Assembly (NCBI GenBank): GCA_030066875.1
Contig: JASJAS010000033.1
Coordinates: forward strand, 1 to 47,722
Length of the DNA: 47,722 nucleotides
Origin: Acidimicrobiia bacterium
GTDB lineage: Bacteria > Actinomycetota > Acidimicrobiia > Spongiisociales > UBA5794
Direction of reading: 5' to 3'
The notes under the pieces: generated by a model
Database searches by the model: none
Told to the model about the DNA's origin: nothing
What the model saw: the letters and a program-made list of their open reading frames with translations, nothing else
Position numbers and translations under genes: made by a program
Part shown: piece after piece, positions 1-47,722 of the stretch
Layout: each line of letters starts with the position of its first letter
Position numbering within the stretch: the stretch's first letter is position 1

Positions 1-72
1 CCGGCCGAAGCTGGCGACCGATGGCACGCAAGACTTTGATCAAAGCAATAATAGCCTGCCAGACCGTCGGTT

Positions 73-990
73 GTGGCCCTAGAATATTCATCACATCAAT
101 ACTCAAGGAGACCGCAACCCGACCACAACGGAAGTCAGCCGACACTCGACGCCCTGGTTCCCCCCGACATGGCACGCAAAGCGGAAAAGGTCGGGGTGGC
201 CAAGGTCAATCTCGATGCGCCCAGCCTGTTCGCGTTAGCCGTGCTCGCCGGTGCCTTCATCGCATTGGGGGCAATCTTCGCTACGACGGTTACGACCGGG
301 GCAAGCAGCCTTCCGTTTGGGGTGGCGAAGGTCCTTGGAGGTAGCGCGTTCTGTCTTGGCCTGATCCTCGTCATCGCAGCAGGGGCCGAACTCTTCACCG
401 GCAACAACCTGATTGTCATGGCTTGGGCCGGCGGGAAGGTGTCAACCAAGCGCCTTCTCTACAACTGGGTGGTTGTCTACATCGGGAACTTCGTTGGGTC
501 GGTTCTGACCGCCTACATGATGTTCTTGAGCCGTCAGTATCTGTTCGGGGACGGCCAACTGGGACTGAACGTCCTCACCACCGCCAACGCCAAGACCGGG
601 CTCGACTTTGGCCAGGCGATCGTGTTGGGCATCTTCTGCAATGCCCTGGTTTGTTTGGCGGTTTGGCTCTCGTTCAGCGCCAGGAGCCTCACAGACAAGA
701 TCCTCGCGGTTCTATTCCCGATCACGGCTTTTGTCGCAGCCGGGTTTGAGCACTCGGTCGCCAATATGTACTTCATTCCAACCGGTTTGTTCGTCAAAGG
801 CGGAGCGGTGGCGGAATTCTGGGCGACCACAGGGTCAACTGCTTCCGAGTTCGCCAACTTGACGTGGACCAACTTCCTGCTTGCCAACCTGGTGCCGGTC
901 ACGATCGGCAACATCATTGGCGGAGTCGGTCTGGTTGGTCTCGTCTATTGGTTCATCTACCGCCGGCCGCAGCACCTCGCACAGGATTGA
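73..990 (+). CDS. formate/nitrite transporter (FNT/FocA family) channel
   Basis: This is a pentameric inner-membrane channel family for formate, nitrite or related small anions. The 305-residue product shows about six hydrophobic segments and strong FocA-like landmarks: an N-terminal amphipathic stretch LVPPDMARKAEKVGVAK, the loop GAELFTGNNLIV (the Omega-loop Thr region of FocA), and GFEHSVANMYFIPTG holding the central pore His. The C-terminal NLVPVTIGNIIGG is also typical. The start is uncertain. GTG at 73 has no clear Shine-Dalgarno sequence, while ATG at 169 would remove part of the conserved N-terminal helix; an AAGGAG at 104-109 has no start codon behind it. The gene stands alone ahead of the riboswitch. 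Formate would fit the one-carbon theme of the window, but the sequence does not separate formate from nitrite. Confidence 0.9.
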   Translation: MALEYSSHQYSRRPQPDHNGSQPTLDALVPPDMARKAEKVGVAKVNLDAPSLFALAVLAGAFIALGAIFATTVTTGASSLPFGVAKVLGGSAFCLGLILVIAAGAELFTGNNLIVMAWAGGKVSTKRLLYNWVVVYIGNFVGSVLTAYMMFLSRQYLFGDGQLGLNVLTTANAKTGLDFGQAIVLGIFCNALVCLAVWLSFSARSLTDKILAVLFPITAFVAAGFEHSVANMYFIPTGLFVKGGAVAEFWATTGSTASEFANLTWTNFLLANLVPVTIGNIIGGVGLVGLVYWFIYRRPQHLAQD

Positions 991-1007
991 CCCGGCCCTT
1001 CGGACCC

Positions 1008-1135
1008 TGGTATTGTTGTGATCAATGTCGGGCTGTGCCCGGCAGTCATAGGTTGAGCGAAGTCCGGTGAGATCCCGGCGCTGTCCCGCAACTGTGATGC
1101 CTACATGGCTAGCCAGGACGCCTCCCCTATGGCGG
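1008..1135 (+). promoter_or_regulatory. cobalamin (AdoCbl-type) riboswitch
   Basis: The leader carries the hallmark conserved blocks of the cobalamin riboswitch in order: AAGTCCGGTGAGATCCCGGC near 1060, GCTGTCCCGCAACTGTGA near 1079-1097, and AGCCAGGACGCC near 1110-1122. It lies directly upstream of btuF and the cob operon, the classic place for this element. The outer boundaries are approximate. By family knowledge, bound cobalamin would lower expression of uptake and synthesis genes. Confidence 0.92.
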
Positions 1136-1179
1136 TGAGATGCGCCTCCGGAGGAGGGGCCACTCCCACCTGACGGACC

Positions 1180-1208
1180 AAAACTCCTCCGAGAGAAGGA
1201 GGAGTTTT
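1180..1208 (+). promoter_or_regulatory. hairpin sequestering the btuF ribosome binding site
   Basis: An 11-bp perfect inverted repeat (AAAACTCCTCC at 1180-1190, GGAGGAGTTTT at 1198-1208) with a 7-base loop buries the Shine-Dalgarno GGAGGAG and the first two bases of the TTG start codon at 1207. A GGAGGAGG run near 1150-1157 could pair instead with the ACTCCTCC arm and free the site. This arrangement suggests translational control by the upstream riboswitch. A terminator reading is possible but less likely, because the T run is inside the stem. Confidence 0.75.
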
Positions 1209-2232
1209 GAAATCCCGGACCACCATCTTCCTGGCTGTCGCTTTTGCGCTGCTTGCAGCTTCCTGTGGTGATGACTCAGCGACCACAACAGCCGCCCCCG
1301 AGGCAACGACTACGGCAGCGCCCGCGACAACCACGGCAGCGCCAACGACCACCGCTGCCCCCACCACCACGACCGCTGCTCCCACGACAGCCGCCGCCGC
1401 CGACCCGTTGTTCCCGGTCACCGTTGACACCGACTCCGGCCCGGTAACGATCGAAGAACAGCCGTCCCAGATCATTTCCCTTTCACCGACGGCGACGGAG
1501 ACCCTGTTTGCCATCGGCGCCGGGGATCAGGTTGTGGCTGTCGACGAGTACTCGTACTACCCGGCCGAGGCGCCGGTAACCGACCTCTCCGGCTTTGCGC
1601 CCAATGTCGAAGCGATCCTGTCGTACGCCCCGGATCTACTGATCGTCGCCGGGAGCCCCGACGACCTTCAGGCCTCCGTCGAGTCGGTCGGTGTCCCCGT
1701 ACTCCTCATGGGGCCCGGGGCGACACTCGAAGACGTCTACACCCAGATAGAAACCCTCGGCGCGGCAACCGGTAATCCCGACGGTGCAGCGCATGTGGTC
1801 GCCGACATGCAAGCTCGTGTCGCCACCGCGTTAGACAGCTTCACCGCCTCCGATCCACCGCTGACCTACTACCACGAACTCGACAACTTCTACTACTCGG
1901 TGACGTCGCAGACGTTCATCGGGCACATCTACGGGTTGCTTGGTCTCGAGAACATCGCGGATGCGGCCGACCCCGATGGCTACGGCTACCCCCAACTCAC
2001 TGAAGAGTTCATCATCTCGGCGAATCCCTCGTTCATCTTCCTAGCCGATGCGCAGTGCTGCGGGGAGTCGGCAGAAACCGTGGCGGCGCGACCGGGCTGG
2101 AACTCGATGGAGGCTCTGGCCAGCGACCGTGTGGTCGAGGTCGACGCCGACATCGCCTCACGCTGGGGCCCGCGCACCGTCGACTTCATCGAGGCGATCG
2201 CCGCCCTACTCAGTGGAGATGGCGGCGGCTGA
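1207..2232 (+). CDS. btuF: cobalamin-type ABC transporter substrate-binding lipoprotein (BtuF-like)
   Basis: This extracytoplasmic binding protein (341 residues) should capture cobalamin or a corrinoid for BtuCD. A signal peptide ends in the lipobox LLAASC (Cys about residue 20), so the mature protein is a lipoprotein. A Thr/Ala/Pro-rich linker of about 45 residues follows, then a class III periplasmic-binding fold starting at FPVTVDTDSGPVTI and IISLSPTATETLFAIGAG. The TTG start at 1207 is the only one that gives a complete signal peptide, and it has a strong GGAGGAG site. The stop overlaps the btuC start (TGATG). The riboswitch upstream and cob genes downstream make a corrinoid ligand much more likely than a siderophore, which the same fold can also bind. 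Confidence 0.9.
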   Translation: MKSRTTIFLAVAFALLAASCGDDSATTTAAPEATTTAAPATTTAAPTTTAAPTTTTAAPTTAAAADPLFPVTVDTDSGPVTIEEQPSQIISLSPTATETLFAIGAGDQVVAVDEYSYYPAEAPVTDLSGFAPNVEAILSYAPDLLIVAGSPDDLQASVESVGVPVLLMGPGATLEDVYTQIETLGAATGNPDGAAHVVADMQARVATALDSFTASDPPLTYYHELDNFYYSVTSQTFIGHIYGLLGLENIADAADPDGYGYPQLTEEFIISANPSFIFLADAQCCGESAETVAARPGWNSMEALASDRVVEVDADIASRWGPRTVDFIEAIAALLSGDGGG

Positions 2233-3278
2233 TGGTGGAGACGACCGTCGCCCCGACCCGGCTCCCCGCCACCTGGCTGGTTCTCAGTTTCGTTGCGCTT
2301 GCGGGGGCCGCCACCGTGTCGATATCGGTGGGGGCGGCCGGGTTGTCGGTTGACGGGATCGTCGCCGAGTTGGTCGATCGTCTCCCCTGGATCGAAGCCG
2401 AGTCCGACTTGTCGGCGACCGCTTCGGGCATCCTCTGGCAGGTGCGGATGCCGCGGATTGCACTTGGGGTTCTGGTCGGAGGGATGCTGGCCCTGGCCGG
2501 CACCTCCTACCAGGGCATATTCCGCAACCCGCTGGCGGATCCATACCTGCTCGGCGTCGCTGCGGGGGCCGGTCTGGGTGCGACCCTGGCCATCGTCTTT
2601 GGGCCCGACACAGGCGGAACATCACTCGCCGTCGTCGCACCTGCTGCCTTCGTCGGGGCGCTGGTGGCCGCGATCGGCTCCTATCTGTTGGGCACGGTTG
2701 GCAGGGCAACGACGACGTCGCTGATACTCGCAGGCGTCGCGGTGGCCGCCTTCCTGACGTCGATCCAGACTTATGTGCAGCTACGGAACACCGACTCATT
2801 GCGCGACGTCGTCAGCTGGATGCTCGGCAGGCTGTCAACCGCCGGCTGGGGCGAGATCCGAGCCATCCTGCCGCTCGTGATCGTGAGTTCGATCGTCCTG
2901 CTGCTTCATCGCCGGTTGCTGGACGTGCTTGCGTTGGGTGATGACGAAGCGACCGCATTGGGTGTGCAGGTAACGACCGTCAGGCTGGTAGTGCTGGTCG
3001 CTGCGAGTCTCGGCACCGCGGCGGTTGTCGCCGTCAGCGGCTTGATCGGCTTTGTCGGGATCATCGTTCCCCACGCACTCCGCCTCACCATCGGCACCAG
3101 TTACGCACGGTTGATTCCGCTCTCCTTTGTTGCCGGCGCGACGTTCCTCGTACTCGCTGATCTCCTGGCTCGCACCCTGATCTCACCGGCCGAACTTCCC
3201 ATCGGCGTCGTAACAGCCTTCTTTGGGGCCCCCTTCTTCCTTGGCATCCTGCATCTGACCGAAAGGGCAGCAACATGA
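2232..3278 (+). CDS. btuC: cobalamin ABC transporter permease (BtuC/FecCD family)
   Basis: This is the membrane subunit of the corrinoid importer, about 348 residues with roughly ten hydrophobic segments, the usual BtuC/FecCD topology. Family landmarks include MPRIALGVLVGGMLALAGTS followed by YQGIFRNPLADPYLLG, the SWMLGRLS loop, and GLIGFVGIIVPHALRL, which faces the ATPase. I start it at ATG 2232, which overlaps the btuF stop. The reading frame stays open further upstream, but that part has no family similarity. It overlaps btuD by four bases (ATGA), so the three transporter genes are translationally coupled. Confidence 0.93.
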   Translation: MVETTVAPTRLPATWLVLSFVALAGAATVSISVGAAGLSVDGIVAELVDRLPWIEAESDLSATASGILWQVRMPRIALGVLVGGMLALAGTSYQGIFRNPLADPYLLGVAAGAGLGATLAIVFGPDTGGTSLAVVAPAAFVGALVAAIGSYLLGTVGRATTTSLILAGVAVAAFLTSIQTYVQLRNTDSLRDVVSWMLGRLSTAGWGEIRAILPLVIVSSIVLLLHRRLLDVLALGDDEATALGVQVTTVRLVVLVAASLGTAAVVAVSGLIGFVGIIVPHALRLTIGTSYARLIPLSFVAGATFLVLADLLARTLISPAELPIGVVTAFFGAPFFLGILHLTERAAT

Positions 3279-4087
3279 GCGCGATCGATTTCGAGAACGT
3301 GTCGGTCCACTACGGCCTCGAGCCCGTTCTCGAGAGCCTGAGTTTCACCGTCGAATCCGGGTCGTGGGTCTCAGTGATCGGGCCGAACGGCGCCGGTAAG
3401 TCAACGATGTTGCGCGCTCTGGTTGGACTGACCCCGTTCAGTGGTTCGATCGCAATCGCAGGTCGGTCGGTCGAACGGATGCGCCGCCGCGAGCTGGCGC
3501 GGGCTCTTGCCTATGTGCCCCAGACGCCTGAGCATCCGGCCGGCATGTCTGTGTTCGACTACGTGATGCTTGGCCGCACCCCGCATCGCTCCTACCTTGG
3601 ATCAGGCAACAGCAATGACCTAGCGGTTGTTCGCGACATACTTGCGCTGCTCGATCTCGAGCGCCTTGCGCGGCGGCCGGTGAGTTCCGTTTCTGGAGGT
3701 GAGGCGCAGCGAGCAGCCATTGCAAGAGCCGTCGCTCAGCAAGCCCCGGTGCTACTGCTCGACGAACCCACGTCTTCCCTCGACATCGCAAGGCAGCAAG
3801 AGGTCATGAACCTGATCGACGGTCTCCGCAGCTCAGAAGGCCTCACGGTCATTTCGACGATGCACGATCTGACGCTCGCCGGCCAGTACGCCGACCGACT
3901 GCTGCTTCTTGCCGACGGCACAGTTCGGGGAGATGGAATCTCCCGCGAGGTTCTCACAACGGAGGCGATCGAACGGCACTACGGCGCATATGTGCGCGTC
4001 GTGGAGGACGACGATGGCGCAATCACCGTGGTTCCCTTGCGGCCGGGCCGCCAAGCAGAACTCGACGAGGCCCCGTCGGAACGGTGA
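3275..4087 (+). CDS. btuD: cobalamin ABC transporter ATP-binding protein (BtuD-like)
   Basis: This cytoplasmic ATPase (270 residues) powers the BtuFC importer. The Walker A motif GPNGAGKS sits near residue 38. The signature SGGEAQR, Walker B VLLLDEPTSSLD and switch His in STMHDLTLAGQ follow in the normal order. It belongs to the FepC/BtuD branch, which also serves siderophores; the riboswitch and the flanking cob genes point to corrinoids. The start overlaps the btuC stop and the next gene begins four bases after its stop. Confidence 0.92.
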   Translation: MSAIDFENVSVHYGLEPVLESLSFTVESGSWVSVIGPNGAGKSTMLRALVGLTPFSGSIAIAGRSVERMRRRELARALAYVPQTPEHPAGMSVFDYVMLGRTPHRSYLGSGNSNDLAVVRDILALLDLERLARRPVSSVSGGEAQRAAIARAVAQQAPVLLLDEPTSSLDIARQQEVMNLIDGLRSSEGLTVISTMHDLTLAGQYADRLLLLADGTVRGDGISREVLTTEAIERHYGAYVRVVEDDDGAITVVPLRPGRQAELDEAPSER

Positions 4088-4091
4088 AGCG

Positions 4092-5507
4092 ATGGCGGCG
4101 ATCATGGTCCAAGGGTGCACGAGTTCTGCGGGGAAGAGCTTCATCGTCACCGCGCTTGCTCGCATCTATTCAAGGCGCGGCGTCTCAGTAGCTCCTTTCA
4201 AGGGGCAGAACATGTCCAACAATGCCCGAGTCGTCGACGGCGGCGAGATCGGTGTCGCCCAGTGGCTCCAGGCGCGGGCCGCACGATTGCGGGCGGAGAC
4301 TCGGATGAATCCGCTGCTCATCAAGCCGGAAGCCGGGGGCAGCCAAGTCATCCGCAATGGGGTGGTGGACGTCGAGGCAAGCCGAAGCGAGTGGCGAGGA
4401 CGCTCGGTACGTCTGTGGCCGGCCGTCCAGGATGCGCTTCGTTCCCTGCTGAATGATTTCGATCTCGTACTGATCGAGGGCGCCGGAAGCCCGGCGGAAA
4501 CGAACCTCGCAGCGAGTGACATCGCCAATATGAAGGTTGCAGACGAAGCAGACGCGCCGGTGATTCTGGCCGCCGACATCGATCGGGGCGGTGCGTTCGC
4601 CCATCTGTACGGCACGTGTGCGCTGCTGCCCGAGCGGCACCAGAAGCGGGTCACCGGCTACATCCTCAACAAGTTCCGCGGCGATGCGGAACTGCTGGAG
4701 CCCGCGCCGACTGACCTGACCGCGATGACTGGCATGGCACATCTCGGCACCTTGCCGTACATCGAGCATGACCTTCCCGACGAGGACAATGCATCATTGA
4801 TCGCCCGCCCGTCGCGAGACGGTCTCGCCAGAGTCGTCATCGTTCGATGGCCGACCATCTCAAACCTCGATGAGTTTGCACAACTCGGGCAGGTAGCCAA
4901 CATCGAATGGGCCGAGCACCCGAGCCAGCTCTCAGGAGCTGACGTGATCGTCCTTCCCGGATCCAAACATGTCACCTCGGACCTCGGATGGTTTCGGGCC
5001 AACGGCTTCGAAGCACCGCTGCTCAGAATGGCCCAAGCGGGAACACCCATCATCGGAATCTGTGGTGGGATGCAGATACTGGGCGGAAGGATCGTCGACC
5101 CTCACGGTGTCGACGGATCGGGACACGGGCTGGGCCTGCTACCGCTGACCACCGTTTTTGACCAAGAGAAGCTCGTGGACAACACCCGTCTTCGGTTCTC
5201 CGAAGTTCCCGGACCATGGCTTCCGCTTTCGGGGATCGAGTACGACGGCTACGACATAAGGCATGGCCGCATCATCCCGACCGCCGAGGACAGGACAACG
5301 CAGGTTCTACCCAACAACGCCGGTTTCGTTTCCAACAACATCCTGGGCATCGCGACGCACGGCCTGCTCGAGAACTCAACAGCGCTGGGGGCATTGTTCG
5401 GGTCAACACCCGAAGAGTCCCTCGATGCTGCGATCGATCGGATAGCCGATGTCGCAGAGGAGCATCTCGACCTGCCCGCGATCGACCAACTCGCCGGTAT
5501 CTCATGA
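4092..5507 (+). CDS. cobQ: cobyric acid synthase, glutamine-hydrolysing (CobQ)
   Basis: CobQ amidates four carboxylates of adenosylcobyrinic acid a,c-diamide, using glutamine and ATP. The 471-residue product starts with the P-loop-like MVQGCTSSAGKSF and the very conserved APFKGQNMSNNA. Its C-terminal type-1 glutaminase domain has the nucleophile Cys in GICGGMQILGG and the catalytic His in GIATHGLLEN. ATG 4092 was chosen because the family N-terminus begins there, although the frame is open further upstream. The stop overlaps cobO (ATGA). The length is normal and all key motifs are intact. Confidence 0.95.
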   Translation: MAAIMVQGCTSSAGKSFIVTALARIYSRRGVSVAPFKGQNMSNNARVVDGGEIGVAQWLQARAARLRAETRMNPLLIKPEAGGSQVIRNGVVDVEASRSEWRGRSVRLWPAVQDALRSLLNDFDLVLIEGAGSPAETNLAASDIANMKVADEADAPVILAADIDRGGAFAHLYGTCALLPERHQKRVTGYILNKFRGDAELLEPAPTDLTAMTGMAHLGTLPYIEHDLPDEDNASLIARPSRDGLARVVIVRWPTISNLDEFAQLGQVANIEWAEHPSQLSGADVIVLPGSKHVTSDLGWFRANGFEAPLLRMAQAGTPIIGICGGMQILGGRIVDPHGVDGSGHGLGLLPLTTVFDQEKLVDNTRLRFSEVPGPWLPLSGIEYDGYDIRHGRIIPTAEDRTTQVLPNNAGFVSNNILGIATHGLLENSTALGALFGSTPEESLDAAIDRIADVAEEHLDLPAIDQLAGIS

Positions 5508-6037
5508 GCGGCAAGACCCGACAGCCGTCGCTCGTCATTGTCAACACCGGTGACGGCAAAGGCAAGACGTCCGCCGCCATGGGCATCGCGCTGCGGGGTG
5601 TGGCTCGCGGATGGCGCGTCGGGGTCGTGCAGTTCATCAAGTCGGCGAAGTGGAAGACCGGCGAATCGAAACTGGCCGATCGGCTCGGCATCGATTGGTG
5701 GAACACGGGCGACGGCTGGACGTGGGAAGCCGATGACCTCGAGACCAGTGCTCGACTTGGGCGCGAAGCCTGGGCGCTGGCAACGCAGCTGATCGGTGCC
5801 GGGGATCACCAGTTGCTCGTCCTCGATGAAATCACCTACCCGATGACACTCGGCTGGATCGACACCGGCGAGGTGGTCAATGTGATTACCAATCGGCCCT
5901 CCGGCGTGAATGTTGTGCTGACCGGTCGAGATGCCCCCGATGAGATCCTCGCCATCGCCGACACCGCCACTGAGATGCGCAAGATCAAGCACGTCTACGA
6001 CCAGGGCATAGCGGCCAAGAAGGGAATCGACTTCTGA
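5504..6037 (+). CDS. cobO: cob(I)yrinic acid a,c-diamide adenosyltransferase (CobO family)
   Basis: This enzyme transfers the 5'-deoxyadenosyl group of ATP to Co(I) corrinoids. The 177-residue protein has the CobA/CobO P-loop GDGKGKTSAAMGIALR near the N-terminus, VGVVQFIKSAKWKTGE, and the Walker B-like LLVLDEITYPMTLGW. The ATG at 5504 overlaps the cobQ stop and the stop overlaps the cobU start, so translation is probably coupled. It may adenosylate both salvaged and newly made corrinoids. Confidence 0.94.
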   Translation: MSGKTRQPSLVIVNTGDGKGKTSAAMGIALRGVARGWRVGVVQFIKSAKWKTGESKLADRLGIDWWNTGDGWTWEADDLETSARLGREAWALATQLIGAGDHQLLVLDEITYPMTLGWIDTGEVVNVITNRPSGVNVVLTGRDAPDEILAIADTATEMRKIKHVYDQGIAAKKGIDF

Positions 6038-6585
6038 TGGCCTTGACCGTTCTCATCGGCGGCGCCCGCTCGGGCAAGAGCGCTACGGCATCCGCCCTCG
6101 CGCACCAGATCGGGCGGCCTGTGACCTACATTGCGACCGCCACCGCCGGCGATGATGAAATGGCCGAACGCATCGACCGCCACCGGACAGAACGACCGGC
6201 GGGCTGGGTGACCATCGAGGAACCAACCCGACTTGAGGCAAGACTTGCGGGCATCGACGAACACGACACGATCATCATCGACTGCCTCACCCTCTGGCTG
6301 ACCAACATGATGGGCACCGGCGCCGACGAACCCGACATACTGAAAGCGGCCAGAGCCATCGCAAGTGCCGCGGCCGGGCGACGTGGAGAAACCATCGCCG
6401 TGACCAACGAAGTAGGGCTGGGCCTGGTACCCCCGAACCCGCTCGGCCGCCAATTCCGGGATCTTGCCGGCCGCGTGAACCGGTGCTTTGTCGATGAATC
6501 CCACCGCACATGCCTTGTCGTTGCAGGACGAGTCCTGCCTCTGCTCGAACTTTCCGATTGGGAGGACCCAAGAGATGACCATTGA
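6037..6585 (+). CDS. cobU: adenosylcobinamide kinase / adenosylcobinamide-phosphate guanylyltransferase (CobU)
   Basis: This bifunctional enzyme phosphorylates adenosylcobinamide and then attaches GMP, giving AdoCbi-GDP for CobS. The 182-residue protein has the P-loop GGARSGKSATASALA at residues 7-21, the DRHRTERPAGWVTIEEP segment with the His used for guanylylation, and the conserved DCLTLWLTN and TNEVGLGLVP. The length is typical. It overlaps cobO by one base and cobT by eleven bases. Confidence 0.95.
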   Translation: MALTVLIGGARSGKSATASALAHQIGRPVTYIATATAGDDEMAERIDRHRTERPAGWVTIEEPTRLEARLAGIDEHDTIIIDCLTLWLTNMMGTGADEPDILKAARAIASAAAGRRGETIAVTNEVGLGLVPPNPLGRQFRDLAGRVNRCFVDESHRTCLVVAGRVLPLLELSDWEDPRDDH

Positions 6586-7567
6586 CGTCCAAGGCCTGCT
6601 GGCCGAGGCACCGCCGCCCGACCAGGCCGCAGCAGCGCAAGTCCGCGAACGCGCGGCAAACGTCCTCCGACCCGGCGGCGCGCTGCAGCGCCTCGACGAG
6701 ATCGCCGCGTGGCTGGCTGGATGGCAGAGAACGCCCCGGCCGAGTGTCGACCGGCCCGAGATACTCCTGTTTGCGGCCGACCACGGCGTGTCCATTGATG
6801 GCGTGAGCGCGTATCCCGCAGAGATCACAGCGGCGATGTGCCATGCCGTGGAACAAAGCCAGGCAACTGTTACCGCATTCGCCAAGGATCTCGGTGCGGC
6901 GGTATCCCTTGTTGACGTTGGCGTAGGCAACCCGACCGGCAATCTCAGAATCGAGCCGGCATTGGATGAGGCCCGTTTTAACGCAGCGTTCGACGCCGGG
7001 CGTGCGGCGGTGGCAAGGGGCGACGCCGACATTCTCGTGCTCGGCGAAATGGGAATCGGGAACACGACGCCCGCAGCGGCAATCGCCGCCGCCATCAGCG
7101 GTGGTGATCCGGCCAAGTGGGTGGGCCCGGGCACGGGTGTGGCCGGTGACCAACTCGATCACAAGCGCACCGTGGTCAAAGAGGCCGTCGAACGAATCAC
7201 CGACGTGGTCGATCCGATGGAAATACTCCGTCAAGTGGGCGGAGCCGAACTCGTGGCGATGGCGGGCGCCGCCGTCGAAGCCCGGCTCCGCTCGGTGCCG
7301 ATTCTTCTCGACGGCTATGTCGTCACTGCGGCTCTGCTCCCGATCCATGAAGCCGCGCCTGGGTCACTCGACCATGTCCTCGCCGGCCACCGCTCTCCCG
7401 AACCCGGACACGGTTGGCTGCTGGAGCGCATGAACATGGAACCTCTGCTTGACCTCGGACTCCGTCTCGGCGAGGGTTCAGGTGCCTTGGCCGCTCTCCC
7501 GCTGGTTCGATTGGCTGTCGCGGGCGTCCTCAACGTTGCGACGTTTGCCGAGGCAGGGCTGGTCTGA
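6575..7567 (+). CDS. cobT: nicotinate-nucleotide-dimethylbenzimidazole phosphoribosyltransferase (CobT)
   Basis: CobT makes alpha-ribazole-5'-phosphate from a benzimidazole base and nicotinate mononucleotide, the activated lower ligand of cobalamin. The 330-residue product has ILLFAADHGVSIDGVSAYP, LGEMGIGNTTPAAAIAAA and the C-terminal LDLGLRLGEGSGALAALP with the catalytic Glu. ATG 6575 lies inside the end of cobU and is preceded by GGAGGACCCAAGAG, which can serve as its ribosome binding site. No dimethylbenzimidazole synthase is visible, so the base may be made elsewhere or imported. Confidence 0.95.
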   Translation: MTIDVQGLLAEAPPPDQAAAAQVRERAANVLRPGGALQRLDEIAAWLAGWQRTPRPSVDRPEILLFAADHGVSIDGVSAYPAEITAAMCHAVEQSQATVTAFAKDLGAAVSLVDVGVGNPTGNLRIEPALDEARFNAAFDAGRAAVARGDADILVLGEMGIGNTTPAAAIAAAISGGDPAKWVGPGTGVAGDQLDHKRTVVKEAVERITDVVDPMEILRQVGGAELVAMAGAAVEARLRSVPILLDGYVVTAALLPIHEAAPGSLDHVLAGHRSPEPGHGWLLERMNMEPLLDLGLRLGEGSGALAALPLVRLAVAGVLNVATFAEAGLV

Positions 7568-8322
7568 TGCGGAGCCTGCGGCTGGCGCTGGCATTCCTGA
7601 CGCGGATTCCCTTGACCCCGACCGACCCGGTCGCATTTCCCACCCCTGCAATCGGCGTCTTGTTCCCGGTCGCCGGACTCGTCATCGGTGGCTTGGTCGG
7701 TGGCGTCTACTGGCTGACGGCCGAAGTCTTGCCCACCGGCCCTGCCGCAATTGTGGCCGTTGCTTTCAGTGTGCTGATCACTGGAGGCTTTCACGAAGAC
7801 GGGCTGGCCGACACATTTGATGCGCTCGGCGGCGGGCAAGATCGCGAAAGTGCCCTTCGCATCTTCAAGGACTCGCGCCTCGGCACGTTCGGAGTGGCTG
7901 CGATCGTCGTGTCGCTGCTACTCCGCACGGCGCTCCTTGGGGGACTTGATGCAACAACCGGCCTACTCGCATTGATGGCGGCACACGTGATAGGACGCGC
8001 CACCACCGCTGCAGCTATGGGATTCGCAACCCCGGCGACATCCGGCCTTGGCACCTCGCTGATGACCGGGTTCACAGTCGCTCATTCGTTCGGGGCCACG
8101 GCTATCGGCCTGGGTATTGGTCTCGCACTCATCGGCCCGGCAGCACTCATTGGACTCGGGCTAACAATCCTGGCCGCGGTTGCGCTGGGACGCTGGGCGA
8201 CCGGCAAGATGGGAGGCGTGACCGGAGACGTTCTTGGAGCAATCGAGCAGTGTGGGGAAGTCGCCGTACTCGCCGCCGTAGTTGCCACGGCAGATCTGTG
8301 GAGCCTCCCATGGTGGAATTGA
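7567..8322 (+). CDS. cobS: adenosylcobinamide-GDP ribazoletransferase (CobS)
   Basis: This integral membrane cobalamin synthase joins AdoCbi-GDP and alpha-ribazole(-phosphate). The 251-residue protein starts directly with the family motif LRLALAFLTRIPL. The metal-binding acidic motif HEDGLADTFDALGGG is near residue 78, followed by FKDSRLGTFG, with several hydrophobic helices after that. The start overlaps the cobT stop by one base (TGATG), and the end overlaps cobC. Confidence 0.94.
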   Translation: MRSLRLALAFLTRIPLTPTDPVAFPTPAIGVLFPVAGLVIGGLVGGVYWLTAEVLPTGPAAIVAVAFSVLITGGFHEDGLADTFDALGGGQDRESALRIFKDSRLGTFGVAAIVVSLLLRTALLGGLDATTGLLALMAAHVIGRATTAAAMGFATPATSGLGTSLMTGFTVAHSFGATAIGLGIGLALIGPAALIGLGLTILAAVALGRWATGKMGGVTGDVLGAIEQCGEVAVLAAVVATADLWSLPWWN

Positions 8323-8822
8323 CCCGGGAGATCTGGCTGCTGCGCCATGGTGCAACCGATTTCTCCGAGTCGGGACGATACTGCGGCCAGCTCGACATAC
8401 CCCTAACGGCACGCGGCAGGCTCCAGGTGTTGCCTCGACGAGCCGACGTGAGCCGAATCAGCCATGACTGGCTGTGGAGTTCGGACCTACAGCGCTGCGT
8501 CGAGACAGCCCGGATCGTTGCTGGGGACCCAACCGTAGACAAGCGTCTGCGGGAATTCGACTTCGGCCGCATCGAGGGGCTGCGGTTCGATGAACTGGAC
8601 CACGCCACCCAAGAAGGCATCCTCGCCTTCGACGGCTTCGCCGCCCCCGGAGGCGAGACCGTGCCCGAGTTTCGAGCACGCATCGAATCATTCTTCGACG
8701 AGCTCCCAGCCGGTCGGCACCTGATCGTCACCCACGGCGGCGTCATTCGATTGCTCTTGCGGAGAATGGGGCATGACTTCCGCGTCCGTCCCGGCGGCCT
8801 CGTCTTTCTTTCGCGCTGGTAG
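8310..8822 (+). CDS. cobC: alpha-ribazole phosphatase-like histidine phosphatase (CobC)
   Basis: This probably dephosphorylates alpha-ribazole-5'-phosphate or cobalamin-5'-phosphate as the last step of nucleotide-loop assembly. The 170-residue phosphoglycerate-mutase-type protein has the catalytic LLRHGATD at its N-terminus, REFDFGRIEG, and the second catalytic His in LIVTHGGVIRLLLR. ATG 8310 lies inside the end of cobS. The superfamily is broad; the assignment to CobC rests on its place at the end of the cob operon. Confidence 0.88.
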   Translation: MVELTREIWLLRHGATDFSESGRYCGQLDIPLTARGRLQVLPRRADVSRISHDWLWSSDLQRCVETARIVAGDPTVDKRLREFDFGRIEGLRFDELDHATQEGILAFDGFAAPGGETVPEFRARIESFFDELPAGRHLIVTHGGVIRLLLRRMGHDFRVRPGGLVFLSRW

Positions 8823-8842
8823 GCGACGAACGGGGTCGAGAC

Positions 8843-9280
8843 CTACCCGGCGAGAAACACCCGACGGAGTAGATCTTGCTGCGTCAGGATGCCGACGACC
8901 TCACCATCTGATACGACCGGAAGACGGCGATGTCGCTGAGCGAGCATCGTACCGAGCGCCTTCACCAGGCTCATGTCCGGTCCAATGGTGTTCAAGTCGC
9001 GAGTCATCACCTCCGTCACCTTCATCGACGCGCGCGATTTCCGCATCTCGATTAGGTCGGACATACCACGAAACGAGCCGCGCTCCATCAGCTCCGAGAC
9101 CGCAGGCAGCAGCGCCTGCAGCAGATCGCGGCCCGACACGAGGCCGATGAACCCTCCGTCGGCGTCTCTTACCAGAGCGCTTTCAGCATGTCTGGCAATC
9201 AACTCGAGCGCGGCATCGTGAACCGAGTCATCTGCGGACACGGTCACCACTTGGGTCCGCATCACATCCTTTACGTCCAT
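8843..9280 (-). CDS. CBS-domain pair protein
   Basis: This 145-residue cytoplasmic protein consists almost entirely of two CBS motifs: residues about 1-60 (VKDVMRTQVVTVSADDSV ... GFIGLVSGRDLLQALLP) and about 88-143 (VTEVMTRDLNTIGPDMSL ... GEVVGILTQQDLLRRVF). CBS pairs bind adenosine nucleotides or S-adenosylmethionine and act as sensors. No effector domain is attached, so its target cannot be read from the sequence. A good Shine-Dalgarno GGGAGGGAG precedes the ATG. It converges with the cob operon, 20 bases from cobC, and is divergent from serC. Confidence 0.85.
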   Translation of the reverse strand: MDVKDVMRTQVVTVSADDSVHDAALELIARHAESALVRDADGGFIGLVSGRDLLQALLPAVSELMERGSFRGMSDLIEMRKSRASMKVTEVMTRDLNTIGPDMSLVKALGTMLAQRHRRLPVVSDGEVVGILTQQDLLRRVFLAG

Positions 9281-9308
9281 CCGCTCCCTCCCAGATTCGT
9301 GGACTCAT

Positions 9309-9323
9309 ATTGACCGGGTCAAT
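9309..9323. promoter_or_regulatory. 15-bp dyad ATTGACCGGGTCAAT (operator-like, copy 1)
   Basis: Perfect 7-bp arms flank one central base in the region between the CBS gene and serC. A near-identical copy sits 72 bases downstream. The pairing suggests binding of a dimeric regulator, which is not identifiable here. Confidence 0.55.
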
Positions 9324-9380
9324 AATGGCACCGGGGTCGCCGATCCGCAATAGAACTCTGCTCCGACCTCCTCCCCAAAA

Positions 9381-9395
9381 ATTGACTGGATCAAT
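9381..9395. promoter_or_regulatory. 15-bp dyad ATTGACTGGATCAAT (operator-like, copy 2)
   Basis: This is the second copy of the dyad seen at 9309. The two differ at only two positions. It lies 121 bases upstream of the serC start, so serC is the likelier target. The TTGACT inside it could also serve as a -35 box. Confidence 0.55.
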
Positions 9396-9516
9396 ACCGG
9401 TGGCTAGTTTCGGAGCAAACCCCGAAGCCGATTCGAGTCCCTATTCCCGGCGGCCAGCACTGCCCCATGGCAACGATTTGCGTCCTTACGTACGGGAGAG
9501 TCGAGAGGAACGTCAC

Positions 9517-10596
9517 ATGCGAATCTTCAATTTCAGCGCCGGTCCCTGCACCTTGCCCCTGCCCGTCCTCGAGGAGGTCCAGGCCGAATTCGTCGACTAC
9601 CGGGAAACAGGAATGTCGATGGTCGAAATGAGCCACCGAACACCCCCCTACGAAGCCGTTCACGATGGTGCCATAGCCTTGGCGCGCGAGCTCTTTGCGG
9701 TTCCCGAAGATTTCGACGTGATGTTCATCCAGGGCGGAGCGACCATGCAGTTCGCCATGCTGGCGATGAACTTGCTGACGCCGGGATCAAAGGGCGCCTA
9801 CATCGACACCGGCATCTGGGCATCAAAAGCGATCCAAGATGGAGCCCACTACGGCGAGGTATACACAGCCTGGAGTGGCAAAGAGTTGGCCTACACCCGT
9901 GTCCCGGATTCAGCTGAGTTGACTCTCCAGGATGACACTCGCTACGTCCACATGACCAGCAACGAGACGATCGGGGGCGTGCAATACCACGAATGGCCCG
10001 AGGTGGCAGTGCCGCTGGTTGCTGACATGTCATCCGACTACATGAGCAGGCCGATCCCGTGGGAGAAGTTCGACCTCGTGTACGGAGGTGTTCAGAAGAA
10101 CCTCGCCCCGGCCGGATCGACTCTGGTGTTCATCCGGCGCAGCATCTTGGAGCACACGCGCCGTGACCTCGGCATCTACCTCCGATACGACATCCACGCC
10201 ACCAAGAATTCCATGTACAACACACCGCCCGTGTTTCCCATCTACGTCATGGAAAAAGTGCTGCGGTGGATGCAAGCTGAAGGTGGATTGTCTGCAATGG
10301 AGAAGAAGGCCGACCAGAGAGCCGGCCTCATCTACGAGACAATCGACAACAGCGACGGTTTCTACACAAATCCGATCGAACCGGCCAGCCGATCCAACAT
10401 GAACGTTGTCTTCCGCATCGCAGACAACGATCGGGAGCCACAGTTCATCGCGGAAGCTGCGGAGAAGGGCATGTCTGGTCTGAAGGGACATCGCAGCGTT
10501 GGCGGATGTCGTGCGTCGGTCTACAACGCCATGCCGCTGGCTGGCGCAGAGGCCCTCACCGAGTTCATGGTCGACTTCAAGCAACGAGTCGGCTGA
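9517..10596 (+). CDS. serC: phosphoserine aminotransferase (SerC)
   Basis: SerC converts 3-phosphohydroxypyruvate and glutamate to phosphoserine, using pyridoxal phosphate. The 359-residue protein opens with the family signature FNFSAGPCTLPLPVLEE. It has MSHRTPPYEAVHD, MFIQGGATMQFAMLAMNLL, and the PLP-lysine segment LVYGGVQKNLAPAG (Lys in QKN). The C-terminal GLKGHRSVGGCRASVYNAM is typical. ATG 9517 is preceded by GAGAGGAA; the upstream extension of the frame lacks similarity. It is followed six bases later by a DUF1015 gene, a pairing often seen with serine biosynthesis genes. Serine is also a one-carbon donor to folate. Confidence 0.96.
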   Translation: MRIFNFSAGPCTLPLPVLEEVQAEFVDYRETGMSMVEMSHRTPPYEAVHDGAIALARELFAVPEDFDVMFIQGGATMQFAMLAMNLLTPGSKGAYIDTGIWASKAIQDGAHYGEVYTAWSGKELAYTRVPDSAELTLQDDTRYVHMTSNETIGGVQYHEWPEVAVPLVADMSSDYMSRPIPWEKFDLVYGGVQKNLAPAGSTLVFIRRSILEHTRRDLGIYLRYDIHATKNSMYNTPPVFPIYVMEKVLRWMQAEGGLSAMEKKADQRAGLIYETIDNSDGFYTNPIEPASRSNMNVVFRIADNDREPQFIAEAAEKGMSGLKGHRSVGGCRASVYNAMPLAGAEALTEFMVDFKQRVG

Positions 10597-10602
10597 GCGC
10601 CA

Positions 10603-11805
10603 ATGGACATCCGTCCACTCGACATCATGCTGGTGGATGCGGCGGTCGCGCCGCAGGTTGCCGTGCCCGCGTACGACTTGCTGTCTGCAGCCGACCGGCA
10701 ACGCGTCCTTGCCGAAGATCCCCTCAATTACCTAAACGCCATCAGGCTGCCTGAGGACTATCCACCCCAAGACCATCGCGCTTCTGATCGGCACCTGCAG
10801 GATTCGCTCACCGCACTGCGGAGGATGGTGCGCGAAGGAGCATTCCATCGCGTTCCCGGCCCGGCGCTGTTCGTCTATCAACTCACCGCCGGCGATCACC
10901 GGCAGATCGGAGTGGTTGCCGACGTGCCGATCGTTGCTTTCGAGGAGCACCGCGTGTTGCGACATGAAGAGACCCGCACCGACAAGGAGGAGGGACTCGT
11001 CAACTACATCGACGAGGTGCGGGCCAGTTCCTCCCCGGTGTGCCTGACCTACCGGCCACACGCCGCCATAGACGCGCTGTTGGCTGAGATCACGACCGAG
11101 GCTCCAGATCTGGATTTTGTCGCTTCCTCGGGAACTCGACAGGAAGTGTGGAAACTCACCGACGTGGTGCTCATCGGCAAACTGATCGGCCTGTTCCGCG
11201 AGGTGCCCAAGGCGTACATAACCGATGGCCATCACCGGGTCGCAGCCACCGCGCTCAGCAGGACTGCAGACAGCTTTCTCGCCGTGCTATTCCCCACCAA
11301 TCAGATGCGCCTGGTCGCGTACCACCGCTGCGTCAGAGATCTTGGAGATGAGTCGCCGGCGAGTTTCCTCGAGAAGCTTTCCGCTGAGTTCGAGATCACA
11401 ACTGTGGACAGGGTCGACCAACCGCCCGAGCCAGACCGCGGGCTCATCTCGATGCGCCTGGACGGCACGTGGCACCAGCTGCGTCTCAAGCGGGAGTTCC
11501 GTAACGGGGACGCCCACAAGAACGTAGATGTCATCACCCTGCAGAAGCGCATCTTCGAACCCCTCCTCGGCATTGCCGAGCCTCGCTCCGATCCGAGACT
11601 CGAATGTGTCACCTCCCGCATAACCCCGGAGGCAATCACCAGCTGGGTCGACTCGGGCGTGTACGCGGCCGCGTTCTTGCTCTATCCGATGTCGCTGGAA
11701 CAGCTGATGGCGGTCGCCGACACAGGGGAGACTCTTCCTCCAAAGTCAACATGGTTCACACCCAAGGCAGGGTCCGGGATCTTCCTCAGCTTTGACGATC
11801 GGTGA
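10603..11805 (+). CDS. DUF1015 family protein
   Basis: This 400-residue soluble protein belongs to the DUF1015 family, recognised from VPAYDLLSAADRQRVLAEDP near the N-terminus, SLTALRRMVREGAF, the central VPKAYITDGHHRVAATALS, and the C-terminal VMLYP-like AAFLLYPMSLEQLMAVADTGETLPPKST region. The biochemical role of the family is not firmly known to me; members commonly sit beside serA or serC, as here, which suggests a role in serine metabolism. It is probably co-transcribed with serC. Its last 20 bases overlap the convergent LysR gene. Confidence 0.85.
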   Translation: MDIRPLDIMLVDAAVAPQVAVPAYDLLSAADRQRVLAEDPLNYLNAIRLPEDYPPQDHRASDRHLQDSLTALRRMVREGAFHRVPGPALFVYQLTAGDHRQIGVVADVPIVAFEEHRVLRHEETRTDKEEGLVNYIDEVRASSSPVCLTYRPHAAIDALLAEITTEAPDLDFVASSGTRQEVWKLTDVVLIGKLIGLFREVPKAYITDGHHRVAATALSRTADSFLAVLFPTNQMRLVAYHRCVRDLGDESPASFLEKLSAEFEITTVDRVDQPPEPDRGLISMRLDGTWHQLRLKREFRNGDAHKNVDVITLQKRIFEPLLGIAEPRSDPRLECVTSRITPEAITSWVDSGVYAAAFLLYPMSLEQLMAVADTGETLPPKSTWFTPKAGSGIFLSFDDR

Positions 11806-12703
11806 TCTTCTGCTGCTTCCTTCCTAGCTCGGCGTGCCGCTTCGCAATCCGAACGAAGTCACGAACAGCCGGGCTGTCCAAGGCTGAATTCCATGCGAGG
11901 CTAATGACAGCCGCATCGACGTCGACCAGCGGAATGGCGCGGACATCCGGCCGAACATAGGTGGCCGCCACGGCTGCCGTCGTGATCGAAAGATCACCCG
12001 TCATCGCCACCGCCTCCAGTAGTTCGCCGGCATTGCCGGCCACCCGGTTGTAGGTAGCCTCCTCCCCACCGGGTCGTGGGTTCACGATCCACCAATCACG
12101 TTGATCGGGCGGACAGTCGGGTGCGACGACCGGGTAGGGCACCAAGTCCTCGACTCGCAACTGTTGGCGCTTCGCGAGCGGGTGATCGTTGCGGACCATG
12201 ACGACCCGGGGATCCAGGCGGAGCCTCTCGATCATCAGATCTCTATGTACAGAGAAGCGCCCCTTCAGCGGAGTAGCCACGAAACCTAACTCGATGCGAC
12301 CGCTGCTCAGCGCCGGTGCCACCTCACCCCAATCCAGAATGAGAATCTCCACTCGACCACTGTTGGCGACCCCTCTGTAGGCATCGACGACCTTCTTCTC
12401 GATCGGAGTCCCCCCAGTGCCGTAAGTCGCCACACGCAATACGGGTCCGGAAACGGCAACGTTCGATTTGGCTTCATGCACCTCGGAGAGAATGCGGCGG
12501 GCGTGGACACGAAGCGTGTCGCCGGCCGCAGTCAGCTTCACGTCACGACTGGTCCGCGTGAGCAGCGACGTTCCGAGTTCCGCTTCTAGGGCTTGAATCT
12601 GGCGGCTGAGCACCGACTGGCTGACGTTTACCTTTGCTGCAGCTCGAGAGAAATGGAGCTCTTCAGCCACCGCTAGAAAGTACTCGAGTTGACGAAGCTT
12701 CAT
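11786..12703 (-). CDS. LysR-family transcriptional regulator
   Basis: This is a LysR-type regulator of about 305 residues. The N-terminal winged helix-turn-helix (MKLRQLEYFLAVAEELHFSR, then AAAKVNVSQSVLSRQIQALE) is textbook, followed by the effector-binding domain starting near VLRVATYGTGG. I start it at ATG 12703, the usual LysR N-terminus. It is transcribed divergently from the first MtmB homologue at 12876, with 172 bases between them and a 21-bp dyad in the gap. It is therefore the likely regulator of that methyltransferase and the homocysteine methyltransferase behind it. The inducer is unknown. Confidence 0.92.
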   Translation of the reverse strand: MKLRQLEYFLAVAEELHFSRAAAKVNVSQSVLSRQIQALEAELGTSLLTRTSRDVKLTAAGDTLRVHARRILSEVHEAKSNVAVSGPVLRVATYGTGGTPIEKKVVDAYRGVANSGRVEILILDWGEVAPALSSGRIELGFVATPLKGRFSVHRDLMIERLRLDPRVVMVRNDHPLAKRQQLRVEDLVPYPVVAPDCPPDQRDWWIVNPRPGGEEATYNRVAGNAGELLEAVAMTGDLSITTAAVAATYVRPDVRAIPLVDVDAAVISLAWNSALDSPAVRDFVRIAKRHAELGRKQQKITDRQS

Positions 12704-12730
12704 TGGACTCCAACATCGGAGCAACCCTGA

Positions 12731-12751
12731 TCAATGCTCCAGGGGCATTGA
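12731..12751. promoter_or_regulatory. LysR-type binding dyad in the divergent promoter
   Basis: Perfect arms TCAATGC and GCATTGA are separated by seven bases and contain a T-N11-A core, the format of LysR recognition sites. The dyad lies between the LysR gene and the MtmB homologue it diverges from. Confidence 0.6.
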
Positions 12752-12875
12752 ACAATACCGCGTATGACTTGGACCTGCCCGATGTCAACCCGAATACTGG
12801 CGGGAGAGCACAAGCCCGAACGGTGCAGGCCTGACGACCTTCGTCGCAGCCGCCAAGCAAGTCGCAGGAGGCAAC

Positions 12876-14258
12876 ATGCAGCGCAAACCGGACATCGTTG
12901 AGATCCTGGAACGCACCCAGACAGGCGAGTACTGCACGTCGAAGGACTGGGACACGCGAAAGCTGCCCGGCGCGGTGAAGCAAGTTCTCAGGGAACACGA
13001 CCTTATGGGCGTGTGTGATCCCGAAAACCCGGTCAACACTGACTTCGACCTGGCGGACCGGTTCTATGAAGCCGGCTATCAGCTGGCGCTGGAACTCGGG
13101 TTCCTGTGCACCGACACGGACCGAATCGTCGCCGTCTCACAGGAAGAACTCGACGATGCGCTCAGGCACGCCAAGTCTGAGTTGTTCGTCGGCTACGGCA
13201 AGGACGGCACCTGGCTGAAACACCGCCGGATCTCGGACCCGTACCCGATGAAGATCACTGCTTCCCTGGCCATCGCCAACAGCGAAGAGATGTTCCCTCT
13301 GTTGCTCGAAGGTATCGCACGGGAAAAGGAGGTCGACATACTCGGCGGCGGGTCGATGCTCCACGTCTTCGGTCGTGAGATCCTGTCGGGTACGCCGCTC
13401 GAGACGCTCGCTGGGTATGAACACGCCCGGATGCACGTCGAGGCCCGCCGCAAGGCCGGTAGACCGGGCATGGGCGGCATCAACATCTACTCGGCGGTCA
13501 CTGAGTTCGGACAGTTTGGTGGATACGGCCTCCCAGGAGGCGCCCCGACGACGGATCTCGCCCTGGTCCTCTTCCCTTCGGAGTTGAAGATCGACTACCG
13601 CACCCTGCACAAGGTCGTACACACGATCAATGTCGGCGGGATGATCAAGGCGGCGTCATACGGAATGATCGGAGGCATGGCCGGTCCTCCGGAGGGTGCC
13701 GTCATCTCGAGCATCGCCAACGGCCTGCTCATCTATCCGATCCTCCAAACCGCCATGGGCGGTGGCCAGATCTACGACGTGAGGTATCTGGCCAACGTCA
13801 ACCGGGAGGGTCTATGGGCTCTCAGCGTCGCCCAGCAAGCGCTCAGTCGCAACACCCACATCATCACCGATCCGACTACCAATCAGGTGTCCGGTGCCGG
13901 GACCGACAAGCTCCTCTACGAAATCGCGACCAGCATCGCCACCGCTGCTTGCAGCGGGACATCGATGTCAACTTCGCCCAGAACGGCCGGCGGCAAACTC
14001 ACCGACTACGTCACGCCACTCGAGTGTCGATTCAGCGCCGAGGTCGCACACGCCGCGTCGGCCCTGGCCCCGGCCGATGTCAATGAGATCGTCAAACAAC
14101 TCCTCCCCCGCTACGAGGACAACATCAAGACACCTGATCTCGGGCGGAGTTTTCAGGATCTCTACGATCTCAAGACCCTTACACCCATCCAGGAATGGGA
14201 GGACATCTACCGGAGGGTCAAGAGCGAGGTGACCGCCCTGGGAATTCCGCTCGAGTAG
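12876..14258 (+). CDS. non-pyrrolysine MtmB-family methyltransferase, paralogue 1
   Basis: The family's known member, archaeal MtmB, moves the methyl group of monomethylamine to a corrinoid protein. This 460-residue homologue aligns along its whole length: TGEYCTSKDWD near the N-terminus, LGFLCTDTDRIV, VFGREILSGTPLETL, KAGRPGMGGINIYS, SELKIDYRTLHK, and the C-terminal TPIQEWEDIYRRVKSEVTALG. At residue 202, where MtmB has pyrrolysine, the codon is ATC (Ile). The substrate is therefore probably not monomethylamine by the known mechanism and cannot be named. AGGAGG precedes the ATG. It diverges from a LysR gene and is followed after 53 bases by a homocysteine S-methyltransferase; no corrinoid protein is adjacent. 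Confidence 0.88.
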   Translation: MQRKPDIVEILERTQTGEYCTSKDWDTRKLPGAVKQVLREHDLMGVCDPENPVNTDFDLADRFYEAGYQLALELGFLCTDTDRIVAVSQEELDDALRHAKSELFVGYGKDGTWLKHRRISDPYPMKITASLAIANSEEMFPLLLEGIAREKEVDILGGGSMLHVFGREILSGTPLETLAGYEHARMHVEARRKAGRPGMGGINIYSAVTEFGQFGGYGLPGGAPTTDLALVLFPSELKIDYRTLHKVVHTINVGGMIKAASYGMIGGMAGPPEGAVISSIANGLLIYPILQTAMGGGQIYDVRYLANVNREGLWALSVAQQALSRNTHIITDPTTNQVSGAGTDKLLYEIATSIATAACSGTSMSTSPRTAGGKLTDYVTPLECRFSAEVAHAASALAPADVNEIVKQLLPRYEDNIKTPDLGRSFQDLYDLKTLTPIQEWEDIYRRVKSEVTALGIPLE

Positions 14259-14311
14259 CCCACACGATTGAGCAGACGGTGCGGTGTAGGCTCTTGCCTC
14301 CACGGAGGCCC

Positions 14312-15262
14312 ATGACTGATTCCACCGGACGAACCACGTTTACCCAGCTGCTGGATTCGGGCAGAACGCTGGTTGCCGACGGTGGGATGGGAACACTGCT
14401 CATGGAACGCGGTCTGGAGGTCGGAGGCTGCCCGGAACTGCTCAACGTCGAGCGACCCGACATCGTCGCCAAGATCCAAAAGGAGTATGTGACGGCCGGC
14501 GCCGACATCGTTCTGACAAACACGTTCGGCGGGAACCGAATCCGGCTTGGCCACAACCAGCTGGCAGATCGTGTCATCGAACTCAATCACGCCGGGGTCG
14601 AGATCACCCGCGGCGTGGCGGCGGAGTTCGACCACCCGGTGGCCGTGGCCGGCAGTATCGGCCCGACGGGAGAGCTGTTCACGCCCTATGGCAACCTCGA
14701 GCCCGAGGAAGCCCTAACTGTGTTCGAAGAGCAAGCGGTGGCGCTCGAGGACGCAGGAGTGGACGCTATCTGGATTGAAACCATGTCGGGCATCGAGGAG
14801 CTGGACGCTGCCTTCACCGCGGCGTCGAGCGCCGGTCTCCCGATCGCGACGACGATGAGCTTCGACACAAACGGCTGGACGATGATGGGTGTGGCCCCGC
14901 AAGTCTTGGCGGATTGGGCTGCGGCCAAGCCGCGGCGACCAGCGGCCGTAGGGGCCAATTGCGGGATCGGGCCCGAAGAGGCTATCGAAGTCGTAGGCGT
15001 GGTCAACCAGGTGATTCCGGAAGTGGCCGCGGTGGCCAAGGCGAATTGCGGACTGCCCTACTTCAACGACGAAGGTGACCTGGCATATCCACTCGAGCCG
15101 GTCGATATGACCGAATACGCAACGGCCGCCATCGCGTCCGGGGCCCGAATCATTGGTGCCTGTTGTGGCTCAACCCCCGCCCACGTTGCTGCGATACGAG
15201 CCGTCGTCAACTCGCACAACCGACCCGCCCCTTCATCGGTGCAACGGAATGCCGAGATCTAG
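14312..15262 (+). CDS. homocysteine S-methyltransferase family protein
   Basis: The 316-residue protein is a zinc-dependent homocysteine-binding TIM barrel like the N-terminal module of MetH or betaine-homocysteine methyltransferase. It shows VADGGMGTLLMERG, LTNTFGGNRIRL, AGSIGPTGEL, and the zinc ligands in VGANCGIGPEE and IIGACCGSTPAH. It lacks cobalamin- and folate-binding modules, so the methyl group must come from a separate donor. Its place behind an MtmB homologue suggests that it takes methyl groups from a methyl-corrinoid or directly from the demethylation substrate to make methionine. GGAGG precedes ATG 14312. The last 30 bases overlap the convergent MtmB paralogue 2. Confidence 0.9.
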   Translation: MTDSTGRTTFTQLLDSGRTLVADGGMGTLLMERGLEVGGCPELLNVERPDIVAKIQKEYVTAGADIVLTNTFGGNRIRLGHNQLADRVIELNHAGVEITRGVAAEFDHPVAVAGSIGPTGELFTPYGNLEPEEALTVFEEQAVALEDAGVDAIWIETMSGIEELDAAFTAASSAGLPIATTMSFDTNGWTMMGVAPQVLADWAAAKPRRPAAVGANCGIGPEEAIEVVGVVNQVIPEVAAVAKANCGLPYFNDEGDLAYPLEPVDMTEYATAAIASGARIIGACCGSTPAHVAAIRAVVNSHNRPAPSSVQRNAEI

Positions 15263-16618
15263 GCACTGGTCCTTGACCTTGTGGTATGCCGCTTCCCACT
15301 CGGCGATCGGCTGCGAGGTCTCCATGTCGTAAGCCCGCTGGAACGGGATACCGAGATCCGGCGTCTTGATCGAATCCTCGTAATGCGGCAAGAGGGCTTT
15401 GACGACCTCATTGACGTGACCGAGATCCATACCCGACGCGGCATGACCGACCTCGGCCAGCCAGCGACATTCGAGAGGGGTTAGATAGTCGGTGAGCTTT
15501 CCACCGGCACTGCGTGGGCCGGTGGTGAACGAAGCACCCGACGCCGCGATCATCGCGACACCTGCCGCCGTCTCGCGCAACAGGTTCTCCGTACCCGGCC
15601 CGGACACCTGATTGACAACCGGGTGGATGAGCAGGTGCGTGTTACGAGCCAGCGCCTGGGTAGCGACGCCTAGCGCCCAGAGACCTTCGCGATTGACATT
15701 TCCCAGATAGCGAACGTCGTAGACATTGCCACCGCCGGCCTGGTTTTGCAGGATGGCGTACGACAGCAACGCGCAGGCGACGCTCGAAACCACCGCTCCC
15801 TCAGGCGGTCCCGACATGCCGCCGATCATTGCCGGAGAATCGGCCTTCATCATCCCCCCGACATTGTGGGTGTGGACCACCTTGTGCAGAATCCTGTAGT
15901 CCGTCTTTAGCTCGGCCGGAAAGAGTATGAGGGCCAAGTCGTTTGTGCTGTAGCCGCCGCTGGCACCGTATGAACCCAGATGCCCGTACTCCGTCACCGC
16001 AGAGGTGGCAACGACGCCACCCATTCCGGGCCGGCCTGCGGCGCGGCGCGCCTCCTTGTGCATGATCGCGTGTTCATATCCAACGAGCGTCTCGAAGGGA
16101 GTCCCCGACAAGACTTCCTGACCGCGAACACTGATCAAGGAGCCGGCACACAGAAGATCGATCTCCGGTTCGCGAGCGATGAGGTATGTCATGGCGGGGA
16201 ATACGGCTTCCGATACCGCTAAGGCCAAGGCTCCAGCAGCCTTCATCGGGTACGGGTCGGATGGGGTCCGCGTCTTCAGCAGCGTCGCGTCCTTGCCTTC
16301 TCCAACCCAGAGCTCCGCGGGTGCGGCTTTGAGAGCAATGTCGAGTTCACCCTGGCTGACACTCACGATCCGTTCGGTGTCGGTGCACAGATAGCCGAGC
16401 TCGAGAGCTGCGGCGTAGCCAGCTTCGTAGAATCGGTCGGCCAGCTCGCCGTCGGTGTTCACCGGCTCTTCAGGGTTACATGCACCGGCCAGGCCGTGCT
16501 CCTTCAGGATGCCGCGAATGGTTGAAGGAAGCCGCTTGGTATCCCACTCCTTCTGGGTGCAGTACTCACCGGTTTGCGTCCTGCTCAGAATCTCGAGGAT
16601 GTGCGGCCGATTCGCCAC
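15233..16618 (-). CDS. non-pyrrolysine MtmB-family methyltransferase, paralogue 2
   Basis: This full-length MtmB homologue (461 residues) belongs to the same subgroup as paralogues 1, 3 and 7: TGEYCTQKEWDTKRLP, LGYLCTDTERIVSVSQGELD, SVRGQEVLSGTPFETLVGYE, SELKTDYRILHK-type segment (here AELKTDYRILHK) and PIAEWEAAYHKVKDQCLDLG. The pyrrolysine position in AGRPGMGGVVATSAV is Val. I start it at GTG 16618 (VANRPHIL), which matches the paralogue N-termini; the frame is open upstream but without similarity. It lies 11 bases downstream of paralogue 3 and is clearly in one operon with it. The two share long blocks of identity, suggesting tandem duplication. Confidence 0.88.
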   Translation of the reverse strand: MANRPHILEILSRTQTGEYCTQKEWDTKRLPSTIRGILKEHGLAGACNPEEPVNTDGELADRFYEAGYAAALELGYLCTDTERIVSVSQGELDIALKAAPAELWVGEGKDATLLKTRTPSDPYPMKAAGALALAVSEAVFPAMTYLIAREPEIDLLCAGSLISVRGQEVLSGTPFETLVGYEHAIMHKEARRAAGRPGMGGVVATSAVTEYGHLGSYGASGGYSTNDLALILFPAELKTDYRILHKVVHTHNVGGMMKADSPAMIGGMSGPPEGAVVSSVACALLSYAILQNQAGGGNVYDVRYLGNVNREGLWALGVATQALARNTHLLIHPVVNQVSGPGTENLLRETAAGVAMIAASGASFTTGPRSAGGKLTDYLTPLECRWLAEVGHAASGMDLGHVNEVVKALLPHYEDSIKTPDLGIPFQRAYDMETSQPIAEWEAAYHKVKDQCLDLGIPLHR

Positions 16619-16629
16619 GGCGGTCCTCG

Positions 16630-18018
16630 CTAGAAAGCATCCAAAGGTACGCCGAGGTCGATGCACTCCTCCTTCACCTTGCGGTAGGTCGCTTCCCACT
16701 CGGCCGTAGGCTGCAAAGTCTCCATGTCGTACGCCTGCTGGAATGGGATACCGAGATCCGGCTCTTTGATCGAGTCTTCGTACTGTGGAATCAGGGCCTT
16801 GACCACCTCGTTGACGTGGCCCAACTCCATGCCGGACCCTGCGTGACTGACTTCAGCCATCCAGCGACATTCGAGCGGTGTGATGTGGTCGGTCAGTTTG
16901 CCGCCTGCACTGCGGGGTCCGGTGTTCAGCGACGCGCCCGACGCCGCCATCAAAGCGATACTCGCGGCGATCTCCCGCAACAGGTTCTCGGTACCCGGGC
17001 CGGAGACTTGATTAGCGATGCCGTGAACGAGGATGTGCGTGTTCCTGCTCAACGCTTGATAGACGACGCTCATAGCCCACATGGCTTCCCGGTTGACGTT
17101 CGCCAGATAGCGGACGTCATAGATCTCGCCACCGCCGGCGTGGTTCTGCAAGATGGCATACGAGAGCACGGCACAGGCAATGGTTGACACGATGGCGCCC
17201 TCGGGCGGGCCCGGCATGCCGCCGATCATCGCCGGCGAGGCACAATTCATGATCCCGCCCATGTTCAAGGTGTGAACGACCTTGTGCAGTGTGCGGTAGT
17301 CGATCTTCATCTCAGCGGGGAACAGGATCAAAGCCAGATCCGTCGCCCGGTATGCGCCTCGCGACCCGTATGCACCAAACTGTCCATATTCCGTGACCGC
17401 CGACACACAGCCGAGCGCTCCCATGTCGGGGCGTCCGGCCCGCCGCCGGGCTTCCCGCATCATGATGCCTTGTTCATGACCCATCAGCGTCTCGATCGGC
17501 GTACCAGACATCACCTCCTGACCGCCGATGGTGGTGAGCGAACCGCCGTTGAGGATGTCCACCTCGCGTTCGTTGGCGATCAGATAGGTCATCAGCGGAT
17601 AGACCTCTTCCGACACCGTGATCCCAAACGGAGCGATCGCCTTCATGGGGTACGGGTCAGACGGCGTGCGACTCTTGACCACGGTCGCATCTTTGCCTTC
17701 ACCGATCGTGAGTTCGGAAGGAGCGTGTTTGAGAGAGTTGGCGAGTTCCTCGTCGGACACCCGCACGATCCGCTCGGTATCGGTACACAGGTATCCGAGT
17801 TCGAGAGCAGCCTGGTAGCCGGCCGAATAGAACCTGTCTGCCAGATCGGAGTCGGTGTTGACCGGCTCCTCAGGGTTGCAGGCACCGCTAAGACCGTGCT
17901 CCTTCAGGATTCCGCGAATCGTCAGTGGGATCCGCTTGGTATCCCACTCCTTTTGGGTGCAGTACTCCCCGGTCTGCGCCCGACCCAGGATCTCGAGAAT
18001 GGCGGGCTTGTTCTTCAT
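16630..18018 (-). CDS. non-pyrrolysine MtmB-family methyltransferase, paralogue 3
   Basis: This 462-residue MtmB homologue opens the two-gene minus-strand operon with paralogue 2. It has TGEYCTQKEWDTKRIP, LGYLCTDTERIVRVSDEELA, TIGGQEVMSGTPIETLMGHE, AEMKIDYRTLHK and PTAEWEATYRKVKEECIDLG. The pyrrolysine position in AGRPDMGALGCVSAV is Leu, with a Cys two residues on, and the usually invariant Gly of RPGM is Asp. GGGAGGACTC precedes the ATG. Its promoter (-35 at 18073-18078, -10 at 18049-18054) lies back to back with that of the amidohydrolase over a shared operator. Confidence 0.88.
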   Translation of the reverse strand: MKNKPAILEILGRAQTGEYCTQKEWDTKRIPLTIRGILKEHGLSGACNPEEPVNTDSDLADRFYSAGYQAALELGYLCTDTERIVRVSDEELANSLKHAPSELTIGEGKDATVVKSRTPSDPYPMKAIAPFGITVSEEVYPLMTYLIANEREVDILNGGSLTTIGGQEVMSGTPIETLMGHEQGIMMREARRRAGRPDMGALGCVSAVTEYGQFGAYGSRGAYRATDLALILFPAEMKIDYRTLHKVVHTLNMGGIMNCASPAMIGGMPGPPEGAIVSTIACAVLSYAILQNHAGGGEIYDVRYLANVNREAMWAMSVVYQALSRNTHILVHGIANQVSGPGTENLLREIAASIALMAASGASLNTGPRSAGGKLTDHITPLECRWMAEVSHAGSGMELGHVNEVVKALIPQYEDSIKEPDLGIPFQQAYDMETLQPTAEWEATYRKVKEECIDLGVPLDAF

Positions 18019-18043
18019 GAGTCCTCCCGACGGTGATTCCCTG

Positions 18044-18078
18044 GTGACGTGTTACATGTCACATGTTATCCTAGTCAC
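18044..18078. promoter_or_regulatory. divergent promoters with shared 17-bp operator (site 1)
   Basis: The dyad TTACATGTCACATGTTA at 18052-18068 matches the recurring consensus. On the plus strand GTGACG (18044-18049), 17 bases and TATCCT (18067-18072) form a promoter for the amidohydrolase. On the minus strand GTGACT (18078-18073), 18 bases and TAACAC (18054-18049) form one for MtmB paralogue 3. The operator covers both spacers, so one bound protein could control both directions. Confidence 0.65.
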
Positions 18079-19485
18079 ATGGAAACACAATATGACCTGC
18101 TTCTCAGCGGCGGAACAGTTCTCACGCTCGATTCTCAGCGGAGGGTGATCGAACCTGGCACCGTTGCGGTTAGCGGCAATCGCATCGCCGCGGTGGGTGC
18201 GTCCGCTGAATTCGAAGGCGCTTCTGCAACGCGCACCATCGACTGCACAGGGTCTGCGGTGATTCCTGGGTTTGTGGATTGCCACGACCACATGGAGCAA
18301 GGGATTGTCAAAGGCCTCGGCGAAGGCGAAGCGGTGTGGGAGTGGCTGACCACACTCATCTTCCCTTTGGGAGATGCGATGACGGTTGAGGAGGCGGTTG
18401 CCGCCACCCGCTATGCCGCGTTCGAAGCCGTTCGCGCCGGAATCACCTGCGTGATGAACAACCAGTACTTGCCGTGGGACGCCGAGACAACGGACGCCGT
18501 GGCCAAAGCAATGGAATCCGTCGGGCTACGTGGCGTCGTCGCCCGAGGGATGACCGGCACACCTCCGCCCGCCATGGCACACCGCGGGGACGACGCCCGA
18601 CCCTGGACGTACAGCACTGCCGAAGAGTTGCAGATCATGCGCGATCTTCTCGACAACTGGTCCCCCGACCGGCTGATTCGGCTATGGCCCGGACCAAACA
18701 ACCTCGTCTTCAACGACCAGGAACTGATTCGCGGCTGTGCTGAGTTGGCTCGGGAATACGGCACCAAGTGGCATACCCATTGCTGCGAAGCGCAGCAAGA
18801 TCCGGACATATACAAGAAGACCTACGGCATGAGCCCGGTGAAGTGGCTGAATGAAGCGGGTCTGCTGGGTCCGGAGACGACGCTGGCGCACACCATTTGG
18901 GTCTCGGACGAGGACATCGAGATGCTCGCCGCTTCCGGTGCGGCCGCTGCGCACAATCCGGTCTGCAATATGTATATCGCCTCGGGCGCGATGCGGCTGG
19001 GCCAATTCCTCGAGGCCGGAGTCACTGTTGGTCTCGGCATCGACGGTCCCTGTGTCGGCCACCGGATGGATCCCTTCGAGGCGATGAAACAGACCGTGTT
19101 GTTGCAGCGCCTCGACACCCTCGACCCGGCAGCTAGCCGGAGCGAAACGGCCCTCGAGCTTGGCACCCGCGGCGGTGCGGCCTTTACCGGATTCGAAATC
19201 GGATCGCTCGAGGAAGGGCGTCTGGCCGACATAGCTGTCGTCGACCTCACGGCTCCACATTGCGGACCTCGACCCAGGGCTGTGTCCGCAGTCGTCAACT
19301 CGGCAGGACCTCGGGATGTCACCACCGTGGTCATCGACGGCAGGGTCATCGTGGATGACGGCCGGTGCGTGACCATCGATGAGGCTGAGGTGGCGGCGGA
19401 GGCTGCGGCCGCGATGGAGAGCGTGGCTCGGAAGGCCGGTCTCGATCACTACCTAGAACCATGGCTCGACCCGTCACGGAACTAG
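18079..19485 (+). CDS. amidohydrolase of the AtzA/TrzN/MtaD (deaminase) type
   Basis: This metal-dependent hydrolase family removes amino or chloro groups from N-heterocycles (guanine, S-adenosylhomocysteine, triazines and others). The 468-residue protein has an N-terminal composite beta domain (DLLLSGGTVLTLD), metal ligands in GFVDCHDHMEQG, TKWHTHCCEAQQD, LAHTIWVSDEDIEML, and VGLGIDGPCVGHRMDPFEA. The GIDGP Asp is the catalytic metal ligand. I start it at ATG 18079: a -10 box ends only six bases upstream and there is no ribosome binding site, so the mRNA is probably leaderless. The substrate cannot be named. It shares its operator with the MtmB operon and the binding-protein genes, suggesting that it acts on the same compound class. 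Confidence 0.88.
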   Translation: METQYDLLLSGGTVLTLDSQRRVIEPGTVAVSGNRIAAVGASAEFEGASATRTIDCTGSAVIPGFVDCHDHMEQGIVKGLGEGEAVWEWLTTLIFPLGDAMTVEEAVAATRYAAFEAVRAGITCVMNNQYLPWDAETTDAVAKAMESVGLRGVVARGMTGTPPPAMAHRGDDARPWTYSTAEELQIMRDLLDNWSPDRLIRLWPGPNNLVFNDQELIRGCAELAREYGTKWHTHCCEAQQDPDIYKKTYGMSPVKWLNEAGLLGPETTLAHTIWVSDEDIEMLAASGAAAAHNPVCNMYIASGAMRLGQFLEAGVTVGLGIDGPCVGHRMDPFEAMKQTVLLQRLDTLDPAASRSETALELGTRGGAAFTGFEIGSLEEGRLADIAVVDLTAPHCGPRPRAVSAVVNSAGPRDVTTVVIDGRVIVDDGRCVTIDEAEVAAEAAAAMESVARKAGLDHYLEPWLDPSRN

Positions 19486-19501
19486 AGCTCCCGAATCTGG
19501 A

Positions 19502-19533
19502 TTGAAGCGGGCGGCGATTACATGTAATGTGTA
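19502..19533 (+). promoter_or_regulatory. promoter with 17-bp operator (site 2)
   Basis: TTGAAG (19502-19507), a 17-base spacer and TAATGT (19525-19530) form a promoter for the first binding-protein gene. The operator TTACATGTAATGTGTAG overlaps the spacer end and the -10 box, a position expected for repression. Confidence 0.68.
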
Positions 19534-19636
19534 GCACCGTGGCGGAACGGCGAGGGCTATGCAACGGGACAACGATTTGCTGCGTTGATTGCATGCTGCC
19601 CCCACAACCGGCCGCATGTCGATGAAGGGAATCCAG

Positions 19637-20773
19637 ATGACCAGAACCACGATCAAGTGGGCCACAATCGGTGTCGCACTCGCGATGCTTTTTGCGGCCT
19701 GCGGGGACGACACAACTGATACAACTCAGGCGGCTACCACTGCCGCACCGGAGACAACGGCCGCCGAGACGACGGCCGCACCAACAACCGCGGCCGATAC
19801 GGAAACCACCGCGGCGCCCGAGACAACCGCAGCCCCGACTGGGCCAACCGCGTTGAGCGCTGCCCTCATCAGTGACACGGTCGCTGAAGAACCATGGAAC
19901 GCCGTGATGCTGGATGCGTGGGGCCGGGTGCAGGCCGCCAAACCCAACGGGCTAGACATCACATACGAACTGTTCGAGGAGATCAACCTCGCGGATGTCG
20001 AACGAATTGCACGCGAGCTAGCGCTGTCCGGCAACTACGACATGATCTGGTTCCACGGTTCTGGGGCCGAGGCGATCGAGGCCATTCGCGATGAGTTCCC
20101 GGACCTCATCATGCCCTTCTCCGGCTCGGGGAACACGCCCACCGGCGGTCCAGCGTATTGGTACGACGTGTGGCTTCATGAACCGGCATACCTCACGGGG
20201 ATCGCGGCCGGCATGATGACCGAGACGAACAAGGTGGGTGCCGTCGCCGCCTTCCCGTTCCCGAATGTGAATCTTCCGTTGAACGCCTTCATCGCCGGTG
20301 CGCAGTCGGTGAATCCTGATGTCGAAGCCGTCGCCACCTACATCGAGTCTTGGTTCGATCCGGCGAAGGCCAAGGACTCGGCTTCAGCTCAGATCGCCGC
20401 CGGCGCAGACGCCATCTATGCCGAGCGATTCGGACCCTTTGACGCGGCGGTAGAGGCCGGCGACGTCATCGCTGTCGGTCATTTCTCCGATCAGACCGCG
20501 CTGGCACCCGACATTGCGATCGCCAGCACGCTCGCCCTGTGGGATCCTTCGATCGAGCATGCGATCGGTATCTGGTTGGACCACATGATCAACGGCACTC
20601 CCTACGACGCTCCGCTGGAGCGGCACATCTTCTCGATGGCTGAAGGTGGTGCAGGATTGGTGCTCAACGAGGCGATCATCCCCGATGATGTCCTCGCCGC
20701 GATACAGGAAGCCCAAGACAAGATCATGAGCGGTGAGCTCGCCGTCGAGGCCAACGAAGCGCCTATCGAGTGA
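19637..20773 (+). CDS. BMP/PnrA-family ABC substrate-binding lipoprotein 1
   Basis: This 378-residue extracytoplasmic binding protein belongs to the basic membrane protein family, whose characterised members bind purine nucleosides. The signal peptide ends in the lipobox LFAAC and is followed by a Thr/Ala/Glu-rich linker of about 50 residues. The family signature ESWFDPAKAKDSASAQIAAG, then GADAIYAERFG, is present. ATG 19637 has GAAGGGA six bases upstream. The protein is closely similar to binding protein 2 (for example shared WFDPAKAK, TETNK and AFPFPN/SFPFPN blocks). It is followed by a terminator-like hairpin and MtmB paralogue 4. The ligand is unknown; the family points to a nucleoside-like compound. 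Confidence 0.9.
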   Translation: MTRTTIKWATIGVALAMLFAACGDDTTDTTQAATTAAPETTAAETTAAPTTAADTETTAAPETTAAPTGPTALSAALISDTVAEEPWNAVMLDAWGRVQAAKPNGLDITYELFEEINLADVERIARELALSGNYDMIWFHGSGAEAIEAIRDEFPDLIMPFSGSGNTPTGGPAYWYDVWLHEPAYLTGIAAGMMTETNKVGAVAAFPFPNVNLPLNAFIAGAQSVNPDVEAVATYIESWFDPAKAKDSASAQIAAGADAIYAERFGPFDAAVEAGDVIAVGHFSDQTALAPDIAIASTLALWDPSIEHAIGIWLDHMINGTPYDAPLERHIFSMAEGGAGLVLNEAIIPDDVLAAIQEAQDKIMSGELAVEANEAPIE

Positions 20774-20791
20774 TCTGTCAATGACGCCTCT

Positions 20792-20821
20792 AGGTGGGGG
20801 TCTCATTGGAGATCCCCACCT
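20792..20821 (+). terminator. 12-bp hairpin after binding protein 1
   Basis: Arms AGGTGGGGGTCT and AGATCCCCACCT pair with one G-T wobble around a six-base loop. No T run follows, so it may be a partial terminator or mRNA stabiliser that lets the binding protein be made in excess of the genes downstream. Confidence 0.55.
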
Positions 20822-20875
20822 GCGGGCACCAGTCGCCTGAACAACGAGGATGGGCCGGCGCAGCAAGGAGCTGAC

Positions 20876-22276
20876 ATGGCAAACGCGACTCCGTCCGGGC
20901 TCGACTATTTCTTGTCCGTTCTCGACAGAGCTGAAAGCGGGCCTGTTGTTACAGAGAAGGAGTGGGATCGGGTCTATGTGAACCGCACCGTCCAAGACCT
21001 CGTCGACCGGTATGACATTGCGTTCGATCGCGACAATGTTGGTGTTCCGGCCGATGACGCATTGGCGGACCGGCTCTTCGAGGCCGGAATGGAACTGGCA
21101 ACCAGTAGCGGCGTCTTCTGCCTCGAAACCCAGCGGCGCATCACCTTCAAACGCGACGAGCTGGACGACGTGCTTGCCGCGGTCCCAGAAGAAGTTGCGG
21201 TCGGTCACGACGAAGAAGAACTCATGCTCAGGAAACGCTCCGTCGACGGAGCAGGCAGTATTGCCTTCGGCGGCGGGCCGTGGGGCATTGCCATAGGCGA
21301 GGAACAGTTTCTGCCGCTCGCCCTTGCATATGTCAAAGAGCCACTGATTGACTTCTTCTGCACTCCGTCGCTGACATCGACCTACGGGCGGCCGATACGG
21401 GCTCGCGCGCCATCGGATGCTTTGGCCTGCTGGCAGGAAACGCGACTTACGCAAGAGGCTCTAAGGCAAGCGGGCCGGCCTGGAATGGCCGTGTGCGCGC
21501 CCAACACCACAGCTTCGGCAATCGGGGTCCTTACGACGGTATCCCACGACGGATTGCGCCCCCGCAATTGGCACAACAACTCGTTCGTCAGTGAACTCAA
21601 GGTCTCCTACGAAGATCTCCTGCGAACTGCTCACTTCCTCCATGTCGGTGCCACAGTGCACAACTTCTACAACTCGATATTCGGCGGCTATGCCGGCGGT
21701 GCCGAAGGCACCGCGATCGTGCACGTGGCGTCGTTCGTTCTGATGCGAGCTGTGCTGCAGGGGCACTTCTTCAACACGGGCACCAGCCATGCCCACCTGT
21801 CGGCCAACACCCTCCCGCTCTTGATCCACAGCCAGTCCGCCGGCTATCAGGCTCTGAGTCGGAACACGAACCTAACCCTGGCCAACTTCACGCGCCCGCT
21901 CGCCGGGCCCGGAGAGCGACAATTGCTAGACGAAGTCGCCGCCTACCAGATCGCAACGATCCCGGCCGGCGTTGAGGTTGCCAAGGGGGTGCAGACCGCA
22001 ACCGGCCGGTTTGAGGGTCACTGCTCGCCACTCGAAGCCCGCTTCGCCGCTCAAGTGGCCCGGGCAAGTGTTGGAATGACGCGGTCCGACGCCCACGGTC
22101 TCGTGCAGAGGTTGACAGCCCGCTATGAGGCCGACGCGAATGACGTCAAACCCGGGCGACCATTTGACCAGGTGTATGACCTCGACGAGTTGCAACCAAC
22201 GGCGGATTGGCAAGGAACCTACGAAGCGGCGTGCGCCGAGCTATCGGCTCTGGGGCTCGGTGTCTCACCAAGCTGA
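20876..22276 (+). CDS. MtmB-family methyltransferase with Cys at the pyrrolysine position, paralogue 4
   Basis: This 466-residue MtmB homologue forms its own subgroup. It keeps more of the archaeal active-site neighbourhood than the others: RPGMAVCAPNTTASAIGVL lines up with the MtmB stretch around Pyl202, and residue 207, encoded TGC at 21494-21496, is Cys where MtmB has Pyl. The following Pro, Thr and Ser-Ala positions also correspond. Other landmarks are VVTEKEWDRVYVN, SELKVSYEDLLRT, IFGGYAGGAEGTAIVHVASF (close to FGGYAGGIEETTIVDVA of MtmB) and GRPFDQVYDLDELQPTADW. AAGGAGC precedes the ATG. The gene is followed 39 bases later by a GcvT-like gene, which suggests a demethylase and methyl-acceptor pair. 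The substrate is unknown. Confidence 0.88.
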   Translation: MANATPSGLDYFLSVLDRAESGPVVTEKEWDRVYVNRTVQDLVDRYDIAFDRDNVGVPADDALADRLFEAGMELATSSGVFCLETQRRITFKRDELDDVLAAVPEEVAVGHDEEELMLRKRSVDGAGSIAFGGGPWGIAIGEEQFLPLALAYVKEPLIDFFCTPSLTSTYGRPIRARAPSDALACWQETRLTQEALRQAGRPGMAVCAPNTTASAIGVLTTVSHDGLRPRNWHNNSFVSELKVSYEDLLRTAHFLHVGATVHNFYNSIFGGYAGGAEGTAIVHVASFVLMRAVLQGHFFNTGTSHAHLSANTLPLLIHSQSAGYQALSRNTNLTLANFTRPLAGPGERQLLDEVAAYQIATIPAGVEVAKGVQTATGRFEGHCSPLEARFAAQVARASVGMTRSDAHGLVQRLTARYEADANDVKPGRPFDQVYDLDELQPTADWQGTYEAACAELSALGLGVSPS

Positions 22277-22315
22277 GATCGAGTGTCGGGCTCCCGGTCC
22301 TGAGAAGGAGGACCC

Positions 22316-23551
22316 ATGAGCAAAGACTATGACCCAAGTGTCTTCATCGGGACGATGTTCAATGAGCGGACTGCCCGGCTCAACCAGGCGGCACGGTGGA
22401 TCGGCTGGGATCGATTCCATATGCCCGAGGTGTTCGTTGGCTTCGAGATCGAGGTCGACGCCATCCACAACGGAGTCATGCTCGAGGACAAATCACCGCT
22501 GACGAAGTACTCGTTCTCCGGACCAGATGCGCAGCGCCTCCTAGACCACCTGGTGCCTCGAGACATCACAAAGATCGAGGTGAACCACGTCTTCTACACC
22601 CCTTGGTGTGACGAGCGCGGCAAGCTGATAATCGACAACCCGGTCTTTCGGCTGGATGACGACACCTATGTCAACATCGGTGATCCCCTGGACCTGTGGC
22701 TCGCCGAGCGATCGGCCGGTTTCGACGTGCAGATCGACGACGTTTCAGACAGCTTTGGGATTCTTGCCATGCAGGGCCCAAGGTCACGAGGGGTGCTCGA
22801 GGCCCTCGTCCCGGACGTCGACTGGAAAGCACTCCGATTCGCCCGAGGGCGCCGGGCCACGCTGCCCGGCGGGGCCGAGGTTTATGTGTGGCGACTCGGC
22901 TTCACGGGACAGCCCGGCTACGAGTTCTGGGTACCCAAGGAGGCCGCAGTCGGCGTATACGACGCAATCATGACTGCGGGGGGACCCCTTGGCATTGTTC
23001 CTTGCGGACACAACGCCCAAAACGTGGCACGAGTTGAAGCGGGCATACTGATGCCGGGTCTCGAGTACACGCGCGCCGGGCCGGATTCCGATATTGCGGC
23101 CTACGTCTCAGTGGATGAGGAAGCCTTGTCCTCACCATTTGAGCTGAACCTCGGCCGCTTCATCGACTTCAACAAGCCGGCAGATTTCGTCGGACGCGAG
23201 GCGCTCGCCGAAGAGCAACGACGTGGAAGTGCCCGCAAGCTGGTTGGTCTGGAAATCGATTGGCGCACGATTGAAGAGATGTATCACTCACACAACGCAC
23301 CGGCGGAAGTCTCTCGCAGGATCGACTGGGCACGCTACCCGGTCCGGCATGGAACGCAGCTCGTCGGGCATGCCAGCAGCGTGTGCTGGAGCCCGACCAC
23401 GAAGAAGATGATCGGATTTGGCCAGCTGAAGAAGCAATTCGCCACAGCTGGGACCCAACTCGCGGTGGAATGGACGGCCGAAGGCACCGTCGGCGAAGCG
23501 ACCGCCATCGTGGTCGATCTACCTTTCGTACCCGACCGACGGCGAGCTTGA
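22316..23551 (+). CDS. GcvT-like (aminomethyltransferase family) protein 1
   Basis: This 411-residue protein belongs to the T-protein/DmdA/LigM superfamily, whose members pass one-carbon groups to tetrahydrofolate. Visible landmarks are DKSPLTKYSFSGPDAQRLLD, DERGKLIIDNPVFRLDDDTY (matching the GGIVDDL region, with the catalytic-type Asp kept), FGILAMQGPRSRGVLE, LGFTGQPGYEFWVP (matching GYTGExGxE, Glu replaced by Gln) and NVARVEAGILMPGLEYT. The C-terminal barrel ends with PVRHGTQLVGHASSVCWSP. No glycine-cleavage H or P protein is near, so a glycine-cleavage role is unlikely. It directly follows MtmB paralogue 4, and a paralogue of it directly follows another MtmB gene. I infer methyl transfer from a methyl-corrinoid or substrate to tetrahydrofolate. 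AAGGAGGA precedes the ATG. Confidence 0.87.
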   Translation: MSKDYDPSVFIGTMFNERTARLNQAARWIGWDRFHMPEVFVGFEIEVDAIHNGVMLEDKSPLTKYSFSGPDAQRLLDHLVPRDITKIEVNHVFYTPWCDERGKLIIDNPVFRLDDDTYVNIGDPLDLWLAERSAGFDVQIDDVSDSFGILAMQGPRSRGVLEALVPDVDWKALRFARGRRATLPGGAEVYVWRLGFTGQPGYEFWVPKEAAVGVYDAIMTAGGPLGIVPCGHNAQNVARVEAGILMPGLEYTRAGPDSDIAAYVSVDEEALSSPFELNLGRFIDFNKPADFVGREALAEEQRRGSARKLVGLEIDWRTIEEMYHSHNAPAEVSRRIDWARYPVRHGTQLVGHASSVCWSPTTKKMIGFGQLKKQFATAGTQLAVEWTAEGTVGEATAIVVDLPFVPDRRRA

Positions 23552-23630
23552 CAGAGCTCCGGAGGCGACCCGCGACCCTGCTGACTCATCGCGGCTTCGC
23601 CCTTGATGCCCTTGCGACGGTGATAGACAT

Positions 23631-23664
23631 TTGCGCCAGGACTAGTTTGCATGTAATGTGCAAA
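23631..23664 (+). promoter_or_regulatory. promoter with 17-bp operator (site 3)
   Basis: TTGCGC (23631-23636), 17 bases and TAATGT (23654-23659) precede the second binding-protein gene. The dyad TTTGCATGTAATGTGCAAA at 23646-23664 has perfect six-base outer arms and covers the -10 box, as at site 2. Confidence 0.7.
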
Positions 23665-23690
23665 ATGCAACCCCTAAGGAGGGATTCAAG

Positions 23691-24821
23691 GTGAAAAGCT
23701 CGAAATTCCTAATAGCCCTCATCGCCCTCGCAGTGCTGTTTGCTGCGTGCGGAGATGACGCCGACGACACCACCGCTGAGACGACAGAAGCTGCCGAGAC
23801 GACGGCGGCTCCGGAGACCACGGCCAGTACCGAGACGACTGCTGCCGAAACCACGGCTGCTCCAGAGACAACTGAGGCGATGGCCGCACCCGAGGAGGTG
23901 AACGTCGCCCTGGTTAGCACCACAGTTCGTGAGGAGCCATGGAACCTCGTGATGTTGGCCGCCTGGGATCGCGTCGCGGCCACCAGTCCGCACGGTATGT
24001 CCGTGTCGCTCGAGTTCTTCGAGTCGATCGCTCATCCCGACGGGGAGCGGGTGGCTCGGGACCTAGCGGTCTCCGGCAAGTACGACATCATCTGGATGCA
24101 CGAGACGTTCTCCGAGGCTGTCGAAGCGATCAAGGACGAGTTCCCGGACATCCTGTTTGCATACACCGGCGCCGGAAACCATGGAGTTGGCGGGAGCGCG
24201 TATTGGTTCAACACGTTCCTGCATGAGCCCGCCTATGTCGCCGGCGCTGCCGCAGGCTTGATGACAGAGACCAACAAGATCGGCGTGGTAGCCAGCTTCC
24301 CGTTCCCGAACATCAACACTGTGCTCAACGGTTTCATCGACGGTGCGAAGTCGGTCAACCCAGATGCCGAGATCGAGGCGACCTACATCGAGAGCTGGTT
24401 CGATCCGGCCAAGGCCAAGGAATCTGCGTCGGCACAGATCGCCGCCGGTGCCGACGTCATTTACGCCGAGAGATTTGGACCGTTCGACGCAGTCGTCGAG
24501 AACGAAGGAGTGCTGGCGGTCGGCCACTACTCCGACCAGGAGTCACTGGCACCCGAGGTGGTGATCACGAGCCCGCTCGTGCTGTGGGATCCGGCGATCA
24601 ACCTGATGATCGACGTGTGGTACGACTACGTAGTGAACGGCACCCCGTACAACGCCCCGGCCGAAGAGGTCTTTTTCCTCATGCCGGAGGGTGGCGGGGA
24701 CATCGCACCGCTCAACGAAGCAGTCGTCCCAGCGGACGTTGTTGCGCAGGTCAACGAGATTCGCGACGGGATCTTGAGCGGCGACATCGTTGTGACCCCC
24801 AACGAAGCCCCCGTCGAGTAG
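23691..24821 (+). CDS. BMP/PnrA-family ABC substrate-binding lipoprotein 2
   Basis: This 376-residue lipoprotein is the close paralogue of binding protein 1. It has the signal peptide with lipobox LFAAC, a Thr/Glu/Ala-rich linker, then VNVALVSTTVREEPWNLVML, GMMTETNK-like GLMTETNKIG, and the family signature ESWFDPAKAKESASAQIAAG. GTG 23691 was chosen because AAGGAGGG lies seven bases upstream and the signal peptide begins there. It has its own promoter and operator and is followed by a strong hairpin, so it can be expressed on its own. Divergence from protein 1 is concentrated outside the shared hinge motifs, which would allow a different ligand in the same transporter. Confidence 0.9.
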   Translation: MKSSKFLIALIALAVLFAACGDDADDTTAETTEAAETTAAPETTASTETTAAETTAAPETTEAMAAPEEVNVALVSTTVREEPWNLVMLAAWDRVAATSPHGMSVSLEFFESIAHPDGERVARDLAVSGKYDIIWMHETFSEAVEAIKDEFPDILFAYTGAGNHGVGGSAYWFNTFLHEPAYVAGAAAGLMTETNKIGVVASFPFPNINTVLNGFIDGAKSVNPDAEIEATYIESWFDPAKAKESASAQIAAGADVIYAERFGPFDAVVENEGVLAVGHYSDQESLAPEVVITSPLVLWDPAINLMIDVWYDYVVNGTPYNAPAEEVFFLMPEGGGDIAPLNEAVVPADVVAQVNEIRDGILSGDIVVTPNEAPVE

Positions 24822-24843
24822 GCGAACCAACACCGGAATGCGA

Positions 24844-24869
24844 AGCGGAGCCCAGTCTCGGGCTCCGCT
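24844..24869 (+). terminator. 10-bp perfect hairpin after binding protein 2
   Basis: Arms AGCGGAGCCC and GGGCTCCGCT surround a six-base loop, 23 bases after the stop codon. A short T-containing tail (CGCTGTTTGCT) follows. It is a good candidate for an intrinsic terminator. Confidence 0.7.
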
Positions 24870-24995
24870 CGCTGTTTGCTAGACCCGCAAGGACTCGATC
24901 TTCGAGCACCCCCAAGACTCGCCTGCCGTTTGCTTCGCGCTGCCAGATGTGTGCTGAACCTTCGTACTGCCGTCCCGATAATCGCACGCAACCTA

Positions 24996-25025
24996 TTGCG
25001 GAGTGCTACACATTGCATGTAAGAT
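24996..25025 (+). promoter_or_regulatory. promoter with 17-bp operator (site 4)
   Basis: TTGCGG (24996-25001), 18 bases and TAAGAT (25020-25025) precede the third binding-protein gene. On the opposite strand the operator reads CTTACATGCAATGTGTAG, almost the same as site 2, and again touches the -10 box. Confidence 0.66.
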
Positions 25026-25091
25026 GTCGCATTAATGGCGGATGCCCATCTTGAATCGCATCCGAAACTGCCCGGGGAGGGAATAGCCGAC

Positions 25092-26255
25092 ATGCGAAGC
25101 CCAAACAATCCGAAGGCCACCCCACGACTCTTCCTGCTGCTGGTGGTGATCAGCCTCATCGCTGCCGCCTGCGGAGACGATGACGACACAGCAACCACGG
25201 CAGCAGCGACCGAAACGACAGCGGCCGAAACCACCGCGGCTAGCGACGAACCCTGTATACGGGTTGGGGTGCTGATCAACCTCGATCGTAACGACGCCGG
25301 ATGGAACGAGGCGCACTATCGCGGCGGCGAGTATCTGCAGGCGCAGATTCCGTGCGCCGAAGTGACGCTCCTCGAGAACATGCACGAGACGCCTGAAACC
25401 GAAGCGGTAATGCGGGACCTTGCCGATGACGGATACGACCTCATCTTTGCCACTTCCTTCGGGCTCATGGAATTCACGCAACGGGTAGCGGCCGACTACC
25501 CCGATGTCATCTTCGAGCATGCGAGTGGCTACCTATCCGCGGAGAACTTCTCGAACTACGTAGGCGCCCAATACGAGGCCGCATACCTTGCAGGGATGGC
25601 AGCCGGAGCGGTGAGTGAGAAGGGCAAGATTGGCTACGTCGGCCCGTTCGCCACTCCAGACGTGTTGCGTGATCTCAACGGTGTCGTTCTCGGTGCTCGG
25701 GAGATGAATCCCGACATCGAAGTACAAATGGTTTGGGTGAGCAGCTGGTTCGACCCTGGACTCGAGACCCAGGCAGCCCAGACCCTGATCGACGACGGGG
25801 CCGACGTACTGTTCTATGGCACCGCGTCTCCGTCCGTTCCGACCGAGGCGGAAGCAGCAGGAATTCACTGGGTAGCCACCAACGGACTTGCCGAGCGGCT
25901 CGCACCTGATTCATTCCTGGCGGGGATCAACTACGAATGGGGTAACTACATGGTCGAGGCAACCCAGGCCGTCATTGACGGGACCTGGGTGTCTGAGCCG
26001 TACTGGGGCACTATGGCCGATGGCTTCATCACGCTCACCTGCTGCGGTCCGGACGTTCCTGCCGACGTCGAGGCTCAAATCAGAGAACGCGAGGAGCAGA
26101 TCAAGGCCGGGGAATTCGACCCGTTCGCCGGACCGCTCGTGAACCAGGCCGGCGAGGTCGTCGTCCCGGAGGGTGAGAGCGGTAGCTCGTTCGATCATGT
26201 CTTCGGTGTTGACTACGTCCTGGAGGGCATCGAGGGAACGGTCCCGAGCGGTTGA
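25092..26255 (+). CDS. BMP/PnrA-family ABC substrate-binding lipoprotein 3
   Basis: This 387-residue lipoprotein is a more distant BMP-family member. The lipobox is LIAAAC, followed by a short acidic and Thr/Ala linker. The family core shows IRVGVLINLDRNDAGWNE, FEHASGYLSAENFSNYVG, EAAYLAGMAAGAVSEKGKIG and VWVSSWFDPGLETQAAQTLI, with GADVLFYGTASP after it. ATG 25092 has GGGGAGGGA nine bases upstream. It is the last binding protein before the ATPase and permeases and could be the original partner of the transporter, with proteins 1 and 2 added later. The ligand is unknown. Two adjacent Cys (about TCCGP near the C-terminus) are unusual. Confidence 0.88.
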   Translation: MRSPNNPKATPRLFLLLVVISLIAAACGDDDDTATTAAATETTAAETTAASDEPCIRVGVLINLDRNDAGWNEAHYRGGEYLQAQIPCAEVTLLENMHETPETEAVMRDLADDGYDLIFATSFGLMEFTQRVAADYPDVIFEHASGYLSAENFSNYVGAQYEAAYLAGMAAGAVSEKGKIGYVGPFATPDVLRDLNGVVLGAREMNPDIEVQMVWVSSWFDPGLETQAAQTLIDDGADVLFYGTASPSVPTEAEAAGIHWVATNGLAERLAPDSFLAGINYEWGNYMVEATQAVIDGTWVSEPYWGTMADGFITLTCCGPDVPADVEAQIREREEQIKAGEFDPFAGPLVNQAGEVVVPEGESGSSFDHVFGVDYVLEGIEGTVPSG

Positions 26256-26292
26256 GTCGCTGGCCTGCGACTTGGCGGCGCCCTTGACTATT

Positions 26293-26327
26293 GTCGCTGT
26301 GCCGATGGCTAGTTTCGGCACAGCGAC
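26293..26327 (+). terminator. 13-bp perfect hairpin between binding protein 3 and the ATPase gene
   Basis: Arms GTCGCTGTGCCGA and TCGGCACAGCGAC enclose a nine-base loop. No T run follows. It probably limits read-through or protects the upstream mRNA, keeping the binding protein in excess over ATPase and permeases. Confidence 0.65.
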
Positions 26328-26364
26328 ATGGGCAGGATGCGGGTGAGAACGTCGTATACAACCA

Positions 26365-27921
26365 ATGACCGCTGAACCGGCAACGCTCGCTGCGGAGATG
26401 ACCGGAATCTCCAAATCGTTCTTCGGCGAGTTCGTTCTGCACAGTGTTGACCTCGACGTACGGCCGGGTGAGGTTCACGCCATTCTCGGTGAGAACGGCG
26501 CCGGCAAGTCAGTCCTTTGCTCGATCCTGGCTGGCCTCTACCGCGCCGACTCGGGCGCCATCGAGATAGCCGGAGAACGCGTTGAGCTGCACTCTCCACA
26601 TGATGGTCTGGCGGCCGGCGTCGGCATGGTCTACCAGGAGTTCCGACTGGTAGACGACCTCACGGTCACCGAAAACGTCGTCTTGGGCGACCCGAGAAAC
26701 CCGGGTCGGATCAACTGGACCGAGGCGCGCGGCCGGGTCGCAGCGGCTGCCGAGCAGCATGGCATCGACACCGACCCCCGTGCCTACGTCGGCGACCTGA
26801 CCGTTGGCGAGCAGCAGAGGATCGAGATCCTGAAGCTGCTTTATCGGGAAGTGGATCTGCTCATCCTCGACGAGCCCACTGCCGTGCTCACGCCCGCTGA
26901 GGTGCGGGTGCTATTCGAGACGATCGAAGGACTCAGGCGAGCCGGCCACGGCATTGTGCTCATCTCACACAAGATCAAGGAGCTGAGGGCGATCGCAGAT
27001 CGCGTGACGGTCATGAGGCTCGGTCATCGCGTCGGAACGTTCGACATGGACACGGTCACTGACGACGAATTGTCTGAACTCATGGTGGGCAAAGAGGTAG
27101 TTACTTCGGAAGTGCCTTCGCGTCCTTCAGCCGGAGCATCGCCCGCATTCGAGGTCGAAGATCTCACCGTTCTCGGCGACTACGGCGGGGTTGCGGTTGA
27201 TTCGTTCGCCATGACGGTGCATCCAGGCGAGATCGTCGGCATAGCCGCCATCGCAGGCAATGGTCAGCACGAACTCGCCGAAGCGCTCGCGGGGCTGCGG
27301 CGCGCCGCCTCGGGAACCATACGTCTCCGAATCTCTGGCGAGCTCGAGACGCTGACGGATATCACAACGGCGACCGTCCGCGAACGGGTCGAGATGGGCA
27401 TTGCCCACATCCCGGAGGATCGCCGCCATGCCGGGATCGCCCCAGGCCTCGGGGTCCCGGAGAACCTGGCGCTCAAGAGCTATTGGCATGCGCCTCTGAG
27501 CAAGCGCAGCATCATCGCCCGGGGAGCAATGCAGAAGCTCGAAAGAGCCCTAAGGGATGATTACGACATCCGAGGCGGTTCGCGAAAACTGCCCGCCAGC
27601 GTGCTCTCCGGCGGCAACATCCAGAAGCTCATCCTCGCCCGTGAGCTGAGTCGCGCGCCGGACCTGGTAATTGCCTCATACCCGACGCGAGGTCTCGACC
27701 TTGGCGCCGTTGCCAACGTCAGAGAGATCCTCTACCGACAGCTTGACGATGGGAGCGCCATCGTGCTGTTCTCGGAGGACCTCGATGAACTCTTCTTGAT
27801 GTCGCACCGCCTCCTCGTCCTATTCGACGGCAAGGTCATGGCCGAGTTCCGGCACGGCGATTACAACCGTGAGGTCATCGGGGCGCTGATGGCCGGGCGG
27901 TCCGCGGAGGAGCAGGGATGA
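26365..27921 (+). CDS. nucleoside-type ABC transporter ATPase with two nucleotide-binding domains
   Basis: This 518-residue cytoplasmic ATPase has the tandem arrangement of the NupA/RbsA class. Domain 1 has Walker A GENGAGKS, signature LTVGEQQRIEI and Walker B LLILDEPTAVLTP. Domain 2 (from about residue 255) has a degenerate Walker A (AAIAGNGQHELAEAL, no Lys), an intact signature LSGGNIQKLILARE, and ASYPTRGLD where the catalytic Glu is missing. That asymmetry is normal for the class. The stop overlaps permease 1 (ATGA). There is no strong ribosome binding site; a TATACA lies four bases before the ATG, so a leaderless start is possible. It should energise uptake for all three BMP proteins. Confidence 0.92.
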   Translation: MTAEPATLAAEMTGISKSFFGEFVLHSVDLDVRPGEVHAILGENGAGKSVLCSILAGLYRADSGAIEIAGERVELHSPHDGLAAGVGMVYQEFRLVDDLTVTENVVLGDPRNPGRINWTEARGRVAAAAEQHGIDTDPRAYVGDLTVGEQQRIEILKLLYREVDLLILDEPTAVLTPAEVRVLFETIEGLRRAGHGIVLISHKIKELRAIADRVTVMRLGHRVGTFDMDTVTDDELSELMVGKEVVTSEVPSRPSAGASPAFEVEDLTVLGDYGGVAVDSFAMTVHPGEIVGIAAIAGNGQHELAEALAGLRRAASGTIRLRISGELETLTDITTATVRERVEMGIAHIPEDRRHAGIAPGLGVPENLALKSYWHAPLSKRSIIARGAMQKLERALRDDYDIRGGSRKLPASVLSGGNIQKLILARELSRAPDLVIASYPTRGLDLGAVANVREILYRQLDDGSAIVLFSEDLDELFLMSHRLLVLFDGKVMAEFRHGDYNREVIGALMAGRSAEEQG

Positions 27922-29048
27922 TCCTGCCATCGAACCTTGCCGTCGAGAAGAAGGTTGCACCCTCTCTCTGGTTCTCGGCCTCGCTGCCCATACTGTCGGT
28001 ACTCGCCAGCCTCGTTCTTGCAGCCGTTCCCCTGCTGCTCGTTGGAGAGAGTCCGCTCGAGGTCTACCGGGTCATGGCCAAGGCATCGGCCGGTAGCGTT
28101 GCCGCCCTCACCGACACGCTCACCGAAGCTACACCGATCCTCCTCACTGGTCTTGCGGCCGTCATCGCATTCCGGGCCAAGGTATGGAACATCGGCGCCG
28201 AAGGTCAGCTCCTCGTCGGCGCCATTGCCGCCGCCGGCGTGGGACTAGTCCTTCCCGAGGGAACGAGCCCGCTCATCGCCATCATCGGCATGATGCTCTC
28301 CGGTGTTGTCGCAGGTGCGGTCTTTGCCAGCTTGGCCGCAGTGCCGCTGGCAACTTGGAACGCCAACGAGATCGTGATGACGCTGATGCTGAACTTCATC
28401 GCACTGTCGTTTGTCAACTACCTGATCTGGGGCAGCAGCAGCCTATGGCGTGATGATGGTTTCGCCGCTTTTCCGCGTGGCAAGCTGATCCCTGAGGTCT
28501 TCCGACTGCCCGAGCTGACCGGGCGCCTCAACGCGGGTTTCGTGATCGCGGTGCTTGCGGCCGTCGTATTTGCCTGGTTCATGAGGTTCACCACGTGGGG
28601 ATATGAGTATTCCGTCGTCGGTGATTCACGGACAACTGCACGGTATGCCGGGATCGGGGAACGGCGCATCGTCATCAGCACGTTCCTGCTCTCGGGGGCT
28701 GCAGCAGGTCTCGCCGGAGCCGTGCTCATCAGCGGGACCGTTGGCGGACTCGAGCCTCGCTCCCTTGCCGTTGGCATCGGGTTCTCCGGGATCCTCGCTG
28801 CAGGGCTCGGCCGGATGTCGCCACTGGGCCTGATCCCCGCCGCGGCGTTCGTGTCGGCCCTCGCCTCGACTGGTCCAGACCTGCAGAGGATTGGTGTCGC
28901 CCCGCCGATCACGATTGCCCTCCAAGGTTTGATCCTCGTAGTCGTTGCAGCAGGCCAGTTCTTCCTCGAGTACCGCGTGGTCATCATCTCGAAGGACGTG
29001 CCCGAGTTGCAGGGGAAGGAGGGTGCCCCATCAACGACTCCATCCTGA
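27918..29048 (+). CDS. ABC transporter permease 1 (nucleoside-uptake, NupB/YufP-like)
   Basis: This 376-residue inner-membrane permease has eight to ten hydrophobic segments. Family landmarks are TPILLTGLAAVIAFRAKVWNIGAEGQLLVGA (split here: TPILLTGLAAVIAF, then KVWNIGAEGQLLVGA), WNANEIVMTLMLNFIA, and SRTTARYAGIGERRIVI near the coupling helix. Such permeases pair with BMP-family binding proteins in nucleoside and related importers. The start overlaps the ATPase stop by four bases. A charged C-terminal tail is followed at once by permease 2. Confidence 0.9.
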   Translation: MILPSNLAVEKKVAPSLWFSASLPILSVLASLVLAAVPLLLVGESPLEVYRVMAKASAGSVAALTDTLTEATPILLTGLAAVIAFRAKVWNIGAEGQLLVGAIAAAGVGLVLPEGTSPLIAIIGMMLSGVVAGAVFASLAAVPLATWNANEIVMTLMLNFIALSFVNYLIWGSSSLWRDDGFAAFPRGKLIPEVFRLPELTGRLNAGFVIAVLAAVVFAWFMRFTTWGYEYSVVGDSRTTARYAGIGERRIVISTFLLSGAAAGLAGAVLISGTVGGLEPRSLAVGIGFSGILAAGLGRMSPLGLIPAAAFVSALASTGPDLQRIGVAPPITIALQGLILVVVAAGQFFLEYRVVIISKDVPELQGKEGAPSTTPS

Positions 29049-29971
29049 TCGACATTGTTGTTGCAGGACTGTTGTTTGGCACGCCCTTGGTGTACGCCGG
29101 CATCGGAGAACTCATCGCACAGCGATCGGGTGTCATGAACCTGTCCATCGAGGGAACCATGTTGATCGGCGGAGTGACCGGGTTCGCCGTGGCCGACATC
29201 ACAGGTTCCGTATGGCTGGCACTGATCGCCGCGGCAATTGCCGGCACCTTGATGTCGGCCATACTCGCTTTCCTCGCCGTCGGTTTGCGCGTGAGCCAGA
29301 TCCTCACCGGTCTCGGCTTGCTCATCTTCGGGACCGGTCTCTCCAGTTTCTTCGGGCTCGTCGGTGAGAACCCGATTGCGCGGCGCCCGCCTACAACATC
29401 GATCGAGCCTTTCTTCACCGGCGGGATTGCCGATATCCCGCTCCTCGGGCCAATCCTGTTCTCGCACGACTTCGTGGTCTACGGAGGGTGGGTCATCACG
29501 TTCGCCGCGTACGTGCTTCTGTACCGAACCGACTGGGGCCTCCGCATCCGAGCCGTCGGCACTGACCCCGCGAGCGCAGAGGCGTCCGGTGTATCGGTCT
29601 CGTGGGTGCGATCTCTGTCGGTGCTGGCCGGCGGTGGGTTGGCGGGCACAGGCGGGGCCTACCTCTCGGTTGGGCTCGTGAAAGCCTGGCAAGACGGGCT
29701 GACGGCTGGCGCCGGGTGGCTGGCGTTCGCCATCGTGATTGCCGTTCGATGGCGACCGCTGCTGCTCCTCGCCGCCGCTTTCATCTTCGGAGCGTCCATC
29801 CGGCTCGGTTTCACGCTACAGGTGGTTGGAGCCGACGTGTCTCCCGAGCTACTCAGCATGATCCCGTATGCCCTGGCGATCGTCGCGGTCCTCTACGCTG
29901 CGGCGAGCTCATCTCGCAACGTCACCGAACCGAAAGCGCTCGGCTTCCCATTCTTCCGCGAAGAGCGGTGA
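29030..29971 (+). CDS. ABC transporter permease 2 (nucleoside-uptake, NupC/YufQ-like); non-canonical start
   Basis: This is the second membrane subunit, about 313 residues, with FGTPLVYAGIGELIAQRSGVM, then NLSIEGTMLIGG, GTDPASAEASGVSVSWVR, and a C-terminal PYALAIVAVLYAA. The usual family N-terminus, of the form M-N-D-S-x-L-I, appears here as INDSILIDIVVAGLLF, with ATC at 29030 where ATG would be expected. A strong AAGGAGGG lies six bases before that ATC. I therefore place the start at 29030. The first standard start in frame is TTG at 29072, which has no ribosome binding site and would cut into the first helix. The gene overlaps the end of permease 1 by 19 bases. Confidence 0.85.
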   Translation: MNDSILIDIVVAGLLFGTPLVYAGIGELIAQRSGVMNLSIEGTMLIGGVTGFAVADITGSVWLALIAAAIAGTLMSAILAFLAVGLRVSQILTGLGLLIFGTGLSSFFGLVGENPIARRPPTTSIEPFFTGGIADIPLLGPILFSHDFVVYGGWVITFAAYVLLYRTDWGLRIRAVGTDPASAEASGVSVSWVRSLSVLAGGGLAGTGGAYLSVGLVKAWQDGLTAGAGWLAFAIVIAVRWRPLLLLAAAFIFGASIRLGFTLQVVGADVSPELLSMIPYALAIVAVLYAAASSSRNVTEPKALGFPFFREER

Positions 29972-29998
29972 TCGGCAGCGCGGGTGCGACTGAGAGTC

Positions 29999-31234
29999 TC
30001 AGCCCGAGTACATGCGGGTGCGGTCAACAAACGGCACTCTGACAACGGTGGCCGCAACCGGGCCATGCTCGCCTTCGGCTTCCCACTCAACGCTTAGTCG
30101 TGTTCCGCGGTCTGCCATCCCTCTGTTGATTTGACCCAACCCGATCAGCCTCCTGAGGTTGGGGCTCCAGCATACGCTGGAGGCGGTCCCGACACGGCGG
30201 CCTTCGTGCATGACGGGGAGTCGCTCCCATCGGATGCGTCGCGAGACTTCCGGTGGCAGACCCGCTTCTTCGTAGATGGCAACCACATCCGTCCAATCGA
30301 GCTCGAGACCGGTGAATGCTCGTGGTGGCCCACCTGTCGCCTGCTCGTCGAGCAGCGCCTGCTTCCCCACGAAGTCGGCCTGCTTGTCGAGATCGACGAA
30401 CTTCCCTAGCCCTAGCTCGTAGGGTGACAGGATTGCTTCGTCGGAAGTGGTCTCGTATGGGGCGACTTGGGTCGAAGGGTCTGCGCTCATGTAGTCGATG
30501 CCGGGGATCAGAAACCCAGCTTCAACCCGAGCAACGTTTACCGCGTTGAGGGCCCAGGGCTGAATCCCCAGCGGCTCGCCGGCCTCAATCATCGCATCGA
30601 ACACTGCTGCGGCACCGTCGCTTGGAACCCAGAGCTCGTAGCCGAGCCCGCCCGTGAAACCCAGCCGCCACACGCGAACCTCTACCCCGCCGATCACGGC
30701 CGTGCGCCCACGGGCAAAACGAAGGCCCGACCAGTCCTCGGAAGTCGCAGCCTCCAACACGGCTCGGGAGTTCGGCCCCTGACAAGTGAGTACCCCAAAC
30801 GTGTCTGACACATCTTCGATTTGCACGTCATAGCTCTCGCAATGGCGTGCAAACCAGGTATCCAATCGCGTGCCCGTCGTGCAATAGAGGCTGTCCTCCA
30901 GTCGAAAGACGGGTGAGTCTTCGATCAACTTGCCTTGCTGGTTGCACCAGGCGGTGAACAATGCATGGTCTACGTCGATGCGGTGGATGTCGCGGGTAAT
31001 GAGACTATCGAGCAGCGCTGCGGCATCCGGCCCGGAAATGTAGTACTTGGTCATCGGAGACTTGTCATCGAGCACAGCGGCCTCGCGAACCGCTCGAAGC
31101 TCTGAGTTGAGACCGGCGAAGGCCTCAGGCACGTGGTATCGGTCCCAGGAGACCCAACGCCCCGAATAGTTGTATGGCGCGAACGATGAGGTGAATGGGG
31201 TGCGGTTGAATTCGCCGGGGTCGTAGTTACTCAT
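29999..31234 (-). CDS. GcvT-like (aminomethyltransferase family) protein 2
   Basis: This 411-residue paralogue of the protein at 22316 has the same length and matching blocks: SGRWVSWDRYHVPEAFAGLN, DKSPMTKYYISGPDAAALLD, QQGKLIEDSPVFRLEDSLY (catalytic-type Asp kept), FGVLTCQGPNSRAVLE, LGFTGGLGYELWVP and NVARVEAGFLIPGIDY. It is the last gene of the seven-gene minus-strand operon, 32 bases after MtmB paralogue 5. Because one GcvT-like gene sits behind each separate MtmB locus, I infer that these proteins hand the methyl group to tetrahydrofolate in place of the MtgA-type methyltransferases known from other corrinoid systems. A direct demethylase role, as in DmdA or LigM, is the main alternative. 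Confidence 0.87.
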   Translation of the reverse strand: MSNYDPGEFNRTPFTSSFAPYNYSGRWVSWDRYHVPEAFAGLNSELRAVREAAVLDDKSPMTKYYISGPDAAALLDSLITRDIHRIDVDHALFTAWCNQQGKLIEDSPVFRLEDSLYCTTGTRLDTWFARHCESYDVQIEDVSDTFGVLTCQGPNSRAVLEAATSEDWSGLRFARGRTAVIGGVEVRVWRLGFTGGLGYELWVPSDGAAAVFDAMIEAGEPLGIQPWALNAVNVARVEAGFLIPGIDYMSADPSTQVAPYETTSDEAILSPYELGLGKFVDLDKQADFVGKQALLDEQATGGPPRAFTGLELDWTDVVAIYEEAGLPPEVSRRIRWERLPVMHEGRRVGTASSVCWSPNLRRLIGLGQINRGMADRGTRLSVEWEAEGEHGPVAATVVRVPFVDRTRMYSG

Positions 31235-31266
31235 CTGTCTCCTCCATCACGCAACGCGGGTGGCGA

Positions 31267-32643
31267 CTACCTGAAGTCGACCCCCCAACTGGCTACCTCC
31301 TCCTTGACCTTGTCGTAGATGCCAAGCCACTCGTCTCTGGGACGAACTCTGGCCACGTCATACAGCTCTTCGAATGGCTTGCCGAACGGTTTGCCATCGA
31401 GTTCAGGCTCATACTCCGCAACCGCCTTCTGTACAACCTCCTCAGCCTGGTCCAGACTCATCCCAGTCACCGCGTGACCGACCTCGCCCATGAAACGAGA
31501 CTCCAAACCGGTGCAGTGGTTCAGGTGAACCCCGGTGGCCGATCGCGGCCCCATTAGGCGCGACGCACCACACACCGTGCCGATCGTCGCCGCAGCAACG
31601 ACCTCATAGAGAAGCGTCTCAGTTCCCGGCCCCGCAAGAGGCGAAATCGGCAGGTCCGTCATCAGTCCGGTGTGGCGCGACAGAGCGAGGTGGGCCGCGC
31701 TCATTGAACGCAGCAGCGGCGGTACAGTGTCCGCAGGTATCAACGGTGTAACGGGGGCGCTGCTATGGGTAGCGGCCATGTACATGAGCTGCATCGCTAC
31801 CAGGCCGGCCACGATGAGGACCGCAATGCCTTCCTCGCCGCCCCCCAGGCCGCCCAGAATCGGGTTGTAGAAGCTCTGGATGACGCCATCTTGACGCACC
31901 GAGTGAGCAACCTTGATCAAGAGGCCGTTGTTGACCTTCATCTCGCTGAACATCGCAATCATGTGCCAGTCGACCGGGCGATAGCCGCCCCTACTGATCG
32001 CAGAGAGATGCCCGACCTCGCTGATCGCCATCGATACGCAGCCGAACGCCATGCCGGGACGTCCCGCCCGACGCGCCGCATCGAAGATCAGGTCTACTTC
32101 CTGCCAAGCCGCCATCACTTCCAAGGCGGATTGGGTGCGGGCCTCCCTGCCATAAGTTGAGTCCAAACAACCGACCCCGGCGGTGTCGACGATCGGTTCC
32201 TGGATGTAGGACTGCATGATCGGTACGAACATGTCCTCACTCAGGGGCGCACCGATCGGTCCGCCAATGATGATCGGTGGGGTGGCATCTTCCACCGCTC
32301 GATAGCGCTCGGTACGAGCGTCGCGGCCCTCGCCGATCACGGCCTCCCACGGAGCCGACGCAAGATACTCCTCGATCTCACGACGAGTGAACACCATGCG
32401 CCGGCCCGTGCTTGTGTTGTATACCCCACAGCTCTCCAGAAAGTCCAGCGACGCATCGAACAACCGATCGATCACCGCATCGTCGCGCTGAATGAATCTG
32501 GAACGGTCAAACCCGATGTCGTACTCTTTCACGACGCGTGCGACTCCCGCTGCCACATGTTTCAGATCGAAATCCCTCTCCTCGCAAGGGGGACCGTCGT
32601 AGGCACGATCAATGATGTCGAGCAATCTTGACTGGTTCCGCAT
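31267..32643 (-). CDS. non-pyrrolysine MtmB-family methyltransferase, paralogue 5
   Basis: This 458-residue protein has exactly the length of archaeal MtmB. It forms a second subgroup with paralogue 6: RAYDGPPCEERDFDLKHV, LESCGVYNTSTGRRMVF, IGGPIGAPLSEDMFVPIM (compare GGPTGSPISEDVFMPVH of MtmB), SEMKVNNGLLIKVAHSV, ILGGLGGGEEGIAVLIVAG and GKPFEELYDVARVRPRDEWL. The pyrrolysine position in AGRPGMAFGCVSMAI is Gly201, followed by Cys202. I start it at ATG 32643, with AGAGAG upstream; the GTG at 32667 lacks a binding site. It follows paralogue 6 by 57 bases and precedes GcvT-like protein 2. Confidence 0.88.
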   Translation of the reverse strand: MRNQSRLLDIIDRAYDGPPCEERDFDLKHVAAGVARVVKEYDIGFDRSRFIQRDDAVIDRLFDASLDFLESCGVYNTSTGRRMVFTRREIEEYLASAPWEAVIGEGRDARTERYRAVEDATPPIIIGGPIGAPLSEDMFVPIMQSYIQEPIVDTAGVGCLDSTYGREARTQSALEVMAAWQEVDLIFDAARRAGRPGMAFGCVSMAISEVGHLSAISRGGYRPVDWHMIAMFSEMKVNNGLLIKVAHSVRQDGVIQSFYNPILGGLGGGEEGIAVLIVAGLVAMQLMYMAATHSSAPVTPLIPADTVPPLLRSMSAAHLALSRHTGLMTDLPISPLAGPGTETLLYEVVAAATIGTVCGASRLMGPRSATGVHLNHCTGLESRFMGEVGHAVTGMSLDQAEEVVQKAVAEYEPELDGKPFGKPFEELYDVARVRPRDEWLGIYDKVKEEVASWGVDFR

Positions 32644-32700
32644 CGGTGTTCTCTCTGTTCCAGCCACGCTTGGATGGGTCGGCTGCGATGGCCGCTCAAG

Positions 32701-34077
32701 TCACCCGAAGTCGACTCCCCAACTGGCTACCTCCTCCTTGACCTCGTCGTAGATGCCGAGCCATTCAGCGTTGGGCCGAACCTTGGCCACGTCATACAGC
32801 TCCGCGAAGGGCTTGCCAAACGGTTTGCCGGTCAATTCGGGCTCGTATCGGGCAACTGCCCTCTGCACGACCTCCTCAGCCTGCTCCCGACTCGTCCCAG
32901 TGACTGCGTGGCCGACTTCACCCATGAAGCGGGCCTCCAAGCCGGTGCAATGATTCAGATGAACCCCGGTGGCCGACCGGGGACCCATCAAACGCGAAGC
33001 ACCACAAACTGTGCCGACGGTTGCCGCAGCAACGACCTCATAGAGAAGCGTCTCTGTTCCCGGGCCGGCTAGTGGAGATATCGGCAGGTCCGTCATCATG
33101 CCCGTATGGCGCGACAAGGCGCTGTGGGCCGCACTCATTGAACGCAGCAGCTGCGGCACGGTATCGGCCGGGATCAAAGGCGTGACAGGGGCGCTGCTGT
33201 GGGTCGCGGCCATATACATGAGTTGCATCGCCATCAGGCCGGCCACGATGAGCACAGCAACACCTTCCTCGCCGCCTCCGAGGCCGCCCAGGATCGGGTT
33301 GTAGAAACTCTGGATGACACCATCGGTCCGTACCGAGTGAGCGACCTTGATCAGAAGGCCGTTGTTGACCTTCATTTCTGAAAACATGGCTATCGAGTGC
33401 CAGTCGACTGGGCGATAGCCACCTCGACTGATCGCCGACAGATGGCCGATCTCGCTGATCGCCATCTGCACACAACCGATCGACATCCCGGGACGTCCCG
33501 CCCGGCGCGCCGCATCAAAGATCAGGTCGACTTCCTGCCAAGCCGCCACCACCTCATACGGAGACTGGGTCCTCGGCTCCCTCCCATAGGTCGAATCCAG
33601 TGTCCCCGGCGTAGTCGTATCGACGATTGGTTCCTGTATATAGGACTGCATGATCGGCACATACATGTCCTCACTGAGGGGTGAGCCGATAGGGGAGCCA
33701 ATGATGGTGGGAGGCCGGGGGTCCTCGACCGACCGGTAGACCTCGGTGTGGGCATCGCGCCCCTCCCCGATTACGGCCTCTTTGGGTGCCGATGCGACGT
33801 ATTCCTTGATCTCGCGGCCTGTGAACAACATCCGTCGGCCGGTGGTGGCGTTGTAGACACCACAGGACTCGAGGAAGTCGAGCGAGGCTTCGAACAGGCG
33901 ATCGATCATGTCATCGTCCCGCTGTATAAACGTGGAACGGTCAAACCCGATGTCGTACTCCTTGACAACGCGCGCCACTCCCGCGGCTACGTGCTTCAGA
34001 TCGAAGTCCCTCTCCTCGCAAGGGGGACCGTCATAGGCACGATCGACAATATCCAAGAGCCTCGACTGATTCTGCAT
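32701..34077 (-). CDS. non-pyrrolysine MtmB-family methyltransferase, paralogue 6
   Basis: This 458-residue protein is very close to paralogue 5, with long identical runs in both halves, so the pair is a recent tandem duplication kept in one operon. The pyrrolysine position in AGRPGMSIGCVQMAI is Gly with Cys following. Differences from paralogue 5 include PGTLDSTYGREPRTQS for VGCLDSTYGREARTQS and MSIGCVQ for MAFGCVS next to the active site, which may tune substrate choice. ATG 34077 has GGAG six bases upstream. The gene lies 58 bases after a corrinoid protein gene, its probable methyl acceptor. Confidence 0.88.
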   Translation of the reverse strand: MQNQSRLLDIVDRAYDGPPCEERDFDLKHVAAGVARVVKEYDIGFDRSTFIQRDDDMIDRLFEASLDFLESCGVYNATTGRRMLFTGREIKEYVASAPKEAVIGEGRDAHTEVYRSVEDPRPPTIIGSPIGSPLSEDMYVPIMQSYIQEPIVDTTTPGTLDSTYGREPRTQSPYEVVAAWQEVDLIFDAARRAGRPGMSIGCVQMAISEIGHLSAISRGGYRPVDWHSIAMFSEMKVNNGLLIKVAHSVRTDGVIQSFYNPILGGLGGGEEGVAVLIVAGLMAMQLMYMAATHSSAPVTPLIPADTVPQLLRSMSAAHSALSRHTGMMTDLPISPLAGPGTETLLYEVVAAATVGTVCGASRLMGPRSATGVHLNHCTGLEARFMGEVGHAVTGTSREQAEEVVQRAVARYEPELTGKPFGKPFAELYDVAKVRPNAEWLGIYDEVKEEVASWGVDFG

Positions 34078-34135
34078 ACCCGACTCCAATCCTCACTACT
34101 GCCTCGGGGCGGTTGTTTGTTCCCAAATCGTGCGG

Positions 34136-34786
34136 CTAGCCGGACTCCATCAATGCCCGGACTGCATCGACAGCGTCGGCAGCGTTCTCCCCCCATCCAT
34201 CGGCGCCGGTCAGCTCGACGGTCTCCTCGGACACAGGGCCGCCGCCGATAATCAGTTTGAAGCGATCCCGATCAACCTCGCTCTCCTTCACCAGGTCGAT
34301 GACATCCCGCATGTACGGAATCGATGTGGTCATGAGCGATGACAGTCCGATGAGGTCGGCGTCTACTTCCCTGGCCTTCTTGATGAAGTCCTTTGGATCG
34401 ACATTCACGCCCAGGTTGTGGACCTCGTAGCCGTTCGCCTCCAATACTGCAGCGACGATGTTCTTGCCGATGTCGTGAATATCGCCAAAGACCGTCCCAA
34501 TGACTACGCGCCCTTCTGATGCAACCTCGATCGCGCTGAAGCGCTCCCTCAAGACGTCTTGGACCCCCTTGACAACGTCGGCGGCAAGCATCATTTCCGG
34601 GAGGAAGACCTCCATCCTGGCGAAGCGGTCGCCGATTTCTTTGAGGCACGGCATGATCGCGTCCTGGACAATGTCGAGAGGGTCGACGCCGGATTCGAGC
34701 AGCCCCTTGGCGGCTTCAATACCTCCATCTTCATCGCCGTTCTCGATGTTCGTGACCAGCTCGGAGTACTTCGGATCAATTGCCAT
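34136..34786 (-). CDS. methyltransferase corrinoid protein (MtmC/MtbC type) 1
   Basis: This 216-residue cytoplasmic protein carries a corrinoid cofactor between methyltransferases. Residues about 1-90 form the helical cap domain (LLESGVDPLDIVQDAIMPCL, MEVFLPEMMLAADV). The Rossmann-like corrinoid domain follows, with VVIGTVFGDIHDIGKNIV giving the DxHxxG cobalt-ligating His, then GLSSLMTTSIPYM and LIIGGGPVSEE. The length matches archaeal MtmC. ATG 34786 was chosen for its GGAGAG site. It lies between the deaminase and MtmB paralogues 6 and 5, which it probably serves. Confidence 0.93.
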   Translation of the reverse strand: MAIDPKYSELVTNIENGDEDGGIEAAKGLLESGVDPLDIVQDAIMPCLKEIGDRFARMEVFLPEMMLAADVVKGVQDVLRERFSAIEVASEGRVVIGTVFGDIHDIGKNIVAAVLEANGYEVHNLGVNVDPKDFIKKAREVDADLIGLSSLMTTSIPYMRDVIDLVKESEVDRDRFKLIIGGGPVSEETVELTGADGWGENAADAVDAVRALMESG

Positions 34787-34841
34787 TGCGGTCTCTCCTC
34801 TCGGACTCCCATCATCTGTCTTGGCCTTCGGCCAGATTGCG

Positions 34842-35417
34842 TCACACACCCCGCTCTCCGCGAATGGTCCTTTGTTGTGTCACTTCAGCCGAGATCAGCC
34901 ACGACTGCTTCGCCCAGTACTGCAACTCGGGGGAGCACCGGGCCATCCCAAACTCCTGCCTCTGAGCCATCTCTACCCAAACCGGTGTGAGTCGATCCAT
35001 GGTCGCCATCATCCCGCTCTCTTCGTCGAGAGAGGCGTAGAAGACCTTGCCGACACCGGCCGTGATAAGCCGGATCGTGCACATCGCACACGGCTCGAGC
35101 GACGTGAAGAGTTCGTACTCGTCGACGTTCGGTGCGTTGCGGTACTCGTCCTCGAATTGCGTCATCACGTCCATTTCGCCGTGCAGATCGCTACGGAAGT
35201 AGGGGTAATAGACACGGTTGTGACCACTGACCACCACCCTGCCGTCTCTCACCAAACACGCCCCGACGGCGTAGTTGCCTTCCTTGAATGCCGCAATCGA
35301 CTCCTCGATCGCCACCTTCACAAACGGGTCGTGCGAATGTCGATCGTCGGGTTGATACTGAGCGATGGCGTGCTCGAGCTCTTCCAGAGTCATCTCCGCC
35401 GTCGGATAGAGCGCCAC
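34842..35417 (-). CDS. nucleoside/nucleobase deaminase (CDA superfamily)
   Basis: This 191-residue zinc deaminase is of the guanine/cytosine/tRNA-adenosine deaminase type. The catalytic motif is HGEMDVM (His ligand and proton-shuttle Glu) near residue 77, and the second motif is SLEPCAMCTIRLITAGVGKV with two zinc Cys. GTG 35417 is chosen for the GGAGGG upstream; the longer frame runs into the neighbouring gene. It is embedded in the methyltransferase operon between an MtmB and a corrinoid gene, so its substrate is probably an intermediate of the same pathway, for instance an amino-substituted heterocycle. Which one cannot be read from the sequence. Confidence 0.87.
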   Translation of the reverse strand: MALYPTAEMTLEELEHAIAQYQPDDRHSHDPFVKVAIEESIAAFKEGNYAVGACLVRDGRVVVSGHNRVYYPYFRSDLHGEMDVMTQFEDEYRNAPNVDEYELFTSLEPCAMCTIRLITAGVGKVFYASLDEESGMMATMDRLTPVWVEMAQRQEFGMARCSPELQYWAKQSWLISAEVTQQRTIRGERGV

Positions 35418-35431
35418 CGGTCCCTCCTCGC

Positions 35432-36820
35432 CTACCAAGGATTCAAAGGAACCCCGAGGTCGATGCATTCATCCTTGACCTTGTGATAGATCGCTTGCCA
35501 TTCCGGTATGGGTTCGAGGGTGTCCAGGTTGTAGGCCTTCTGGAACGGAAGCCCGAGATCGGGTTCCTTGATGGTGTCCTCGTAGTGGGGCAGCGCGGCC
35601 TTCACGAACTCATTGACATCTTCAAGGGCCATCCCGGATGCGGCGTGGCTTATCTCGGACATGAAGCGGCATTCGAGTGGCGTGATGTGGTCGGTCAGCT
35701 TGCCGCCTGCGCTCCGAGGCCCGGTGGACAGCGTTCCTCCGGCGACGGCGCCAACGGCAACGCTGGCGGCGATCTCCCACAGCAGCTTCTCGGTGCCCGG
35801 CCCAGAGACCTGATTCATGCAGGGGTGCGTCATCAGGTGCGTATTCCGGCCCAGCGCCTGCATCGACAGACTCTGCGCCCACAGTGCTTCTCTGTTGACG
35901 TTGGAGAGCGTCCGTACGTCGTAGACCTCGCCACCGCCGGTTTGGGGCTGCAGAATCGTGTACTGAAGCAGCGCGCATGCGATGCTCGAGATCACGGCTC
36001 CCTCCGGCGGGCCGGGCATGCCGCCGATCATTGCCGGCGAGTCGGCCTTCATCGCACCGCCCACATTGTGAACCTGGACCACTTTGTGCAGTGTGCGGTA
36101 GTCGATCTTCATCTCCGACGGGAACAGCACCAGAGCCAGGTCCTTTGTGCTGTAGCCGCCTTTGGCACCGTACGAGCTCAACATCCCGTACTCAGTGACA
36201 GCTGAGATCGACACGATGGCGCCCATGCCAGGCCTGCCGGCCTTGCGGCGCGCCTCTTTGTGCATTTGGGCGTGCTCGTATCCCATGAACGTCTCGATCG
36301 GTGTGCTTGACAGCACCTCCTTGCCGCGAATGGTGATCAGCGAGCCGCCGTTGAGCAGATCAACCTCAGGCTCGCGGGCGATCAGGTAGTGCATCGCCGG
36401 CCAATACTCCTCGGATACTGCGATACCGAGGGTGCAGGCGGTCTTCATTGGATAAGGATCAGAAGGTGTGCGCGACTTGAGCAACGTCGCATGCTGGCCT
36501 TCACCGACCAACAGCTCCGAGGGTGCAGCCTCGACTGCGAGGTCGAGTTCGCCCTGGGTGACGCTGATGATGCGTTCGGTGTCGGTGCAGTGAAAACCCA
36601 GTTCGAGTGCTGCTTGGTAGCCGGCTGCATAGAACTTGTCTGCAAGCTCCATGTCGGTGTTCACCGGGTTGTCGGGATCACATGCCCCCGCCAGATCGTG
36701 TTCCTTGAGGATGTTGCGAATGGTTCCCGGGATTCGCTTGGTGTCCCATTCCTTTTGTGTGCAGTACTCCCCGGTCTGTGTGCGAGTCAAGATTTCGAGA
36801 ATGTCTGGCTTGTTTTCCAC
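35432..36820 (-). CDS. non-pyrrolysine MtmB-family methyltransferase, paralogue 7
   Basis: This 462-residue MtmB homologue belongs to the subgroup of paralogues 1-3, although it sits in the operon of 5 and 6: TGEYCTQKEWDTKRIP, LGFHCTDTERIISVTQGELD, TIRGKEVLSSTPIETFMGYE, SEMKIDYRTLHK and PIPEWQAIYHKVKDECIDLG. The pyrrolysine position in AGRPGMGAIVSISAV is Ile. GTG 36820 (VENKPDIL) matches the paralogue N-termini and has GGAGGT close upstream. It follows the first corrinoid protein of the operon by 32 bases, its likely partner. Confidence 0.88.
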   Translation of the reverse strand: MENKPDILEILTRTQTGEYCTQKEWDTKRIPGTIRNILKEHDLAGACDPDNPVNTDMELADKFYAAGYQAALELGFHCTDTERIISVTQGELDLAVEAAPSELLVGEGQHATLLKSRTPSDPYPMKTACTLGIAVSEEYWPAMHYLIAREPEVDLLNGGSLITIRGKEVLSSTPIETFMGYEHAQMHKEARRKAGRPGMGAIVSISAVTEYGMLSSYGAKGGYSTKDLALVLFPSEMKIDYRTLHKVVQVHNVGGAMKADSPAMIGGMPGPPEGAVISSIACALLQYTILQPQTGGGEVYDVRTLSNVNREALWAQSLSMQALGRNTHLMTHPCMNQVSGPGTEKLLWEIAASVAVGAVAGGTLSTGPRSAGGKLTDHITPLECRFMSEISHAASGMALEDVNEFVKAALPHYEDTIKEPDLGLPFQKAYNLDTLEPIPEWQAIYHKVKDECIDLGVPLNPW

Positions 36821-36852
36821 CGTGACCTCCAAGAAAGGCGTGTTTGTCGTGG

Positions 36853-37566
36853 CTAGCCGTGTTCGAGGGCGCCGACGAGGACGGGTTGGGGGAGGGGAGC
36901 GGTTTTGCCTTTGGCTAGTCCTTCGAGTAGTTGGGTGACGACTTTGGCTGCGTCTTGGGCGTCGCGGCCGTAACCGTCAGCGTTGATCTCGGCTGTCCAC
37001 TCCGGGGTTACCGGGCCGCCACCAACTATCACAAAGAACTTCTCCCGTTCACCCCGATCCGTCAAAGTGTTGATCACCTCACGGTGATACGGCAACGAAG
37101 TAGTAATCAGAGAAGAAATCGCAATGATGTCGGCATCCTCAGCCAACGCCGCTTCGATGTACTGCTTGGGAGACACATTGATCCCCAGATCAACAATCTT
37201 GATGCCATGCGCCGCCAGGATCGCCGACACAATGTTCTTCCCAATGTCATGAGCATCACCAAAGATGGTGCCGATCACCACCGTGCCCTGCACCGCATCC
37301 TCGAGATCCTCAGTCGAAATCGTCGGGATGATCAGATCCAACGCAGCTCGAGCCGCATCCCCAGCCAAAATCAGCTCAGGCAAAAACGCGTCCCCCGCCT
37401 CAAAGGCATCCCCCACATGATCCATTGCCGGATTGATCGCGCCCTTGATGATCTCCATAGGCCGCATCTCTGCATCAATAGCCTGCGACGCAAACGAGGC
37501 AGCATCCTCCTCATCACCCTCGATAACGGCCGTCTTGAGGCCGTCCAGAATCTCCTGCGTACCCAT
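36853..37566 (-). CDS. methyltransferase corrinoid protein (MtmC/MtbC type) 2
   Basis: This 237-residue protein is the first gene of the seven-gene minus-strand operon. It has the helical cap (MRPMEIIKGAINPAMDHVGD, AFLPELILAGDAARAAL) and the corrinoid domain with VVIGTIFGDAHDIGKNIV (DxHxxG), AISSLITTSLPYHREV and VIVGGGPVTPEW. A C-terminal extension of about 20 residues, KGKTAPLPQPVLVGALEHG, is absent from the other corrinoid protein. AAGGAGG precedes ATG 37566. It probably accepts methyl groups from MtmB paralogue 7, whose gene follows. Confidence 0.93.
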   Translation of the reverse strand: MGTQEILDGLKTAVIEGDEEDAASFASQAIDAEMRPMEIIKGAINPAMDHVGDAFEAGDAFLPELILAGDAARAALDLIIPTISTEDLEDAVQGTVVIGTIFGDAHDIGKNIVSAILAAHGIKIVDLGINVSPKQYIEAALAEDADIIAISSLITTSLPYHREVINTLTDRGEREKFFVIVGGGPVTPEWTAEINADGYGRDAQDAAKVVTQLLEGLAKGKTAPLPQPVLVGALEHG

Positions 37567-37591
37567 TGACCTCCTCCTTCCGCTGATGGAC

Positions 37592-37619
37592 ATGTTACAC
37601 GTAACATAGCGAAAAGCAA
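37592..37619 (-). promoter_or_regulatory. promoter with operator for the seven-gene methyltransferase operon (site 5)
   Basis: On the minus strand TTGCTT (37619-37614), 16 bases and TAACAT (37597-37592) precede the corrinoid gene. The perfect dyad ATGTTACACGTAACAT at 37592-37607 covers the -10 box; it fits the recurring consensus less closely than sites 2-4 but has the same CGTG/CATG-TAA junction. Confidence 0.66.
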
Positions 37620-37716
37620 GGTCGAAGAGGCAGGAATCTCGGTCGGATCCCTACCCTTGCGGCCAAGGAGGTTCGAATGACAATCCGACGCTGCTCACCC
37701 GCTACCGCGGCACATC

Positions 37717-38223
37717 ATGGATAGTTCCCTGCCCGCCGCCGAGATCGCCTTTCGCCTGATCCCGCTGCTGCTGGTCGCCGGCACCGCGGCGATGGGTGTG
37801 CTGATCGTGTTCAACAACGTCACCGCACCTCAGTCCAACTTCCAGTTCGTGCAGCATGTCATGTCTATGGACACGACGTTCCAGGACAAGCGACTCATGT
37901 GGCGTGCGATCAACTCACCGGCGCTGCACTGGGTCGCTTATGTGACGCTGGTGTTGTCAGAGATTGCGGTGACCGTGCTCGGTACGATCGGCACCTACTA
38001 CTTGGCGATCAATCTCAACAGCACGGGAGAGGCCTGGGAGTCCGCCAAACTATTTGGCTATCTCACGTTCTTCGCCGCGCTCACCATCTGGTTCTTCATC
38101 TTCCAGGTCATCGGCGCCGAATGGTTCGAGAGCTGGCAATCGGAGAAGTGGAACGGCATCCGTGACTCGATCCGCATCAATCTGATCAGTGTGGCCGGGG
38201 CGATTCTGCTCCGGTTGGCGTGA
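37717..38223 (+). CDS. DUF2165 small integral membrane protein
   Basis: This 168-residue protein has four hydrophobic segments (about residues 12-30, 68-92, 108-130 and 148-165) and the family's conserved FNNVTAPQSNFQFVQHVMSMD followed by WRAI and the C-terminal QVIGAEWFESWQSEKWN. The DUF2165 function is unknown to me. It stands alone on the plus strand between two minus-strand operons. Its ATG lies 150 bases from the corrinoid gene; no clear ribosome binding site was seen. Confidence 0.82.
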   Translation: MDSSLPAAEIAFRLIPLLLVAGTAAMGVLIVFNNVTAPQSNFQFVQHVMSMDTTFQDKRLMWRAINSPALHWVAYVTLVLSEIAVTVLGTIGTYYLAINLNSTGEAWESAKLFGYLTFFAALTIWFFIFQVIGAEWFESWQSEKWNGIRDSIRINLISVAGAILLRLA

Positions 38224-38230
38224 GCAGTAG

Positions 38231-39583
38231 CTAGCCGTCGAGTAACGCCCGCGCCCGCTCCATCGCCCCGTCCGAGATCTCAATCGGGATCGCATCGAAG
38301 TCAGCGCCCCGGGTCGCATCCAATGCCATCCGGGCCGTCGACCCATCCACAGACGACGACGGATCGAGGGGGCTGCCCGGCAACCCGTCAACGACGAAGA
38401 CGTCACGGTCGGGTTGGAACCTGGTCGCGAGCGCCCACAACACGGCACTGTCGTCGGTCAGATTGATGTCGTCGTCAACGGCAACCACCGTCTTCAGATA
38501 GGGATCCCAACCAAGTAGCGCCAGCATGATCTGGCGTGCTTCGCCGGCACGCTGCTGCTCGACAGCCACGTAGCAGTGAAAATGGGCACCGGAGTTTGGG
38601 TAATGAACTGCGCGCACTGTCGCAAAGCGCTCGCGCAACTTGCGAATCATCTCCGCTTCCCGCGGCACTCGCGCCAGATTGAGATGCTCGTTCGAGTTGC
38701 CACCGACGATATCGACCCACAGCGGATTGTTGCGGTGCAAGATGGTCTCAACCTCGATAAGGTCTCGCGTCGAGCGATCCGACGAGTAGCCCGAGAACTC
38801 GCCGAAGGGACCTTCAGCAACATCGTCCGCGGGGTCGATCGTGCCTTCGAGCACGTACTCGGCAGATGCCGGTACCCGAATGCCGTACGCAGGCGTCCGC
38901 ACGACTTCGAGCGGTGCCTCGAACAAGCCGCCTGCAATGTCACGTTCGTCCACGGACACTCTGGCCGACGCCGCAAGCATGAACAGAGGATGGGCTCCAA
39001 TCACCATCGCCACGGGCAGCGGTTCCCCTCGGGCCTCAGCGCCTCGCAGCATTCTCCACAGATCACCCCGGGAGTGCAGGCTCGTCGCCAGTCCAGTACG
39101 CGACACAACCGCTGCCCGGTGATAGCTGAGGTTGCCCCGGCCCATCTCAGGATCCTCAGCGACGATGATGCCGCTGGTGATGTAGGGGCCTGAGTCGGAA
39201 GCGAAATGGGTCAACAATGGAAGGGCGTTGAGATCCAGATCCTCACCTCTGATGAGGTTTTCCAGCACAGGGCCGTCTTCCAAGACCTCGGGGGCAACGG
39301 CCCCGGCGGCCAGATCCTCGTAGCGCTCGTGTAGACCCCCCGCTGGAGCACCGAGCATGTGCTCGATGCGAGGTCGCGAGGCAAACATGTTGGTGACGAC
39401 GGTCGTACCTTTGTCGCCGACGTTGGTGAATCTCAACAGCTCGTGCCGGTCGCGGTCGGCAAGCTCCCAGACAACCGCCGTTATGTCCTCCGCCATCGAT
39501 AGCGGGGCCTCGATCGTGGTCACATCATCGGGATGGCTCTCCCCGTATTCGGCGAGGAAGGAGCGGAGGTCTTGGTCGGGCAT
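38231..39583 (-). CDS. UbiD-family (de)carboxylase
   Basis: UbiD-type enzymes reversibly decarboxylate aromatic, heteroaromatic or alpha,beta-unsaturated acids, using prenylated FMN made by UbiX. The 450-residue protein has the family motifs GRGNLSYHRAAVVSR (catalytic-type Arg), VIGAHPLFMLAASARV, and EGPFGEFSGYSSD with the conserved acidic residues, then LWVDIVGGNSNEHLNL. It lies three bases behind the UbiX gene. The substrate is unknown. The shared operator upstream of this block suggests a compound related to the methyltransferase pathway rather than ubiquinone, which actinomycetes do not make. Confidence 0.9.
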   Translation of the reverse strand: MPDQDLRSFLAEYGESHPDDVTTIEAPLSMAEDITAVVWELADRDRHELLRFTNVGDKGTTVVTNMFASRPRIEHMLGAPAGGLHERYEDLAAGAVAPEVLEDGPVLENLIRGEDLDLNALPLLTHFASDSGPYITSGIIVAEDPEMGRGNLSYHRAAVVSRTGLATSLHSRGDLWRMLRGAEARGEPLPVAMVIGAHPLFMLAASARVSVDERDIAGGLFEAPLEVVRTPAYGIRVPASAEYVLEGTIDPADDVAEGPFGEFSGYSSDRSTRDLIEVETILHRNNPLWVDIVGGNSNEHLNLARVPREAEMIRKLRERFATVRAVHYPNSGAHFHCYVAVEQQRAGEARQIMLALLGWDPYLKTVVAVDDDINLTDDSAVLWALATRFQPDRDVFVVDGLPGSPLDPSSSVDGSTARMALDATRGADFDAIPIEISDGAMERARALLDG

Positions 39584-39586
39584 GTG

Positions 39587-40177
39587 CTACTCGCCTCTCG
39601 GAGTGGTCCAACGTTGGAAGAGATCGTGGCTGATGGCGAACTGATCGAGAATCTTGCCCACGGTGTGAGCGACAAGGTCCTCCACCGATCTCGGTGCGGT
39701 GTAGAAGGCAGGGACTGGCGGCAAAACTGTGGCACCCGCCTCGGTCACTGCCACCATGTTGCGGAGATGGATCAGACTCAGCGGAGTCTCCCGCGGAACC
39801 AGAACCAGTCGCCGCCTCTCCTTCAGCATCACGCCGGCGGCCCGCGCCAGCAGCGACGGGGTGAGGCCCTGGGCGATGGCTCCCAAGGTTCCCATCGAAC
39901 AGGGCACAATGGCCATCCCGGCGGTGATGAAGCTCCCCGACGAAACCGACGCCGCAAAATCGTCGGGGGCATAGACGACGTCCGCCAACGCCTCGACCTC
40001 GGCCGCGACCAGGTTGGTTTCGAGCTCGATCGTGCGGTGCGCAGATTGCGACAGGATGAGATGCGATTCGATGCCGGGCAATTCGCGCAGCGCCTCCAGC
40101 AAGGCAATGCCGTACTGCGGAGCGCTTGATCCCGATATCCCTACTACGAGTCGCTGCGGTAGCTGGTCGGGGGTCAA
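39587..40177 (-). CDS. ubiX: UbiX-type flavin prenyltransferase
   Basis: This enzyme makes prenylated FMN, the cofactor of UbiD. The protein (about 196 residues) has the N-terminal LVVGISGSSAPQYGIALLEAL-type phosphate loop (key residues G-x-SGSS), MAIVPCSMGTLGAIAQG, and RRLVLVPRETPLSLIHLRNM, all hallmarks of UbiX. I start it at TTG 40177 because AGGAGA lies six bases upstream; the ATG at 40192 overlaps that ribosome binding site and is the alternative. It is followed three bases later by ubiD. Confidence 0.92.
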   Translation of the reverse strand: MTPDQLPQRLVVGISGSSAPQYGIALLEALRELPGIESHLILSQSAHRTIELETNLVAAEVEALADVVYAPDDFAASVSSGSFITAGMAIVPCSMGTLGAIAQGLTPSLLARAAGVMLKERRRLVLVPRETPLSLIHLRNMVAVTEAGATVLPPVPAFYTAPRSVEDLVAHTVGKILDQFAISHDLFQRWTTPRGE

Positions 40178-40221
40178 GTTCGGTCTCCTCATAGGTTGCC
40201 GTCAATCTCGTTGGCGATTCT

Positions 40222-40255
40222 AAGAGACGCCCGGCCGTCCGGCCGGGCGTCTCTT
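40222..40255 (-). terminator. 15-bp perfect hairpin between amidohydrolase and ubiX
   Basis: Arms AAGAGACGCCCGGCC and GGCCGGGCGTCTCTT enclose a four-base loop, 17 bases after the amidohydrolase stop (minus strand). Only a short T-rich tail follows. It could terminate most transcripts after the amidohydrolase, so ubiX-ubiD would be expressed at a lower level or from their own promoter. Confidence 0.75.
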
Positions 40256-40271
40256 GGAGGAGGCCATGCGC

Positions 40272-41192
40272 TCAGGTGATGGGTGTGCCGTAGCTGCCTT
40301 CAGCGAGTTGCTTCTTGGCGGCCTCGACGTCAACCGGTGGTGCGGTTGGGGTGATCCCGACGAGGCGGGCGATGTTGTTGCCCATGTAGTCCTCGAGTTG
40401 GTCCTCCCCAATGCTGAGCCCTTGGGGCGGTTCGTGGCACAGGACCTCGAGATGGGTCAACCACATACCCGGATCATTCGGAGGCGAGTCGGTGCCAAAC
40501 ACCAACCGGTCGCGGGGCATCTCCTTGGCGAATTCGACAATCCGTGACTGCAGCAACCAGCCCGATTCACCGTAGACGTTTGGTGAGTCCATGATCATCC
40601 AGAACGCCTCGAAGCAATAGACACCGCCGGTCTGCACCCCGAAATGCCCGATGATGAAGTTCACATTCGGGAACTCACGAATGATCGGATAGAACTGTGT
40701 CGGAATCGAATACGGACCGTCTCCGGTGTGGATGAGCACAATCACGCCAAGCTCGTCGCACTTCTGCATCACGGGACGGAGCCAATCCAACGCCCGGTCC
40801 GGTCGATAGGCGTGCATGTTGGAGTGCAGCTTCAGCATCTTGAAGCCGTATTCCTTGACGTGGAACTCCAGCTCGGCGGCGCCGTTTTCCGGTCCGTACC
40901 GCGGGTTGTATGTGAAGTTGCCGATGAACCGATCCGGGTACTTCTGGGTGAGCGACGTGATGTACGTCATGTAATCGCGAATACCCTCGCGGCCACCCTT
41001 GCGACCATCACGCCACACCGTGTTCCCCGGAGGGTTCTGGATGAATCCCATATCGATCCGGCGCGGCTTGCCGTTGATCCAATAGGGCCCGTCCAACATC
41101 TCGAGCATCCGCTCCCCGGTGAACGGGGTGCCGGTATGACGCCACGCCTCATCGACCACGTTGGTCGGATGCAGATGCGTATCAATAATCAC
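40272..41192 (-). CDS. amidohydrolase family 2 (ACMSD-like TIM-barrel hydrolase/decarboxylase)
   Basis: The 306-residue protein is a metal-dependent TIM barrel of the PF04909 type, which includes decarboxylases such as ACMSD as well as hydrolases. Metal ligands are visible in MIIDTHLHP (HxH), VLIHTGDGPYS, NFIIGHFG and FGTDSPPND (Asp). GFKMLKLHSNMHAYRPD holds another conserved His. A good ribosome binding site lies upstream of ATG 41192 (TGGAGGTAC). Its promoter carries operator site 6. With UbiD and UbiX it probably forms a step in breaking down a ring or acid product. Confidence 0.87.
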   Translation of the reverse strand: MIIDTHLHPTNVVDEAWRHTGTPFTGERMLEMLDGPYWINGKPRRIDMGFIQNPPGNTVWRDGRKGGREGIRDYMTYITSLTQKYPDRFIGNFTYNPRYGPENGAAELEFHVKEYGFKMLKLHSNMHAYRPDRALDWLRPVMQKCDELGVIVLIHTGDGPYSIPTQFYPIIREFPNVNFIIGHFGVQTGGVYCFEAFWMIMDSPNVYGESGWLLQSRIVEFAKEMPRDRLVFGTDSPPNDPGMWLTHLEVLCHEPPQGLSIGEDQLEDYMGNNIARLVGITPTAPPVDVEAAKKQLAEGSYGTPIT

Positions 41193-41287
41193 GGTTGTGT
41201 ACCTCCATGGAATAGAGAAACAAGAGGGAAGTGGCTGATTTCAGGAACCGTTCGGGCGATACCTCCCCAGGCTCGTACACGTGCTAA

Positions 41288-41319
41288 TTGCATGTTACAT
41301 GCTACGCACGGGATTGCAA
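41288..41319 (-). promoter_or_regulatory. promoter with operator (site 6)
   Basis: On the minus strand TTGCAA (41319-41314), 16 bases and TAACAT (41297-41292) precede the amidohydrolase. The operator reads TAGCATGTAACATGCAA on that strand and covers the -10 box. It also lies upstream of the divergent flavin-type gene and may act on both. Confidence 0.65.
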
Positions 41320-41371
41320 GTTCCAGACAACTAGGGTGCCTGAGCGGAGCACGGACGCCAGGTTGAGACTC

Positions 41372-41845
41372 ATGCCGCAAGACGAATACAGCACTAATCG
41401 TCGCGCCAGGGCCTTGGCGTACCTCGCCGACCACCATGTGATGACACTGGCCACCAACGGCCCTGCCGGACCTTGGGCCGCCGCGGTGTTCTACGTCAAC
41501 AGAGGTTTCGACCTTGTCTTCCTCTCGGCGCCCGACACGCGTCATGCCAGCGACCTCGCCGCAAACCCCAACACCGCGGCCGCCATCCACGAGGACTACG
41601 AGGACTGGCCGGAGATCAAAGGAATCCAGATCGAGGGATCGGTCCGACGCCTCAGGGGTTCTGAGCGGATCGATGCAGTTGCGCACTATGCAAAGAAGTA
41701 CCCAATTGTCCGGCCCGGCGCAGCGCCTGCGGTCGTTCGGGCTGCGCTGGCTCGGGTCGGGTGGTACGAACTCACGGCTACGCGGTGCTTCTTTGTCGAC
41801 AACTCACAGGGTTTCGGGCACCGCGACGAGATCGAGCTCGCTTGA
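41372..41845 (+). CDS. pyridoxamine 5'-phosphate oxidase-like (PPOX/FMN-binding) protein
   Basis: This 157-residue protein has the split-barrel fold of FMN- or F420-binding PPOX proteins: RRARALAYLADHHVMTLATN, GPWAAAVFYVNRGFDLVFLS, HASDLAANPNTAAAIHED, and WPEIKGIQIEGSVRRL. A reaction cannot be assigned. I start it at ATG 41372; the frame is open upstream through the operator region, which is not plausible coding sequence. It is divergent from the amidohydrolase and convergent with the RidA gene 17 bases away. Confidence 0.82.
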   Translation: MPQDEYSTNRRARALAYLADHHVMTLATNGPAGPWAAAVFYVNRGFDLVFLSAPDTRHASDLAANPNTAAAIHEDYEDWPEIKGIQIEGSVRRLRGSERIDAVAHYAKKYPIVRPGAAPAVVRAALARVGWYELTATRCFFVDNSQGFGHRDEIELA

Positions 41846-41862
41846 CGGCAACCCCGCTGGGA

Positions 41863-42276
41863 CTAGCGGGCTGCCCAGAACTCGTACTCGACCATCATCC
41901 CTGGAATCACCAGGGCATCAACAACCCGAAACGTTCCAGCAGCCGGTTTCACTTCAACTGATGCAAAGAACTCCCTGAAGAGGTCGAAGATCTCCTCGTA
42001 GCTGGAACGCGGCACATCCTTGGTTACGGTGAATTCGACACGAATGATGTCGTCGCGGTCGTAGCCGTTGTCCTCCAAGTATCGCGTGACGTCATCGAGG
42101 ATGTATCTCGTTTGCGCAACCGGGTCGCCGGGGTACAAGATCTCTTCATTGCGGTCTTGCGCAGAATGACCCGCGATGAGGAACAGCTCCTGGAAGTTCG
42201 TGAGCTTCACTCCCCAGTTGAAGTAGCTACTCAGATCCGGAGCTCTCGGGTTGTCGACTGGTTCCTTGTTCGCCAT
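41863..42276 (-). CDS. RidA/YjgF-family protein
   Basis: RidA-type proteins hydrolyse reactive enamines and imines released during amine or amino acid catabolism. The 137-residue product has the family core LFLIAGHSAQD, QTRYILDDVTRYLEDNGYDRDDIIRVEFTVT, and the C-terminal FRVVDALVIPGMMVEYEFWA with the conserved Arg. It is the last gene of the molybdenum hydroxylase operon, 33 bases after the large subunit, and has a strong GGAGGAG upstream of its ATG. Confidence 0.88.
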   Translation of the reverse strand: MANKEPVDNPRAPDLSSYFNWGVKLTNFQELFLIAGHSAQDRNEEILYPGDPVAQTRYILDDVTRYLEDNGYDRDDIIRVEFTVTKDVPRSSYEEIFDLFREFFASVEVKPAAGTFRVVDALVIPGMMVEYEFWAAR

Positions 42277-42309
42277 GACTCCTCCTCCCGTCTGCTGCGG
42301 AATCCCTGC

Positions 42310-44619
42310 CTACAGAATCAGATCTACCGGGCGCACCGGAGCCCGCGGCAAGTCGAGCCCGGTGGCGTCACGCAGAGCATTGAGGATGGCCGGCGTAGAC
42401 GACAGGTTGGGCAACTCCCCGACCCCGTTGAGGCCATACGCAGAGTCGGGATGGGGAAACTCGAAGACCTTGAGTTTTATTGGGGGAACGTCGAGCATCG
42501 TCGGGATCAGGTAGTCGGTAAACGATGGATTGCGGATCCGTCCGTCGCTGATGTCCAGCTCCTCCATGATCGCCAGGCCAAGGCCCTGCACGGACCCTCC
42601 CTCCATCTGACCCTCCACTGCAACCGGGTTGATCGCCTTGCCGACATCCTGGGCCGAAGCCATCTCGACAACACGAACCAGGCCGAGTTCAGTATCGACA
42701 TCGACCACAGCCCGATGGACTGCGTATGCGAACGCGGGATGAGCATCGCCCTGGCCCGTCTCCTCGTCGATCGGGTAGGTCTTGCGATGGTGATAGGTGT
42801 ACTCGTGAGAGATCGTCGTTTCACCCAGCACTTCAGCGACATCGATGAGAGTACGGCCGGAGGTGGCGTCGCATATGTTGGGACCGCGCAACACGAGCTC
42901 GGCGGCCGGTTCATCTATCAGTGCCGCCGCCCGGTCGAGCAACTCGGCACGGACCAGCTCGCATGCAGCTACAACCGAACCGGCGGTCATCCATGTCTGG
43001 CGCGACGCGGAGGTCGCTCCGGGGTCGGCAATGTCGGTGTCCTTGTCCGGCAGGAACACCTGGCTGACTCCGAGCTCGGTGCGGGCGATCTGGGTCTCTA
43101 CTGCCACGATGCCCTGCCCGAGTTCAGCGGCGGCACAGTACACCTCGGCAACCGGTTCACCGTCGCGAATCCACATCGTCACCCGGGCCGTGGATGTGTC
43201 GTCCGCACCGCCCGAGAAGCCAATCGCCTTCATTCCCAGCGCATAGCCAACGCCGCGCTTCATCCCCTCGCCCCGAGTCGTGTTGCCCAGCCCACCGGGC
43301 CGGGCGCGCGGATCAACCGAAGCCGGGTTGGAAGCGTCGGGGAGCGGCAGGTCCTTCACGTAGGTCAACAGTTCTTGCAGGGGTGCAGGGCCGTCGATCG
43401 CCTGGCCGGTTGGGAGAACGTCACCCTCGCTGAGAGCGTTCTTCATCCTGAGCTCCAGCGGGTCCATTCCGAGTTCACGAGCCAGCCGGTCGATGGCAGA
43501 TTCGATGGCATAGATCGACTGGACCAGACCAAAGCCCCGCATCGCTCCACAGGGCGGGTTGTTGGTGTAAGTCGCGTACCCATCGATCCACACGTTGGCA
43601 ACGTCGTAGGCGCCACCGGCGAAGAAGCTGCCATTACCGATGACGCGGGGCGACTGCGATGCGTAGGCACCGCCGTCGAGCACGAGACGCACCTTGCTGA
43701 AGACGAGCTTGCCGTCACGGGTGGCGCCGAGTTCCACCCGAGCCGTCGCCGGGTGGCGATGCACGTGGCCGAAGAACGACTCCTCACGGTTATAGACCAT
43801 GCGCACCGGCCGGCCGGTGCGTAGCGCCAGCAGGCAAGCGTGAATATGGACGTTGAGGTCCTCTTTGCCCCCAAAGGCGCCTCCCACCCCCGAAAGCACC
43901 AAACGGACCTTGTCGAGGGGAAGATCGAGTGAGGCTGCTATCTGCGGCTGGTCGTGGTGAAGATGTTGCGACGACACGTATAGCTCAACACCACCGTCAC
44001 CGACCGGTACGGCCAGGCCAGATTCCGGACCGAGGAACGCCGGGTCCTGGGTGCCGATTTCGAATGACTCGTCGATAACGACGTCGGCTGCTCGGCGACC
44101 GGCCTCGACATCGCCGTGCCGGATCTTCACGTGGCGGACCAAGCCTCCATCCGGAAAGCCCTCTGCCTTGCCCGCAATAGAGACCTCTGGGTCGGTTTGA
44201 GGAGCCAGTTCCTCGTACTCGACTTGAATGAGGTTGCTTGCCCGCCGGGCGACCTCGGGATTCGATGCTGCGACAACGGCAACCGGCTCGCCCTGATAGC
44301 GGACCTCATCGAACGCCAGGACCGGTTGGTCGGAGATGATCATGCCGTACGTCTTCGACCCGGGGACATCAAGATGGGTAAGGACTGCGGCTACCCCGTC
44401 GATGCCCTCTGCCGTCGTTGTGTCGATCGAGGCAATCCGCGCCCTAGGGTGGGGGCTGCGCAACGTCACACCCCACAGTGCTCCCTCGTGGTATTCGTCT
44501 GACGAGTAGATGAACGACCCGTCGACCTTGGGAATCCCGTCCGGCCGGAGAGTTGAGCTGCCGACACCATCGGCTTGCTGCGTCGGCGGTGCAGTTCGAG
44601 AGGGCAGCGTTGTTGTCAT
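42310..44619 (-). CDS. xanthine dehydrogenase-family molybdopterin-binding large subunit
   Basis: This 769-residue molybdenum hydroxylase subunit carries the molybdopterin cytosine dinucleotide site and oxidises carbon next to ring nitrogen, aldehydes or related groups. Visible landmarks are the N-terminal domain (KVDGSFIYSSDEYHEGALWG), GVGGAFGGKEDLNVHIHA, NNPPCGAMRGFGLVQSIYAIE (active-site Arg), AAELGQGIVAVETQ (Mo-site Gln) and the C-terminal YGLNGVGELPNLSSTPAILNA with the catalytic Glu. The CO-dehydrogenase signature is absent. The substrate is therefore a purine, other N-heterocycle or aldehyde, not CO. It sits downstream of two GntR genes in the operon. Confidence 0.92.
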   Translation of the reverse strand: MTTTLPSRTAPPTQQADGVGSSTLRPDGIPKVDGSFIYSSDEYHEGALWGVTLRSPHPRARIASIDTTTAEGIDGVAAVLTHLDVPGSKTYGMIISDQPVLAFDEVRYQGEPVAVVAASNPEVARRASNLIQVEYEELAPQTDPEVSIAGKAEGFPDGGLVRHVKIRHGDVEAGRRAADVVIDESFEIGTQDPAFLGPESGLAVPVGDGGVELYVSSQHLHHDQPQIAASLDLPLDKVRLVLSGVGGAFGGKEDLNVHIHACLLALRTGRPVRMVYNREESFFGHVHRHPATARVELGATRDGKLVFSKVRLVLDGGAYASQSPRVIGNGSFFAGGAYDVANVWIDGYATYTNNPPCGAMRGFGLVQSIYAIESAIDRLARELGMDPLELRMKNALSEGDVLPTGQAIDGPAPLQELLTYVKDLPLPDASNPASVDPRARPGGLGNTTRGEGMKRGVGYALGMKAIGFSGGADDTSTARVTMWIRDGEPVAEVYCAAAELGQGIVAVETQIARTELGVSQVFLPDKDTDIADPGATSASRQTWMTAGSVVAACELVRAELLDRAAALIDEPAAELVLRGPNICDATSGRTLIDVAEVLGETTISHEYTYHHRKTYPIDEETGQGDAHPAFAYAVHRAVVDVDTELGLVRVVEMASAQDVGKAINPVAVEGQMEGGSVQGLGLAIMEELDISDGRIRNPSFTDYLIPTMLDVPPIKLKVFEFPHPDSAYGLNGVGELPNLSSTPAILNALRDATGLDLPRAPVRPVDLIL

Positions 44620-44625
44620 CCGGGA

Positions 44626-45378
44626 TCAACTCTCTCCGCACGGTCCGAGGCCGTCGGTGTCCTCGATGCCCGCCAGATAGCCATCGCGTACTGACATGAC
44701 ATGCTGCTGGGCTGCCCGCTCCGCTCGGTCCGGGTCCCTTGCCGCTATGGCCTCGGCGATTGCCTGATGATCCGGCAGAGGATCGATCGCGTGGTATCGA
44801 TAGTCCGCGGCGTACGAGAGGTGGGTGCGCGCATGAACCCGTGCCAGCAATACGGAGAGATCCTCGCTGCCCACGGCATCACGTATCGCGGCGTGGAACT
44901 CCAGATCGAGATTGATGAGATATGACCGATCGATCTCGCCGCTGGCAACATGAGCCCGATGCTCCTCGAGGTTGTTGTTCAAGGCGGCGATGTCGTCCTC
45001 AGTAGCCTCTTCCGCAGCGCGGCGCGCCGCCAGCCCATCGAGCAAGATTCGAACCTGCAACAGCGACATCAGGTCCTCGCGGCCAATGCAAGCGACGACG
45101 ATGCCCCGCCGACCCCGCTTCTCGGCGAGGCCCTCATGGATGAGCCGCTGCACCGCCTCCCGCACCGGGCTGCGGCTGATGTTCAACTGACGGGCGAGCT
45201 CGGGCACACTCAGTGTGGTCCCCGGGTCGATGCGACGAGTGATGATGGCCCGGCTCATTTCGCGGTAGGCGCGGTCTGCCAGCAACTCCTCGGGCTTGAT
45301 ACGGGGTAACGGTTCAAGCAATGCAGGGCTGCGTCGCCCGCTGCCGGCTAGCTGCTCATCGGACAGTGGTTGCACCAT
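44626..45378 (-). CDS. GntR-family regulator (FCD domain) A
   Basis: This 250-residue FadR-subfamily regulator has a winged helix-turn-helix (LADRAYREMSRAIITRRIDP, LSVPELARQLNISRSPVREA, VQRLIHEGLAEKRGRRG) and an all-helical FCD effector domain with the metal-type residues in LDLEFHAAI and HARTHLSY. Its first base overlaps the stop of the second GntR gene. It has an N-terminal extension of about 30 residues compared with its neighbour. FadR-type dimers bind short dyads, so this protein or its paralogue is the best candidate in the window for the recurring 17-bp operator. Confidence 0.9.
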   Translation of the reverse strand: MVQPLSDEQLAGSGRRSPALLEPLPRIKPEELLADRAYREMSRAIITRRIDPGTTLSVPELARQLNISRSPVREAVQRLIHEGLAEKRGRRGIVVACIGREDLMSLLQVRILLDGLAARRAAEEATEDDIAALNNNLEEHRAHVASGEIDRSYLINLDLEFHAAIRDAVGSEDLSVLLARVHARTHLSYAADYRYHAIDPLPDHQAIAEAIAARDPDRAERAAQQHVMSVRDGYLAGIEDTDGLGPCGES

Positions 45379-46079
45379 CAGCTGCCTTGGTCGTCTGCGG
45401 TCGTCGTGTCACCGAGTCGCTCGGCATAACGCTGACGGACACAATCGATGTGGGCGCTGGCCGCTGCCTCGGCCGCCTCAGCGTCGCCGGCTGCGATGGC
45501 GTCGACGATTGCTGCGTGCTCAGCGAGGGCGTGCTCGGGCTGGAATGGCTCCTGCCACAGCGTGGCAAACGACAGGTGGGCTCGCCCTTGCATGCGTCCG
45601 AGAATCGCCGTGAGGTCCTCGTTCCCCGCGATATCGCGCACTGCGGAGTGAAAGGCCTGGTCGAACTCGACGTGGGTGGGCTCCTCGATCCCTCCGGCCT
45701 CTATCTGACTCCGGTGTCGGTCGATGACTGCGCGCAGCCTCTGCAAGTCCTTCTCGGTTGCGTTGTTGGCCGCCTTGCGGGCGGCGAAGCCTTCGAGCAG
45801 CTGCCTCACCTCGAGCAGAGATAAGAAGTCGCGCGGGTCGATCTGAGCGACAATCGCTCCGCGCCGACCCCGGTTCTCCGCCAAGCCGTCGTAGATGAGC
45901 CGCTGTACTGCCTCGCGAACCGGGCTACGGCTGATGTCGAGCTGGCGGGCCAGCTCCGGAACGCTCAAGCGCGTTCCCGGTTCGATCCGGCCGGTGATGA
46001 TCGCCCGGCTCAGTTCCCGATATGCACGATCGGCCAACAACTCGTCTGGCTGGATTGGGTCGAGCACGTTGACGGACAT
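45378..46079 (-). CDS. GntR-family regulator (FCD domain) B
   Basis: This 233-residue paralogue of regulator A has nearly the same DNA-binding domain (LADRAYRELSRAIITGRIEP, LSVPELARQLDISRSPVREA, VQRLIYDGLAENRGRRG), which suggests overlapping operator recognition. The FCD domain (FDQAFHSAVRDIAGNED, GRAHLSF, EHAAIVDAIAAGD) is more diverged and may sense another ligand. It overlaps both neighbours by one base and is transcribed with the hydroxylase genes. Confidence 0.9.
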   Translation of the reverse strand: MSVNVLDPIQPDELLADRAYRELSRAIITGRIEPGTRLSVPELARQLDISRSPVREAVQRLIYDGLAENRGRRGAIVAQIDPRDFLSLLEVRQLLEGFAARKAANNATEKDLQRLRAVIDRHRSQIEAGGIEEPTHVEFDQAFHSAVRDIAGNEDLTAILGRMQGRAHLSFATLWQEPFQPEHALAEHAAIVDAIAAGDAEAAEAAASAHIDCVRQRYAERLGDTTTADDQGS

Positions 46080-47104
46080 CAGTTCACCATCCTGGGACTA
46101 GCGGTTTCTTCGGCACGGCAGGCGTGAAGCTCGTCGGCCAGTTTTTGCGGATCAAGCTCTCGCCCGATGAATACGACCCGGCTGTCACGGTGGGGTCCAT
46201 CCCATTGGTCGAGGGGATGCATCTCGTAGATGCCGTGCACTCCCTGCAGCGCAGTTCGATAATCGGAGCCCGCAATGGCAAGAACGCCCTTCCACCGCAG
46301 CAGCTCGGGACCGTAGGTATCGGCGATGATGGCAGCAGCCCTTTCGACACGTGCGAGGTCGAGCTCTCCCGGTACCCGAATTGAGTGGGCCTCGATGCCC
46401 GGGTCGTGATCGTGCACGTAGTGATTGTCGAGAAAGGTGGGGTCGGCAGCCGCGCGGGAGGCGAGCTCGAACGCCTGGATCCCGAGGATCCCATCGAGGT
46501 TCACTTCGGCATAGCTCGAGGTCGAGATTTCCGCCTCCTGGTTGAGAGCCGTCAACCGTTCGCGGACGCGACCGACCGTGGCTTTGTCGACCAAGTCGAT
46601 CTTGTTGATGATGAGGCGGTCGGCCGTGACTATCTGGTCGACGGCTTGATTGTCGATGCCGTCGTAGCGACGATCGTCGAGGTGGCCTTCTATGTGCAGC
46701 GCATCCACCAGGGTCACGACGGCATCGAGTGCGATCTCGTCGAGGACCGGGTCGTCGACGAAGAAGGCCTGAGCCACCGGCATGGGATCTGCCAGCCCGC
46801 TCGTCTCCAGCATGATGTAGTCGATGCGGTCCTTGCGGCTCATCAGCTTGCGAATCACGTCGAGCAGATCACTTCGTACGGACGTCACACAGCAGATGCA
46901 GCCGTTGCTCATCTCATAGATTTCTTCGTCGGAGGAGACGACGAGTTCGGAATCAATGTCGATGTCGCCAAACTCGTTTTCGATGATCGCAATTCGTTTG
47001 CCGTGTTGCTCTCGCAAGATGTAGTTGAGCAACGTGGTCTTTCCAGACCCCAGGAAGCCGGTCAGAATCGTTACGGGAATCTTCTCGGTCACGGAGACGT
47101 TCAC
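46079..47104 (-). CDS. CobW/COG0523-family metal-chaperone GTPase
   Basis: This 341-residue G3E GTPase has the P-loop [15 protein letters not shown], the metal-binding [15 protein letters not shown] (CxCC), [12 protein letters not shown] and the guanine-specificity NKIDLVD, plus the C-terminal CobW_C domain with HPLDQWD. Members deliver zinc, cobalt or other metals to client enzymes. The client is unknown; it is encoded between the hydroxylase small subunit and the GntR genes. GTG 47104 has AAGGAG upstream and overlaps the previous stop by four bases. A link to cobalamin is possible but not shown. Confidence 0.9.
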
Positions 47105-47574
47105 GATGGCTCCTTCATCCTTGCGGCCGCGAGGTTGACCGCGTCCAGGATCTTCGTGTAGCCGGTACAACGGCAGAGGTTCCCGGATAGCTCTTCGCGG
47201 ACGGTGAGCTCGTCCGGGTTGCCATCACTCTGCAACAACGCGTGCGCGGCCACGACCATCCCCGGGGTGCAGAAACCGCATTGAACGCTCCCGGTTTCGA
47301 GGAAAGCTCGTTGCACGGGATGTAGCTCGTCACCCGACCCGAGACCTTCGACGGTGACCACCGACCTTCCTTCGACCTGGGCGGCCGCCACCAGACAGGA
47401 GCACACCAAACTACCGTCCAAGTAGACGGAGCAGGAACCGCACTCGCCTTGCTCACATGCATTCTTGGTCCCACGGAGACCGAGATGCTCTCGCAGCATG
47501 TTGAGGAGACTGTCCAACTCCCAAACACCGTCGACGACCTGTTCGACTCCGTTCACCGTCACCTGCACCCTCAT
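47101..47574 (-). CDS. 2Fe-2S subunit of molybdenum hydroxylase (CoxS/XdhC-like small subunit)
   Basis: This 157-residue electron-transfer subunit has the plant-type ferredoxin cluster motif [21 protein letters not shown] and the second, C-terminal cluster motif in QCGFCTPGM and NLCRCTGY. It passes electrons from the large subunit to the FAD subunit. ATG 47574 overlaps the FAD-subunit stop (ATGA); the stop overlaps the CobW start. All cluster cysteines are present. Confidence 0.94.
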
Positions 47575-47722
47575 GACCGACCCGCTTCCGCGAGATCGTC
47601 CCACGCCCAACTCAAGAGCCGGCGGCCGAGCACCCTCAGTGCATGCCTCCTGTAGTCGGCGGTGCCCCTGACGTCGTCGATCGGCGACGCGGCCTCGGAG
47701 ACCAGTTGCCCGAACGCATCTG
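47571..47722 (-). CDS. FAD-binding subunit of molybdenum hydroxylase, C-terminal part (cut by window end)
   Basis: The minus strand is open from the window edge to TGA at 47573-47571. The last 40 or so residues include IDDVRGTADYRRHALRVLG and RRLLSWAW, matching the C-terminus of CoxM/XdhB-type FAD subunits (D-x-R-G-x-A-x-YRRH). It overlaps the 2Fe-2S gene by four bases, completing the usual three-subunit set with a medium-small-large order. Confidence 0.8.
   Translation of the reverse strand, partial: DAFGQLVSEAASPIDDVRGTADYRRHALRVLGRRLLSWAWDDLAEAGRS

Follow-up and report, generated by a model that had tools for sequence, protein, structure and literature searches.

Gene content of the locus

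The window, a stretch of 47,722 nucleotides of contig JASJAS010000033.1 from an Acidimicrobiia bacterium (assembly GCA_030066875.1), harbors seven genes matching the monomethylamine methyltransferase family MtmB (PF05369), and all seven frames lie where the initial annotation had placed them. Two are found on the plus strand, at 12876..14258 (E = 6.3e-69) and 20876..22276 (1.3e-87), and five on the minus strand, at 15233..16699 (3.4e-71), 16630..18018 (1.5e-78), 31267..32667 (1.6e-101), 32701..34089 (4.6e-103) and 35432..36832 (1.2e-74). The plus strand from 1207 to 8822 carries corrinoid uptake and remodeling genes, encoding a binding protein, a FecCD permease, an ATPase, a CobB/CobQ-like protein, an adenosyltransferase, CobU, DBI_PRT, CobS and a histidine phosphatase.

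The first MtmB gene is followed on the same strand by a homocysteine S-methyltransferase/MetH N-domain-like gene (14195..15262; PF02574, 4.4e-63), whose true start is probably further in. The nearest models of an ATZ/TRZ-type amidohydrolase gene (18049..19485, plus strand) are 5′-deoxyadenosine deaminase, N-ethylammeline chlorohydrolase and 8-oxoguanine deaminase; because all of its matches fall under the curated cut-offs, the label “purine deaminase” describes its nearest relatives only. Also on the plus strand are a BMP-family ABC substrate-binding protein (19589..20773; PF02608), a GcvT-fold folate-type methyltransferase 39 bases past MtmB 20876 (22316..23551; PF01571/PF08669), two further BMP-family binding proteins (23658..24821, PF02608, 2.8e-29; and 25035..26255), a two-domain ABC transporter ATPase (26365..27921; PF00005) and two ABC permeases (27918..29048 and 29072..29971; both PF02653).

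The minus strand holds a run of seven genes. It begins with a cognate-type corrinoid protein bearing a DAHDIG motif (36853..37593; PF02310/PF02607), 84% identical to its partner in the UBA5794 locus L018, and continues with MtmB 35432, a CDA-fold deaminase of the TadA/cytosine/guanine deaminase superfamily (34842..35468; PF00383), a second cognate-type corrinoid protein with the motif DIHDIG (34136..34849; PF02310/PF02607), and MtmB genes 32701 and 31267. The last gene encodes another GcvT-fold folate-type methyltransferase (29999..31234; PF01571), with GcvT, TMAO demethylase and vanillate O-demethylase among its solved relatives. Further along are UbiD (from 38231), a UbiX-like flavoprotein (from 39587), an amidohydrolase (from 40272) and, on the minus strand, a molybdenum hydroxylase large subunit (42310..44619) that scores above the cut-off of the xanthine dehydrogenase D model TIGR03196 pucD (805.1 versus 783.65 bits). 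A [2Fe-2S] subunit of a molybdenum hydroxylase (47101..47721, minus strand; PF01799/PF00111), for which XDH-like models all score under their cut-offs, runs past the contig end.

The MtmB-family proteins and the pyrrolysine position

All seven proteins match PF05369 end to end, from profile position 2–6 to 449–450 of a 450-position model, at 233–346 bits against a cut-off of 25. The claim of seven full-length family members is borne out far above chance. No other Pfam family matches them at E ≤ 0.001, and the MttB/MtgB family (PF06253) matches none of the seven. The frames encode 460–488 residues; the value of 488 for 15233 is due solely to an early GTG, which opens the frame 26 codons ahead of where its paralogues would place the start. 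The likely starts are near 16621 for 15233 and at 36820 for 35432. An AlphaFold model of 16630, the one protein of the seven that was modeled (pLDDT 94.9), superposes on the MtmB structure 1nth with a TM-score of 0.93 (rmsd 2.0, 28% identity), versus 0.52 for the best MttB structure. By their profile matches the seven genes belong to the MtmB family and are distinct from MttB, with the fold predicted from this single model.

Phylogenetically, the seven genes split over three separate clades. Clade A comprises 12876, 15233, 16630 and 35432, which share 62–72% identity. Clade B contains 20876, whose sister is a gene in locus L039 of an Anaerolineales MAG, and clade C consists of 31267 and 32701, a recent tandem pair that is 87% identical. 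The initial annotation took seven paralogues to imply several substrates. This is plausible in that three divergent clades adjoin different partner genes, but the duplicate pair and the four members of clade A weaken a count based on paralogues.

At the position aligned with residue 202 of Methanosarcina barkeri MtmB, the ninth of the AGRPxM motif, the proteins carry, in position order, Ile (ATC), Val (GTC), Leu (CTC), Cys (TGC), Gly (GGC), Gly (GGT) and Ile (ATC), exactly the residues reported earlier. Each of the seven frames is free of in-frame stops, in line with the statement that no TAG is read through. M. barkeri MtmB binds methylamine through its pyrrolysine ring, and we take E229, E259 and Q333 (M. 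barkeri numbering) to be the contact residues around it. All three are kept in the seven pyrrolysine-containing rows of our alignment, whereas none of the seven window proteins keeps any of them. The pair E229 and Q333 is present in 7 of the 129 aligned rows, exactly the pyrrolysine rows. Read from sequence, the seven window proteins are pyrrolysine-free and have lost the pyrrolysine-contact residues.

Candidate corrinoid and folate partners elsewhere in the genome

The genome, which is 81% complete, contains 11 MtmB copies, more than the seven of the window, and at this completeness neither MttB (PF06253) nor PylS is detected. Components of a three-component methyl-transfer system are found on separate contigs: DxHxxG corrinoid proteins in the window (34136 and 36853), which is itself without MtrH, MTHFR and RACo, and the second methyltransferase (MT2) and reductive activator on contig C170. 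There, an MtmB gene is followed by an MtrH-type gene and then by MTHFR. The MtrH-type gene scores 300.6 bits against the methyl-THF:corrinoid methyltransferase model NF005719 (cut-off 259) and is the only match to it in the genome. A RACo gene (PF14574, 217.7 bits), cut by the contig end, follows the other MtmB of C170. A corrinoid protein also adjoins MtmB copies elsewhere in this genome, and in UBA4744 a corrinoid protein, MtmB, MtrH and RACo occur in a row on one strand. Of the 81 sources compared, 54 have a corrinoid-protein cluster no more than 6 kb from MtmB, and 75 have a called MtmB frame.

Importers and molybdenum hydroxylases linked to MtmB

Loci of the window clade contain 15 BMP binding proteins against 0.54 expected and 15 molybdenum hydroxylases (14 distinct) against 1.0, and Methanomethylicota loci contain nine BMP proteins against 0.23, on Poisson expectations that ignore shared descent. 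The four pyrrolysine loci contain none (0.06 expected), and the other MtmB loci lacking pyrrolysine show a weaker linkage, with five BMP proteins (one repeats a gene of locus L045) against 0.45. The association of MtmB with BMP proteins and molybdenum hydroxylases recurs across phyla. In the Methanomethylicota, neither a molybdenum hydroxylase nor an ATZ/TRZ amidohydrolase occurs in any of 16 loci, and in all five genomes examined a tandem MtmB pair adjoins the only BMP protein detected. The novelty of this MtmB clade seems to lie in the company it keeps.

The nearest solved relatives of 25035 are AtzT (6pi5, 2e-69; aligned over 321 residues) and 3s99 (3.8e-68); the same two structures are the best solved relatives of 19589 (3.9e-24 and 6.6e-22). 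AtzT has been crystallized with guanine, and a KD of 110 nM is given for it (PMC6834077). Its site residues Y45/S97/F98/E165/W194/N218/N220 correspond to W/S/F/D/W/G/A in 25035. Four of the seven are the same or aromatic-for-aromatic (Y45W, S97, F98 and W194), whereas Glu165 is replaced by Asp, Asn218 by Gly and Asn220 by Ala. The aromatic pair is kept in all 28 aligned MtmB-linked BMP proteins. Only 25035 among these combines it with Ser97, Phe98, an acid at 165 and small residues at 218 and 220; the Ser/Phe pair is absent from 19589, 23658 and some further MtmB-linked BMP proteins.

Comparison with characterized relatives

Public genomes contain many pyrrolysine-free MtmB relatives, most of them without an assigned function. 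The initial annotation regarded such an expansion as uncharacterized, a view now outdated by three relatives in print. MtqB of Methanococcoides methylutens Q3c (2026), described with a tree of 1,061 MtmB-family sequences, is a pyrrolysine-free homolog that has a corrinoid protein of its own (PMC13044021). EmtA of Denitratisoma (2020) is described as a bacterial, MtmB-related methyltransferase without pyrrolysine, with a corrinoid subunit and an activator nearby, that acts in estrogen methylation (PMC7448270). In strain DCMF, an induced protein of the MtmB superfamily (Ga0180325_111810) is likewise a bacterial pyrrolysine-free relative, and its function is left open in that account (PMC9768040).

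Compared by description, MtqB belongs to a methanogen and acts on quaternary amines, whereas the window copies form an array, accompanied by BMP importers, in a genome of Acidimicrobiia type; EmtA methylates an aromatic ring with SAM, and SAM-regeneration genes are absent among the frames scanned here. The DCMF MtmB at locus L079, which may not be Ga0180325_111810, falls in a different clade and has no BMP genes in its 21-kb locus. M. barkeri MtmB shares end-to-end homology, the barrel (in the 16630 model) and the class of corrinoid partner, but differs in its pyrrolysine, its contact residues, the PylS that we do not detect here, and its acceptor, which in the present genome looks like tetrahydrofolate rather than coenzyme M. 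MttB/MtgB offers a parallel pyrrolysine-free expansion of a methylamine methyltransferase family, yet is a separate one.

Proposed function and alternatives

The seven genes would encode the catalytic (MT1) components of pyrrolysine-free MtmB-type corrinoid methyl-transfer systems. An AtzT-related BMP-family ABC importer may take up a small nitrogen heterocycle, from which an MtmB-type enzyme would transfer an N-bound methyl group to the cob(I)alamin of corrinoid protein 34136 or 36853. The MtrH-type methyltransferase of C170, or perhaps the adjacent GcvT-like proteins, would pass the methyl group to tetrahydrofolate, MTHFR could oxidize it further, and RACo would re-reduce oxidized cobalamin. 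The ATZ/TRZ amidohydrolase, the CDA-fold deaminase and the XDH-type molybdenum hydroxylase may deaminate and oxidize the demethylated rings. The likeliest substrates would be methylated purine-like bases, with the clades differing in rings or methyl positions.

Corrinoid-dependent methyl transfer to folate, taken alone, is very probable. That the substrates are purine-like N-methyl compounds is a tentative assignment, drawn from the neighboring genes, and both relatives with assigned functions speak against it, as they use quaternary amines (MtqB) or estrogens (EmtA). Also counting against it are the amidohydrolase scores under the cut-offs, the weaker BMP linkage in the other pyrrolysine-free loci, the Methanomethylicota loci devoid of molybdenum hydroxylase and ATZ/TRZ amidohydrolase, the lack of MtrH, MTHFR and RACo in the window, and the use of monomethylamine by Methanosuratincola petrocarbonis. 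The combined reading, in which the window MtmBs are corrinoid N-demethylases of methylated purine-like heterocycles that deliver methyl groups to tetrahydrofolate, is the one we favor, at somewhat short of an even chance. A broader proposal is doubtful: a pathway for demethylation of N-methylated nucleobases, built on pyrrolysine-free MtmB and AtzT-like BMP importers, that would feed folate in Acidimicrobiia and Chloroflexota and yield methane from methylated heterocycles in Methanomethylicota.

From this linkage a large clade gains a definite candidate substrate class that is open to testing, methylated purine-like rings. If this assignment is correct, it would imply oxygen-independent demethylation of compounds such as methylxanthines or methylguanines, and would hint at how such enzymes dispense with pyrrolysine, a purine anion being a reasonable leaving group in the way that phenolates are for O-demethylases. 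It would also caution against annotating these genes, including those of methanogens, as methylamine utilization genes.

One alternative is that the enzymes demethylate quaternary amines such as choline, tetramethylammonium or betaines, with the nucleobase-type neighbors being incidental. MtqB, a biochemically tested pyrrolysine-free homolog, acts on tetramethylammonium and choline (PMC13044021), and 14195, just past MtmB 12876, is nearest to the NCBIfam betaine-homocysteine S-methyltransferase model, at 326.1 bits slightly under the cut-off of 338. Known betaine and choline importer families, however, are absent among the window frames scanned, and the BMP and molybdenum hydroxylase linkage is recurrent across phyla. 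We regard this alternative as unlikely.

It is decidedly unlikely that the enzymes serve a general catabolic island by stripping aromatic acids and related compounds (vanillate-like or trigonelline-like) of their O- or N-linked methyl groups. The UbiD, UbiX-like and amidohydrolase genes of the window would suit this reading. So would the VanA_C-type Rieske oxygenases, which are encoded on C170 and also, next to a corrinoid protein and MtmB, on contig C156; molybdenum hydroxylases act on other nitrogen-containing rings as well. Yet of the 81 sources, 3 have UbiD relatives, and of 30 window-clade contigs, 3 have the Rieske family whereas 15 have BMP ATPases. In addition, the protein closest to 25035 is one that binds nucleobases.

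The enzymes could also work in reverse or on ring carbon, so that breakdown of an aromatic or steroid-like compound would start with its methylation, as in the case of EmtA, whose nearby activator is described as RACE-like (PMC7448270). The BHMT/MetH-like gene at 14195 is consistent with this, but the SAM-regeneration genes found with emtABCD (SAHase and MetK) are absent from the window frames and from the ten C170 frames scanned. MtrH and MTHFR fit methyl entry into folate, although both are also reversible, and we regard this direction as quite improbable.

Monomethylamine demethylation without pyrrolysine is very improbable: the family and fold are shared, MtqB has slight monomethylamine activity (PMC13044021), and strain LWZ-6 of Methanosuratincola petrocarbonis is a monomethylamine user (PMC12244365), a MAG under that species name carrying pyrrolysine-free MtmBs (locus L072), but pyrrolysine and E229/Q333 are lost in all seven window proteins, and one small substrate does not need eleven copies in several clades.

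Identity of the MtmB homologs

The seven genes starting at 12876, 15233, 16630, 20876, 31267, 32701 and 35432 are full-length members of the monomethylamine methyltransferase (MtmB) family that lack pyrrolysine (Pyl), as the initial annotation had proposed. All seven frames are intact, without an internal stop, and match the Pfam MtmB model along their full length and no other family. At the position of Pyl202, aligned on M. barkeri MtmB, they encode I, V, L, C, G, G and I, respectively. The barrel predicted for 16630 (pLDDT 94.9) has a TM-score of 0.93 against 1nth and at most 0.52 against MttB structures, and M. barkeri MtmB scores 1e-107 against a profile built on 13 MtmB-type copies of this genome and the family-mate UBA5794. 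None of the seven proteins received a name from NCBIfam.

A hidden pyrrolysine system was rejected, since PylS is unmatched in the source genome (3.16 Mb in 171 contigs, 81% complete, with the window forming the whole of contig C110) and the genes contain no TAG. Membership in the MttB family is ruled out by the Pfam results for the seven proteins, and the genome gave no MttB match; a misread frame is ruled out by the intact translations.

Pyrrolysine-free relatives of MtmB are already known. According to the available portions of the papers, they include MtqB (2026, PMC13044021), EmtA (2020, PMC7448270) and the DCMF protein (2022, PMC9768040), and two of these three have assigned functions. 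The accessible text of PMC9635834 holds nothing further on function. Among the matches listed in the open-licence literature, none was found that links pyrrolysine-free MtmB to importers of the BMP family or to methylated purines, and none describes a corrinoid system that demethylates methylxanthines or methylated nucleobases.

Phylogeny of the MtmB family

In a tree of 129 sequences (quick LG+G4, SH-aLRT support), the seven pyrrolysine rows, comprising M. barkeri MtmB and six TAG-bearing genes from loci L084, L087, L091 and L093, form one supported group apart from the 122 other rows. The tree left out the short loci L001–L013, L020 and L034 (on the same contig as L017/L018), L080, and sequences below 430 aa (e.g. 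L036 and L065). The window genes split into three clades, A (12876, 15233, 16630 and 35432), B (20876) and C (31267 and 32701), all of which fall within one 49-row set (support 97) drawn mainly from Acidimicrobiia and Chloroflexota, plus some Bacillota and others.

Residues E229, E259 and Q333 (M. barkeri numbering) are presumably those that contact pyrrolysine. Across the 129-row alignment, E229 and Q333 occur in exactly the seven pyrrolysine rows, while E259 occurs in these and in 14 others, no window protein among them. The residue names were not found in the available part of PMC9842639.

Gene organization and candidate substrates

A minus-strand run of seven genes, with short gaps or overlaps, consists of a corrinoid protein (36853), MtmB (35432), a CDA-fold deaminase (34842), a second corrinoid protein (34136), two MtmB genes (32701 and 31267) and a GcvT-like gene (29999). 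The plus strand carries an amidohydrolase (18049), a BMP-type substrate-binding protein (19589), MtmB (20876) and a GcvT-like gene (22316), then two further BMP proteins (23658 and 25035), an ATPase (26365) and permeases (27918 and 29072). MtmB genes 16630 and 15233 form a tandem pair, a BHMT/MetH-like gene directly follows MtmB 12876, and the large subunit of an XDH-type molybdenum hydroxylase (42310) scores over the pucD cut-off. Genes for corrinoid uptake, remodelling, adenosylation and lower-ligand formation occupy 1207–8822, a few kb away from the MtmB genes, a position that would suit a supply of cofactor to the array.

This arrangement may serve the corrinoid-dependent N-demethylation of methylated purine-like heterocycles. 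The BMP protein 25035 is nearest to AtzT (2e-69) and 3s99 (3.8e-68), other solved BMP proteins matching at 1.9e-17 or weaker. AtzT, in the available text of PMC6834077, was crystallized with guanine, its KD for this base being 110 nM. In an alignment of the binding site, which left out one BMP protein of more than 600 aa (L064), 25035 keeps the aromatic pair and the Ser/Phe pair of AtzT and has Gly for Asn218 and Ala for Asn220, replacements that could make room for a substituent. The neighboring amidohydrolase and deaminase belong to superfamilies in which purine and triazine deaminases are common, but miss every curated cut-off.

Several observations argue against a purine-like substrate. 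BMP proteins 19589 and 23658, and several other linked ones, lack the Ser/Phe pair of AtzT. Aromatic-acid genes (UbiD and VanA_C-type Rieske) also occur in the surroundings, strain LWZ-6 uses monomethylamine according to the available part of PMC12244365, and 14195 almost reaches the cut-off of a homocysteine methyltransferase model named for betaine. In the window, a UbiD decarboxylase, a UbiX-like flavoprotein and an amidohydrolase lie at 38231–41192; relatives of this UbiD and amidohydrolase also adjoin MtmB in the Chloroflexi locus L024. VanA_C-type Rieske oxygenases, an oxygen-dependent demethylase type, lie near corrinoid protein and MtmB genes at L016 8467–9534 and L014 (contig C170 of this genome) 6573–12107, close to an oxygen-sensitive corrinoid system.

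Gene neighborhoods across loci

Neighbors were counted with local profiles, iterated from window or C170 proteins as seeds, in 81 sources. These are the window, five loci from this genome and UBA5794, and 75 of 77 named-genome loci, the other two (L020 and L034) being repeats. Gene calling left out L001–L013, L020 and L034, and because it was greedy, it yielded no MtmB frame in 6 of the 81 sources and the locus drawings miss some MtmB genes. The window clade spans 33 sources on 30 contigs (0.53 Mb), L036 (46%) and L065 (41%) being included on identity alone. Its contigs carry a corrinoid protein (18/30), an ATZ/TRZ amidohydrolase (18/30), a BMP-type ATPase (15/30), a molybdenum hydroxylase (13/30), a BMP binding protein (11/30), the reductive activator RACo (7/30) and MtrH (4/30).

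Background rates were computed for BMP proteins (174 in 51 genomes) and molybdenum hydroxylases (153 in 23 genomes). The window clade has 15 BMP proteins against 0.54 expected (12 against 0.49 with the window excluded) and 15 molybdenum hydroxylases, 14 of them distinct (L062 position 1 repeats an L019 gene), against 1.0 expected (14 against 0.91 with the window excluded), the expected values coming from Pfam models and the observed ones from local profiles. Poisson values reach down to 4e-17 but treat as independent loci that are not. Methanomethylicota loci have nine BMP proteins against 0.23 expected and no molybdenum hydroxylase (0.42 expected). The other loci without pyrrolysine have five BMP proteins (four distinct from the first set; L080 repeats one L045 gene) against 0.45, and four molybdenum hydroxylases against 0.83. 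The four pyrrolysine loci have neither, and with expectations of 0.06 and 0.11 they are no real control.

In the Methanomethylicota (L037, L038, L041, L044, L046–L048, L050, L055, L059 and L060), the genes for a corrinoid protein and for two dissimilar pyrrolysine-free MtmBs in tandem face those of a BMP-type importer on the other strand, partly cut by contig ends. In each of the five genomes examined with this pair, a single BMP protein was detected.

Probable methyl transfer to folate

No gene for a second methyltransferase (MT2) or activator was found in the window. On C170, MtmB is followed in the same direction by genes for an MtrH-type methyltransferase, a 226-aa protein and MTHFR, with a corrinoid protein, MtmB and RACo further along; no other gene in the genome matches the model of the MtrH-type methyltransferase. 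Judged by sequence, C170 supplies the MT2 and activator genes, and the predicted set of corrinoid methyl-transfer genes is complete, folate being the probable methyl acceptor. In the order-mate UBA4744, a corrinoid protein, MtmB, MtrH and RACo are consecutive on one strand, this RACo being identified by its resemblance to the one on C170; its AcsV model match is far below cut-off.

The 226-aa protein (P0008, L014 2394–3074, between MtrH and MTHFR) has relatives in five MtmB-bearing loci in all and no match in Pfam or NCBIfam; by eye, it resembles a methionine-synthase activation domain extended by a Cys-rich tail.

For the GcvT-like proteins, the closest relatives are GcvT and the GcvT-like part of TMAO demethylase, although no curated cut-off is reached, and five of the seven GcvT-family places in this genome adjoin BMP-system genes. 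These proteins may accept methyl groups either from the corrinoid or from the substrate. GcvT was rejected as a general partner of MtmB, being present in only 2 of 30 window-clade contigs and in UBA4744 on an additional stretch. A GcvT-like gene also occurs at 100–13548 of L101 (contig C138), with two BMP binding proteins, an ATPase, a permease, an ATZ/TRZ amidohydrolase and molybdenum hydroxylase subunits and without MtmB, likely a sister pathway.

Host genome and distribution

MtmB is rare in the class Acidimicrobiia, found in 3 of 395 genomes including this one, and in none of six congeners. Genomes that do carry it have multiple copies, 11 in this one. A binning artefact was rejected on composition: G+C is 0.61–0.63 throughout the window, C170, C14, C156, C138, C55, C2 and C71 (the last two picked as carriers of terminal-oxidase genes), and the tetranucleotide correlation of these contigs to the window is 0.970–0.987, unlike that of foreign loci (three Chloroflexota-type, one Kiritimatiellae and one archaeal; −0.20 to 0.74). 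The corresponding values are 0.91 for UBA5794 and 0.96 for UBA4744. Contamination by a near relative is thereby made unlikely, but the lack of MtmB in all six congeners tells against a firm rejection. Plasmid carriage was rejected, as two of the seven proteins gave no tblastn match among 72,556 plasmids. The three COX1-family places in the genome make a strictly anaerobic lifestyle unlikely.

MtmB arrays also occur in other genomes. On the contig of UBA4744 there are six MtmB frames of full length as well as fragments, and the Anaerolineales contig CALBUI010000155.1 (L052 and L023) has six full-length and two cut MtmB stretches in 42 kb.

Follow-up and report, generated by a model that had tools for sequence, protein, structure and literature searches.

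Gene content of the window

The window, the whole stretch of 47,722 nucleotides analyzed here, carries two genes for GcvT-like proteins (GcvTL). Both lie directly behind an MtmB gene, as the first-pass annotation had reported; each pair is on one strand, with gaps of 39 bp (GcvTL 1) and 32 bp (GcvTL 2). The genes considered are as follows.

14315-15262, + strand: homocysteine S-methyltransferase (MtgE-like), behind an MtmB gene at 12876-14258; PF02574, 215 bits; NCBIfam PRK07534, 327 bits (cut-off 338)
18049-19485, + strand: amidohydrolase (TRZ/ATZ/SsnA group), first of the GcvTL 1 gene string; PF01979, 164 bits
19589-20773, + strand: Bmp/PnrA-type substrate-binding protein; PF02608, 97 bits
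20876-22276, + strand: non-Pyl MtmB, upstream of GcvTL 1; PF05369, 295 bits
22316-23551, + strand: GcvTL 1, 411 aa; PF01571, 160 bits, and PF08669
23658-24821, + strand: Bmp/PnrA-type substrate-binding protein, the next gene behind GcvTL 1; assigned by sequence likeness to the 19589 and 25035 Bmp genes
25035-26255, + strand: Bmp/PnrA-type substrate-binding protein; PF02608, 160 bits
26365-29971, + strand: ABC importer, with an ATPase (26365-27921) and two permeases (27918-29048 and 29072-29971), from the translations and matched ABCa/ABCp1/ABCp2 genes beside GcvTL relatives
29999-31234, - strand: GcvTL 2, 411 aa; PF01571, 180 bits, and PF08669; also alignment and tree
31267-32667, - strand: non-Pyl MtmB, upstream of GcvTL 2; PF05369, 341 bits
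32701-34089, - strand: MtmB, second in tandem in the GcvTL 2 gene string; PF05369, 346 bits
34136-34849, - strand: corrinoid protein (MtgC/MtbC type); PF02310 and PF02607; TIGR02370, 177 bits (below the cut-off of 215)
35432-36832, - strand: further MtmB copy; PF05369, 252 bits
36853-37593, - strand: second corrinoid protein; PF02310 and PF02607; TIGR02370, 171 bits (below the cut-off of 215)

The two MtmB genes preceding GcvTL both lack a stop codon at the pyrrolysine position, and the column of Pyl202 of M. barkeri MtmB is occupied by C (gene at 20876) and G (gene at 31267). Each of these MtmB genes and the GcvTL gene that follows it probably form one operon. The protein encoded at 14315-15262 is a candidate methyl acceptor for the corrinoid route inside the window.

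Fold, clade placement, and THF pocket of GcvTL

Both GcvTL genes are full ORFs, and their products, about 52% identical to each other, matched GCV_T (E values of 8e-47 and 9e-53) and GCV_T_C. The AF2 model of GcvTL 1, predicted from an alignment that left out the S. meliloti plasmid sequence, had a pLDDT of 91.6, and its top structure match in the PDB was 1yx2, a GcvT fold (TMt 0.92). With the T-protein fold and both domains, GcvTL is a candidate member of the broad family of GcvT-fold THF-dependent demethylases. The Pfam scan revealed neither an FAD domain, which marks the FAD-oxidase fusions SoxA, DMGDH, and DMGO, nor the Pterin_bind fold (PF00809) of MtgA-type proteins.

In the phylogenetic analysis, in which relatives at 29-36% identity (L057 onward; mostly long, two-domain, Tdm-like proteins) served as the outgroup, GcvTL formed a single clade (bootstrap/SH-aLRT 94/89). 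This clade grouped with DmdA and Tdm with moderate support (89/91) and lay outside GcvT, SoxA/DMGDH, and LigM. All NCBIfam scores were under their cut-offs, and GcvTL matched no curated family. Its members are spread over Acidimicrobiia MAGs, rhizobia (S. meliloti 1021 and Aminobacter), and other groups.

The THF-pocket residues Y83, D96, and E195 of T. maritima GcvT correspond to Y94, D107, and E203 of GcvTL. In the 31-row alignment, E203 was invariant and D107 and Y94 were nearly so, D107 being replaced by E in the GcvTL copy on contig C138 and in relative L027. The column of R227 of T. maritima GcvT holds Q or V in the GcvTL proteins of the window, and this Arg is also lost in DmdA and Tdm. 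Of the checks suggested by the first-pass annotation, that of the folate-binding residues found them kept, and the phylogeny placed GcvTL in a clade of its own that groups with DmdA and Tdm.

The fold is identical in type to that of ordinary glycine-cleavage T-proteins, and GcvTL could accordingly be such proteins or non-catalytic folate binders. We regard this as hardly credible. The scores against the NCBIfam GcvT models were under every cut-off (best 164-170 bits of 300), the proteins lay outside the GcvT clade, and the GcvT Arg was lost. Furthermore, the genome has its own GcvH on contig C67 and a true-looking, SHMT-fused GcvT on contig C82, and no GcvH or GcvP neighbor was seen for any of its five GcvT-like paralogs. 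The earlier remark that no glycine-cleavage H or P gene is present in the window also held, as none was identified there.

Relation of GcvTL to the corrinoid route

Two of the five GcvT-like genes of the genome lie immediately behind an MtmB gene. Because there are just 11 MtmB genes in the 3.2-Mb genome, this adjacency is far above chance (about 1e-4 in a rough estimate assuming ~3000 genes). In genome G053, a GcvTL gene and a string of corrinoid protein and MtmB genes are arranged head to head. GcvTL is thus tightly paired with MtmB here and with a corrinoid protein there, which shows some coupling to the corrinoid route.

The first-pass annotation had read this arrangement as a T-fold protein taking the place of MtgA, that is, moving the methyl group from a methylated corrinoid protein to THF. 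The spacing of 32-39 bp behind MtmB, the arrangement in G053, and a window without MtgA are consistent with this reading. MtgA, however, is absent from the window only: the window has no Pterin_bind gene, but Pterin_bind matches were found on contigs C18 and C170, and on C170 an MtgA-type protein (NF005719, 301 bits; cut-off 259) is clustered with MtmB, a corrinoid gene, MetF, and RamA. In addition, the related genome G099 carries a whole MtmB/MtgA/MetF/RamA cluster and gave no GcvTL match, and the G053 cluster contains its own MtgA-type protein. The nearest relatives of the window GcvTL (L027 and L028, 65-66% identity) come from genomes without MtmB, and no MttB gene was found inside the GcvTL loci. 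These results speak against a role as the methyl-corrinoid:THF partner, which we consider very improbable. That the T-fold was recruited in the MtmB-linked GcvTL (window and G053) to accept methyl from the corrinoid protein appears very improbable as well; if true, methyl-corrinoid:THF transfer would have two folds, the T-fold and the MtgA type.

Neighbors and genomes of GcvTL relatives

Among 34 GcvTL loci outside the window, not all of them independent, a Bmp-type importer gene was a neighbor in 20, a Rieske oxygenase in 19, and MtmB in 1; XDH-type genes occurred in several. MtmB was found in none of 18 genomes of near GcvTL relatives. An earlier reading of this absence as the lack of a corrinoid donor was dropped, since 17 of 20 GcvTL genomes carry MttB elsewhere and all 20 gave a corrinoid-protein match, some of these being MetH-sized frames. 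Our claim is therefore limited to linkage and the absence of MtmB.

On pSymA of S. meliloti, the GcvTL relative is accompanied by an MTHFR gene, followed by PurU-like and SHMT genes, and the relatives in A. ciceronei and A. anthyllidis (Aminobacter) also have an MTHFR neighbor. The best solved match of this MTHFR was 7xg9, presumably the SYK-6 MTHFR, at 3e-40, with other MTHFRs at 1e-5 or worse. According to a review (PMC13001107), the SYK-6 MTHFR converts CH3-THF to CH2-THF together with a LigM-type demethylase. Judged by sequence, the neighbor is apparently of the type that oxidizes methyl-THF from LigM-type demethylases. It was a neighbor in proteobacterial members only, and no such MTHFR was found in this genome or in G053. 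A literature text search on the S. meliloti locus, by guessed locus tags, returned no paper, and one for MtmB together with GcvT gave a single paper, on an archaeal genome.

Alternatively, GcvTL might accept an oxidized one-carbon unit (iminium or formaldehyde) from a partner oxidase of the Rieske or molybdenum type and form 5,10-methylene-THF, as is the case for the Tdm, DMGDH, and sarcosine oxidase folate domains. The Tdm folate domain accepts formaldehyde, not methyl, and Tdm is among the nearest groups in the tree; the Rieske and XDH-type neighbors and the catalytic-site Asp, retained as in GcvT, also fit. Against this, the MTHFR beside the three proteobacterial members would have nothing to do if methylene-THF were formed, GcvTL is a stand-alone protein whereas Tdm, DMGDH, and SoxA are fused, and no Rieske gene was recognized within the window. 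We consider this alternative possible but unlikely.

Proposed role of GcvTL

With modest confidence, we favor the reading that GcvTL is an uncharacterized clade of THF-dependent demethylases that takes methyl from an imported methylated compound and yields 5-methyl-THF, in parallel to the MtmB route. GcvTL most likely acts beside corrinoid demethylation and not downstream of it. Based on the tree, the residues, and the neighborhood, GcvTL probably strips the methyl group directly from the imported compound onto folate. Direct demethylation, which the first-pass annotation had offered as its second option, is thus favored, but direct methyl transfer to THF is known chemistry (DmdA and LigM) and in itself no new wiring.

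In the proposed mechanism, the ABC importer and a Bmp-type binding protein would take up a small molecule methylated at N, O, or S. GcvTL would hold this substrate beside THF, and one methyl group would pass to N5 of THF, so that 5-methyl-THF would form with no corrinoid involved. The neighboring MtmB may take another methyl group from this substrate or a sister compound to the corrinoid protein, from which it could move to THF via the C170 MtgA-type protein or to homocysteine via the 14315-15262 protein. The two routes would converge on 5-methyl-THF, which MetF would then oxidize. In view of the amidohydrolase, XDH, UbiD, and Bmp neighbors, N-methylated heterocycles, betaines, and purine-like compounds were considered as substrates; none is favored by the evidence.

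The GcvTL clade is broad, apparently unstudied, and linked to Bmp-type importers and Rieske oxygenases, and its members would be folate-dependent demethylases. Because GcvTL lies beside the corrinoid route in this genome and in G053, one organism may remove methyl groups by both folate and corrinoid chemistries. The S. meliloti copy is on pSymA, which makes the substrates open to ordinary genetics.

Comparison with known systems

In R. pomeroyi, MtgB, MtgC, MtgD, and MtgE, together with DUF1638 and RamA, form an aerobic system of corrinoid demethylation whose acceptors are THF and homocysteine (PMC12478193); a text search of that paper did not find GcvT. Parts of this system are matched by family by the corrinoid and homocysteine proteins of the window and the C170 MtgA-type protein, but it uses the MttB-family MtgB, whereas the window uses MtmB. 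MtgA (NF005719, PF00809) would serve as THF partner in a corrinoid route and, unlike GcvTL, has the Pterin_bind fold. MtqB is a non-Pyl MtmB homolog, and its action on tetramethylammonium and choline is described as the first function demonstrated for a non-Pyl MtmB (PMC13044021). MtqB is a methanogen enzyme and shares the non-Pyl MtmB kinship with the MtmB of the window.

The O-demethylases LigM and DesA combine a T-fold with THF-dependent methyl transfer, and the review cited above links a LigM-type demethylase to an MTHFR subfamily to which the MTHFR beside GcvTL relatives apparently belongs; LigM and DesA are distant in the tree, and GcvTL scored 69-99 bits against NF047885 and NF047633 (cut-offs 580-800). 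The C-terminal domain of Tdm, the TMAO demethylase, is the best-scoring family and the best PDB sequence match of GcvTL (9q59 and 9q5a). Tdm has two domains and about 780 aa, whereas GcvTL, with 411 aa, lacks the N-terminal domain and reached 186-189 bits against NF053776 (cut-off 1100). DmdA, the DMSP demethylase, shares with GcvTL the single-domain T-fold, a similar size, the THF pocket, the lost GcvT Arg, and the grouping in the tree. It forms a separate clade, GcvTL reached 107-123 bits against NF009133 (cut-off 410), and GcvTL carries additional stretches around residues 250-270 and 317-340.

Gene content of the window

The MAG that holds the window comprises 3.16 Mb and is 81% complete. 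The window carries seven MtmB genes (starts 12876, 15233, 16630, 20876, 31267, 32701, and 35432). It also encodes two corrinoid proteins, a homocysteine methyltransferase, an ABC importer, Bmp importer binding proteins, and two GcvT-like proteins, in both of which Pfam found GCV_T and GCV_T_C domains.

22316-23551, plus strand, GcvT-like protein 1
29999-31234, minus strand, GcvT-like protein 2
14315-15262, homocysteine S-methyltransferase, next gene after MtmB 12876-14258

As the first-pass annotation had stated, each GcvT-like gene lies directly behind an MtmB gene. The two genes of each pair are on the same strand and 32-39 bp apart; the pyrrolysine column of these two MtmB proteins is C or G. 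The MAG encodes 11 MtmB in total (seven at 12876-36832 of the window, the others on contigs C14, C156, and C170), and only 3/296 genomes of the class carry MtmB at E 1e-40. Adjoining the corrinoid genes, 38231-44619 encodes a UbiD-family decarboxylase, an Amidohydro_2 protein, and a molybdenum hydroxylase, a hint that the substrate may be N-heterocyclic or aromatic.

The GcvT-like proteins form a clade of their own

In the more careful of two trees, built from 54 proteins, the GcvT-like proteins formed a single clade (GcvTL; support 94/89) that grouped with the DMSP demethylase DmdA and the TMAO demethylase Tdm (89/91), and GcvT, DMGDH, SoxA, and LigM formed separate clades. The branching inside this group varied, GcvTL joining DmdA in the 54-protein tree (84/71) and Tdm in a second, quick tree of 68 proteins (87). 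The phylogenetic comparison, of the kind proposed earlier, set GcvTL apart and placed it inside no known demethylase clade. NCBIfam cut-offs were reached by neither window protein nor any of seven scanned clade relatives, and the closest named relatives came from Acidimicrobiia MAGs. The AlphaFold2 model of protein 1 (pLDDT 91.6) matched B. subtilis GcvT (TMt 0.92) as well as DmdA, DMGDH, and LigM structures. Y94, D107, and E203 match residues of the THF pocket in T. maritima GcvT, and the GcvT residue R227 is lost, likewise in DmdA and Tdm. On contig C82, a 759-aa open frame reaching the contig end (L026 4758-7034) fuses a GcvT domain with a serine hydroxymethyltransferase part, which was identified by eye.

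Linkage to importer and corrinoid genes

Genome contigs were scanned for relatives, giving 79 loci: L027-L056 are single-domain GcvTL, L089 is a single-domain GcvT, and most others are long frames (about 700-1000 aa), two of which were scanned (L072, L099) and were Tdm-like (1062-1098 bits). No MtmB-like ORF was found in the flanks of the 79 loci. MtmB was likewise missing from 18 genomes that carry near relatives, among them the genomes of the closest kin of protein 1, L027 and L028. Among 34 GcvTL loci (C156, C55, and C138 of this MAG, S. meliloti, and 30 named loci, some near-duplicates), frequent neighbors were ABC ATPase (23), Bmp (20), and Rieske (19); MtmB occurred at one, that on C156. 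MttB was found in none of the GcvTL loci, the sole MttB lying at L062, of the long Tdm-like type. Because most genomes with GcvTL relatives encode MttB and corrinoid proteins elsewhere, the independence of GcvTL from corrinoid is based on linkage and clade, not on corrinoid absence. Three loci (L049, L050, and L051, in Microthrix, Planctomycetaceae, and Acidimicrobiales MAGs) share a conserved Bmp-ABC-GcvTL-amidohydrolases-BKACE-Gly_reductase (GrdE-like)-GrdB-like-Rieske string. Pfam was run on its GrdE-like protein alone; the GrdB and BKACE assignments were made by eye.

The coupling of GcvTL and corrinoid chemistries is real in two genomes, this MAG and G053 of the same order. G053 encodes several MtmB, four corrinoid proteins, RamA, an MtgA-type protein (Pterin_bind methyl-THF:corrinoid methyltransferase), and one GcvTL, 60% identical to the C156 copy. 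A corrinoid protein gene faces this GcvTL head to head, and DUF1638 follows the GcvTL; this linkage coexists with the MtgA-type protein. The MtmB cluster of G053 also contains an MtaA/CmuA-type methylcobamide methyltransferase (L124 3836-4885; NF004889 244.3 bits, cut-off 244).

A separate THF partner for the MtmB route

The first-pass annotation had read the GcvT-like proteins as probable carriers of the methyl group from methyl-corrinoid to THF, in place of an absent MtgA, or else as performing a first demethylation directly. That absence does not extend to the genome. A Pterin_bind search of the MAG matched only C18 (291 bits), whose protein is read as a DHPS, and C170, whose protein scored 301 bits against the NCBIfam cut-off of 259 for methyl-THF:corrinoid methyltransferase. 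On C170, MtmB is directly followed by the MtgA-type gene, then MetF, Rieske genes, a corrinoid protein, another MtmB, and RamA, so an MtgA homolog adjoins MtmB elsewhere in the genome, which is part of what the first-pass annotation had named as refuting its reading. G099, of the same family, carries this cluster (most parts at 70-90% identity) with a MetV-like protein (DUF5981) and yielded no GcvTL match at 1e-60, indicating that MtmB is served by a THF partner of its own. Corrinoid-to-THF transfer by GcvTL, to which the coupling in two genomes would lend itself, is therefore very improbable. We favor, with moderate confidence, a role in which GcvTL takes a methyl group off an imported methylated compound and moves it directly onto THF, parallel to MtmB.

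MTHFR neighbors and the likely product

The S. meliloti 1021 pSymA GcvTL (45% identical) is followed by MTHFR, a PurU-like formyl transferase, an aminotransferase, a 2-hydroxyacid dehydrogenase, and SHMT, and the string continues with Rieske, Bmp, and ABC genes. The MTHFR (57% identical) recurs behind GcvTL-Bmp-ABC in A. ciceronei, and in A. anthyllidis it lies about 120 bp behind a GcvTL. MTHFR is required after 5-methyl-THF, not after methylene-THF; its position beside GcvTL is a clue that the product is 5-methyl-THF. Methylene transfer to THF with a partner oxidase, a chemistry with T-fold precedent, is accordingly the less likely alternative, albeit a more plausible one than corrinoid-to-THF transfer. 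The best solved relative of the GcvTL-linked MTHFR was 7xg9 (3e-40; others 1e-5 or worse), which we take to be the SYK-6 MTHFR. The SYK-6 enzyme favors CH3-THF oxidation and is the partner of a LigM-type demethylase (review, PMC13001107). This MTHFR type was not found in this MAG or G053; under direct methyl transfer, 5-methyl-THF would be oxidized in this MAG by MetF (C170).

Comparison with known systems

We know of no activity for any GcvTL, and the literature searched showed none. No MetH was seen in the MAG (81% complete), because Pterin_bind matched only on C18 and C170. By analogy with the split methionine synthase of R. pomeroyi (PMC12478193), the 14315-15262 protein, the corrinoid proteins, and the C170 MtgA-type protein could form a similar arrangement. 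DmdA, LigM, and DesA are established THF-dependent T-fold demethylases, and demethylenation is established for BrdA/SesA (PMC5547118); SAR11 has GcvT-like proteins of unknown substrate (PMC3160333). The proposed new wiring of the pathway would give way to a known reaction type, and what is new here is the clade itself and its position in MtmB operons.
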